The translations under genes were made by a program, and so were the position numbers. From assembly GCF_037975245.1 (NCBI RefSeq), contig NC_092580.1:5244501-5308500 (forward strand): 64,000 nucleotides of DNA. The letters are read 5' to 3'. The notes beneath the pieces were generated by a model, which did no database searches, had not been told where the DNA came from, and worked only from the letters and a program-made list of their open reading frames with translations. Positions 1 to 64,000 of this stretch are shown piece by piece. This DNA comes from Apostichopus japonicus. Its lineage: Eukaryota; Echinodermata; Holothuroidea; Aspidochirotida; Stichopodidae. Each line of letters opens with the position of its first letter. The stretch's first letter is position 1.

Positions 1-3000
1 ATGCGAAAAATGTGTGTGGCGTGTGCATCATAATTGTAAGAATGCACAGCAATGTTCTTGTTTTTGTAATGATGAAAACAAAGGAGTAAGAGAAATTATA
101 AGACGTAATTTGTGGTTTCTTCTTAGGTTGGCCTTCTAAGGGATGTCCTTTAAATACAGACATAAAATATAGGACGTAAAGTTAAAATTTGATCAGCCTT
201 TCCAAACGAAGGAATAAGTTTACTTTTTCTAATTTGATTGCTGTGAAATGTTAAAATTATTAATGACGTTTGTTAGGTTAAGTTTGATTGCCTAACGGCA
301 GAGTTGAAACAGACAAGTGTTTAGAATCCTACAAAGAAAGTAAAGCAGAAGACAACTCACCGAAGATATTGTTTTAAACACAAGATACACAGAAGATCTA
401 ATACAGAATCTCGTGTGTTGTTGTTTCGAAAACCAGACTCGTTTAGCTTTCTGCAATAGTGTAAGTTGACAATAATACATCTAATACAAAAGAATCTCTT
501 AGTTTGTAGCGCTTAAAAAGGGTTCTCAGCTATTTATTCTCTAAACTTAATGAATTTCGTATATTCGTCAAAATGTACAGCGATACCGTAACAGCGTAAC
601 CGACACTATAGTCTTTGTGGCGTATGTTGACTATGGAACGCTGAAAGAGCACGTTTCTGTTGTGACTTTTCGAAACTTGATCATTTAAGCTTGCAGACAA
701 TGCTGGTAACATTTGGTACATTCTAAGTCATATTCAACTCTAATGTGAATGTAGCTTGACGTATGGTATGTTTTACACATTTACGGTGTAGGATATGGAG
801 TGAATGTCTAGGCCATCAGCGTCATTGCAGTCAAATTTAAAATGCGCAGCTTTGTTTTTGAATGTGCTTAACTGATAACGACTATACATGTTACCACGTT
901 ATGGAAACTATACGCAAACTATACAGGGGGGAAATGGATCAGAAATTGTATCTACAGTTCTCGGAGCTTGCCGACCGAGATCGACTCGAAATTATATATT
1001 TATTAACATTCAGTCCATAGTGCAAACTAGCTTCCAACCACTCCTGAGCAACGATTCTGAACTTGGGTGGGAGTCTCCGGATCTAATAGGCCGTTATCCA
1101 GCCCTCGTGGAAGATCCTGGGCCTAAAATTTGCGAACAGCTGCCTTAGATTTCTATGCCTACTGATTCAGAGCGGAGCGATTCAGAGAGATAAAAGGATT
1201 TGGTGGGGGGGGGGGGGAGGGGTGGGAGGGGATATTTGCGGTTTTGAGCGGCTGTATAGTCTTTGTCCATTCCTCTATAATGTTCATCGCAGTGTTTCAT
1301 GAATATTTCTTCAGTAGCTCAGCTACCGTTTTTACTTTCTAAGCGTATCTGTCTTTCTGTGGACCCCGATGAGTCCCTGTAACTTATTAAAAGTGTTATG
1401 CTTGGTTTTCTCTCATTTTGTTTCGATCAAAGGGAATAACTTCAAATTAATCGAAGATTTGATTTCAATTGTTTGGTCAGTTTGGAATCTACATATAGAA
1501 ACAACGAGTATCTAAATTTCGTTTTCTTGCTCATATGAAGCTTTCTGTGAAATTTGCAAAATCGGTTCGAATTATCCATTAAATAAAGGACAGTCACTGA
1601 ACGCAGTATTCAGTTAAAAAGGTGTGGGGTGTGCTTAGCATGTATGTACCGTATAACATACCGTGGCTAAACGTACTTAGGGAGAAGGGTGGGCAGCAGG
1701 TAGCGACGATGTAAATATATTTGACGAGTAAACCTTATGGATAGGGCATAGGGGTCAGTTTTGATGATGGGGCAGGGAGGGGAGGTGAGGAAGATGACAA
1801 CATTAAGATATAACGTTATAAGGCTGAAGTGGGTACGACCGTCCAATTAATTATTGGCCCGATAATAATATCCGTGTGGTTGTGGCGGTGGTGGTATTTG
1901 TGGGGATAGAATCAGTTGTCTCGAACCGCCATGTCCTATGCCCGTGTAGACCTAGTTTGTGCACATTACTGTAGTGTTAATGAAAGCAGTGGAAGCATTG
2001 CTCATATAAGTCCAATCTACAATGAATTGCAACTGGAGAGTAAGAAGGGGGTTATTTATTTATTTCCTGGTTCAGCAAATGGTATAGGTAAGCTGCATTC
2101 ATATAGAGACTCGAAAATTAGTACTGTAATATGCTTGTAATGATAAAAACATATAGCTTTGAACATAGATATTGCTGTTGAAATTTAAAAGTTGTAAATG
2201 GGACTTTTTTTCAGAAAGTTAAAGTAATAAGTTCTTTCAATAAACAAAGAAAATTTATCATGATTTATTTTTTGTTGTATTTCTGAAAATTGGCAAATGA
2301 CAACTCGCGCAACAAGCGCTTCAATCATGACCACAACATCATAACTTCTATATTACGTAATCGTGTTTAATGTGTATATCTTATGAAAGAATAACATCAT
2401 ATACTGACACATACATATTAGTCATGCGAAGCCATTTGTTAGCCATGATATAGCATGAAGAACATTCGATGAATTCATTTCTGTTTAGACATTCGTTCGT
2501 CATGCCTGCTAAAGTTCGGACATAACACAGACGTTGCACTTCATATATTAACGGAGATTTCTCGCGTGGTCCGCACCTGAACCCCTACTACGCCCCATCT
2601 CCCCAAAGGCGCCGAGAGCCAGTTCGGGTCCCGGGACATTATGTCACCGATCCTACGTTTGCAAGCTTAATGTTTCCTTTTTAATTACGCTATTCTTTGT
2701 TCCATATCTTTCCTGCCCCCTAATTGAGTCACGAGTCCCCCGATACTTCCTCTAATCTGGCCTACCTACCCGCCGCCCCCCATCCCTTCGTCATCTTCCC
2801 TGCCCCTAATTGAGTCACGAGTCCCCCGATACTTCCTCTAATCTGGCCTACCTACCCCCCCCCCCCCCCCTCTCCATCCCTTCGTCAGTTATCGTCTGAC
2901 CGCCGAGCTGCTGTAGCTAGGGTGTTACGTCGTGAAGGCGATGTTGATAGCCGCAAGAATTCACGCCATTTCAGTTAGTGTGGCGCGGTGTAATTCAGTG

Positions 3001-5190
3001 TTTGGCAAAGCCGCATACCTGCTTGCGTATTACAACCAAGAACGTTATCAAAAGATGGCGCTATTGAAAAATGGATTGCCGAGTTCATTTTAGCAACAAC
3101 AATACTCCTTTCAACAACATGAAAATAATTAGATGGAAAAGTTATGAACTTTGTCATAGTTTTATTTCTACACTTTCCTATGATTCTTTACACCAGAACC
3201 ATTAGAAAACGATCGTGATTTACATGCTTAGTGATCACTTTACTCCTTAGCTAGAGTAATAATGTTTTGCAGATAATCTCCTTTGGTACTCAGAAAGACA
3301 ATTAATGGAGTCTGGTGACCATATTCACAGTTATAAATTCTAGACATTAGTCCACTTTCCCGATGACATTTATCAATGGTAGAACAACTTATTATTTGAA
3401 GCTCTTTTAGAGTAAAATCAATTTTCCTGTGACAAAAAAATATGAAAGAATTATACTTGAGACAACCAAAAAGAAAAAGGAATCTTTGATGTTTACCCTG
3501 CCCTTTAGCTGGGCCAACCATATTAAGATATTTTTCAGAGGTACATATAGTGACTCAATGTGAACATCTACGTCCAACCACAACAGCCAAAAACCGAGAG
3601 TCTCAAGATATGAGTTGGTTAAAGCGTTCATGTCCGAATGTCTGAAATGGAAGTGTTCACCAGGCAGGATAAACATGTCATGGATACTTCAAATAACTTA
3701 TGAAATATGAAAAATAATTTTCTAAGCCTTCTGCTGGTAAACTGACTGGCCTCAAATCCAACAAATTATTTATAGTCTAGCCTAATGACATTCTAGCGAT
3801 TCACACTAAAAGCACTAAATCATTTCTTGGTGCCGATCCCCTCAATATTGGATCCCAGCATACTTTTTTGGCGGATACCAGCAGATAACCAAGCCCTGTG
3901 TTTCCTGTGAATGGAATAGTACAATCAAAAAGTTTAAATAGGAGACCAGATTACTCGCCATCAATTTCATTTGCATATCAGTGAAGGCTTGGTGGCATTT
4001 GAATAGTTCTTACAGTGTGCTCTTGTGAAATAGTGATAGGGAATACAAAGATCTGCACTACTATAATACAATAGAAAAGGGAAGATAAAACAATATAAAC
4101 CCTATGAAGGTCAGAGGTCACAGATAACAAACAGTAGTACAATATTTCTTACTGTACTAAATAACAGAGATTGCCACAACACTTTTTTTCGCTATTAAAA
4201 ATGGCTGGTTGAGTTTGCAATATCCGTTTCTCTTGCCATGAAATAACACCCGAATAGAAAACATATTTGTTCATTTGTAATATTAATGTCACAACAGACC
4301 TGTGTAAGATCGATGGTTTTTTTTCAAAATAAGAATTTGTTCTAACCAGCCAACTGCCTTATAGTCCAGTTTATAGTCCAGTTGTTAAAACAGACCGATT
4401 GACTAGTTTTGTATTCTGAGAAAGTGGGAGGGGTCATATTAATATTCAAACAAGCATTACTGAATATGTAAATTAAAAGCATTTGGACAATATTTTCTGG
4501 CAATTAATAACGAACAAAACAACACAAAATACTATGTTTAACATTGTCTACTGTTTTCTCCATTAAATTTGAAGTGAAAATTATGTTGCCAGCCTTTTGC
4601 CAGGCTACTGGACAGAACTTTCTTAATGAGGCTTTGGTACTGGAAATTTAGTAACCCACAAAGCTGCACATTTTAACCTGACTTTTGCAAGTGACCTTCA
4701 GAAGTCGGCAAAATATTGACAGAAATGACTTGAGCAGGGTTTGCACATTTCCTCACAAAGCAGTTTTACATTAAAGACAAATCAATATTTGTAAGACTCA
4801 ATGAAGACTTCCCTTATCAGGGACCCACGGTGCCCTTGAATCTTGAATTGAAATGTTATGATAAGTGAGATGAGAATGCTACCCGGGATCAGCATTCACT
4901 TTTGCTTCTAATCTCCACAGGCCACTAGTAAGAAGTGAACCAGTTGCATCTTGAATTCAATGGCCAAACTTCACCCAGTCCTTCATCATGACTGCCACAA
5001 ACTGTAGCACAAACCCATACCTTTAAAGAATACACATTTCTTAGTAACCATTCATAGCCAGCATTCTATATCATCTCCAATGACTCAAAATTGATCAACC
5101 CACTACTTTCCTTTTCCTGTGCAAGAGAGCAGAATTTACAAGCTTAAACATATTTCTTTCAGAACGAAACGTTTTTGTCCCTCTTTTCTC
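1..5190. other. No recognisable gene; possibly MANF downstream flank
   Basis: I find no exon chain, RNA gene or familiar protein motif on either strand. Open frames here are short (at most about 93 codons), look like nothing known and lack convincing splice sites. Visible low-complexity items are a G-run near 1204-1219, a C-run near 2853-2870 and the direct repeat described separately. The right end should include the 3' untranslated region of the minus-strand MANF gene. Confidence 0.5.
2711..2857. repeat. Direct repeat, two ~60-bp copies about 85 bp apart
   Basis: A segment beginning cctgcccc(c)taattgagtc and ending ggcctacctaccc occurs at about 2711-2771 and again at about 2796-2857, almost unchanged. 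Each copy is followed by a C-rich run. It reads as a local tandem duplication of a pyrimidine-rich unit. No function is apparent. Confidence 0.85.
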
Positions 5191-5196
5191 TTTATT
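5191..5196 (-). terminator. MANF: Candidate polyadenylation signal of MANF
   Basis: The minus strand reads AATAAA here, about 210 nt beyond the MANF stop codon at 5405-5407. It is the nearest canonical hexamer downstream of the stop that I noticed. The actual cleavage site cannot be seen. Confidence 0.45.
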
Positions 5197-5404
5197 ACTT
5201 TTAATATCATGACAAAAGTGAAGACTGCATTATAAAACCATAGTCCAACGGTGCCAGGTTTGTTACTGCGTTTATAGCATCACCTGAAAATAAGTACACC
5301 TTGTCAGCACATTCTTGAGACGTTGTTACAAACACAAGTTGGGAACCAAAACCCAGGTTCCAATACCTCAAAACAAAAGACACAAAGCTAGACGAACAGT
5401 TAAA

Positions 5405-8400
5405 TTATAACTCTTTCTTTGGGGCGTGCTTCGGTCTTAATTCGTTTATTCTATCGATGAAGTCTGTCTTCTCCGAGCAGGCCCGACAAGTCTCTCCCCA
5501 GTCGTTCAGGATCTTCTTCAAGTCCTTCACTTTGAGTTTCTTCAGATCTACAGAGTCCAAGTCAATTTGCTTTTCTGAATGACGAAAGAAAAGATTAAAG
5601 AATTAGTAGACAATGTTGCATAAAAATAATGGACTCATTCCTCACTCCAACATTGAGGAGAACTGCAGAACTGCAAGAGAAACTGTCCTTCAAAGCTGCC
5701 TATTAAACATTAAGAAAAGCCTGTGCATGAAAAGATTTGATATGAGTCAACTAGCATCCATATTTTTATTGAAAATAATCATATGCAATCCCTATCACAT
5801 TGGAACATCATACCAAAGAAAATGAAATGCCAAATCCTACATAACAAGCAGGGTGGGAATTTTACGGTACGCCGGTACGCTAGCATACTGGAATGAAAAT
5901 ATGGCTTACCAAAATAAGAAAATCAAATGGGCCTAGTACTACACACCCTTGTAATGAGCGTACCAAAATTCTGACCGTAAGTGACTGCATCGGACTGTAG
6001 TAGGCTTATCTGCAATCTGCTTCTAAGTTACGGAGGATTAATTTGTCGCGCAGCTAGCAAAAAGCACCAACGAACAGGCCGCACACAGCTGGCTGCTAGC
6101 TCAGCGATCGTGCCTGGACCGCCACATACCTACGACTAACTGTGTATGCATCGCAATTTATTCCAACTTCACACATGAACTACGCAATTGCCGACGGCAA
6201 TTGCGTAGTTCATACTGTACATGTGCTCAGAATTTTCCCAGGTATCCTGCCAAACAACTGTGCCCTCATCCCCTGTCTAACACCTGTTTGTTAACATTTT
6301 TGGCACGTTTCCAAGAAACGTTTCATGGAGTATTTCCCATGATACACGAGGCACAGTTGATACACGCAGCACAAGATATCAAGCTATGGCCATCTTTATG
6401 AAAGTAAACTAATGCTTAAAATTATTTCTATGTTCTTGTAGGAAACGTCAAGTTCGAAAAATACAATTAGTTGTGCTTCTGTAGTTACGTGAGATCCGTA
6501 ACAGACGAGGTGGTTAGGCTATTTGCTATACACTTAACTATGGTAGGACATTATTTTTTCCGTATTTTTGGAAATTCTAGAAAATACTTTCTTTCCCCCC
6601 GCTTAGCACCAGATGTGGTCTTACGGTTTATTCATAAATGGGTGTACTAGAGCCTTGTTTACATGACATTAGTTGCATGTAGCACGATATGCCAGTTTTG
6701 CGTGAACTTTTCGAAAGTGTTTTGCTGGATCTTTCGTAAAATTTGAAAGGACCGAACTTACTTTTCGTACACAATTGGTAATTTCTCTACTGATTTTCAG
6801 AGATTTTTTTACGATCTCCAGTCGATACATTTCCTTTGATCATGTATTTGAATAACTAATACCAAGTCGAGTATTTGACCCGGTATTGTCTGGTCGGAGA
6901 GTTCAACGTGATGGACAGGGATTGTAATTATTTCGATCGAACATGCATTGACTGGATTATCTGCGCCGCCGCTGTCGGCTCGATATAAAGTACACTTGTG
7001 CCGCGAATCAGGAAGTTTTCACAAAAGGATAACAGCGTTCAGGTCATTGTGCTGTGCTTACCGATTCATGAATTGTGCTTACCAACTGAGAAATCTTGGC
7101 TCATGTTGGTAAGCACATTTCATCAAAAAATGAAAAAATGCTTACCAACTTTTTTTGCCAAATTCCCACCCTGATAACAAGTCCAGTTTGTAACATGCTA
7201 CCCCTCTGTACTTTGTTACAACAGCTTTTATAGCTGACTTAGCTGGCAAGTTTTTCAAAATTTAAAATCAGTGCTAATGATTAACACTAGTATGAGGAAG
7301 GGTCTTGCATAACGAACTGACTCAAATAATTATTTCTCAGCTCTAATTTTCAATTCATGCAGATACAGTATCTCTAGGATTATCCTAGAGTGATAAGTTC
7401 CAATTCAGAGAAAGTACCCTGTAATATGAGAAAAATTGCCTGATATTTCGTAACCAATTTAGAAGCAGCTGCTCTACTCTTAATAAACCGGGAGGTCGTT
7501 GTATTCCTGTTTGCTTACATTTAATAGTATCGTGCCAGTTTGGACGTCTAGAAGAAGTCTCACTGTAAAGTACACTCACCATACTTAAGTTCACAAATCT
7601 GAGAATCCTTTTTCTGCAGCTTTTCGCACACTTTATCTGCTGGAGTGAAGTAGATTAGTGGCTTAGCGACATCTCCTAGAGTACCGGTAGCTGCATCTGC
7701 TGTTCCACCGATATAGTAACACTGAATGGGAGACAAAAGAATAGTAAGCCACAAACTTTAATTGAGTAACAGCAGAAGGTGTCAAAAACATATTGAAAAA
7801 ATTAATACAAACATGGCTTGAATGACAACTTAGTACAGTAACAAGCTAAAGAAATATTCAGGGAGCCTTACACTATCAAATGTGTAGCTAGTCCAAGATC
7901 AAGTTTGAAAAGGTTCATTCAGTTCAAAATACATTGATGTTCATCGATTATAAGTATATTCCACCATGTAGGAAACAATACACAGTCACTTTCTGATGAG
8001 GTAAATACTTTGATGTGGTATATTACTTTACTTACAAATCTATTGTCTTTGCTGTTAAGGGCTGTTTTACAGAACTTTCTAATTTTCTTCTCTACATCCC
8101 CTTGACTTTTCCTGTCTTCATCTGTGAGTGTTGCAGCGATTCTGTCCACCATTGAAATACAAACTAGATTGGAACGAAAAGGAAAATTGACAGTGTGAGT
8201 CTTACATGGGAAAATTAGTAATTATTATTATTATTGTTTTAATTTCTATTGATATTAAGATGATAAACTCTGGATATATTAAGACAGCAGAGCAGTAGAG
8301 AGTCATCCGCTGCTTGGTCCTTGGTAAGTTTGATCACAAACTATGTAGGTCATTTTATTGCATTACAGGTACACTGGATCTCCCGTTTGTAGTCCTGTAA

Positions 8401-9299
8401 ATGTATCACTTTCCAGAATGATGAATATATGCAATCACTTCAAAGGCTTGCAAATGATATGATAAAATCATAAAACATGACTTGAAATCTTCTGTATTTG
8501 ACTATAACTATTGTCAGCTACTGTACATTAAGTTGTAACATGTACATCTCTTAGTCAGCAGCAGTATCCTATTGTATGTGAATATGAAATGTCACTGAAT
8601 GATAAATGAGTTGATCATTTCATGAGGCAAAGTTTGGAATCAGTTGAAGGGTTACTGTTATAGAAAGACTACATATCTCAGTGAAGCATAGAGAAACAAA
8701 ATGAAAATAATGCTGATAACATTAGCTGAGATGAGAAACAAAAATACAAAATGACATATAAATATTTCAACCAGTATTTACTGTCGAGAATAAGTCATGG
8801 ATTTCCCTGGCTTCTTGTTGTACTCAAATTTCAAAAGATCATTAAATTTTATTTCAAGGTGATGTTGAGTCATTAGATGTAGCCTATCAATGATATTCCT
8901 GACTCAGTTGAGCTAGTACTGTAGTATCTCTGACTCAATTCATGACTGCTACAACATAAGTTGTGATCACATATCAATAGGCCAGATGTCAAATTCAATT
9001 ATTCCCTACAATTAATACAAAAATTGTAGGGCTAACTTTGGTCACTGCTGTATGAAAGTAACTATAGTTAGACCACCGCTATCACGAAGTGTGTGATGGT
9101 TTCGATCATAAAGCTTATATTTTTGATTGGTTACAATATTCAGGCCAAGTTACTAAGGCCTACAATCCTTCAAGTTCAAGTCTGTGTTTCAAAGAATCAG
9201 CTACTTACCATCGCATTCTCCTTCCTTTATTTTGGCATCGACTACTGCCAAGAGACAGAAGACACAAACGAGTAAAGCTGAAGGTAGCCAAACATCCAT
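5405..9299 (-). CDS. MANF: MANF/CDNF-family secreted ER protein, complete, 4 coding exons
   Basis: Coding exons on the minus strand are 9209-9299, 8036-8163, 7580-7721 and 5405-5574. They total 531 bp, or 176 aa plus stop, and every junction is GT-AG and in phase. Residues 1-22 form a hydrophobic signal peptide ending VVDA. The mature part has the eight cysteines of the family (29, 32, 62, 74, 105, 116, 150, 153), spaced within one residue of human MANF, and the familiar CYYIGG segment at 74-79. The C-terminal SAP-like domain follows with a C-R-A-C redox-type motif at 150-153. The protein ends KKEL, a KDEL-like ER retention signal. The family resides in the ER lumen, is induced by ER stress, interacts with BiP and can be secreted as a cytoprotective factor. 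The start is the ATG directly before the signal peptide. The gene is probably co-orthologous to vertebrate MANF and CDNF. Intron 3 contains a hAT-like insertion. Confidence 0.95.
5849..7173. mobile_element. Non-autonomous hAT-like element in MANF intron 3
   Basis: The element starts cagggtgggaattt and ends with its exact inverted copy aaattcccaccctg (14-bp terminal inverted repeats). It is bounded by identical 8-bp target duplications, ATAACAAG, at 5841-5848 and 7174-7181. Both features are hallmarks of hAT transposons. Near the right end the short motif GCTTACC recurs in both orientations, as hAT subterminal repeats often do. No transposase frame is present. It contains a 39-bp palindrome and a ~610-bp segment shared, inverted, with the element at 39687-41443. 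Confidence 0.9.
6175..6213. repeat. Perfect 39-bp palindrome (19-bp arms, 1-nt centre)
   Basis: The left arm ATGAACTACGCAATTGCCG at 6175-6193 is followed by one A and then the exact inverse complement at 6195-6213. It lies inside the hAT-like element and directly abuts the segment shared with the element near 40.3-41 kb, so it may mark a rearrangement junction. As single-stranded DNA or RNA it would form an extremely tight hairpin. Confidence 0.95.
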
Positions 9300-9774
9300 G
9301 ATTACAACAAACGCGAATAGTAGTACTATGATTAGAAAAAGGAGGAAATGTATCTAGGCTAGTGTCAGTTCCACGAAATCGTAGCAACGGTTCAAAGAAA
9401 GCCGACGGATGCGGTGAATGTATCGATAGTTCTTGATCGAGGGAAAATGAAAAGCGAACTTTGACAAAATAGTGCTAAATCTGTCAAACTAAGATTTAAG
9501 TTGGATGGTCTGTTGATGCCAGGATTTATTTCTCTCGAAACGTTCAACACTGCCTTGGTCTAATGCTTGTAACGCTATATTTAAATGAGTGTTCGTGATT
9601 CACACGTGAATTTACACTACTAGCTTGACAGACTATAGAAGTTTGTATGTTTACGTGTCTCTTTCGTCGTTCGAGTTGGCGTAATTTGATTGGCGGATAC
9701 CCGGCATGACGAAGAGCCGAAAGAAAGTTACGCAAGAACCAAAGAAGACCAAAAGTGAGGGCACACTTTTCAAA
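9300..9774. promoter_or_regulatory. Divergent intergenic promoter region of MANF and HSPA14
   Basis: Only 475 bp separate the start codons of the minus-strand MANF gene and the plus-strand HSPA14 gene, so both 5' untranslated regions and promoters must lie here unless there are upstream non-coding exons. No TATA box is obvious at either end. Visible candidate elements are an inverted CCAAT box at 9687-9696 and a CACGTG E-box at 9603-9608. Head-to-head spacing this short is typical of bidirectional promoters. Confidence 0.65.
9687..9696 (-). promoter_or_regulatory. Inverted CCAAT box (NF-Y type)
   Basis: The plus strand reads tgattggcgg, so the minus strand reads CCGCCAATCA, a good NF-Y consensus, 79 bp upstream of the HSPA14 ATG. 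On the minus strand, CCAAT is followed by nine bases and then CCAAC. This resembles the ER-stress element CCAAT-N9-CCACG but with two mismatches in the ATF6 half, so ER-stress control of MANF through it is only a suggestion. Confidence 0.4.
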
Positions 9775-12700
9775 ATGGCAGCCTCCATTGGAATTCATGT
9801 TGGTGGGACTTCCTCATGTTTGGCGTTGGAAAAGGTATTAGCCGCATTCTTAACTTAATACATAAATGTCTCGTAATGTTTTGCAGTTTGAATCGAACAA
9901 ATTTTCTAAAACAATAGTAGACATGTCTGATGCATTACGAATGTTAGGCCTTGCCATAACGTTAGGCCTATTGTATAATGCCTATAGTAACACCTATTCC
10001 TAAGTTCTTCACGTTAGGTTAGCCCAACCTGGCCCAACCATGGCAATATTAATTTAATACTGCCTAATAGTAACATACTGACATTAATGTAACTATTTTA
10101 CTGTTGTTGGAAGTGTTACAAGGCTTGGCTATATTATTATCAATTTGTGAGAACTAGCCTAGTTACAACTTTGTTATACTTAAGTTACAGGAGTGTATCA
10201 GGCTGGTGTTTCTACTAGTAATTAGGCCTATAGAATACCCCACCACGCGAAAACACCACATCAAATCGAGAAGATTCCCCTGGAGTGGCTACACAGGCTC
10301 CATTGAGAAGAAGTCTTTTATTACGCGGAGTTAATGTTAAGCCTAAAGCATTCCCCATGGCATGAGTGGCTTCCCAGGCTCAGTCGGATTCTCCATCAAA
10401 AACCCTTGCAGTGTTATGATACGACCCATCGTTGACCTGGGCAATCGTTTTCATTTCTGATGAATATTTAAAATTTAATCATAATCTTATCTTATTCATT
10501 CTCAGGATGGGAAGATTGATGTTGTGGCAAATGATCTTGGAGACAGAACAACACCAGCGGTGGTTTCATTTTCTGATCGTGAGAAGGTAAGACAAAAAAT
10601 AACATGGCCTGGTGAAAAGTTTGATCAATTTTGAGCAAAATTACATAACAGCTCAATTATCAATTGTTATCAACTTATGTCATGGCAGATGCAAACAGAC
10701 AATGTTGGCAACTTGGCACCTGAATTTTGGTCATACAGGTTGAGAATGAACTCAGTTATATATGACTTATATGATAAATTAACTTAAAATATTATGGTTT
10801 TTTTTTCCTTCATGTAAGCGAGAGAGGATCTGACATTCATTTTCCCTCACTGTGTACTTTAAATATCCAGAATTTTCAAGTACTTGCATATACCAATTTT
10901 GTCTTTTGAAAGGGATCTCATTGTTTCTCAAGAGTTTCCAAGCTTTGTTTTATAGTTTAGGAAAAAGGTATCTCTTGCAGATTCATTGAAGGTATGGATG
11001 TGGACTACTTTTTAATGACCTCTTCGAATGTGCTCTTTGACTTTGTTTTCTAGATCGTTGGACTCGCTGCCAAGCAGGGTCAGTTTCGTAATCCTTCCAA
11101 GACCATAACCGGAGCTACAAACCTGCTGGGTAAAAAGTATGTCGCCTTCTTCAAAGGGATGCCTAACAGTTGCTCCCTTGGTTCCATTATTTTTCCTCCC
11201 AACACCACACAATTCAATCAACACAATTCATATATTGTCACGTTTATATTGTATTAGCTTTCCAGCAGGTCTCTTGTATTTCAATGAGTTCTGATACTGT
11301 ACTGCTGGTCAAACATATGAACAATATTGAGCTACTGTACTAGCAAGATTCCAAAACTAATGTTATGCAGTTATGTGTTGTGATTTAGAGAACATGATGG
11401 CCACAGTCAAGGAGTCAATATCAGACCTATGTTTCTCACATCCATACATACAGTAAGTATTAAGCTTCGATAGTCCTGTAGGTCTATGAAAAGAATCCTG
11501 TTCCTTACATAACTATGAGGAAGTTTTGTGTCAATTAGTAGTGAAGTCCTTTTTCCTTGAATTTTATTCTAGATGGATTTTCACTCACGCAACTGTTAAA
11601 AATCTACTTTAGACATTAATTAGACAGTTGATGTGTGTTTCTTTCCCCATTTTGGTATTTAAGATTTAATGCTTCTCATCTTTCCCCTCCTGCAATAGAT
11701 TCTCTGATCCATCCATTGAAGAAGAGAAGAACAGGAGTCAAGTAGCCATTGTGGAGAAAAATGGTGCTCCCGTCTACCAAATAGAGTGCAACGAGAGATC
11801 CCAGTTAGTCACGCCAGAGGAAGTTATATCAATGATTATGTCAAAACTCAAAGGTACATGAAAAAAATACTGTTTTCATTGAAATGTTTATTAAAACTAT
11901 AAATATTAGATAAACTTTGTAAATGTTTTAAACGGTGCATAAAGGTATCCTTCAGATTAAATTGATTGGTTCTAGGCTAGCATATAAGTTAAAATATTCA
12001 TTGAATCTTTAAGGCAATGAAAAGTCTGAGACTTAAAGAGGCCATGACACGAAAAATCCAACTCATCGAGAGTAACTTCCTCTGAATCTATGAGAAAATC
12101 TATGTTCAAAACTATCCTCAACACCTTGAAAACCTCAAGGACTAATTAGTAATTAACGTTTTAATATTCGCATTCGAAAATAGATATCTGAGAATGCGAT
12201 TTCACAACAAGACAATGATGACGTCATGTTAGGAACACACGTGCAAAGCCCAGGCATGTATCGGATGCGCGACGATCATACCGTTCCAAATACAGTACAC
12301 GCACATTTACACTGATAGAACAACCACTGTATTACGCTATATCGTTAGTAATTTCAAGTTTTTTTTACAACTGTTGTAAACTATCCGAGAGAAATGCCGG
12401 TCCGTTGTGTTGTTGGGGGCTGCATAAATATCATTACACATGCAATTAGCCTTCATCCATGGCTGAAGGACGAAAAAAACACGGCGATTATAACCAAGTT
12501 AGTGCACAACACCAGCGCCGATTTCACTGGGCCTAGCCAGTATGCAGCTCCGAATGAAGCGAACACTTCACGGAAGCATACTACGATCCCTCCTTTTTGT
12601 TATGAAATAAAACAAATGGACTTTAACGGTTCGACATAAAAGAGTCATTCTTCTGTCAAGTAATCCACAAAAAACTACTCTGAAGACCAGATCGGGGAAC

Positions 12701-15700
12701 AGGAAACCTCCAATGGGGCAAGTGGCGATCCTTAGGAGGTAGCGCGCTGAGCACTAGTAGTACTATAGTAATAGCGTTACTACACTGAAGTCGCAATAGA
12801 CGAAGAGATTTTACTGTATCATCTAAATTAACACCCCCTTCATTGCTCTATTGTATACTAATAAGCTATGAGGTTAGCTTCAGAAGCGATGGGTTACATC
12901 TTCTTGTGAACAAATCTCAGTGCCCCAATTTATTTCTGGAATATGCTGGATCAGTTAGTTATAGCAATAATTTCTTATTCCTATTCCAGGAAAACCATTT
13001 TTTATGTTGTGGAGGGAGTGGGGGTAATGGGGATGGGTCAAAATACTAGGTAGGTAAAAAGATTTTATTCCAAAGGGTGTTTAATTAAATCTCAAAGCGA
13101 TTTATTTTAAAGTCACAGAGCCAAACATTCACACAACATAGTTCAAGTGTTAAATCATTGAACAAAATTTATTCAATATCAGTTCTAGACAGTCATTCTG
13201 GACAATCTGAACTAACATTAACAACAATCATTGTATTATATGACATAAAAGTAAAACTGTACTTTCCATAAACATTATCATTCTTAAATTACACTAATGT
13301 AATTTGTGACATCAAAGGAGGTTAAAAGAAAACAACTTACATGAATTTTTTGGCTTTAAGCCTACAAAGCAGTTGCATGTCCATCGCTATCAATCGTTGT
13401 TGTGACAAATTAATTAGAATAATCCAGAAGCAAATACAATAAAGGGTTATTTAAACCAAGAAACACTGCACGAAGTAACTCACATGCAAAAATATTACAC
13501 AAGCACGACGACACGTACAACACTGATGGGCAATGTGAAACACAGCATCACACGCATTAAAACAATCGAAGACCATTAACAGGGTGTACTGCTGAGTTTT
13601 TGAAGAAAGACTACAAAACAAACCAACTGCTGCTGAAGAAACAAAGTCTAAACATTCAAGAGTTCTGCTGCCTCCATTGGTCTTTATTATGACTTTTCTG
13701 TCAAATATCATTGGTGATATGGATATTTTGGCTTCCAGATTAAAGGTACAAATCAAACGTCTGGGAGGTAAATGCCCCTAAAAAGGTCAATGTCCGTTCC
13801 CTTATGCACATATTATATGACATCACGGTCACGCCAATGCTTGTGTCCAAATGCTTCAAAACATGCCTTTTCTTTCATTGTTGATGTTGGGTCTGGAAAA
13901 TAACCTTTTCATCCTGAATTAAAAGTCTTGAATTTCAATATATCAACACTGAGGGAACCCTGACGGATTGATAATCCAACACAATCGTAGTTTAGAAAAG
14001 GTGTTTCTGGAGGAATTTCTCAACCAAGGCTTCCTATACAATGAGTTTTCTCCTGGCAACTTGAATCCAGTGTAATGACCATTGGCTGGAAAATCACTTC
14101 TGATCCTTTGGACTGCACATGATGGTAGCACAACCCTGACGTGTCTTGCTAGGAACCCCAAGTATCATTGAACCTGTTGACCGTAGGCTATGTATCTGTA
14201 CTGCCTGGGAAAAAATTTATGAAAGTTTAAAATGTATTAATGTTGGCCATGATGTCCACAATAACAAGCAGGCATACAATGTACAGTTATGATTACATTT
14301 GTTGTGATTTTACACCTTCTGTGTATCATGAAACATTCTTTTGTTTCAGAAAATTGATTTGCAAAACTCCAGGCCAAAGTACTAGCCAAGTAATAATGAG
14401 TATGAAATAACACATATGCCTACCTAGCATGGCTGCATAATGCAACTTACATCCCCGAGCCAAACTTTCAGTATGCAACCAACCCTACTAGTACTACACA
14501 CTCTACATATGGGTTGTAAGTTACCGTAACACAACGCACAATACGGTTTAGGGTGTTCCGCGAATTCCAACAACACATGCACAAAATGGACTGGATTTTG
14601 TTTTTAAATGCTTCGTTAATAAATTCTTACCACGTTGTATGTTCCTTGCAATGGTTTCGAACGGATGTCTTCTTCGATATGTTGTGGAGCTTCAATTTCG
14701 GCTCATTTAACAGGCTCGAACTGATACGGTTCTAACACCTCCGCTCCACCCTCAACGTTCGGTTCAATATTGGAATGATCATCGCCTTCACTCTCTGCTT
14801 CGAATATGAGAAAGGGCACTCTAATTATAGCCCAATTTCACTGCCTAGTGAAGAACCATTATCACTTTGAACTTCGGTTGCCGCAATTGGTTCTGAATCC
14901 GCCATTTCACAGGAAATTTTGATTTGATATCGCACTTGTGATCGGTGTTTTGTTTAGTAACTACTAGTGGTATGTGTACTTGTCTACTGTGTACGTGAAT
15001 GGTATGTTCGGAGGATCGTAAAGCAGCGACAACAAATGTGTTCAAAACGTGACGTCACATGACGTCATGCGAATCGGAAAATTTTCGAGTAAACAAAGTT
15101 TCAAACGCCGAAAAGGGTAAATTCATTCTCAATTTTCGACTTGAAAAATCAAGTTTTAAACTGGCAGATTGGTTGATACATGTTCTAGAGAACATTCTTT
15201 GATGGATCCCAAAAATATAGGACTTTGAAATTTTCGTGTCATGGCCACTTTAAGGCACTTTCGCATCCTTTTCCATCAAAATTAGTTGTTAGCACCACAC
15301 AGGGGCAACATATCAAACTATCTATTTTTTCCTCTTTTTTTTTTCTGATATTCCTCATTTCAAATTAATATTTGACTTTGATGAAATTACTTTTCTCATA
15401 CTTGAACAACATAAAATAGCAACCATTCACACAGTTGAATAATTTCCAGATGTCAATTTAAAAGGCAAACAAAGCAGCTGTAAGTAACACTGGTAAGTCC
15501 TTGCACATAAAGTTGGTTGTGTTTGTCAAAATCATCAAATCAAATCAAATCAAATCAAAATGATGTGTATGTAAATTTATCTTTGCCCTTCAGAGACCGC
15601 TGAGCATCAAGGTGGATGCACAGTCAAAGAGTTGGTCCTTACATTACCCGTGGATGAAGCAACTACAGATTATGAAACTTCTCTCAGGTTTGGCTTTAAA

Positions 15701-18700
15701 AGCTACAAGATTGTTTCATCCTGCCTCAACTCATCCCAGTACTGCAGTAGAATTGTAGAGTGGGAGGGAGGGGCATGTCACATTAGGGAGGAGTGCATGT
15801 GGAGGGCTATATAAACAGTTGGAATATGGTGACATATTTTATGCATGCGTCGTACATGCCCTATCATACCATCGAAGTTGAGATATATGGAGAGGGAAGC
15901 CTGGGATGTTACTTACCAAACCTCTTGTTTGTTCTCGATCACAAATAAATAATTGGAGTTGTAAAGAAAGAAAGAAACCTAAACGTGACTATTGTTTGAT
16001 GAGCAGTCTCAATGCATTGCTCTTCCTTCTAGAGCTTAATTCAGATGTGTCAACGGTTTGTGTAGTTTTAAAGAGCACTAAGGTGTACAGGTGTGAACAG
16101 ATAACATCTCTCCCGGGTGAATTTGGAAAGATAATATTGAACAATTGTTGAACATTGCATTGAACATAAGTATACATGACAGTATACATGAATGAATATC
16201 AAAGTTTTATTTGAGTTTCTGATCACCTATTTGCAGAGCTGCCGCACAGAAAGCTGGCTTTGATGTTCTACGTTGCATTTCCGAGCACGCTGCCGGAGCA
16301 CTGGCTTATGACCTAGGTCAAACTAGTCCTAAGCAGATCAGGTGAGAAAATCTCCTGAGGTGTAGAAATTGTGATGTATGTATGTATTTTAAATCCTCCT
16401 GCAAGCAGGAACACGCGAAGAAGCCATCATTGGCTTATCAAAGCCGCAAGCTGACCAAAGTCAGTCTCTTACATTCATATTTAACATCCATGATTATGAA
16501 TTGTCAATTGTCATCAACTCTGTAACTAGATGACATACATTAATCTTGGAGTGACTTGAACTCGGAACCTTATGATTGAAAGGCACCGGTGTTAACCACT
16601 GAGCTAACACTCCACATTGGTTGCTTCTGTCGTAACTACTCGAAAGGTAATCTGTCCAGCCTTTGGTGAATGCTAGTATTGGTAATGAAAAAAAAGAAGT
16701 TTAAAGCAGTTTGGTTGGTTTCATAGCATTGTTTCAATTTCCAATAGATTAATAACAAGTGCATAACTCTAAACAAAATTTGTGAAGTATTTCTAAATAC
16801 AGGGTATAATTTGTCCAGTATTGCATCACAAAATGCTTTACAGAATGGTCAAATTGCTGGACACAAGTCCAAAGATGTATAGCAACTGTTTGATTTTAAT
16901 CCAGAACTTCCAAATCAATCAAACTTATATCATTTTGTGAAAACTAATTGACTATGAGAAATGTTTGAGTATGGAGGTTTGATGATGTCAACATCTTAGT
17001 GGGAACAATCCCTAAGTTTGGTATTTATTGAAAAATTGTTTATTAGGTAAAGTTTGCACTAAACACCTTCAGCTAGGTTAAATTTTTCTATGGAATCAAC
17101 AAATTTTTGGAAATAATAATCTTACAAATCTATGTTTTTTTATTGTTTTTTTTGTCCTGCACAGCTTTGTGGTTATCTTCAAGTTTGGTGGTAAATCTTT
17201 ATCAATCTCGGTGCTACGTATTCAGGGTGGAATATACCAGACCGTTACCTCTCAGCTACACACAGATGTTAATGGGAACCTGTTGACCAATCAACTCGCC
17301 AAAGTTGCTGCTGAGGACTTTAAAAGGTAAAACATGGAAACTGTCATTTTCCCTCAGATGATGAATAAAACTCCAAGAAGCTGGTTAGTTACATCATCTC
17401 ATTAAAACAGTGATCTGACATTGATGATTGTATGTCACTTCGCACCCAATTCAATCAAGTTTTCAATCAAGCATTCTTCAGTATGAAGGACAGGAAGTAT
17501 GTTTGCTGTCCCGAGCCATGCAGTTAGCTTTTTGATTAGGCTTATTGCCGGTTAATTAGTAATGTCTGCCCCAGTTCTTGGCCAGGCTTTGTGAATTGCC
17601 TGTAAATGTGTCTGCTGTGCAAAAGTGATGAGCGTTGACATAAAAATCTGGCTTTCTTGAGGTTGTAAACGGTCTGCTCTGCTCACAAATATTCAAACTA
17701 AGTTTAAAAAAAAACATTATTTAATGCTTAAGTGTATTTGGCTGAAGGAGGAATGGGAGTAGGGGAAGGAGAAATAAATGCCCAAAAAATTGTTGCAAGC
17801 ACAGAAGTATCTTGAGTTAGAATACTTCATTTGAATACCCTGCCATGATCATGTTCTATAATCCACCCATGTTCATTATTCAGAATTTGGCTGAGGTTTT
17901 AAGACATTTTGAACACTTTTCATTTGCACAATCTGGATTCCTTTTGCGGTTGTTTTGAACAATAAAATTGTTTGTTAATAACAAAAGCTATGCATAATAC
18001 AAGTTTTGACGAAATGGTTTTTACTCTAAATAACCTTAGTGGTTACTGCTGGCTGTCTTACACAATCTTTGGACATTTCAAAACTATTCTTTGCATGTAT
18101 GTGTATTTTAATTTTACAACAGTTGCTGAAAGACTTGAAGGTTTCAATACAGTGTCTATGAATACCTGTTTTTCTGTTTCAAATGTGCTTTTTGTTTTTT
18201 TTTAATTTTAAGAGTTCTTCCATTCCATATTTCCACTAAAATGCAGCTTTTGAGCTGAGCTGTTTCATTTTCAAATAGTGATAAACAATTGTTTGTATTT
18301 GCATTCATTGTTGGGTTGAGCTAGCTTGTTTATATTATAATATATAACAAATTTATGCAAAACAAAATGTCTTAGCAACAGAATTACCCCAAAATACCGC
18401 AAAGAATCAGCAATCTGTGATTGAAAGTTAAAATAAATTTTAGTATTGTTTAGACTGCCAGTTCTAAGGAGAATGAAAGTTATTTTTTGTTCAAGCTCCA
18501 TATATTTTAATTGTCTTAATCAATTTTTAGTCCTTTTTGATTTCAATGTTTAGACAGTTCAAGGCGGATATATCTGACAATAAGCGAGCTGTAGCCAAAC
18601 TGAGGAATGCCTGCGAGAATTGCAAACATATTCTGTCCAGATTGAACTCTGCAAGTTTATCTGTGGATTCTCTCTATGATGGAATCGACTTCCACAACAG

Positions 18701-21700
18701 TATATCAAGGTAAGTCATGACTGAGAAAGAATTATATAATATTTTAATAAGTTATTATTTTAATTTTATTTTAATAAATTATTTAATTATTTGAATTTTA
18801 TTAATTATTTGAATTTGAATTTTTTTTTCATTATTATTTTTTATAATTATGATATTTTTAATTATTTGAATTTTAATTATTTGAATTTTAATAAATTATT
18901 TAATAAATCCATAATTTCTTCTTTCATTGCAAGGAAATGCTCAGAAGTCTCAAGGGTTAGCTCTTTAGCATGACAAAGCCTTGTGTACTTGAATGGCTTA
19001 TAAGATCCTCAGATTTGTTGCCAAATTTCTCAAAGGAACAGATGATGCAATTAACCTTTTCAATTTTGTGTAAAATGTCTTATGTTAGTATCAAAAGAAG
19101 ACCGGTGTTGAACCATTATCCTCATGACTCAAAATTTGCTAAATTGTTCTGGTTTATTTGAGGCGTTGTTTATTGTAAAATGATGATGGTGGCTTGGTGT
19201 TTCGTTGAGATATTATCGCAAAGAAGACATACAGATCTACACATCGTGGTTAAGACATCGGGACACCAATATGGTGGAAGCAGCTCATTATCTAAACATT
19301 TAACTTTGTCATTGATGATATTTAAAAAAAGATGATTTTTGGAAGAACAAAAGTCTGCACCAAACCAGACTAACTTTCTCAACCTTTTTTTCCCAACAGA
19401 GCAAAGTTTGAAGCTGTTGCTAATGGAATCCTGCAGCAGTGTGGTATGTACGCAGAGAAAGCAGTGAGAGATTGCCAACTTGATCCTAAGGATATCGACC
19501 AGGTGCGACAATTGCCTTTAATTTATTTCATTCTATCTGTGAATTGCTTACAATTAATGATGCGAACGGTATCAGGATGCTACATATCGTGCATCTTGAT
19601 TCTTCCCGTTTTAGTTTGTTTTGAAATTTTCAGAAAGGGTTAAAGAGGGCACTCTGTGGTTACCTATGCCAGACATCCTGTGCATAATCTTACCTGTTCA
19701 TTATCTAGACTTGTTGCATTCATAGCCCAATGGTTGTGAATTAATAGTTTGTATCTTCATGTATAAAGTATGGAAAACTGGCTTCACATGGCTCTATTGT
19801 TATATAGTGCAAATACCATATATGTATAAAATGGTGGGGCCAATGTCATGTTTATTCCATAAAGTAAGTGATAATCAAACAAAATATTATTGCAATGAAA
19901 ACTTTTAAAAACAGGAAAACATTCATGGGAATTTTTCTATGAAGTATTGGCACACAGCTTGAAACAACCACCAAAGATTGATCCTGCAGACCACAAACAA
20001 CTACTTAAAATTACCATAGATTCCATGCCACTATACAACTCTACTTGCAGGCTTCAAATTCTTTTCCAACAAATTGACAGAGCTATTATGATATGCTGTT
20101 GCTGTGGTTATTAATTGGTGTTGCAGTTGTTGCTTATGAATAACTGTTGAAAAAGAAAGGAAGACCCACAATAGTTCAATACCCATAAATACATGCAACA
20201 GTAGTTATTGTAATCATCTAACTGTTGTTCATAATGTAAGATGTTGAATTGGTCACTCTCTGCTTCAGCTAGAGCTATACCTCAAATCATTTACAATGTT
20301 TCCTCACCCTTTTGCATTATCAGTTCCACTCTGCTCCCTGGACTGCACATTTCAACTATTATAGAATGTTTCTCGGTGTGTGTTTCAGGTGGTTCTGATG
20401 GGAGGCTCGTCGTGTATTCCGAAGCTTCAACAGCTTCTCAAAGATCGATTCCCCACAGCTGAACTCAAGAACAGTATCTCGCCGGAGGAAGTCGCTGCTA
20501 TTGGAGCAGCCAAAGAGGTAAGCAGAAAGTTAATTATATGTTTGTCCTTTTTGTCTTGTATTTTTGTTTTGTAATTACCTTTTCATCCATTGGCAATGGT
20601 AAGTTGCTGAGATAGGAGAAGCGAAAGAGGTTAGCAGAAAGTTAATTATACGTTTGCCTCTTTTGTCTTGTATTTTTGTTCTATAATTACCTATTCATCT
20701 TTTGCAGGGGTTATTTGCTGAGGTAATATAAAAGTTGAAATAAATGTGATAAATGGACCAAGTGAGGTAGGAAGTGAAATAGACCTCAGATCTTCTGGAT
20801 TTGTCCTCCCTTTGTCAGTTGTCTTTGCAATATTTAGAAGATAGTCCAGAAAATTTGCTAGTTTGGACATTTAGAGTAATTAGATATGTACATTTTAGAG
20901 AAGAACAAAAACATAATGGACAAAAAATAATGTCCAAACTAGCAAATTTTCTGGACTATCCTTTTAATATTGCAAAGACAAGTGACAATAAACAACATTT
21001 GGAGAGAGTTTTTTGAAGTTATCTGGCAACAAAATAGTGATTACAATCATCATGGCTGTTGAGCTCTGAATATTTCTTTATTTTTCTCTCTAATGTAGAA
21101 TCACTTAACATCCAGAGAGATTATATTATTGATATATTGAATATCTATTGAGAAGTACCACACTGCAGCACAGTCTCCAATAAAGTGTATTTGTGTGGTG
21201 GCAGATGATTGCAGAGTTCAACTAGTTGTTTTACCTCTGTGTTTTGTATTAAACTTTGCAGCATTCTGATCAACCCATGTTGGTGTTGGCATCTTGTATC
21301 CATACATAATTGGTTACCTCTCAGTCTTCCTAAGGGACAATTGTGGCCAGAACCATTTGAATATTACTAGATCAGTCTGTTACCAACCTTCTTCATTATC
21401 CAAGACAATATTTTATGTCCAACAAACTGTTACAAATCAGTGAGATATTAAATCTCTCATCCAGTAAAGAAATAGTGTGTAGTAGAATTTTTACATTTCA
21501 TCGTTTTCTAAGTAACACTTGAAAAATTTAATCCGCAATTGTGTCCTTCTTAGTGCTATTTTTGTGAACTAGAGACTCAGATTACTTTTTTTCAGGTACC
21601 TGGTGTCTCTATTCATTTTTAAAGTACATTATCAAACAGGAAATTTAACAGAAATGATAGTTTATTTTCATTGGTTTGTTTCTCTTCATCTTAATTCAGG

Positions 21701-24520
21701 CCTCCATCATCCTGTCTTGTCACGATGAGGGTATCTCTCTTCAAGACGAAGACCTCAGCATTCCTGCCTTGTCTCAAGATGTTATGGTCAAGGTAAAGAA
21801 AACTTTGACCTTTCTGGGTTTATATTATGTTCTTGCCAATGGATCGGTGAGTGGGCTCAGATGTAAAATAGCTCCTTCATTTTCAACTACATTGGTGTAG
21901 TACAACATTAAATGTTGCAAGTGAAGACAACTTTCTCATGTTTATTATAAAATGTTTGAAAAGTGGAGGAAGGGTCGACCCCAGTGTTCCCAGTGGCTGC
22001 AGCCATTAGATATTAAGTGGCATTTAGGAAAAGGTTTTTAGGCTCTCTCTGAAATAATGATTTTTTTTTTTCATACCGTGTCTAATCTTAAGATCATCAT
22101 AAGCTGTTTCTGATATCAAGATAATAATCCCAATCATCACTTCAGTATTATTATTGTAGGTAACCATAGTAACCAATATTTAGGTTAATGTCGTGGAGTG
22201 GGGTTAATACAGTCTGTAATACTTCTGGTGTTTGCGTACAGCATAGGAGATTGTTGTAACTTTGATACTCTGCGATGAATAACTCTTCAGTTGTTCATGT
22301 AACACCTCCAGAGAATCTTTGCCTTACATTGGTCGCGACAATTTCAACACTAGCAAGTGTTACCCTATCTCTGTTGTATTGGTCGTGGAACAAAGTAAAC
22401 ACTAACAGCTGTTAAAATTATCCCTCATTGTCAGTATATAAGTGTTAAGCATGCCATGCTGTCCAAGGTTGTAGTACGGAAAATCCCACTGAATTCAAAC
22501 ATTTAATGTAGCATCCATACAGACTCATACTCTGGTTAATTTTGCTTCTATATATTTTCAAATTTTTGTGATGTAATTTACATATCTCATCTTTTAATGC
22601 ACAGAAATTTTGGATGCAGGCTTTTCTGCCTTTCTTTGATTGATGAAATAGTGGTGTTATTATATCTAAAGATAATAATCATGCAAGCTTTTCTTTGATT
22701 GATGAAATGGTTGTGTTATATCTAATGATAATAATCATACAAGCTTTTCTTTGATTGATGAAATAGTGGTGTTATTTCTAAAGATAATAATAATGCAAGT
22801 TTTTCTTTGTTTGATGAAGTGGTAAAGATAATAGTTCAGGCTTTGTCTGTAACATGATCACATTTGCTAAAAGAAAATCCTTTTTGTTCAGTAAAATATT
22901 ATGATACTTTTATCGTATTGTCTTGGTTGACAGGTTACAGATGAGTCTGGTGCAGAAGAGAGGTTTACTGTCCTTCAGAGGGGTGCATACCTTCCTGTCA
23001 GGAGACACCAAACATTCAGGATTGGACAAGGGGTGTCCTCAGTGACAGTCTTGGTATCAACACTCGCTACACCAGAGGCTGAACCACAGCCTTTAGGACA
23101 GGTGAAATACTCAGAGTAATCCCCCACCCATTCCCATACCTTAGCCATAAGAACAGGTAAGATACCCAAGGGATCCCCTTTGAATGAATGATGGTATTAA
23201 CAGTTACCATACCAGAGACAGGATTATATCATATAGAAAATGGGTGAGATACTCAGAGTAAGCCCCCCGCCCCTATCCCCTTACCTTAGCTATGAGGACA
23301 GGTCAAATGCCCAGATATGATAGAGGTAATTGTCGATAATCACTTCCTCAGACAGCTAAAGAAGAATCTCATTCCGTTCAGGAGATATCGCAGATTTAAA
23401 TGTTTCTTCACACTCAAGGCTGGAGAAGACTTGATCAAGTCTAAATATGACATCATCAAGCCACATTTGTGCTCCAAGTTTTGTTTTGTCTTTGTTCGTT
23501 ACAATGTTTATTTGTGTAGTGGAGATGGGTTTTGCAAATGATGGATCTGAAATATTTCAACACCGATCCAGCCAGTCGTTACATGTTGTTTGGTGAAAGT
23601 CAAGGTAGGTTGTAACTTTCATTGGGAAAACATAATAACAGACTTCCTGCGTGACTGTAAACTGTGAAGCGATAAGTTTACCTACAGAGATGTCCAATTA
23701 TGTACTTCCTGGTAGGCTGGCTTCTGTTTTTGCCATACTCTTCTTTTGTTCTTAATCCTCAATCTTTTGTTCCCAATCTCCAATTCTCCATCATTTATCC
23801 ATTAACAGGTTGTTATATCATCTCTTGATGAGGCTGACGTAGAGAATGGTCACATTTCAGCCACATTTCACTTTAAGAGGTTAGTATGCTACCAGTTACC
23901 TAAATAATAACGAGGAAGTACAATTTTTTTCTTTGTTGTTCAAAGGCTTCCTGGTAGTGTCAAAGAGTTTCTTCTGTTTGCCTCTGTGTAATTAGAATTG
24001 ATTTGTTTTTTGAACTATTTGGAAAATTTATCTTATCTATCTCTTTAAATGAGTGGAATGGTTTATGCCTCAGACAAGTTTCTTGGAGAGATAATGTTTC
24101 TTTTGTTTGAAATTCAGCATTTTCTGCCAATTCTACAAAACAATTCCAAAAACCTGTTCATTACTGGAATTTGTGGTAGAATTTTCAAGACACAGAGGAT
24201 TTAATTTTGTTCGGAACACAATTAGTTCTGTTTTCCCCCTCAGATAATAGTTTCACTCCATATACTAATGCCCCTCCCGCCACCCCTCCCCCACCCAATG
24301 TTTGCCAACTCCTCACAAAATGCATGAATCTGAAACGTGCTGTTCAACTTTAAAACACTGAATTATTCCCTGTTTACTCTGTGCAGGAACTTGGCTCTCA
24401 TGAAGGAGTAGTTCATTTGATTTTTTAATGTGTTGTTTCTTCAGGGATGGAAGCCTTGATGTGACTTGCACAGCAGATGGTTCTGGTAAGCAGGAAACAC
24501 TCACCATAAACGGTGCCTGA
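9775..24520 (+). CDS. HSPA14: HSPA14 (Hsp70L1), atypical Hsp70 of the ribosome-associated complex, complete, 14 coding exons
   Basis: Coding exons: 9775-9834, 10506-10586, 11054-11136, 11699-11853, 15594-15687, 16237-16341, 17165-17326, 18554-18709, 19400-19502, 20389-20517, 21700-21792, 22934-23101, 23809-23879, 24445-24520. They total 1536 bp, or 511 aa plus stop (human 509 as I recall), with all joins GT-AG and in phase. The nucleotide-binding domain spans about 1-380: phosphate loop GIHVGGTSS near 6-14, FKFGGKS at 198-204 in place of the usual DLGGGTFD, and the adenosine motif [11 protein letters not shown] at 334-344. A short beta substrate-binding domain follows and ends [12 protein letters not shown], as in vertebrate HSPA14. 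There is no helical lid and no EEVD. In mammals the protein pairs with DNAJC2 in the ribosome-associated complex that assists nascent chains in the cytosol. The start is the only ATG giving the MAASIGIH amino end, in a good context (AAAATGG). Confidence 0.96.
12394..12639 (+). pseudogene. Broken THAP-domain (C2CH zinc finger) gene of the TTAA element
   Basis: The frame opens [10 protein letters not shown] and continues with [11 protein letters not shown] and DFTGPSQYA, which matches the THAP layout: MP-x-x-C, CxxxxC, a basic/aromatic stretch and the FTGPSQY segment. The third zinc ligand region (a CSEHF-type motif) is present only in another reading frame just downstream, near 12545-12595, where S-E-H-F-T and then F-L-L can be read. 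The domain is therefore frameshifted and that frame also has stops. THAP domains bind DNA and are found in P-element and Kolobok transposases. It sits 350 bp inside the left end of the element. Confidence 0.7.
13943..14905 (-). pseudogene. Broken gene with a P2X7 C-terminal-like domain, carried by the TTAA element
   Basis: On the minus strand a first exon runs 14905-14631 (start [10 protein letters not shown], acidic, later EPYQFEPV, ending at a GTAAG donor). A second starts near 14200 after a CAG acceptor. The second reads [11 protein letters not shown], a stop (TGA), then [19 protein letters not shown] and [15 protein letters not shown]. The block AYR...VLPSC..RIR..FP...YTGFK is the conserved end of the P2X7 intracellular (zinc-binding) domain, PF20478 as I remember it. 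Exon 1 has a stop and an apparent frameshift, and the cysteine-rich part expected between the exons was not found. Many predicted 'P2X7-like' proteins of marine invertebrates share this form. Assigning it to the transposon rests on its position between the inverted repeats. Confidence 0.65.
15535..15559. repeat. (AAATC)n microsatellite
   Basis: The pentanucleotide repeats about five times in HSPA14 intron 4, 35 bp before the exon 5 acceptor. Confidence 0.9.
16383..16613 (-). repeat. tRNA-derived SINE in HSPA14 intron 6
   Basis: The minus strand from 16613 to 16548 reads as a 66-nt tRNA-like head. It starts GGAGTG and ends CACTCC (acceptor stem), and it has an A-box-like TTAGCTCAGTGG and a B-box-like GAGTTCAAGTC. 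It is slightly short for a real tRNA and its anticodon arm is poor. The following ~165 bp down to about 16383 look like the SINE body, but that end is not sharply defined. It would carry an internal RNA polymerase III promoter antisense to HSPA14. Confidence 0.55.
18732..18905. repeat. AT-rich low-complexity tract
   Basis: HSPA14 intron 8 here is built from degenerate repeats of ttatttgaattttaa and related units, almost free of G and C. It looks like a slippage-prone minisatellite. Confidence 0.8.
20505..20712 (+). repeat. Partial tandem duplication of the exon 10 end and its donor site
   Basis: The end of HSPA14 exon 10 and the start of intron 10 (gcagccaaagaggtaagcag and about 60 bp more) recur about 110 bp downstream as gaagcgaaagaggttagcag followed by the same intronic sequence with a few changes. 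The second copy keeps a GT after GAG, but the donor is weakened from GTAAGC to GTTAGC. Confidence 0.8.
20812..20989. repeat. Long inverted repeat (about 60-bp arms, 56-bp spacer)
   Basis: The left arm at about 20812-20872 and right arm at about 20929-20989 in HSPA14 intron 10 are inverse complements with only a few mismatches. For example, ccagaaaatttgctagttt on the left faces aaactagcaaattttctgg on the right. A transcript of this intron could fold into a long, nearly perfect hairpin. It may be a fold-back MITE, but I could not settle a target duplication. Confidence 0.85.
22631..22835. repeat. Four tandem ~56-59-bp units
   Basis: Units beginning tttctttgattgatgaaat start at 22631, 22690, 22746 and 22802, each containing a gataataat segment. 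The last copy is degenerate. The array lies in HSPA14 intron 11, about 100 bp before exon 12. Confidence 0.85.
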
Positions 24521-25362
24521 TGAAGTTCAAACATTCCGTCTCTCACCCGGAGTCAAACATCTCATTTGACTTGCTGACTTTGTCGAACCTGCCCACTTCC
24601 TTCAGTGGATGGTATCGTGTGAAAGCTGTATGAAGTGTCCATCTTGAGGGAGTGCTAGGTTTAAAAGATGGCTTCAAAAGAAACTGAAATGATTTGAAAC
24701 TTGCCAGAAAGTCCAAACTTTCTGTCAGTGGATGGGATAGGGTCATTTGATGTTTATTACAGATATCCATTCAAGAACAGTCCCTAGTTGTAAATGGTGG
24801 CTACCTCACATATCGCCTTATCCACCCAATAGATGTAATAGACGCTTTTTGTTGAAGCTTGTTAGCTAGTCAACTGTTTTGACTTATTTCAGCAGATAGA
24901 ATCATGTGATATGTTTATAGTGTCCTTTACAATGGTCTAATAGTCACAACAGATGATTCTTGAAAATTCAGAAAACAGAAAATTCACCACTTTCGAATTG
25001 TGAGCGAAACAGTTTGTGTTGGCAGGGAGTCCACGGGAAGGTACAAGCTGGGAAGTTTAGTTTCCACAAATTACTACAAGTGAGGTTCAAGTGATGGTGT
25101 TCAAGTTGAGTTGTTAATGATCAAGGAATGGAACTTGAAAGCATCTGTAATGCCTGTATGCAAAACTATTAATTTTAAATTAATTTTAACGGAGCTACTT
25201 CATCGTTGTAGAACCACAAACAGTACAGACTGGTCAGGGTTGTCTTACACAGAGTTGATTCACTCTTTAATGTTTACCTGTGAGGCCATGAAATACTTGA
25301 AGACATTGGCACAGAGTGGCTACTTTCTTTAGCTAAAATGTCTTTTATCAGTCTAGGTCAGT

Positions 25363-25368
25363 AATAAA
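25363..25368 (+). terminator. HSPA14: Candidate polyadenylation signal of HSPA14
   Basis: AATAAA lies about 840 nt past the HSPA14 stop codon. Transcript ends cannot be seen in genomic DNA, so this is only the first canonical hexamer I noticed. Confidence 0.35.
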
Positions 25369-26200
25369 AAGCTGATTAGTAGAAATTGATTTGAGAGGTA
25401 CAAGTATTCTGTTCTTACATTCTCACTACATGACACTATTTTGTAATTTAGCTTGTTCTGATATGGAGATTAGAGTTATGTTTTCAGGGTAGCATCTACC
25501 TACTGCTTTGCCAAAAAAAAGGGGGGGGGCGAACACTTATATACTTAAGCACAAACTATGTTATGTGTATGCATACATTTTTTTTAAAGCCTCATTACGC
25601 ATCCGTTTTTGATGACCCAAAACAATGTTTTTCTTACCCCAAAACAATGCTTTTTTATTGACCATTGTGTAGTATATAATCACACAATCATGAAAACAGT
25701 CCTTTTGTGTCCAATTTCTGGTTCTTTCACAGAGTTCAAACGGATGGAAACTTCAAACATTAACATCCTGGTTTTTTTTGGTACAAACAAATAAACCATT
25801 ACCTGAGCAGACAGATACATTGACCTCTCAGTTTATAACTGTACATTAGTCCATATGCTGGGCTACGTATGTCCTCACAATCAATATGCACACCAACCCT
25901 ATGTAATGGTCTCTCCCTCTCTCTCTCTTAAATGTCGTTTACGTAGCAGAGCAGGCCGTTCCAAGAACACATAACAAATACCTTTGAGTCATATTTGCTC
26001 GGTAGCAGGTTGAGTCCATGACTTTACTGCTTCAAGCGGAAATTGTTCACTCTGTAGGCAACATTGTTTTTTAATGTCTTTTTTTCAGTTCTTTGCCAAT
26101 TGTTTCCACCGTAATTGTGTCTTATAAAGCGATGTAAACTATGGAAAGTTGGCTGACAAAATTATCAACTTTTATTGAATGATCAAAGAAATAATTGACT

Positions 26201-26271
26201 AGAGTTGGAATTGAACCAGTAACCTCAGGATTTCTTGTCCTGCCCTATCCCATGTTGAGTTATTTCCTATG
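26201..26271 (-). repeat. tRNA-like segment, probably a SINE head
   Basis: The minus strand contains a perfect B box, GGTTCAATTCC (26218 to 26208), and a five-pair anticodon-like stem CAGGA/TCCTG, with a degenerate A-box region before it. The loop lacks the invariant T before the anticodon and the acceptor stem is poor, so I call it tRNA-derived rather than a tRNA gene. Confidence 0.45.
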
Positions 26272-28320
26272 TAACCAGTTCTCTGTTCAGGGATTCTTAG
26301 CCAAATAAATTGTTTACCATGCATCCAGGGATTGCAACAGAGTTATTTTCTATGCAAACCCCAAGAAAACTTTTTCTTTTGATATAAATTATACTTAAAG
26401 CAGATATTTTACAGGTTAGCCCAGTCTTTCCCCCAACTAACCACCTCCCATGACCTCTACCCACCTCTTATTCCTCCCTGCAACAATCAAACTCATATAC
26501 ACCATATCTAGTGTAGAATGTGAGCTCCATGGTTTTATTGGTTTCATGAAGAGCTCTCATCTGCAAAAGACAAATGGCCCATTACCTAACCCTACTCCCC
26601 CCTCCCCTGGATCTCGATCCACAGCCACACACCAAATGTTCTTGTGATGTAACTGCATCTAGAAGGAAGAAAACTAAAGCCACCATTCTCTATGAGTTTA
26701 CTCAACCCTGCCATTAATCTGAACCTACGCCATCATTTGGAAAGCAGCCTAAACATGCAGAACAGTGGGTTGTCTATGGATCACACAAAACAGATCGGGC
26801 CTGATGATAATCACATCTTCATGCCCCCATTTTTGCAGCCTTCATTTTATGGATGTGAGAATACACTCTTCCTTCTGTGTTTCCAGACCCACTAAGGGAC
26901 CCTGGGCTGTAATTCTAATCCTCATCCCATCAGTATTGTCGGCGAATTTTAGCATGCTTCAAACTGCTCGCTTAAAAACCAGACTAGGTCGTATCCTGAT
27001 CTGGGTGCGGGTATCGCTACGAGATCTACTTCGAATCGTAGTTCGATTTTTAGTTCCCACAGTCCCATACTATAACAACGTACAAGGACACAGTTTCTGT
27101 GTGTATATGAAGCGACTACATTTTGCTACCACAATGAAGCCGTTCCGTGATCTAGCAATGCAGGGACTTCAAATTTGGGCAGCACTTTGTAATCCGTCAA
27201 TATACTTTTCATAAGTGGAGGCGTCCTTTTGATCTGTTATAGCGAAACCACAGTAATATATATAGTGTTTCCACAAGGTTATACCCATTAACTGAGACCT
27301 AGGAACGATATTTGTTGAAAAGATGGAAAATAAATGGACTTAATCTTATTCGTTTGTTGAACTTTGTTGCTTGGCTTGTTTTAAATGAATAGAAAATTAT
27401 TCAGAAAATCACTTTTACTAGTAGTTTAGAAGTACTGATATAGGGTAGGTGCTTTCATGATGTTGCTTTTACACATGACAACTCAATAACTCCATAAACG
27501 ATCAAGTTACAAATCTAGGTCAGTTATAACGAAATCAGGAATGAACCGTGGCATTGATGATCAATAATTTAGATAGAGCCCGGGCAAGAGAAAAAAAACA
27601 TAGTTGGTCCACCGAAGTCAAGTGATTATTGCATCTGCGAAAGAGTACACCTGTCAAGTACTGGTCGGTTCCCAACTAACTTTTTTTCCTCTCCCGTCTG
27701 CTTACTACAAACTTCGAACAGCATTTAAACTTGCAACCTCAAACAACGTTTATAGTCTGGTAAACTTGCCATTGGTGGTTCCCCTATCTATTGGTCTACC
27801 AATCAGGCTGCCCACACTATGCCCTAACCTAAAGTTGTGTAACCAATGTTACACAATCGCTTCTGAGTTGTAGTCGAATTAAATAGGGTCATCGTACCCG
27901 ATTACAGCAGATGCCAATAAAACCAAGTTTGGGTGGCTATACAAAGTTGCTTTGTCAATAAAGGATCATCACAAATTGAGATAAACCACATATCCGTTTC
28001 ATTCTGTACCCTCAAAAATATTTTTAACACGGTTGTGAAGCCGTTACTGTCTCATTTTTTCCCCATTTTATAGGCGTATCATAGAATATATTCGTATTTG
28101 TACTAGTTGGTGCACCTATGTAGAAAATGGTACACTCCATTTTACCGATACAGAAAGAAAGGGAATTTTTCGCGGATGTAGTTCTAAATGCATTAGTCAT
28201 ACATCATATATGTGAGTTAGTGTGAACTCGACTCGAAGTGCTCGTCAAGTAAGTACTCGGTAGAAACGTGAAAAAAATACTCATCAAATATTGTTCACCG
28301 GTATTCTCTAGAATCCTGCA

Positions 28321-28343
28321 TCAGAGAGAGAGTACACCGTCAG
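28321..28343 (+). other. Candidate end of a non-coding 5' exon (strong splice donor)
   Basis: The sequence ...CAG followed by GTAAGT at 28344 is a perfect donor consensus in an otherwise gene-free stretch, 19 kb upstream of RAD54L2. The first coding exon of RAD54L2 is preceded by a good acceptor, so at least one upstream untranslated exon is expected. This is one place it could end. Strong donor-like strings also occur by chance. Confidence 0.2.
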
Positions 28344-29404
28344 GTAAGTCGCATGCACTCATGACCCATCTTCACTAATTTGTTTGTCAAAGTAGACATG
28401 AATGTCACTTCCAAGTCAAACGATATCGTTAGTCTTGCCTGTACTAGCTTGTATTAGGTTAGCGTAAGACATGTAGCTTAGTACTGTGTTTAGTTGTACA
28501 TGCAGTACACTGTAGGCTAGTACAACATACTGTGTAATGTAAGACTTACTGGAGTGTACTGTTTATGTACTGTTAGGCCTAGGCCCAATGTATTCTCGGC
28601 CAACAGTTTATAGATGGGCTCCTCAAAGTAATGATTGATGCGTTCTTGTCACAATCGTGGCAAAAATGCATATTTCCTAACCAAAAAATGAAAGCAATCA
28701 CTACTGAAATTATGTACAATAAAATCTGTTGAGAGCATAGCAAATAAAGTAAATACCTGGTTAAATTTATAAAGGATGGTACTGAAAACTGCTAAACAGC
28801 ATGCCTTATACATTGCACATTATTTTTCAAAGCTTCATGAGTAAAGCAAATGACTGCCTTACTCCTCCATTGCCCTTGTGAGCAATACTGTATGAACTTG
28901 TGTACATTTCAAATTCATTCTGTAACCAATTTTCTTGCAAAATGAATGCAAGCCAGGAAAACCTTTTCCTTGTGGGAAATGCATTCTTCATTCAAGTCGT
29001 GTGCCTTGTATTTTATGTGAGCAATTTCCTTCTACAACTTGAGCATAATATGTTTATTATCAAGTATGTTTAGTGTCCAGAACTTCTAAAATGTGATGTT
29101 ATGGCTCTGTCTGGAAATTGTTCAAACATATGTATGGCTAATACTAGCAGTAATACAGTCATACAAGCGAAGAAGTTCTCCAAGCTTTACTTTTGTAGGT
29201 AAAAATGTGTAGGCTACATCTGCCCGATATTAAAATAGACCTTATTCCTTAACTCGATTTGCCAATTCCACACAACAATTTAGCTGGCCTTTGTGCATTT
29301 TGTCATGCATATATCCTTTGACTCCTTTTGGCCAAGACAGTCTGGAATAATGTCAATTCTACAACACAGTAGTCCTTTAAGCAGTCCACCATAGCTATTA
29401 GCTA

Positions 29405-29708
29405 GAAATGTATGATTATTGTGGCCAGGTCTGAGGAATTAAATGAATTTTCTGGTAGGAAAAGCTTTTGATATTACAAGACTTCATTTAGATATTAGGA
29501 TGAAGAATTTCACACTGATCACAGCTCTACCAGTTTGTTTTAAATAAGTCTTTGAGAAATGTATGATTTATTGTGGCCAGGTCTGAGGAATTAAATGAAT
29601 TTTCTGGTAGGAAAAGCTTTTGATATTACAAGACTTCATTTAGATATTAGGATGAAAAATTTCACACTGATCACAGCTCTACCAGTTTGTTTTAAATAAG
29701 TCTTTGAG
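29405..29708. repeat. Tandem duplication, two ~151-bp copies
   Basis: Copies start at 29405 and 29556 with gaaatgtatgatt and end at ataagtctttga. Only a few differences are visible between them, so the duplication is recent. No coding content. Confidence 0.95.
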
Positions 29709-32700
29709 TAATGGCAAAGATAAAAGAAATTAATAATGGCATTTAATTAGACTGACCGTGGTGTATGCCTACACCTATGACTTATGGTTACATCTTAAAC
29801 TGTTATGAAACGTATCTTGTTTTTATATACTGTGAACAGTACACAACTTCATCAACTTCCAAGTTCAACTTGCACAATGTCTTCTCTCAGTGCAGCATAT
29901 ATTCAGTTATGACTAATGCAAAATGATATGTCATTTTCATTGAAACGTTTCTCTAGAAATCCATTCCTTTCCCCTTTCCGGGTTGTATCCATCGAAACTG
30001 GGGTGTGATCCCTACTCACATGTTATTCAGGTACTGTGAGTTCTGGATAGGTGTACCCCTAGCAAACAAAAGATTACTGTTTAGGGATGGCTACTAACTA
30101 AGGTGCTGGGTAGCTCAGTTAGTAGAGTGCAGGACTTGTAACCCAGAGGTCATTGGTTTCTGTGCACTTCTCCTTTGTATATAATTTCCCTATCAGTTTC
30201 CCAGTTGTTCTTTTTCTCACGTAATTACATCTCATTCAAACATAGTATGTCAAGACGTCCATGCCGGTTGCGTATATCAGTGAAATGGTGTCTATGAATT
30301 TTCTTGATGGATCAAAAAATAAGCACTGGTGAGCCTTAGTTGAACCCATGGAGCACTGTACTGCTAGAGCACAGAGCTGAGCTTAAATTAGATTGTATGG
30401 GACAGCTGTAGTAAGAGTACAGTAATTTTGTGGGATGTACGTAAGTGTTGAAAACTTGCTTATGAAGAAAACTTTGGTTCACCGAGTGTACATTAAACTA
30501 TTCTTTATTTCAGTTTTGTTGAATTTTCTGTCATCATATCCCAGCAAATTTTTCAAGGAATTCTGCAAACACAGCAAATACTTTCCTGGGTTTTTGGTTA
30601 TAAAGATGACATTGCACTAGTTCCTTTAGAGATGCACAGTGTCAGATGACAAAAGTTAGCATATTGTAGATGACCACAAAAATGATGAATTGCAATAAAT
30701 TGCCTCTGAAGAAGGCATTGGGCATTTGTAGTTAACATAGATGTGTGCTTTACAGTACATCCCATTTATAACAAAAAATGAAATTTGTTTTGGTTGCATT
30801 GTACACATACTGGAGCCTAAGAATAGCCTTTATATGTCTGATAATTAGTTATGTTCACCTTGAAAGGGGTACAGTAAGTAGGAAAGACCAAACTTGGTTC
30901 ACAAACAGGTACACAGTAGCAATTTGTTGGGCTGTTCCAATCACTATACAAAATTCTGCGTTAGATAAGAAAAGTGTTGAACAAATTATCAGTGCATTAT
31001 GAGAATATCCATATCTAAGGTTGATATCCCCAGGTAAAATATTGGTCGTCGATGTGAGGCAACCTGAGAAGAAACACACTCGCCAACTCTGTGTCACAAA
31101 TAGCAACAGTTTTACATTGCAATAACAGAGCTCTTCTCATATATCAAAGGGAAACAGTACAGGAAAACCATTTGAAAACATGAATTATAATGTAACCATT
31201 TATATTCCAGAATTTCCAGAATCTTTTGGTTGATACGATTTTTAGTCCTAAACAAGACGATTATTCATTAAATTATATTAGAATAATTAAATACTTGTTG
31301 GATTCATTTAAGATATATCTAACAATATATCTGGTGCTCAAAGGTATTTAAGTTTGGATCGGAATTCGTAGTGCAATGTTATGAAATAAACGTATTAACT
31401 TACATTTAATAACGACTGGAAAGAGGTCAGGTCTCAGACCTTTAAATCCGTTGGACATTATCAAGCCTAAACTGTAGTTTTTACTTCCTGCTGTAATATC
31501 ACTTTACACACTGAGTTGGCATCTGGTTCAAATTTATTATTTCTGCTGTTCTGGTCATTCATAATGAACTACGGTCAATTGTGATCAACCATTACATTTG
31601 AAAGCAGTTTTCCAAACCTAAGTTAGGTATTTAAAAGTAAACTTCCACAGATTAATGCACCAGCTGCTATGACTGAAATCTAACTTTTGAAGCAAGTAGT
31701 TGGTTTTTCCTGGAATTCATGACTTGCTATACTGTACAATAGCTAGGACTTTCCATACCGCATGTAACATTTGTAATTTAAAATGTACTCTATCTTGGTG
31801 TACTCTATCTTAGTGTTATAGTTTAGTCTACTCTAGGTATTGCAGGAAACTGAAAAAAAATTAATAAAACTACCCAAATTGTGCCACTAAAATTGAAGGA
31901 ATTCAGTAGGTAATTATATCTAAAAAAAATAAAAATCTGTAAACATAAAGTAGGAACTAAATTGGTTTTGAATTATCACATTTTACTGATCAATATTAAT
32001 TGTGTTTGCTACATTTTAGTAAAATATTTCTAACTGTTCGTTAAGTAGATCCATAAGGTAGAAGTGCATCCTTGTTTTTGGCATGAAGGTCCAAACTGAT
32101 CATTTACAGTACAGTACAGTGCTGTATAGTAGTACACATGAACTTTTAACCTATATTGTCACTGTCTGTAATACTCTATTATTTATTTTCATGTGGTTAT
32201 TGCATTCTCAGAAATGTGGCACTTTAATATCTGAGAAGTGCATAATGTATGGAATAAACTGATAAAGAATATGGCTGTTTATATAATTTGTCAGCTAAAG
32301 AGGTTGAACTCACTATAAAGTATGGTGAACTTGAGTGTGAAGCAATACAGGTAAAGGCTTTTTATTTTTGTATGGTATGCATACAGTATCTATCAGGACA
32401 CCGTCACTTGTTTGCGTGGTTGTTCAACAAGAAATGCCAATCTCTCTACTGTAGCTGTTGGAACACCTTAAAACACAACAATAAGCTAATATTGTTTTCC
32501 ATATAAAGCATTCATGCTAAAGCATTTAAATTTGCTGTACAGGAGAGAAACTTGAAAGTTAGCCCTACATCAGTTGTGGTAATTTTCAAATGTGACTTTC
32601 TCTCGATGTGTCGATCACATGTTTTTGCATTGGTGTAATTAATTAATTTTTGGGGGAGGGTAGGGTGTGGGGAAGGGCCCCCTTCCCCCGTATGGGAGTG

Positions 32701-33794
32701 GGAAGGATTCAGATGAAAATTCAGAGGGGGTCCACAAACGTTTGACTTTTTGAATCTTGTGTGCTTCTTGTAATTTCAGTATGGTTTGGAATAATCATCA
32801 CAATATAACATTCAGTACTTGAAATAACTTGACTGCGACGGGTCTGTTTAGTCGCAGCCGAGTGTTGTTGTTGCCACTGTGCAGTACAGTAGTAGCTAAA
32901 GAGAAACTATGCCACTTCCGTATTTCAGAGAGTGTTACTGAGAAAACCAAACATCTTGTTTTACCTTTGTATCAAAGTTCTTTTCTGCTGATCAGACTGA
33001 TCTGTCAAATAGTTAATTTGTAAAGCTTGAGGGTATGCTTCCTTGTTACACTAGTGTTGAGATCCTGAAACTTGGTGACCCTATAGGGGTTTGAGAGGGG
33101 TACTATGCCGTAATGAACAATGGAGTGTATTGTATTTCCATTCCGTTTGATCTGAAATGGAAATGATGAGTCACTTGTTATGTAGTAATACAGTTATGTG
33201 GCCTGGCATTTTAGTTGTTCAATTTCTAGCTATGTAACAATGTTCCTTACCACCATGAACTTCATATGTCATGAAAAGTGCAGAATGCCTTGGAGAGTAT
33301 TTTACTTTATATTATTGTAAAAGTTTAAATTCTTTGGTATTGCCTTTCGGTGGGAGTAAACATCTGGTACAATGTACTTACTAAATATTAGGAAACCTGT
33401 CATTCGCAAGTAGTGTTAATCTGCGATTTCAAAAGCTTTTCCTTTTAATTAGTCCGTGGGGTTCTAGCATTCCCTAGAGTCTTTGTAGTAAAGTGCAAAG
33501 CTTGTATAGTGGAAGTTGTATACATCCCTGATATGGTCTTTATTTCAGAAGGGAATTAAGTTATGACCATAAAGTAGCTCTACTGTATTGTCACTGTTGA
33601 ATTACAACAGTATACTAGATGTGTAGCTTGGTGCAACCATTTTTAAGTACTATAAATAGAGATTTATTATGAAAACATGGTACAATGTCAGTAACTGTCT
33701 TCACTGAAAATTCTCCCAGGTTCCAAAACTGACTAGGTGTATAGTGAAGTGCAGAGTTGTTAAGTACTACGTACTGTAGTTTATAGTTACTTTT
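29709..33794. other. No gene recognised between HSPA14 and RAD54L2
   Basis: I see no exon-like chain or domain on either strand. A tRNA-like segment near 30103-30162 has a good A-box region (tagctcagttagtagagtg) but a degraded B box and stems; it is most likely a tRNA-derived repeat. The motif TACTGTAC and its variants are frequent here and throughout the next 15 kb. Confidence 0.45.
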
Positions 33795-34789
33795 CTCTCA
33801 GTTTACTGCAAACATGCATCTACTGCATACCTGTATCTACTGTACATTTACAGCACAGTATAACACTTTGTAAATCTAAAGTGCAGTATACAACTATGTA
33901 CATTTAAAAGTACACTTTAACACTATGAACATCTACGGCACACTTACTGTACCTCAGTCTATGCACGTCAACAGCACAGTTTACCATTATGTACATCTTA
34001 AATTCAGTTTAACACTCTGTACATCTGCAGCACATTTTACTGTACCTCTATGCACGTCAACAGCACAATATACCACTATGTACATCTACAGTACAGTACT
34101 GTACAACACTATGCACATCTACAGCATAGGTTTACCACTATGCACATCTACAGCACAGTATACCACTATGTACATCTAAAGTTCAGTTTAACACTCTGTA
34201 CATCTACAGCACACTTTACTGTACCTCTATGCACGTCAACAGCACAATATACCACTATGTACATCTACAGTACAGTACTGTACAACACTATGCACATCTA
34301 CAGCATAGGTTTACCAGTATGCACATCTACAGCACAGTATACCACTCTGCAAATCTACAGCATAGTTTACCATTAATACACAATTACACATCTGCAGCAC
34401 TATACCACTATGCACATCTACAGCACAGTATACCACTATGTACATCTTAAGTACAGTTTAACACTCTGTACATCTACAGCACAGTTTACTGTACCTCAGT
34501 CTATGCACGTCAACAGCACAGTTTACCATTATGTACATCTTAAATTCAGTTTAACACTCTGTACATCTGCAGCACATTTTACTGTACCTCTATGCACGTC
34601 AACAGCACAATATACCACTATGCACATCTACAGTACAGTACTGTACAACACTATGCACATCTACAGCATAGGTTTATCACTATTCACATCTACAGCACAG
34701 TATACCACTATGTACATCTAAAGTTCAGTTTAACACTCTGTACATCTACAGCATAGTTTACTGTACCTCTATGCACATCAACAGCACAT
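33795..34789. repeat. Satellite-like array with higher-order structure
   Basis: The array is built from ~28-30-bp units of the type cactatgcacatctacag followed by cacagtatac or ttcagtttaa, degenerate at the left edge. A larger unit repeats at 179 bp (the tctatgcacgtcaacagcac landmark at about 34049 and 34228). A block from about 33945 recurs near 34486, about 541 bp away, so it has at least two higher-order levels. The array resumes at 35606-35710 after the inserted TTAA element. Long open frames here are a by-product of the repeat. Confidence 0.92.
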
Positions 34790-34793
34790 TTAA

Positions 34794-35601
34794 AGCAGCA
34801 TTTTGCGTTGGGTCGCTTTTTTCCATCTTTTTAACATGTGCATCGATTTTTTTACATGTATCAATCATAAAACAGCAAACCAAGATACTATCCAAGTTTC
34901 ACCCTGCCAAGAGCATTAATTAGCGAGTAATTAACGATTTATGTCGGTAACGAGTAAAAGTGTCCTCGACAAAGTTTTCATATCTCCAAATCCACTAGTT
35001 TGAATTCCACCAATCAGTGAATAGTATGTTTATTCATGAGCATTTTGCGTTTGGTCGCCGTTTTCTACTTTTTTGACATGTCCATCCAGTTTTTTACATA
35101 CATCAAATCACAAAACAGCAAATTAAGATATTAGCCAAGTTTTTCCCTGCCAAAAACGTTAATTGGCGAGTATTCCACTTACAAAATTAATCGCATATAG
35201 TTCCCAAACCCACTAGTTTGATTTCAACCAATCAGAGATGCAGGTTTAGTTATGAGCCATTGCTAAAAATAGATTCAAGACTTTGCGTTGGTACAACCAG
35301 GGAGATGCAACTGCCTGGTACAACTGCCATATGGAGTGTACACAAATCAAGCGTGGTGTTATATTACGTATCTGTCAATGACGTTCGTAGTGTTTAAATA
35401 TTCATATTATGGGCGAGGTTTATTGGGTTCCCAACGGAAAATATCTTGGAGAACAACAAAGTTGAAAGTTGCAATTTTTTCGACTTTTATGCCACCATTT
35501 GAAGTAAAATATAAATAGATAAGCTAGTTATGTATGTCGTTATGGCATAGTGGAATCAGTGAGGTTGAAAAAAATCATAGTCGAGGACGCAAAATGCTGC
35601 T
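34794..35601. mobile_element. 808-bp TTAA-flanked MITE inserted in the satellite array
   Basis: The ends are inverted repeats AGCAGCATTTTGCGT at 34794-34808 and, inverted, at the right end, directly bounded by TTAA at 34790-34793 and 35602-35605. Satellite sequence continues on both sides, so removing the element plus one TTAA restores the array. Inside, a ~140-bp segment starting gcattttgcgttgggtcgc is repeated from about 35040 as gcattttgcgtttggtcgc. There is no coding capacity. The target and the AG start resemble those of the Kolobok-like element at 12037. Confidence 0.88.
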
Positions 35602-35605
35602 TTAA

Positions 35606-35710
35606 CCGCTATGCACATCTAGAGTACAGTATAACGCTATGCACATGTATCTGCAGTACAGTTTAACACTACTGTATGTATATATTCAGCATAATTATAC
35701 AACTGTAGTT
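35606..35710. repeat. Right remnant of the satellite-like array
   Basis: The segment begins ccgctatgcacatctagag and holds about three degenerate units of the same type as the array left of the TTAA element. After it no repeat is recognisable up to about 36236. Confidence 0.8.
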
Positions 35711-36240
35711 AACAGTAGAGTAGCACAAGCCAGTGTTTACTTCACCTTTGGTTCAAAATTAATGAAGTTAAAATTCATGCAGTCTTTGCATTTTTAGTGG
35801 ACAGTAAGCAAGATTGTTAAATTTTTTATCAATGTGAACCTTGGAAGTACAGTAGTTTGCACAAGACACATACACTACAGCTGTGACCATGAATGTGTAG
35901 CACTTGATGACTTAAAACCAAAGCAGCTATTAGCATTTGGCCTTCAATATCTCACAGTAATGCAAATTCTACGAATTTCTCATCTAAGCTTCAATTAGCA
36001 AAGTGAGACATCTCAGAGTTTTTTTTTTTCACCAGGTGAGCATTGCTAATAAATAACATAATTTGTAGCCAATAGAAATCCTTCTTTGGTCATATTGTTA
36101 TCAGTATATTAAAATTTACACACATTTCCTTTTTTCAAAGTGGTTATTTCCGTAAATATGACCTTCCCTGTCTCTGCCCCTTAGTTCTGCCAATATATCA
36201 TTTGGTGTACTGTTACCCAGTGTTGATGATATCGGTTTAA

Positions 36241-37933
36241 AGATGAATGATAGTGATTTTTCAGCATCGACGAAAAAATACAATTTTATTCAAGAGTATT
36301 CTAGTTGGTTTCCATATTACACATGTGAAAATTCAAGTCAATCCGATGTTGGGAAAGGCTTAAAAAAAATTCCTAAACTCGTTGATTTTTTAAACAAAAA
36401 TTGGGCTTTTCGCGAACAGCGATATGATGATCACGTGATCTACAGTGACATGTGACGTCATTATGATGATAACAAAGTGAGCTCGGCGTAGTGTACTTCA
36501 GCAGTGTGCACTTAGTGTGTAAGTTTAGTTGCAACCTACTCTATATTGGACTCGACAAACAACAGAAACCAGAGAGGAGATTTGATACACTGCGTGAGAC
36601 ATTTAACGATCTAATTTTAATAAGGAGTTATTGTTCCTGCTTTTTCTTGTCGTTTTAGGGAAGCCGACTGCCCCAATGTAAATTACGGTATAATCGGTCA
36701 TAGAGCCATCTCGGGCCCAATTGAAATTTGCGTGTGGCAAGGTCACTAAAGTAAAAAAAAGTTTGAAAGATTGATGCTTTTATGCCGCATTATTTATATA
36801 TATCCCGATAAATGCAACAGTAAGTGTTGGAACTGGAAGACATGTCAGACGTGAACAACCTAATGACTATGTGAGGAGAGAATCCACGTGCAAATTTCAA
36901 TTGGGGCATGGACGTCGCTTAGGCAGAGTTTTTTTGGGCAGAGATGTGTTCATACCCTCCAAACCACTTTAAATGTAATACGAATAGGAAATGTATGTAT
37001 GCTCGAGCGAAACAAAACATCGTGTAAGTATTACTTACGAGCGCACACTGTCACTTATGTTTGCACAGTGTGAAAGTACCGTTTGCGGACCTACGTGAAG
37101 TTGGGCTAGAATACGATTCCTCCTGAAGCCCAAACCACGAGACATGCATGTGAATAAACGCAATAGGCATTGCATGTAGTGAGAAAATTGTTCGAGCTAG
37201 ACTAACTACTCGATTGAGTTCAAATGCGGTTGTATTTCAAGCTCAGTGAAACCATTCTGTTGGATTTAATGACGCATGGAACAAGGAACGTTTATGTTTT
37301 ACAGTAGGCCTAGTGCATACAAGCGAATCTACTTTGTTTAGAACTTTGGATTTTCTTTCGGATGTTATACTAAACTAAGTTTGAGACTATCATCACTATT
37401 GTTATTGTGCCAGTTTGACTGGTAAGTGAGCACATTCATACAGCACTCTGTATAAAACCCGCCAAAAACGTGATCGTGAGATTTACGTTACTTTGGGTCA
37501 GCTTGCGAGTTACCTCTTCAGATATTGGGAAATCGTTGCGAAATCGCCGCAAATTTCGTAAAAAAAAACTTGTAAACACGTGGTGAAGAAATCAAGAAAC
37601 ACCATGATATTCATTATCTATTTATGTCCTGAACATTACGCCGGAAAATAACAGTTATGCTGACACGAAATGCACGCACAGCTCCGTGCTGAACAGTTCA
37701 CAACAGAAAAGATCATCACAGTGATGTCATTCACTGACCTGAGGGCTGTTCAAGGTCGTTGCACTGTTTGCAAAATCCTAAATTACGGAGACGAAAAAAC
37801 GATGTTTCAATTCCATTTTTTATAACTTTCCGGTGTGCTATTTGGAATATTAAAAAAATATGTTGCCTGGTAACATATAAACTACATTATATATGAAAAT
37901 GAGAGATTTTTTTTCTGTCACTATCGTTCTACT
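36241..37933. mobile_element. 1.7-kb TTAA-flanked non-autonomous element
   Basis: Imperfect inverted ends AGATGAATGATAGTGA at 36241 and, inverted from 37933, AGTAGAACGATAGTGA are bounded by TTAA at 36237-36240 and 37934-37937. A TGACGTCA palindrome lies 212 bp inside the left end, and a related TGATGTCA lies about 215 bp inside the right end. This mirrors the 12037-15249 element. Internal open frames are at most 70 codons and unrecognised. Confidence 0.75.
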
Positions 37934-38114
37934 TTAAGACAGATACACCTCTTCAGCCAATTTGTGACTAAATGTTTAATGGGTAGAGTACAATGGTGAG
38001 CTAAGCAAGAATTAACTTATTTAGTACAGCATGTAATTTTAATCAATGACTCTGTACTCTGAGTATCCTACTGTACAAACATGTGTTATAGCATACATAT
38101 GCCATACACTTAGG

Positions 38115-39608
38115 CAGGGTTCGCAGGTTTCTTCCGGGGGTGGAAAAAAACGCGGAATAAACCGCGGTTTTTTCCACTCGGAAGAAATAGGTTTCTTCCA
38201 GTTTCTTCCGGACAAATTGGAAGAACCTCATTTTTGGGGGAAAAACTGTTGATAAAGTTTCATAACAACCTGCAATGATTTCTAACTATGTAATAAATGG
38301 ACAAGAAGCACTATAGTGTCATCTAGGTAGTCTGTATCTAGGTTTGGAGCACATGACCTGCTTCCAGCATATACTGTACACAATATATTACTAGGCTACT
38401 AGCATCGGACAATTCAGGGAACAACTAATGGCAAGCAATATTTTGCAGACCAGAATGGTCCTGATTTATAGCCCAGTTCTTAGTTAAAAACTAGTTTCTG
38501 AGTGGAGGGGCAAGTGTTCCCTGGAAACTAGTGTAGGCCTGCTACAATGCACACTCATTACTACGATTACATTGACCACTATGGCCATATTTTGTGGAGA
38601 TTGAACTCAAGACATGAGTTTCACAGATTCGACTGGAAGTTGTAGTGTGAAATGAGGGCTGGCTCGCGGCCAGCTGTGTTTAAAGGGTGTGAAGACTCGT
38701 GCAAAAAGAAACGTCTAATGCCGGTAACCTGACCTAGTTTTGAATGAGGTGTAACAGAAGTGTTAGACACCACCATCGATCGCTGAAAAAACACACAGCT
38801 TGCTACCATCGGTAATTATACACTTAGTATAGTCAGTACATACAGCTGCGGTCAATACCCACAGCACAGTGTACAAACAATACAGCGATGGACATCTCAG
38901 GTCCAGCTAAAGATAACAAGGTATAACGTTTCATTACTGTACTGTCTGCATTTTGTAGCGACACGAACAAAACGTCACTTGCAAGCAACAGAAAGTTAAC
39001 TTTTTCAGATGGCCGCACACGGTTTGGGGCAAGTCTTCAATGCCTTTAATTGTGGATGTTTGTTCTTTTTGCTGTTGGGATGACAAGTCCTCCTGTTAAC
39101 TACAAGTTGTAATTTAGGGAGTTGCAGAAATTAAACTGTTGCCTAAATCTAACAGATATTGTTCGGCTATTTTCTTGGTGTTCATTGTATTAAATCCTCA
39201 GTGCATGGGCCAATCCAGGTTAATCATTCATACAGTATGGCCAGTTATGCAATTCTGGTTGATGGGGGGATCGCGAGATGATAAGCAGTCCTTCAATATT
39301 GTTATTTATAAGCAAACATCTTTAGGTGTAGAAAAACAACCCAAAATAATAATCAAAACAAAAATATCATATTTTAATGGTTTCAATGGTATGCATTTCA
39401 GTCAGATGGTGGTAAACTATTTGTCTCTTTATCATGTATGTGGGTTGTGCTGCATTTATGCCAATTTTCACAGTTTCTTCCAGTTTCTTCCGGTTTCTTC
39501 CAGTTTCTTCCGGAAGAAACTGGAAGAAACCTGGAAGAAACAGGTTTCTTCCAGTTTCTTCCACGTCCCTGGAAGAAATAGGTTTCTTCCGGAAGAAACC
39601 GAACCCTG
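38115..39608. mobile_element. 1.5-kb hAT-like element with GTTTCTTCC-rich ends
   Basis: The left end CAGGGTTCGCAGGTTTCTTC and the right end, inverted, CAGGGTTCGGTTTCTTCC match. Both are bounded by the identical 8-bp duplication CACTTAGG at 38107-38114 and 39609-39616. Both ends carry many iterations of TTTCTTCC and its complement GGAAGAAA, especially at 39475-39600, which read as long overlapping frames but are not protein. No transposase is seen. This is a hAT-type signature. Confidence 0.88.
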
Positions 39609-39686
39609 CACTTAGGTGTAGGATCCTGTTGGCAAACAAAATTCTGTAAAATTTATAATCATTTTGGGGGGAAAGTAGGCAGACCT

Positions 39687-41443
39687 GGGCTGGAAAACCT
39701 TGCGAACCTTCCGAACCAGGTTCGCGGGAAATCCGCGATGCTCGCAGGAAATCTAGCCTGGCTGGAGAAAAAAAAAATCGGGGAAAAAAAAAACGCAAAA
39801 AAAAAAAAGGGGACGAAACTTAAAAAAAAAACACGAAGGAGCAAAAAAGTACATCTGTAAAAACAATAAGGAAAATTTCAGAAGAAAAGTTTCAGAAACA
39901 AAAGAAAAATGTCCAGAGAGCGTGCTCGCAATTTTAGTCACAATAGCCTATAGCGAGTAATGATGTGTCCCCAACCCACTCACAAAGGGAAATGTCACAC
40001 GGACACACACAGCCCAGCGCGGGAAGGTTGCTGTAATAAATCAGCCTCGCAGGAAATGTTTTGAACAATATTGCCATTCCACATTTTTTTATACTTATAT
40101 TGTATTTTAGTTAGTAAACGTTTTCTTTCGTATGAATTTGACTTCAATTCAGTGTTCCCTCTAAGGTGCGGGATTCCCTTCAACTGACTCAGTAATCCCG
40201 CAAAGAAAACATTTGTCTGCTGGAAATCCCCGCATCGTTTTCTTGCATTCGCGATAAGTTTATACTCAATGCACAACGTATTCACTTGACTGCAAAAAAA
40301 ACTCCGAAAATCAGTAGAGAAATTACCAATTTTGTACGAAAAGTAAGTTGGTACACCTTTCAAATTTTACGAAAGATCCAGCAAAACACTTTCGAAAAAT
40401 TCACGCGAAACTGGCATATCGTGCTAAATGCAACTAACGTCATGTAAACAAGGCTCTAGTACACCCATCTATGAATAAACCGTAAGACCATATCTGGTGT
40501 TAAGCGGGGGGAAAAGAAAGTATTTTCTAGAATTTCAAAAAATACTGTACGGAAAAACTAATATCCTACCCTAGTTAAGTGCATAGCAAATAGCCTAACC
40601 ACCTCGTCGGTTACGGATCTCACGTAACTACAAAAACACAACTAATTGTATTTTGCGAACTTGACGTTTTCTACAAGAACATGGAAATAATATTAAGCAT
40701 TTAGTTAATCATGCCAAGTGGCCTAAAACATATTTTATTACAAGGTTTACTTTCATAAAGTTGGCCATAGCTAGTAGGGCCTCGATGTGCTGCGTGTATC
40801 ATGGGGAATACTCACTGGGTTAGTGTAGATCAGTGGGAATACTCCATGTAACGTTTCTTGGAAACGTGCCAAAAATGTTAACAAACAGGTGTAAGACAGG
40901 GGATGAGCGCAGTTGTTTGGTAAGGTACCTGGGAAAATTCGCAGCACATGTACAGTAAGTAGCCTACCGTAGTATATAAGTAGTGTTAAACTGTACTGCA
41001 GTTGTAAACTGATGTACGTATAGTGTGCGCTTTTCATTGTTAGGCAGTCTATAAACGGGGCTTTGCCGAACGTTGTTTGTTTCATAATATCGGAAGTTCT
41101 GTATGTTAAACTTTTTAAAGATTGTACAGTAAGGCAGATTAAATCTTTTTTCATTTTATAACATAATATAGCTACTCTAACTTGTCATTTTCAAATTTTC
41201 ATCAGCTTCGTGACAATTTAAATTCAAAAAGTTGTCAGTATTTTGCATCAACTGCGAATTTTTTATCGCCAGACTCACAAAAATACCAAAATTTTCCGGG
41301 GTCTTTGCCCCCTGAACCCCACAAGGGGTTCCACCCCTTGACCCCACCAGGGCCCTAGGGCGGGCCCCGGCGAACACCGGAGCGAACACCGGCGGGAAAT
41401 CGGAAATGTGTTCGCGGGAAATTGAACAAGGTTTTCCAACACT
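39687..41443. mobile_element. 1.76-kb hAT-like element with internal nested sequence
   Basis: Ends carry TGGAAAACCTTG (left, from 39691) and its inverse CAAGGTTTTCCA (right, near 41428-41439). The right terminus read inward is CAGTGTTGGAAAACCTTG, a typical hAT terminus, and the left is slightly degraded. An 8-bp duplication GCAGACCT flanks it at 39679-39686 and 41444-41451. GCGGGAAAT motifs recur near both ends. A second hAT-type terminus, CAGTGTTCCCTCTAAGGTGC, starts near 40151. The stretch 40290-40958 is an inverted relative of 6212-6820. A GC-rich patch lies at 41295-41395. Confidence 0.8.
40290..40958 (-). repeat. Dispersed repeat shared with the MANF intron element
   Basis: Read on the minus strand, this segment matches 6212-6820 nearly base for base, with scattered substitutions and small gaps. 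Landmarks include acaaacaggtgt, ctagagccttgtttacatga and cgtaaaatttgaaagg. It lies inside the hAT-like element, and the partner lies inside the MANF intron element. Confidence 0.93.
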
Positions 41444-42769
41444 GCAGACCTGTTTCCTTGCACAGAATTGCAAAATGAATGAATTCAAAAAGTTTTCAAC
41501 ATTTCAAGCCAATCACTGTATAATTCAGGGCTGGTAGCTCACACTTTCTTCAGAAACCTTGCTGGTGGTGGTTGTACATATCGTTTTTGATTTTTCTCGA
41601 TAGCTATGTTATTTATTTCAATTTTACCATAAACAAAAGGCTACTGTAGTATACAGTTGGTACTATACAGTTATGTTGTCAAGTTTAGTTTTGCACCACA
41701 TGTATGCTATTCTTGGTTACAGTCCAGGGGCTCAGAGAGGATGCTTCGCCAAAATGTAACAGATTTTAATCAGCTATGTCGAACTCAGTGTATATTTAAT
41801 GTATCTTTAGATGAGACAGGTAAGCATATATTCAAACATCCAAACTGATAAGTTTTGAGATATATGTCCTCTTAAAATACTAGGCAGGCCAATACTATAA
41901 AATCTCATGCAGAGATACAGTGCTGAGTTTGTAATTATTCCTAGACAAGATGATCCACTGTTCATCGCTGCCTGTTCACATTTTACTTGACTTCCTCACT
42001 TCCCTGTCTCCTCACCACAACTGCACTATTGCTCTACCATGTCTAGTGCATTTGGTGTTCCTTGTAGTACCGTTTTCCCGCGGTGACTAACCCATTCCTG
42101 TCTACTGCCCTCCTCAATCTACCACCCAAAGTGTCTAGAGCTCTTCGGGAGCGTAAAAACAGAATTCGTTCTTGAAAAATCCTACCTAGCATAACCCATC
42201 GGAAAGCCTTTCAAGGATTCCCATCGCCTGTTCTGCCAAACCATATGCAGATGTTAAGTTTCGTTTTACTGTATTTACACTGATTTGGGGAAATTTCCCT
42301 CTGGTTTACCTGTACCTCACACCTATAAAGTGTCTTACGGTAGTTGTACCAGTTGGGTGTGTACCGCCAGTAGGATTGTCTTTATTTCAAGCTGCTAGCT
42401 CACTTTCCTGAGAACCTTACAAGAAGCTAACCTTCTGAGAATACTTTTCTGTCATATTTAAAAATTTCCTGTAGTTAGTAATAATATCTCCTTTGCAACT
42501 TCAACATGTAATTAGGTTAACCAGAGGTCAAACAATGGGGAAATAATTGTGGGTAACATACAAATAAAATGTTGCATGTACTTCCTACTTAAATACTACT
42601 GTGAATATATTTTACTCTTTTCCTTTAACCTTTCCTTCACAACTTATCTCAAGGCAAGTAGTTTCCTGGTCTTGTACAATTATTTATGTGTGAGATAACA
42701 TGTAGGGAAGATATGTAGCATGTTGAGATTCGTAGTGTGACTGCATAAATTTTCTTTAAAAAATGAAAG

Positions 42770-42771
42770 AA

Positions 42772-42802
<31 letters not shown>

Positions 42803-42806
42803 AAAA
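42770..42806. repeat. (AAAT)n microsatellite
   Basis: About eight uninterrupted AAAT/ATAA tetranucleotide units followed by an A-run. Confidence 0.95.
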
Positions 42807-44628
42807 CAGGTGTAGGTGGATGCAGTTAACATGACTTGCATTCAACTATTCCTGCTGTATATGATTGCATTGTGATATACTGTACAGTAGGGGCAGCACC
42901 AAAATTATGCTATAGCCATCTCTTTATGTTTTCTATGTTGATTTAACCAACACTAAATTATGCTAAACATTCCTCGAATTTTAATTTTTATATCATTATT
43001 ATTATTATGATTCTTATGATAAATAATTTTATTTTAAACCTGAAAGTGCTACATTAGAAATTGCTTACCTCTCCTGTTTTGTGAGTATGTAAAGCTCTAT
43101 TGTTTAATTGTTGCCTATTTCGCAAAGCACAGTCTAAATCAGTCTATGTAATTTTGATCTCTTCTCGTTATACCTATGTTTGCTTTATACTTATTACTAA
43201 TTATGCACATCTACTGTACTGTAAGTAGCACAGTACCTAAAGTACTCTAGTCTATAAAATTCTTGACAATAAAATTCTGTGCATTATTAACGTTAGCCTA
43301 CCTCTGAACATTGCATGTTGTGCAACCTGCTGTATATATCTACTAACTGTAAAATTATTGTTTACTGATATTTTCAAACTACTGTAAAAAAACTCAATGT
43401 ATGTTAGATTAATTAAATACACTCTGTGTACATATTGTTGTTTTTCATGCATCATGCTGGTAAATATTCCTCGAAAATGGCTACTGTAATAACGAGGGTA
43501 CTCCTGTGTTGACATGGCGTGTTGGTGAATGGGTACTTGGTTTACCATCGAAAAGGGGTTTTCCCCACTGGATATTAGGTTATACCCATTTTGTGTCTAT
43601 ATTCAAACCTATTGTAAATGATGTCATATTGGGGGTGTTGTCTTTTTGGTAGGGACAGTACCTTTTGGTACCTGAGTAGTAACTGATGTCCATTCACAAA
43701 TAGCTTTGTTGGGGGTTTCCCCTGAAAACTCCCTCTGGTGCCTTGGTGGTGTCAGCTTTTGTGAACTTTTTCTCGGACACTGTGATTTGAGCATTCAGGT
43801 GAAAACAACAGCTTTGGTGTTTTAAGGTCAATCTGGATCTCATTCAAGAATAACATTTTATAACTATGTCAATCATAGACATGGATAGTCAACTTTCCAC
43901 TTTAAAAACAATGCAGAAATCATTTTATTGGTAATTGTACAAATCGTTGAAAAGTCTCTGGGTGTCAAAATGTTTGGAATCGAGTGAAATCGTTAAACTG
44001 TTTTGCTCATTATGGTTTATTTGGTTGTTAAACTTGTAAAAGTATAGTAAAATGCCCTATTATAGTTTCACTATTTTGCCAACTGATTGTGAGTACTATG
44101 TCACCAGTGGTGCCAACAAAATTACAGGGCAACTGCTCTTCTGTTTAATACATTGCACTGCTGTTATACATAACATTTACTAATAGTACAATCAGTACTC
44201 TGTGAGTATTATCATTGGCAGAATATTCCAATGTTGTCCTCCTTTTCTTCCCAAGGAAAGGTCAGGAGTTGGTGAGTCCTGTAGAGTTGTTAGTGATAAC
44301 AGCCTTGATGTAATCAAACTTTTTAAGTTTCACGAAAATTGGTGAAAGTATTCCACCAGATGAATTGTTTCTGGCAATTTGTTGCAATAAATTGCAGTAC
44401 AATTTGCTTAGACTAGTGTGGAATTCACTACCTGGGATGAATTCAGTCCATTTAGATGAGAATTTCTACTTATTTTGTTCCAGTATTAGCTACTGTACTC
44501 AGAAGCTGTGAATAATCTTCTGTATGTTTAACCATGCTATAAGTTTAGCTGACACCTGTACTAATAATGCTTTTTTTCCCCTTAAATTTCTTGTCTAAAT
44601 TAGAACAAACAAATCTGGTCAATGGTAT

Positions 44629-44647
44629 GTGTGTGTGTGTGTGTGTG
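44629..44647. repeat. (GT)n microsatellite
   Basis: About nine GT dinucleotides followed by ggttgtgtg. Confidence 0.92.
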
Positions 44648-47383
44648 GTTGTGTGACAAACTTGCTTGTAACACAATAACTCGAAATGTGCGAGGTGGTT
44701 TAACTTCATAGTTGGCATATATATGTGTTCACCTTAGTGAGTATAGTACAAGCACCCTACTGTTTCTTGTTGAGGTGAAAGGTCATTTGCCATACAGAGG
44801 TCAGTTTTAAAATCCTTATAAACACAATAATTCAACTATACAGGTAGAGCTTGGATGAACTGCACACTTGAATATATACATATACACACACCTAAAGTAG
44901 ATCTTCCTTACTAGTTTAGTGGAGGTCAAAGGTCATTTGAGGTCAATAGTTCTAAGGTAATGTCTTGAAGACCTTGTAAACACAATAACAGTTATGCTTA
45001 GTTCAATAGCCAAAGTCTGAAACGATATGACTCGTAGCCAAAGCTGTGCAGTGTAGATGGACTTCACCATACTTGAGACGTAGGTAAAAGATAGAGGGCC
45101 TGACACTTTGATCCTATCAGGAATCTTTCTGCAGTTCGGCTAACTGAAGCAAACAAGCTTAGCTAAGAACACACGAAGAGAGACAGATGGAAAGACAAGT
45201 AATTTGTACAATTGATGTAGCAACAAAGGTGAGGTCCTTAATCCTCTCACCACTCTGTCCTCTCTTCTCACCTTAAACTGTCCGGCCCTCTAAATTTAAC
45301 GTATTTACCTACGCAGGTGATCTGCAATAGATAAGCAGTTGTTAAGAGTTATTTTCTCTCTCTTTGATGTGTAGGTTCACTTGATTACAAGCAGTTTGGT
45401 TGTCAACCATGATCAACACACTAAACTATTGTGTGCAGTCAGTCTATTGAATATCCTCACATAGTTGGTAGTTAGGAATCTCACTCTGATTTAAAGATTG
45501 ATGGCATCAACTGACCAAAATTAATTTATTTAGATAGATACAGTAGACACATGTATACATGCATTATAGATGCAACAATTTGCATGTTGCTATGTATGCA
45601 GAGATGGCTCTACAAGGTACAGGTAGACAATTATGTAGGCGTATATTGTTGCTCTGTAGTGTTTGGTACTACAAGTGTCTCCTGATTAAACATATATAGT
45701 ATCTATATTGAAGATTAAATGTACAGCTGGCATTTGAACATGTCATGTCCAAGGTGTATCTCTGCTCTAGTACAGTATTTGTCGCGTATTTTTGGAGTGT
45801 GATCAAAATTTCAGTTTCAGTTCTCGGAAAATTTGCAATGTACTCCACTAGAGGAGTAGTATCTGAGAGTTGAGAACAAGATGGATTTACTTAGTTTCAC
45901 CTAGAGCTGTTATGATTGTTGATTGTTAGCTTGACGACCAAGTGGCCTGAACAAGGTAAAATAGATGGAAAAAGACTGGCTAAGTAACGTGGTGTATCAT
46001 AGAAACTAATACAGTGTAGAGATAATGAGTTTGAAATACCTAGGTTTCCCTTAAGTGTATATGTCCATATATGCAAACTCCATAAGTGTCTAAAACTTAT
46101 GATTCATTTGTTGATTCTGTTAATCAGCTGAAGGGTCTGGACTTTTCCCTGGAATTGAGTCACTTGGTCAACATATTCAGACATTGTGTGTACTGTTATA
46201 TCTTGAAATCCAAACTCTCTGTCCATTACATTTCATATCAAGTTACCCACAAGTTACCTATAGATAGCAAGAGTGAAGGAAGGCCTTTACTCAATAAGGA
46301 CTTCCCCCCATCATGTGATCCCATCAGTATTTTGAACTCAGTTTGAACCCTTTTGTGTTCCCCAATTCACTTACAGTTTTGTGTTGTCTGCAATATTACA
46401 AAAGTCAGACACTCCGTGTTGAAGACCAACAGTCTTAAAACCATAAAATAAATAAAATAGAGAAATACAATTTAAAAGAAAAATATTAGTTATAGTTAGT
46501 ATCAATGTAAAACTGAAAGTGACCATTTTGCATTTTGAAGCCCACATTGGTTTTGAACAATTGTACAGTAATGAAAGATATGAGCCTTTTAAGTTCCTGG
46601 TAAGTACTATATATAGCATACTATAGCTACATAAGCTTGCCTTTCTTATGAAATAAACTGATCCCTAACATGCTATGTAAGTCACAATGGAAGTTTACAT
46701 ATATACTGTATGGAATATCCTTTAATAGTTCATTTCTATTGTGATACTGTTCTTGGAGGTCATGAACTGTAGCCTACAGTAGAGTGTACTGTACATATCA
46801 GACCATACAATTGTTTGCTTTATGCATCCAAAATGTACCTTTTACATAGTTAAGTATTTCCTTGAAGCAATATAATGGCACTTTGAATAATGGTTGAGAA
46901 TATTCCATTATTTGTACATGTACATGTGTATACATGTTTGTCTGTCTGTCTGAACCTATGTGCTGCTGTTTAAACACAGTAGTTAATACCTTTGTTTGCG
47001 TACATATAGGGTCAACACATTGGGTGATCCTGCATTAGTTTACTTAACTAGTTAAACTACATCCTGTACCATTGCTGGACTCAGCATAATATTCTCACAA
47101 ATGTCCTTTAAAGGAGCATATTGCTCTAAAGTCTCATCCTGAAACTGACGCAGGCCTGCATACCCATCAAATTGTGATCCTTAAGCAATTCCAAACATGT
47201 ACCAGACATATCTAGTGAGAAAAACATCTTAAATCTCAAAATGTTAGTAAAATTATGGGGTAAACATTAGACGTGTCCGGTTTGTTTTGGATTGTTTTAG
47301 AGGTAGTGTTGTGGCTTAAATTTCTTTCATTCATAAGATGTAATATGAATGATTTCTTACTTTTCCTTCATCCTCTTCTGCAG

Positions 47384-47452
47384 AAATAGATTAATTTGAA
47401 GGGAATTCTGTCGGCGGGGCGAGAGGTCGTTCTCTTACCAACCAGAAAAACG
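47384..47452 (+). other. RAD54L2: 5' untranslated part of the first coding exon of RAD54L2
   Basis: A pyrimidine-rich acceptor (ttttccttcatcctcttctg then CAG) ends at 47383. The following 69 bp are in frame with the chosen ATG but begin AAA TAG, so a stop closes the frame upstream. This supports the ATG at 47453 and implies at least one non-coding exon farther upstream. Confidence 0.65.
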
Positions 47453-50400
47453 ATGGAGAATGAATTCTCCTCTGACGAAGATGCCGGTGGCTTACAGAGC
47501 GACCACTCGGAGAGCGAGCCACCGTCCTCGGAGAATGAAGATGGGGAGGAGGAGGAGTACATGTCTGAACAAGAGGAGAACGGGGAAGAGGTTGAGGCTG
47601 ACAAAGATGAAGAGTTAGAGAAAGAGAAAGAGAAAGGGGAAGACACTGGTGGAGAAGGGGGAGCTGAGGGTGATGCAGAGGGCGAAGAAGGGGAAAAAGA
47701 ATTACGAGAGGAGGGTAACGAGAAGGTGAAAAAGAAAACCCTAAAGAGGAAGAAGAGCAAAGTGAAAGGTGACTCGGCTCAGCCAAAGACGAAGAAGAAG
47801 CGCAAAGGGAAAGAGCCGCTCTCTAAGAAGAAGAGAAGACCCAGTAAACCGAAGCACATGAGGAGGGATATTAAGTAAGTACTCACTGTACTATTGACTA
47901 AGTTAAGGTACTACTTTATTTGATTTGAATGAAAGAGAATGGTTGAGAATTAAAGAAAACAGGACAATGAAATAAAGATGATTTCCCATTGAGTCTAAGG
48001 CAGCAAATGCCTAATTCCAGTCAAATGTAACATGATCGGTTTTACTCGACTCATTCAAAATTTTAACCAGTAGACGGAAGGCACCCGTTCCCAGAGAATG
48101 TTCTGATACCAATTTGAACTTTAGAAACGAAAGAGAGTTTTTTAGAAGAAAATGTGATTTCCCAGTCTGATTAATGTGATCAGATGCTCATTATCTGAAA
48201 TCAGAGCAAGTTAACATCAAACTACAGAAGTGCTTTTAGAATTCATGCTTTAAACTGAAAAACCTCTCATTGCATCTAAATGCCAAAAGTAATTCTACCT
48301 AAATGCTTAAAAACCAGAATCCTAAGATCTGTAACCCAACTTGCCTAAAGGTGTACAAAATGTTAAGTGCTCTTTTGGTTAATGGCTGGAAGAAGATGTT
48401 CACTGTGTGTCCATTCCTTTGTGGTATACTGTACATGTATATATATAATGCACAGCGAGTATGTTGGTTAGTGCTGTAGCATCAATACGGTACATACATT
48501 TATCTCTCCTATCGAAGCCTTTAGTCGTACATTGCAGCTTTTTGAGTCAGAGGCTCGAGAACATTCAGAACCTAGTAGGAGATTGGGCTAAAAATTTTAG
48601 TAAGCTGAAAATAAGTGTGTAAAAGTAAGTTAGCCTGACGTTTCGATCCTAGCAGGATCTTCTTCAAAGGCTAAATAACTCAAATTTTTGGAAGATGTTG
48701 TTACAGAAATGAGATGGTACAAAGTTGTGAATTGTCTCAGACAAAGTTTGGATTGTAAGTTTTCTAACTTGAAGCCTTCACACAAAGTTGAGTGACCAGG
48801 AGAATAATGTCATTCCCAAGACCATTTTTTTGTTTGGCTGTGTAATTTGTAGCAATAATATAGCCTTACCAGCACATGACAATTGAAAACATCAGCCCTA
48901 CAGGTTGTTGTAATATAGAGAGAAAGCTAGCTCGCTAATTCATGCGAGTATTGCTGACTTCTTGCTAAAATGTTTGGAATGAAACTGTAAGCCTTTCTGG
49001 AGGCCTTGGACTCAATGTTGAGGCATTTCTGCTATTTCTGAACAACATACTGTCCATCTTATGATAAGTATGTCTAAATGACATGCATACTTGATGGAAT
49101 GTGGTAAAAAAAAATCCAGCCAACTGATTTATGGAAATTTTACTGTACTACTGTAGGCACGTGCGCCAATATCGTCATGTTGTTGTTACACTACAGGATG
49201 CATGGTATTGAATTCGTTGTGCATATACAGTAGGAACCCATCATACTCTACGATAAATGAAACAAAATACCCAAACAGGAATGAGTCTAAAGTACATCTC
49301 TGTGGTACTACAGTCTGTCTGTGGGTTATTAGTGTACATTTAGTGCCTTCAATGGAATACTGATTGCATTTGTTAACTTCATGCAGTATTCATAATGTGG
49401 CATGCTACACAACAGCGTGACTATTACTTCATAATAAGTACTGTATGTGAATAACATTGTTATTCTGAAATATATGTACAGTACTGTATGAGAGCAAGTT
49501 TCACAAGACTGAAGGCCAGCATCTAGAACAGAATATAGATTTTACATAACAGTTTTATGTATTAGATATGACCGTAATAAAACAATTTTTGACATTTTCT
49601 CTCAAGAACATTCTTATTAAAGATAATAAGGACTCAATGACTCAAATTACAATTGTGTGATCATGCTAGTATTGGTAGTAATGTTGCTAAGGTGTAACCC
49701 AATCTCTCCTATAAATACATATCAAACAGTGCTCTTTCAAAAATGTGCTTCTACCACCTTCAACTCACCCCACCCTACCTCTCCCCACCTTCCTCTTCTT
49801 CCCCACCTTCCTCTCCCCACTTTCCTCTCCCTGTCAATGATACTGAAACAGATTTGAGATATATACATACATCCCTCTGGAAGAATCATTTTGAAGGATG
49901 GGATGCGGAAGATCAGTTTGGAGGATGGGATGTGGGAGGAGTAGGTGGAATGTGCTTTGAGGAGCTAAACATGAGGGCGATCTTAAACATTGGCATCCTA
50001 ATTATGCGAGTAATTGGACAACAGAAAAATAACCGAGTCATTATGAATAATAGAAAAGAGAGGATCATTATCCAAAGGTCACAGGTTTGAGTTACCGGTA
50101 CTGTACATTCAAGACATACTGTAACAGTTCTTCGCTCTTCTCCTCATTAACACCCTGCAAAACATTTTAGGTTATATCTGTTGACAATATTAGTAAACGG
50201 TTAAAGGAAAAGTGACCGGGAATTTTAGACAGTGAAAAAAAGCAAGAAAGTTTATACGGATTGAATGTGATTCGAAACAGTGATGTCTGGATAACTGGTT
50301 ATTACATTTCACATTGTCATTGCTAACGTTCTTGGGAAAGTTAGAGTTAAGTTTGCCTTGTGCAGTACATTTCATTGCAGTAGTGTGGTTTGTAGCCAAT

Positions 50401-53400
50401 GGAGGATGCCGTGGCAGCTCTAGTGCAGTAGTTAATCTACCAATTCATTCATTAACATTGATATGACTTTACTTTAGGAGTGGTCCCTTGTAAGCCAAAG
50501 TAATTGAGTTTGAAGTTAAAAGTGACTATAGGGCATGAATGTGCAATGATTTGGTCTTAAATCTAGACAAATAGAAGATTGTGAAACTTTAAGAAGCCTC
50601 ACCCCCTCCCCCCCACTCAAAAGAAAAGCCCACTTCTAATGGCAATATCTGTTTTTTATAAGGAATCTGATGAAAGAGACAGAACTGGATGATCAAACTC
50701 TCGCTGCCCAGAGGGAAGAGGAAGAGAGGAAGAAAAGACTGGAAGAGCAGAGAGCACAGAACGTGTCCCCGCCTCCTCCACGTAAGTCTTCACTCATGAA
50801 ATCTGAAAACAGCTTTATCCAGTGATCAGGGAGCAGAAAAGGTTTAATCTAACACTCTTTGACTAACCTGGTTCAGTATGCACACATGTTACTTAGAAGC
50901 TTTATCCAGTCATCAAGGAGTAGAATAGGTTTAATCTAACATTCTTTGACAAAGCTGGTTTCGGTATGCATAGATGTAAAGTTTGACTCGATTGATCTGT
51001 TACGAATGAGTGTGAAAAGTGTGACATTTATCCTTATTGAAGCTAGTTTGCATACATAAATGTGAGATTGGTTGTACCCTCTCCCTGTTGCGTGAGTCAA
51101 TGTTACGTAAATGTATCTCTGTGTAACGGTTAATGCAGTAATCTCCATTGTTTGATGAGTAGGTTATATCCTTAACAGGTCTGTAGTTCTACGAGTCCTG
51201 TTAAACATAAAGAAACGCATAAGCAGGTTTGGCTATGCATTGTAGCATGACCAAATTTTGTTACAATTCTCACGATTGTGTGAGTCTGCTGGGAACTGTA
51301 TATAAACATCAGGACACCTCATGTAACCAATTGTTCTAAGAACAATGTAAGCAAGAATGTAAGCTTAAATTGTGAAATTTATGCTGTGCCTGGTATATTT
51401 GGGGAATTTTGGGGAATGCCATCAGAATATTGCTAGCTGTTTTGGAATTTTGTGATATCATTTATGTGGGAAAATGCTTAAAATAAGTCATTTGCTCATG
51501 TGGCATTTAATCGTTACCCGGTTTGAGCCGTGCAAGAAAAGAGGGATTTTCCCTGGCAACAATTAAAAGCTGAGTTGCTTTTAGTTAAGTGTACTATGGT
51601 TGTAATCATATTTGTCAGCCTTACATCATTAGCATCCCCTGTGACCTCAATAACAAATATGGTGACATTTAGAATGTGTATTGAATCGTTGTACCAGGGA
51701 ATCTTTATAATGTAGATGGCAACTGTGCTACTACTATTGCATCTAAGGTAAACTTCATGAATTGTGTTATTGTAATGCCTCATCGCTTGAATTCCTAGAA
51801 AGTGATTGTAAATACTACATGGTATGTAGATAACAATAACGGTGATACCATTATATGACAGTTAAAGTGTTTTTATTCCAAGAAACCAAATATCTACTTT
51901 ATAATCTTTATATAGAAGAACAAGGAAACACTCATAAAACAGCACTGTTAACTGAAGTACCCAGTACTTTCTCTTAACATTGAAGAAAACATACAAATTG
52001 GACAGATATTTTCTTGCATGAAATTTGTGGGCAAGACTATTTTTTGTAGTTGCAGGAAAGGGGACATAATATATTACTACTGCCTTTATATGGTAACACG
52101 CCTTGACTTGCATATAGCCCAGTAAAGACCATGTGGGATTTTAAAATGATATTTAACAAACCACAGTAAAAGTGTCTAGTCATGTACTCTGTAGAACTGA
52201 CAAGTTCTCTGTGTTTGTTGGCCGTCTATAACCAGCTGGTATTTTAGAATATATAAAACAAAAGATGCAGCCCTCCTTTTTTAACTTTCTCATATTCCCT
52301 TTAATTTCCTGTGTTTTTGTTTTCCTCCCAGTATTAACACAGTTACTTGAAACTAATACCAGTGATCTGGTAGAGGAGCACAGACTCAGGAACGTCGAAG
52401 CCAACGAGTACATCGTCCTGGAGAGCAGCAGCGGTGATGAGGAGAAGAAACAGACAACAGTAGAAACTAAGAAAAGCAAACCAGGTCAGAATAGTCAGCA
52501 ACATTTAGCACCGTCACTCTTATGATGTGTCTAAGGGCTGTAAGAATGCTACCGACTAGCGGTACAGAGTCGAAACCAAATATCGATCTTCAATGCCTCC
52601 CTTTCAATGGTCAAGTTGCGGATATATTTATCCGCAAACAAAGTTCAGATAAAACGCCAGTTTCTTTAGAGACGGTCACATGAATTAATTAACGGTTGTG
52701 CCCCGAACCTTTGATGATTAAGTAGAATTGATAATGATGTGAACTAGCCCGTTGTATTTATAAATTGTGACCTGGAAAGTTATCCTTGATAAAATGATAA
52801 TATTGAAGTTTATGTTGACCATGTGAAATGGCCGACTGGAAGTAACAGATTCGTTTGAAGATACTTTGTGTAGCTGAGTGTGGAGTCCTAAATACTGTCA
52901 TTATTTTTCTTCTTAATGTCTATCCTTTTCACACTCTTATTGACAAAGTAAAGCAAACTTCATCAAATATATTACAAACAATATTCCTTTCCATTTCTGC
53001 TGCATATATGATGTCCCTCTTCTATTACATGGAAGGGAAGTTAGCTGGTTTTGTACATGTATCATATGGCAGCATGTTTTACTGACTTCAAGAATAGTCA
53101 AGTCTAGGTGGTCCTCTCACTTTCATTTTTGTTCGAATTTTGTTCACAACCAAAATTCTTTTGTTTTTTTTTCAATCTTCATTATCATCCCGATATGTTC
53201 TCTCACTCAGTCACGGAATTGATTGAAATTTTGAGTTCCGATGAAGACGTGAAAGTCTTGAGCGAAAGTGAGAGGGACGAACAGAGCGACGCAGAGTTTG
53301 CGGTCCCCATCCACGGCCACGAAGAAGAGAGCGGCACGCACACGGACGACACAATCAACCAACCGGACGAAGAAGGCAGGGTACTGGTCAATGTCAGTCA

Positions 53401-56400
53401 TCCGCTCGACGAACAAGATCTTTACCTCCCGCAGCATCTCGCATGTAAAGTGAAATCTCACCAGGTCAGAGTCGTAACGATTACCGTAATCATTCTCGTG
53501 GATTATGTTTTGCAAACGATCCACATCGTTCAAAAAAGGACTGTCTTTGTATCGTTGTTTAACCTGGCATTTATATTCTCACCGAACAATCGAAATAGTC
53601 AGACACAATTTGGTCGTCCCTCGATCGAAACGAAGACCTCCACGTGGCTACGAATATTTGGCTTTTCGGAGTTGACAAGTTACCTTCTTTTGTGACCCAA
53701 TACAGCAAAGATCATGTCCCACAAAAATCAATGGATGAGATGGTACCAAACACAGTATCCTTGCTTTTACTTAAAATAGAAGCTGGGGCGAGAAAATGTG
53801 GAATGTCACTGACTTTGAAGGGTTAACTTTGTTAGATTCCCACATCCTGTGTATTGTTTCTGATGAATGAGGTAAAAAAAGAAATAACTAAAGCACTTTG
53901 AGGACATTTGATCAGATCTGTGGGGTTCAAAGAACTGTGGTAATGGTTGAAGGATTTAGTCACAATATGCGTATTCTCCATAGAAGAAAAGGTTCAAATC
54001 TTATGTATATGTTTAAATTCAAGTTTAATATTAAAAACATTCATATTGGCACCTTCACATTTTTCTTGCCATGTCTTTCTATGATTTTTCTTTCTTTTCT
54101 GTCATTTATTATTTATTGTGTGTTAAACATTACAGTACCATAAACGATGACAAGGTTTTATCACGCACAGTGAAACTTGCATGGTCATAGATATATTGCA
54201 ACGTACTGTAATAAACTACACGCGTCTAGACAGTGTGCAAGCTCTTCGCAGAAACCATAAAATGATTGGAAAAGGAACTATTTGTTTACACAATTAAAAG
54301 GAAAAGTCAACGCAGGTGTTAAATGGGAACAGGAAGTCACTGATGGGTGGTCACATGTAGTGATATGAAGTAATCAAGTTGGAAGTTGCCTCTTGTACAG
54401 AAAGAGGAAATGGGGCAAATATCTGAAATTTTTGCATGAATTGTGTGTGTGAAAAATCACAAGGAAATGCCAGATCATGCCCCAATAAAATGCCATCTTG
54501 AAATGTTGATCAAACAGGGCTTATAATTTACCGTATTATATTCTTTGTTATGTGTAAGTGAGAATCGGTTTTGTGGGCACAAGTACATTGTGAATCTGTA
54601 AGGCATTCTACATATCACAATTAAAAAAACCTTCAATTAGATAGCAAGATGGCTGAACGGAAGTGTTTGAGCAGAGGAAAATAAATTATATAAACTCTGA
54701 ATATTTTTTTTTACATTTTCCGACTACAAATTCCAACATAGTTCTTCCTGTTTGAAACAACGTTATTCCACATACCGGGAGAGTCAATACTTTAATATTT
54801 ACGCACATTCTTGAATGTTGTGTACATGGTCAGTTGAACATGACTCTCATATTAAAAGAATAATACACAAGTTGTAAGGTGTTGCTTAATAATTAAAATA
54901 AATTAAAATAAATATTTCTTCAATCTCTGTTTTTTTTTTTCCCCCTCCTCTTTCAGATTGGAGGAATTCGTTTCTTGTATGACAACCTGGTGGAGAGCAT
55001 CAACAGGTTTACGAACAGTGCTGGGTTCGGTTGTATTCTAGCTCACAGTATGGGGCTAGGAAAGACTTTACAGGTAGGCATATATACCTTCAGCTTCATC
55101 GGTTTACACGGTCAACTAATAAAATGACACATTAACCATAAACGTATGAGACTTCGTCATGATGGAACCCAGTCATGTGACTGCTGTAAACTGCAAGACT
55201 TTGCAACCAGTACTCCAATAACACTGTCCATCTTGTAGGCCTTCAGCACATTCCCAACTAATAGGCTTACAACAGTTCACCAACTGGGTAGGCCTATAAC
55301 AGTTCCCCAACTGGGTAGGCCTTCAACACTGTCCATTTGTAGGACTTCAACACTGACAATCCTGTAGGCCTTCAACACTTTCCCACATAGTGGGCGTACA
55401 ACACATTCCTAACAAGTTATGAGGTAATTTATTGACAGTTTGCATCAGTTTTGTTTAGTAAAAATGCTGGATAATTTTTGCACTACTATATATTAATTTC
55501 AAAAAATGAAACTGTTCTGAGGAGGAACTAGTTAAAGCGTAGAGGTGACATGTTCTTGATTTTCTTGCTCTTGTCAGAAAGATTATGATGCTGCTGGAAG
55601 ATTTACCTTCTATAAATACTGTCAGAAATTGCTCTGAGATATGCAAATAATATGTCTAAAGATTGACCGTTCTCAGAAATACTGCCTTATCTGAACTGAG
55701 ATCAAGCAGCATGTCCAATGTCGCCAAGGAAACTATCGAGATTGCTAAGTAATTTATTCCAGGGGTTGCAAAAAAGGTCACATTTTTCCAGCGAAATTTC
55801 GCAATAGGTTTATTCACATTGGAGATGAGTTTAATATAGACTGTATTTAGAATGTAGGAATATCATGTCCAAGGTGATTCAGCAATGAGTAAGGGATTTG
55901 GAGAGCTAGGGTCCGAGGGGCATGGAACTAGTGACAGTTAAAGTGACAGTAAAACAAGTGACAGTAACTAGTGACAGTAAACAAAGCCTTAGATGGTTAC
56001 AGAAATCATGTCTTATTCACTGCAGGATGGTGTAAATTAGTTCGTCTTTATTAGTTTTATAAGCTTTATTAGTTTTATTAATTAACTCTATTTTCGTTGT
56101 CTCCTGTAGGTGATTTGTTTTACCGACATTTTTCTGAGATACACGACTGCTCGGTCAGTTCTCATCATCGTGCCAATAAATACTTTACAAAACTGGATTG
56201 CCGAGTTTGACATGTGGTTACCCCGTGAGGGGGACCCCTCAACGGGGAGGCAAGCCAGGCAGTTCAACCTGTACGTCCTGAACGATACCCACAAGACAAC
56301 TGTGGCCAGGGCAAAGGTCATATGTGAGTCATCAACCTTCTTTTGCTTTTCTTTGGTTAGCAACATTTTTGTGTAAAGTTGACTTTGATAACACTTTGCA

Positions 56401-58763
56401 TCCAGTGATGAAAGCCTGAACTGAGGCATATTGCTTGTGGGTGCCTCATCAAAAACAGTCTTTCTTTTTTCCATTCTTGTAAAGAAGTATGAAACTTGAG
56501 TGATGTCTATACACTGAAATGAAATTTTTACAAGTTAGTATTGAAGAAATTCTATTGGACACATCTGTTTGGGAGTACTTCACAGAAAGTGCTCAGGTGG
56601 AGTATGTAGAAAGACAACTTAGGGTAAAAGTAAGTAATGTCACAAATTTTGCTAGAAATGCTTAAAAAATGGTCACATGTAATCAACTTTGGAGGTGGTG
56701 CATTGAAGGGCTGGCAGATTGTAGTGGAATTAGATCATCAATTAAGTTTGCGATAGAAATTAAATATCTTTAAAAAAAAAATGTAGGTAGAGAAACATGA
56801 AGCAAACCTTACAGTAAAACCCATTACAGATAAAAGTATCAATCATGTCCTATTCGGTATGTTGGATTTTATCAATCAAGAAAGCATTTTAAAGAGAGAT
56901 AATTGTTAAACCATGATAGTGAGAACATCAAAACTGACATTTAGTAACATGAGAAAGGTATTAAATCACAAAGAGTAGATTAATTGTTATTTATAAAAAT
57001 GTGCTGCTTAAATTATTATGTTTTTTAGGCGACTGGTACCAAAATGGCGGTGTGATGTTAATGGGTTATGAGATTTACAGGTTACTATGTAACCGTAGGT
57101 TTACAGGAAAACCCAAACGGAGGAAAAAGAAGGGACCAGCCGGCCCGGAGGTCATCGATCTGGAGGAAGAGGAGAAACTGGAAAAAGAATTAGAGAGTAA
57201 GTGGCTTTGTTGTGTATTTCTATTAATGGCTGTAGTTAGGGTTAGAGTGGGGGAACCACAATGTTCTGGGTATAGACACAGCAAGGTAGGTCTTCTACAG
57301 GAATTCTAAGCACTGTGTCAAAAGTAGGACACTGAGGGATCTGCAGCCAGGCTGTATAGGATGTTAATCTTTTGTACTGTGCTGTCTCACACAATAGGCA
57401 CTACAGTATTACACAATAGGCAATGGTGCTCTGCTGCAGTATATCTCTATTGTTTGCTGTATCTATGCAGCCTTGCTGCAGGGCAGTTAACAGCAGCTGC
57501 AGCTTTTCTGGTTAACACAGTGCCTTAGTGAATGTTTATAGTAAAGGGTTGGATTAGGACTGTGGAACAACAGTACTCTTTGTACAGACAGCATGATATC
57601 CTAAACGCTACATCAGACACTTGGGAATGCCGTTAAGGGTGGGATTAGAACCCTGACGAGGAGGTTGCTGTGGGAACTGAGAGTAAGATGTCTCTACTAC
57701 ATACCTGTGTGAATTTCATTAGACAGCCCTAGGGTTAGGGCTGAGAGAACATTGCAGGTGTAGCACACTCGGGCAGGGTAAGAAACTGTAAGGATATGCT
57801 TTGAGAATGAATTGCTAGACGAAATACATAACTGAGTTAGAGAGATATTATGTAAATGTCTATGATGAATGACAAAATCTATGCCTTATCCCACAGATAT
57901 CAGGTATGCAATATGTAACCCCGGACCTGACCTGGTAGTCTGTGATGAGGGGCACAGAATAAAGAACAGTCTGGCTGGAATCTCAAAGGCACTCAAAAAC
58001 ATCAAAACAAGGTTAGTAGACTGGAGCAAAAACACTAATCTGTACTTTGTAAGCTGTAAAACAACGTGGGGAAAGCATTGTTGGTTGTTTTTGAGTGTTT
58101 TACATCATCCGCATAAGTAATATTTAGATATTTTTTGTTGTTCTTGTAAACATGTTACGCTTCATGCACCAATGAATTATTTGAACCTTTTTTGGTTTGA
58201 CTTTTCTTAGGCCGGAAAGTGACATATGCAGTCCAATTGGCTTGTGTGTGGGTGTGTACGTGTGGTATCTGAGTTGAGCTTGTAGCAATGATGTCTTAAT
58301 ATAGCCAACATCAGCTGCTCTCAGATGTTACACGTGGCTTACCTATTATGAGTAGAAGAATCCATTTTTTTGGGGGGGGGTGAATGAAGATCTAAGGCCA
58401 TTTGGTAAGGTTTAAGTTTTCTTATATTACAAGTTACCACTGGGAGATAGTCACACTGGTTTCCTTATTTTAGTCAGTTTTGTTATTAAGAAGAAACTTA
58501 GTTGGTTAGTGTATGGTGATGAGGAACCAGAAAAAAAGGTTTTCATCTGGGTAAAAATATATTTTTCATTTTTTTTTTACCAACTTTATTTCTCGACCAG
58601 ACGGAGAGTTGTTCTGACCGGCTATCCCCTCCAAAATAACCTGATGGAGTATTGGTGCATGGTGGACTTTGTCCGGCCGAACTATCTGGGTACTAAACAC
58701 GAATTTTCCAACCTCTTTGAGAGACCTATCCAAAATGGGCAGTGTACTGACAGCACACCAGCG
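47453..58763 (+). CDS. RAD54L2: RAD54L2/ARIP4, SNF2-family ATPase, 5' part (runs off the window)
   Basis: Coding exons: 47453-47874, 50663-50781, 52332-52484, 53211-53464, 54957-55073, 56110-56323, 57029-57196, 57897-58011, 58601-58763. They give 1725 bp, 575 codons, all GT-AG and in phase. Residues 1-140 are acidic, then lysine-rich, ending with the [10 protein letters not shown] block seen in ARIP4. A charged coil follows at about 145-170, then SUMO-interaction-like stretches ([21 protein letters not shown] at 235-243; EVIDLEEEE). The ATPase core shows Walker A MGLGKT (348-353), motif Ia VPINTLQNW (376-384), DEGH box (499-502) and motif [11 protein letters not shown] (526-533). The helicase C half is not in the window, so the next exon lies beyond 64000. 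The human protein is a nuclear DNA-dependent ATPase that binds androgen receptor and DYRK1A and is regulated by SUMO. Related ATRX is less likely, because the YLGT-x-x-EFSN and NGQCTDSTP segments match ARIP4. Confidence 0.94.
47875..50662 (+). other. RAD54L2 intron after the first coding exon
   Basis: The intron starts GTAAGT and ends ttttttataag. It holds the nested hairpin motif at 48630-48674 and a pyrimidine-rich strand near 49760-49840, where cttcctc and ccccacctt repeat. No other feature is recognised. Confidence 0.7.
48630..48674. repeat. Nested inverted-repeat motif of a dispersed repeat
   Basis: Outer arms TTAGCC (48630-48635) and GGCTAA (48669-48674) enclose inner arms GATCCT (48645-48650) and AGGATC (48654-48659). 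The phrase gcctgacgtttcgatcct recurs in degraded form near 45099. It looks like a conserved piece of a dispersed element. Confidence 0.6.
53465..54956 (+). other. RAD54L2 intron 4, nothing recognised
   Basis: The intron is flanked by CAG|GTCAGA and a long pyrimidine tract ending TTTCAG. The sequence is plain AT-rich intronic DNA with no repeat or gene that I can name. Confidence 0.7.
55236..55405. repeat. Degenerate ~30-bp tandem repeat in RAD54L2 intron 5
   Basis: About six copies of a unit like gtaggccttcaacac followed by variable ccccaactg lie in tandem between coding exons 5 and 6. Copies differ at several positions. Confidence 0.8.
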
Positions 58764-61374
58764 GTAAGTTACATTGAATGAAAAGAGGCTTTAGAGGCAT
58801 CAAAACATTAAGGATTTCAGGGTTGAGAACATATTATTAACCATTATCATTCAAATCAAATTTTCAGGTGTTTTTAGCCTGTTTGCCTGTAAAAAGTAGC
58901 CCCAAAAAATTAGCATTGTCAACCAAAACCCTGCATCAAACTTATGAGTCACAAATATTTTTTGGATACCAAAAAAAGGGAGGGGTTTCGGGTAATATGC
59001 AATGCAGAATGTTTGTGCCCCTAGAGACCCAGTGTAAGGAAATACATCAGACAAATTATTGGGGTTGAAGACAGGAGAGGTGAAGGAAATGTACTCATCT
59101 CTTAAAAACAGGGCATGCCAAAATTTCAACGGTAAATCTTCAAAACCGAATCAGAATTGAATGACCCCTTAAATTATGTGATGTATAAACTTCAGCTTTT
59201 CTCAAGACCAAGGCTGTCCGGTTTTTCGTCCTTAGTTTACAATTTACTTTCATTTTGTCTGATATGACCAAATCCTTGAGAGAAAAAAACTGAAGGTTCC
59301 CATCGTGCTAACGGTATCATATGGTTACCTATCTGTACTTTGTGTAAAGAAAATGATTGAAGATAGACGTATTGGATCCTGCTTATATTCAAGAAAGCAT
59401 CACCTCCCACAGCAGAAAGTTTTCAAACCTTTCAAAAAGCAGTATGTGTGGTGACTGTCTGCCAGGAAGTGCCTTCTCTTGTCTTTCAGTTCGTAAGAAT
59501 CATCCGATATCTACCTCGTGTAACTCTACCACCAGAGTCGCTGGGGTTTTCCCTTCAGCGTTGGGTATCAGTTTCACAAGTGTGGGTTTTGGTTAAAGGG
59601 GAATTTGATATCGCTGAGTGTGCATAAATATCGTAAACATGTGACAAGTGTCTCAGATGTTATAAATAGTTGTGGGTAGTCGGTAGGTTTTTGTTACGGC
59701 GGATGTTTCTAGCAGAGAAAATCCCTTCCGAATGTATAACTACAGAACGTGCCGACCAAACCTTTCAGTTCATCGACTTCAAAAGTGTAAACGCAGAAGC
59801 CCACCCACCCCCCTTCCAAAAGAAGTGGAATTAGTTTTAAATTTGTGTTTTGAAAATGATAAAGTTGTGTTGGTTGTTCACTAAGTACCTTCCTTTGAGT
59901 TCTTAGTGTGTTACGTTATTCCCAGGCATTAAGCATGGTTTCGAGCTAGACAATTTAAATGTTTCAGTCGGAAATACTAGGGGTTGATGTGTAGAGAAGT
60001 GTTCAAAGTTGATCTCAGATGACCACGGTTAAGCATTTCTAGCCAATTTTGGGACATTGCTTCTTTTACCGTAAGTTGTCTCTCTACATATCACAAATTA
60101 TGCTGTTAGTTCAGTCTGTGTGGTGTTTAGTGATGGAACGGATTTTTGGTACTTTAAGAGCGTCATATTTCTGAAAGCAAATAGGAGCGCCCTATAGATA
60201 GCGTTGGCGTCTAATACCGATGTAGTTTATGTACCTAGAACTCTTCCTCCTCAGAATGTACAATTTCTTTTGGGATTTGTTATTATTGACATTTAAAGGT
60301 CACGCAATGAGCTGCTAGGCGCACACCTCTTCGAGCAGGAAGAAATATTTCATGTCAACTTTCTGGGTTATAACAATATTAACTTGAGTAATATTGTGGG
60401 TTGAATAATACTATAAATTCATGCAGAGTGAAAGGGGATGATTTTTTTTGGGTGGGAGTGAAATGTAGCTGGTTTTATGATATCTAATACTCTCTTCACC
60501 GACCCTATAAACACTATGGGTGGGAGAAGAAAAAAGATTTCATCACAACCTTATCTTAGAAGTGATGGTTTGAATACGACCAATTGCTCTGTTTTAGTCG
60601 ATAAAGACAGTGTTATTAGAGGAAAGGAAATTTGGCATCTGGGAGTTATTATTTGGGTTGGATAAAGTAAGGTGACTTTACTATTCAGGTTCAATCCATA
60701 TTTTTTTCTTATCTAAAGATGGTCTTCCAAAATTGATAAAGAAATTTCAAAATGAATCTTGTTGGGGGGAAAAAATTAACAAAAACCCCTCCGTTGCTTC
60801 AGATTTTGTCTGTAAAACTGTCTTTTACTTTCATCAATAATGGAATGTTTGTTTACCTGTGTGTACCTCAACTCTTGTTTGTTTAGGTCAGATCAACCTC
60901 AACGCTTGTTAAAATGGTGTCACAATTCTAAAAAAAAATGTTTTTTGCTGGATTTGTAAACTTGTAACAGGTGTCTGTAAAACAGCGGCAGGGTACTGAC
61001 TTTAATAAAGCCCTTGTCTCAAATCATAAGTTAGGGGTTTTCCCAGAGTCGTTAAAATCTATTCTCTGAATAAACTGCTGATTTTGGATGTACCCAAATG
61101 AGACCTAAAACCCAGTGAAATATTTTGAAATACATAACTTTACAGTTTTAAAATCTGTGATTAAAACCTGTAAAGTTTATGCCTGTTCATGGCAACCATA
61201 GTTCCACTTTGTGATACCACCAATTGCATCAAGAGTGGAGAGAAAAGGATTCTATATTTAATTTAAAGCCATAATTTATTCCCTGATATGTCTCCTATGT
61301 GACAGTGTCTTTAATCTGGTCATATTTTTCGGTTGCATAGGTGTGTGTGTGCGTGCGTTTGTTTTGCTATCTGA

Positions 61375-61519
61375 CCGAGGACTTGAACAAAAGAATTCCA
61401 GGTCCTCGGTTGTGATTTCTAAAGAATCACCACGTCCTCGGAAGAATTCTATTGTATGGGGTATTGTTAAGGTTAGGATATGTGGAATTGAACAATGGAA
61501 AATACAATGGGGTCCTCGG
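61375..61519. repeat. Cluster of GTCCTCGG motifs, one inverted
   Basis: CCGAGGAC at 61375-61382 is followed by GTCCTCGG at 61402-61409, 61434-61441 and 61512-61519. The first two form an 8-bp-arm hairpin with a 19-nt loop. AAGAATTC also occurs twice beside them. In a region of low GC this is non-random. Confidence 0.75.
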
Positions 61520-62858
61520 TCTGAATGTAATACAAACATGTTTGTGTGTGTGTATGTATGTTTGATTTCTTAGGTCTTATTGATTATGTTCTTGAAAAGT
61601 TCTTTCTTTCACTCTGATGAATTTTTTTCCTCAGAAAAAAAATCTTATATTACAGTTTCTGTTTTTTTTTGTTGAGCTACGTTTTGTTAAATTTTGACTA
61701 ATCCTGATGAAATCATCTAACATCTAAACTTTCCTTTCCCGACGTTTTATACAGCTGTTGTGCGGTTTATGCAACAAGGCAATAAGAGGGTGTATTCCTG
61801 GTGTAGAGTTATGAAAGACATTCCCCTCCCAATGCAACCAACTGCGTAAAAATATTAAACACAGACTTTGACAATAAATAATACATTGTCCTTTGTCATT
61901 CAAATCTAAATCTTTCACCAAAGTCGTTTCTAACTTTTGTGAGTCCTTTAGTTTGTTCTCCTTTCACTTTGGTAGAGGAAGCAACTGATTAATATCTAGT
62001 ATCTGTTTCAGATCTGAAAGTCTGAAAGTAAAGCATATTAATTCATCTGCTATTAAATTTCTCAAACGGGGACATGAAATCCGCTTTGTCACCTGTAAAT
62101 CAGGGTCGTGGTTGTTTTACCGCAAAGCGGAAGTCCGAGTAATTTTTTTATTTTTAATCTTTTCTCATTAAGTTTATTGAGTTGATTTGAAGCATGCGAT
62201 ATATTGAGGAAGTAAAGAGTACCACAGTGAAAGTTTAAATCCAGCTTGGGTGGGATTTCCCTCGCATTGTATTTTCCGAGGAAAAGTTCCCCATTCCCCA
62301 AAAAATATCAGCTGCACTTTCAATGTGTTTCCACTGTAGCTTCAACAGTATTTATGCTCTAGAGATATTGGCTAATGATGACTGGCATTTCTCATATTTT
62401 ATTCAATTACAAAATTACCTAAAATAAATTGTCTTATCTAATTAACAAGTGTCACAAAAAAAAAAATTTTTAAACCAAAGTTGTATATTAGATTCAAAGC
62501 ATATCAGATATGATGTTTTAGTGCGTCTGTATTGTTTGTTCAAGGTAGATACTTGCTAGGAAAAATTGTAGGACTAAACTTTATTTTTAATTTTTCATTA
62601 TTTTTCACTGATGCAATTTTTTAACCCATGCAACAGTCGAAGTCAGTGTAGTTTGATGAAGTCACTTTGATCACACGCTGCCAACATAGAAAAGGAAATG
62701 TTGGTGATGAGAAAAGAAAGTTCAGCATTGTTGCATAAAACTGCCAGAAGGGATGTTTTAATATCCCAACTGTTTAAGACCTTATTCGTACAAGTCTGTC
62801 TGTTCTCTTAACTCAGCGACATGAATAGTACAGACTTGACGTTTTAACACTAGTTTTT

Positions 62859-63420
62859 AGCTCTTACCAGCATGCTGGTGTGAGCTATTGTTACAGTGCG
62901 GCATCTATCACTCTATCATTCTATCACTCTATCCGTCAACAATTGGTAAAACCGCTCCCACTCGCACAATGTTTAATGGAATTTCATGAAACTTGGACAC
63001 AAGGACCATTGGGTATAGGGCCATCAGAGATGGTCCAAAATTTGGGGTCAAAGGTCACCTGTGGGCCGTAATGGGCCATTTTGTGGAAATACGAAAAAAT
63101 GCTTCTTCTCCTACAGATTCCATGGTACAATGTTGAGGGTTTGTCACGATAGTACTATGGAAGTTTTACCTTCAGGGTGTTCATGAATTAGAGATCAAAG
63201 ATCAACTAGGGGTCTTTTGTGGCCCGGGCCGCGGCCCTATATTTTCAAATTGCTCCTTTTCGTACAGTGTATGGCCAGTTATAATGAAACTTGGTCACAA
63301 CATTCCTCGGGATGAGAGTTACGAGGGGTGTTCGGAAAATTGAGGTCAAATGTCTTTAGGGGGTCATCGGGGGTCATTCTTTGTAATATTTTCAAATATC
63401 TCAATCTCCTCAAGATTTTG
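62859..63420. repeat. Dispersed repeat with palindromic start and degenerate internal units
   Basis: It begins with a near-perfect 28-bp palindrome centred on CCAGCATGCTGG (62859-62886). Degenerate units follow that share gaaacttgg(a/t)cacaa and ggtcaaaggtcac. This style of sequence is common as dispersed, non-coding repeats in marine invertebrate genomes. The right boundary is approximate. Confidence 0.6.
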
Positions 63421-63892
63421 ATAGATCATATTCAAAGTTGAACTGATGATTGTTGGATTGTGTATGAATAAGGTGATGCCTAATAATTTTTGGTCAAAAG
63501 TTAATTAATTACAATTAATCCCCATTGTTTAAAAAAATCTGAGCCTTCACCTTTTGCCAAAGCTCCTATAATTTGTCTCCCAGTCTCTGCAGTGTTTGTT
63601 TACATTTGTGGTTAAGCTCTGCAGAGGCTGTTAGTGGAATTAAAGCAGGACTGGGAGTTGTTATTAACTGTTGAACTGTAAGCGTGAGAGCCCTACAGCC
63701 AATCAGCACTTGCCGATTCTTAGAAGTCTTTGAGCCTGAGGTATGTAGGCAGCAAGCCAAAATTTTGGCAAGGAGTGCTTCAGGTCTGCTCAGGTAGAGG
63801 GGAGAGAGTTTAGTAGGGTACAGTAGGTCAGTGGTATTGTTTGAGAGAGTGGGTAAAATAGGATTTAAAGGGGGAAAATAGGAATTATAGCC

Positions 63893-64000
63893 AGTGGTGT
63901 GGCCAGGATTCTGCTAACGGAGGGTGGGGGGGGGGTTATCCCTCATGGGCCCAAAATTGGTGGAATCTAAAAAATGGCCTGAAATTTGGTGGGCCATAAA
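63893..64000. mobile_element. Possible left end of a transposable element, cut by the window edge
   Basis: The sequence CAGTGGTGTGGCCAGGATTC has the CAGTGG-type start seen at hAT-like termini and is followed by a G-run. The other end and any target duplication lie outside the window, so the class is unproven. Confidence 0.3.

What the first reader, a model, noticed from the sequence alone, without database searches (positions are those of the whole stretch)
5405..58763. One locus joins MANF/CDNF, HSPA14 and RAD54L2: a likely pre-duplication linkage
The sequence shows MANF (minus) head-to-head with HSPA14 (plus), followed by RAD54L2 (plus). From memory of human maps, CDNF and HSPA14 are head-to-head on 10p13, and MANF and RAD54L2 are close neighbours on 3p21. 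A single invertebrate gene co-orthologous to MANF and CDNF, flanked by both partners, is what is expected if the ancestral locus was duplicated in early vertebrates and the copies lost complementary neighbours. It dates the MANF/CDNF split to that duplication and implies a very old divergent promoter.
Basis: partly seen in the sequence, partly recalled or inferred. Interest (0 to 1): 0.85.

Follow-up and report, generated by a model that had tools for sequence, protein, structure and literature searches.

The report
Pre-duplication MANF–HSPA14–RAD54L2 neighbourhood in echinoderm
A sea-cucumber-like genome keeps side by side three genes that in vertebrates ended up on two different chromosomes, which supports the view that the vertebrate growth-factor pair MANF and CDNF arose when a whole ancestral chromosome was copied.

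Summary
MANF (minus) and HSPA14 (plus) sit head to head, 475 bp between start codons; RAD54L2 (plus) is the next gene found and runs past the window. The mitochondrial contig uses the echinoderm code; assembly size fits the sea cucumber Apostichopus japonicus. The MANF N-domain gives one match genome-wide. The strongest new evidence is chromosome-wide. I tried 22 gene families from human chromosome 3, 10p or their X/1q paralogous blocks: 20 place on the window's contig C20 (5.3% of the genome), two of these by identity rather than top score; NMT lies elsewhere, Artemis was not located. Of 7 control genes, 0 place there. C20 thus looks like the unduplicated ancestor of that paralogon, making MANF and CDNF whole-genome-duplication products. 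A six-row tree joins vertebrate MANF with CDNF, the window outside (99/98). The gap is CpG-rich, fitting a shared promoter. Limits: no other invertebrate genome was available. HSPA14 beside the MANF-type gene is well supported as ancestral; RAD54L2's closeness is weaker, since other human 3p21 neighbours (RBM15, DCAF1) lie 12–14 Mb away here. Verdict: supported, the shared chromosome more surely than the tight trio; a new case of a known kind.

The parts
9209..9299 (-). MANF exon 1: start codon 9299, signal-peptide-like N-terminus [22 protein letters not shown]
   Evidence: spliced alignment and reading of the sequence
8036..8163 (-). MANF exon 2
   Evidence: spliced alignment; ARMET_N part also seen in the raw frame, below cut-off
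7580..7721 (-). MANF exon 3 (ARMET_N core, the one genome-wide ARMET_N match)
5405..5574 (-). MANF exon 4 (ARMET_C), ends ...APKKEL stop
9300..9774 (.). 475-bp gap between the two divergent start codons: CpG-rich candidate shared promoter
   Evidence: CpG observed/expected 1.40 for 9301-9773; 0 of 114 equal tiles in window 10-63.5 kb reach it, 2 of 302 tiles over 144 kb do
9775..24520 (+). HSPA14 (atypical Hsp70), 14 modelled exons; alternative in-frame start 9706
24600..47300 (.). Stretch between HSPA14 and RAD54L2 in which no gene was detected; holds a tandem array at 33.8-34.8 kb
   Evidence: six-frame Pfam scan, tandem repeats
47453..64000 (+). RAD54L2 5' part (10 modelled segments, the last in window 58601-58763); gene runs on to about position 74739 beyond the window

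Best explanation
The window shows an unduplicated descendant of the deuterostome locus from which the vertebrate MANF and CDNF loci both come. One ancestral chromosome carried a single MANF-type gene head to head with HSPA14, and RAD54L2 close by. In early vertebrates that chromosome was copied by whole-genome duplication. The copy now on human 10p13 kept the MANF-type gene (as CDNF) and HSPA14; the copy now on 3p21 kept the MANF-type gene (as MANF) and RAD54L2; the other copies (Xp11, 1q32; recalled) lost the set. The head-to-head pair is served by one CpG-rich divergent promoter. Shown here: gene identities, order, one MANF match, shared chromosome with the paralogon families, tree split, CpG-rich gap. 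Inferred: duplication by 2R, complementary loss, tight linkage of all three before 2R, promoter activity.
For: Gene models and domains. One ARMET_N match in 671.6 Mb. On C20: RBM15, UBA1, SUV39H, DCAF1, WDR82, ALAS, SEC61A (SUV39H checked); TKT, GATA1/2/3-type, CaV1-type, PFKFB, TEX264, MITF; PRPF18, NPRL2, IMPDH and, by identity, GNAI; TIMM17, PRKCD/Q-type and, by identity, CAMK1. That is 20 of 22 families tried; C20 is 5.3% of the genome, binomial about 6e-24, an overstatement because I chose the families. Controls EEF2, HPRT, GAPDH, PCNA, AHCY, TYMS, GPI: best place on C20 for 0 of 7. A published GATA1/2/3 paralogon (PMC2857956, section read) names 13 shared families: 6 of the 13 (PFKFB, CACNA1, SEC61A, TIMM17, PRKC, CAMK1) plus GATA itself were tried and all 7 are on C20, CAMK1 by identity only. 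Tree 99/98 and p-AU 0.008. Vertebrate maps in print. CpG 1.40 against a tile median of 0.43.
Against: NMT, a 10p13 neighbour (Nmt2 in the mouse list), is on C18; Artemis (DCLRE1C) was not located, the hit being Apollo-like. RBM15 and DCAF1, human MANF neighbours, lie at C20:17.2 and 19.4 Mb, 12-14 Mb off, so order is heavily shuffled and RAD54L2's closeness could be a chance return. For CAMK1 the top bit score is on C3 and for GNAI on C19; only the highest identities are on C20. Query segments, most human map positions and fly/worm MANF were recalled. Other stretches are as CpG-rich. An AHCY-like second gene of the control set is also on C20. No second invertebrate genome was compared.
Confidence: 0.85

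Rival explanations
1. Only the chromosome-level linkage is ancestral. The three genes were on one ancestral chromosome but not clustered; their tight grouping here, RAD54L2's in particular, arose by later shuffling in the echinoderm line.
For: RBM15, DCAF1, TEX264, WDR82 and ALAS, 3p21 genes, are spread from 13 to 31 Mb on C20, so gene order is largely lost; the chance that RAD54L2 or another of about six 3p21.2 neighbours falls within two genes of MANF is near 2% (my estimate).
Against: HSPA14 is listed beside a MANF-type gene in mouse and in sole too; a head-to-head coincidence is near 0.001 (estimate). Another tight remnant survives on C20: matched exons of GATA and SEC61A are 13 kb apart.
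Confidence: 0.25
2. MANF and CDNF separated before the chordates (local duplication) and the echinoderm lost one of them.
For: Only one six-row tree with recalled outgroups was built; CDNF has a long branch (0.65) that could mislead it.
Against: Vertebrate MANF + CDNF group at 99/98 and the alternative with window + MANF is rejected at p-AU 0.008; the window is nearer to MANF (59%) than to CDNF (51%), as a faster CDNF would give (relative-rate test 19 against 8 sites, p 0.052); print records a single gene in invertebrates.
Confidence: 0.04
3. The head-to-head MANF/HSPA14 pair arose twice: once in the echinoderm line, once beside CDNF in vertebrates.
For: The orientation of the human pair is recalled; the printed lists that I saw give gene names in order only.
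Against: Same two families and same chromosome of origin; about 0.0005 by chance given one chromosome.
Confidence: 0.05

Closest known systems
Vertebrate GATA1/2/3 paralogon, PMC2857956 (chromosome numbers X/3/10/1 are recalled)
   Same: GATA and the PFKFB, CACNA1, SEC61A, TIMM17, PRKC and CAMK1 families sit with MANF, HSPA14 and RAD54L2 on C20
   Different: The 13 families in that paper's Figure 6 legend do not include MANF/CDNF; this adds them as a further pair and gives an echinoderm outgroup state
Chordate linkage groups and 2R model, PMC7269912 (passages seen)
   Same: One unduplicated invertebrate chromosome corresponds to several vertebrate segments
   Different: That work is chromosome-wide; here one small neighbourhood with a head-to-head pair is described. 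The matching linkage-group letter was not determined
Vertebrate CDNF-HSPA14 locus (mouse chr2, sole BAC 38N10) and MANF-RBM15B-DCAF1-RAD54L2 locus (human 3p21.2)
   Same: Each holds part of the partners seen here
   Different: Two loci instead of one; RBM15 and DCAF1 are distant in this genome

Membership tests
MANF/CDNF (ARMET) family | ARMET_N (saposin-like) and ARMET_C (SAP) domains | tested here: met
   1.7e-35 and 2.6e-24, both over cut-off
MANF/CDNF (ARMET) family | Eight cysteines with CXXC pairs, signal peptide, KDEL-like tail | tested here: met
   read from the model: CDVC, KFC, FCYY, VCEKL, QICEL, CRAC; hydrophobic N-terminus; KKEL end. That these define the family is recalled; no signal-peptide program was run
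MANF/CDNF (ARMET) family | Co-orthology to both MANF and CDNF | tested here: met
   MANF + CDNF clade 99/98 on six rows, two of them recalled
HSPA14 | HSP70 fold closest to HSPA14, shorter C-terminus | tested here: inconclusive
   HSP70 3e-90, profile 2-496 of 599; 44% to recalled human HSPA14 over 511 aa; not compared with other Hsp70s and no Hsp70 tree built
RAD54L2 (ARIP4) | SNF2 helicase closer to RAD54L2 than to ATRX | tested here: met
   55% over 869 aa against 37% over 672 aa, references recalled; Pfam SNF2 and Helicase_C
Ohnologue pair (2R whole-genome duplication) | Paralogues lie in a paralogon whose members share one outgroup chromosome | tested here: met
   20 of 22 families on C20, controls 0 of 7
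Ohnologue pair (2R whole-genome duplication) | Duplication timed to the vertebrate stem with cyclostome and amphioxus sampling | not testable with these tools
   no other animal genome is held
Bidirectional promoter | Head-to-head starts under 1 kb apart | tested here: met
   475 bp between start codons; transcription starts unknown
Bidirectional promoter | Transcription in both directions from the gap | not testable with these tools
   no RNA data

The most novel reading that the evidence does not exclude
The MANF-HSPA14 promoter has been held together by selection since before echinoderms and chordates parted, perhaps to co-ordinate an ER-resident folding factor with the ribosome-linked Hsp70. 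In vertebrates the ancestral promoter and partner went with CDNF, the apparently faster-changing copy, while MANF, the copy nearer the ancestral protein, lost the partner and runs on a newer promoter: regulation and protein character were inherited by different daughters. The split would date to the second round of duplication, because the GATA2-side (3p) and GATA3-side (10p) blocks part at that round.
Probability: 0.3. Interest if true: 0.6.

Novelty: new member of a known kind. Interest (0 to 1): 0.45.

Why it matters
MANF and CDNF are studied as possible treatments for Parkinson's disease, and how their roles differ is open (PMC10405524, passages). Placing them as products of a chromosome duplication, with known partners, says which regulatory setting is ancestral (the one beside HSPA14, kept by CDNF) and gives a clear prediction for lampreys: if the split fell in the second duplication round, and that round came after lampreys branched off, they should lack a true CDNF orthologue. 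It also shows how one invertebrate locus can reunite vertebrate neighbours now on two chromosomes.

Tried and rejected
First spliced-alignment run had a trace-back error and gave nonsense exons; corrected. Artemis: the C20:13.74 Mb hit is a one-exon gene that I recognise as Apollo-like (L016), so Artemis counts as not located. SUV39H: the 12.73 Mb hit looks SETMAR-like (L014); the gene with a chromodomain-like stretch plus pre-SET is at 21.30 Mb (L015) (names recalled). Promoter motifs: no ERSE, ERSE-II, UPRE, CRE, HSE, ETS, NRF1 or TATA pattern in 9301-9773, one CCAAT and two ACGTG sites (three strand-wise hits); no shuffle was run and no claim is made. CpG: 0 of 114 tiles in the window, but 2 of 302 tiles over 144 kb and four of the best separate sliding windows are higher, so it is a supporting point only. 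Relative rates: CDNF changed at 19 sites, MANF at 8 (window as outgroup, p 0.052; recalled worm the same; recalled fly 15 against 9, p 0.31): suggestive, not shown. Codon-usage scan for genes between HSPA14 and RAD54L2: true exons score as low as the background there, so it was replaced by the six-frame Pfam scan (controls 64, 65). Rfam: nothing at or above any gathering score in the window. Literature: in this library no paper holds MANF, CDNF and HSPA14 together. HSPA14 + MANF gave 8 papers, one opened (PMC7915175), seven seen in the listing only. In (20 of 25 listed; 15 of 495; 15 of 163; 2 of 2; 7 of 7; 5 of 5; 12 of 78) no title or abstract start concerned the evolution of this locus; that does not show that it is not in print.
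Full report
Where the window is from. The window lies at C20:5244501-5308500 of a 671.6-Mb, 35-contig genome; C20 is 35.49 Mb. Contig C35 (16,099 bp) is mitochondrial. Its COX1 reads as a normal protein with table 9 (ATA = Ile, AAA = Asn). The order cox1-nd4L-cox2-atp8-atp6-cox3-nd3-nd4-nd5-nd6(-)-cob with a long tRNA cluster before nd1 is the echinoid/holothuroid pattern as I recall it (tRNAs by ARAGORN, protein genes named by eye). Assembly size and scaffold number fit Apostichopus japonicus (671.6 Mb, 34 scaffolds, a mitochondrion would make 35; PMC10344927, passages), though the base totals are not identical. So it is an echinoderm, probably that sea cucumber.

The genes. MANF has four exons on the minus strand (start codon 9299, stop 5405). 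HSPA14 has 14 modelled exons on the plus strand (start codon 9775). RAD54L2 starts near 47453 and continues to about 74739, beyond the window. Pfam confirms ARMET_N/ARMET_C, HSP70 and SNF2/Helicase_C. RAD54L2 is nearer to recalled human RAD54L2 (55%) than to recalled ATRX (37%). Between HSPA14 and RAD54L2 a six-frame Pfam scan finds no family over its cut-off; the same scan, used as a control, finds HSPA14 in two of three frames and MANF in two of three. A gene without a known domain could still be there. The ARMET_N family gave one match in the genome, so MANF appears single-copy; only its third exon matched, so small or diverged exons could escape that search.

The chromosome test. I asked where in this genome the neighbours and paralogon partners of human MANF (3p21) and CDNF (10p13) lie, using recalled human segments. 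Of 22 families 20 place on C20, NMT is on C18 and Artemis was not located. On C20 are RBM15, UBA1, SUV39H, DCAF1, WDR82, ALAS, SEC61A, TKT, GATA1/2/3, CaV1, PFKFB, TEX264, MITF, PRPF18, NPRL2, GNAI, IMPDH, TIMM17, PRKCD/Q and CAMK1. Three need care. For CAMK1 the top bit score is on C3 (47% identity) and for GNAI on C19 (36%); the C20 exons have the highest identities (58-75% and 59-74%). For SUV39H one of two C20 hits looks SETMAR-like. Of the first-look candidates the searches scored 17 of 90, 34 of 49, 40 of 47 and 57 of 352. Seven control genes from other human regions, EEF2, HPRT, GAPDH, PCNA, AHCY, TYMS and GPI, have their best place on C13, C18, C11, C6, C3, C7 and C3; an AHCY-like second gene is on C20 (29 of 53 candidates scored). 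With C20 holding 5.3% of the bases, 20 of 22 has a binomial chance near 6e-24. I chose the families with the paralogon in mind, so the number overstates an unbiased test. A published list helps: a paper on the GATA1/2/3 paralogon names 13 shared families (PMC2857956, section read); 6 of the 13 plus GATA itself were tried and all 7 are on C20, CAMK1 by identity only.

Vertebrate side. Human chr3:50.34-51.89 Mb lists MANF, RBM15B, DCAF1, RAD54L2 and TEX264 among 21 genes (PMC6591479, passage); a second paper lists MANF, DCAF1, RBM15B, RAD54L2 and TEX264 at one association locus (PMC7483417, passage). Mouse chr2 lists Cdnf, Hspa14, Suv39h2, Dclre1c, Meig1, Olah, Acbd7, Rpp38, Nmt2 (PMC5774710, passage). 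A human 10:13.9 Mb variant is linked to PRPF18, FRMD4A, CDNF, HSPA14 and SUV39H2 (PMC7698967, passage). Sole BAC 38N10 lists cdnf and hspa14 (PMC6579814, passage; called manf in PMC7915175, passage). The head-to-head orientation of human CDNF and HSPA14, and RBM15B and DCAF1 lying between MANF and RAD54L2, are recalled.

The tree. With human and mouse MANF and human CDNF from PDB sequences, the window, and recalled fly and worm MANF, vertebrate MANF and CDNF form one side with 99/98 support. Rooted on the protostomes the echinoderm gene is outside the MANF/CDNF pair. Holding the window with vertebrate MANF apart from CDNF is rejected, p-AU 0.008. This is a six-row tree and should be broadened. 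A review states that CDNF is a vertebrate-specific paralogue and that invertebrates have one gene (PMC10405524, passages).

How tight was the ancestral group? On C20, RBM15 is at 17.2 Mb and DCAF1 at 19.4 Mb, while MANF is at 5.25 Mb. Gene order is thus mostly shuffled and the trio is a local remnant. The HSPA14 pairing, listed again in mouse and fish, is safest. RAD54L2 within two genes of MANF has about a 0.4% chance for that one gene, perhaps 2% allowing for any of some six neighbours (my estimate). Another tight remnant is GATA and SEC61A, matched exons 13 kb apart.

The promoter. The gap between start codons (9301-9773 measured) has CpG observed/expected 1.40 against a tile median of 0.43; none of 114 equal tiles between 10 and 63.5 kb reaches it, 2 of 302 do over 144 kb. 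That fits an unmethylated shared promoter. None of the stress motifs tried was found. Co-regulation is an inference.

Dating. The GATA paper derives the GATA2 and GATA3 blocks from one first-round product, split at the second round. If MANF is in the GATA2-side block (3p) and CDNF in the GATA3-side block (10p), their split falls at the second round. This is my inference from that scheme.

Verdict. Observation confirmed; interpretation supported, with the exact three-gene cluster less certain than the shared ancestral chromosome. A new instance of a known kind: interest 0.45.

Noticed in passing
C20:9863941-9872469 and C20:9885827-9890279: Matched exons of a GATA1/2/3-type gene and SEC61A are 13 kb apart, another tight pair from the same vertebrate paralogon
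   Followed up: no
C20:30.83 and 31.03 Mb: ALAS and WDR82, recalled as close neighbours in human 3p21.2, are 0.2 Mb apart here
   Followed up: no
window -2742 to -364 (C20, upstream of the window, in L010): 793-aa open frame on the plus strand, tail to tail with MANF, no Pfam match at E 0.1
   Followed up: partly
upstream flank, window -36715 to -36455 (L013): Open frame with a weak CENP-P match, E 7e-5, below the curated cut-off
   Followed up: no
downstream flank, window positions 95821-99604 (L009): SH2-like and kinase exons resembling FES/FER downstream of RAD54L2 (kinase; SH2 and subfamily by eye)
   Followed up: no
window 33804-34793: Tandem array with 28-bp and 179-bp periods between HSPA14 and RAD54L2
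   Followed up: no
window 9706-9774: In-frame upstream ATG that would add a basic 23-aa extension to HSPA14 (sequence)
   Followed up: no
G000:C29:14745-31219: Further COX1-like pieces on contig C29, perhaps extra mitochondrial copies or rearranged mitochondrial DNA
   Followed up: no
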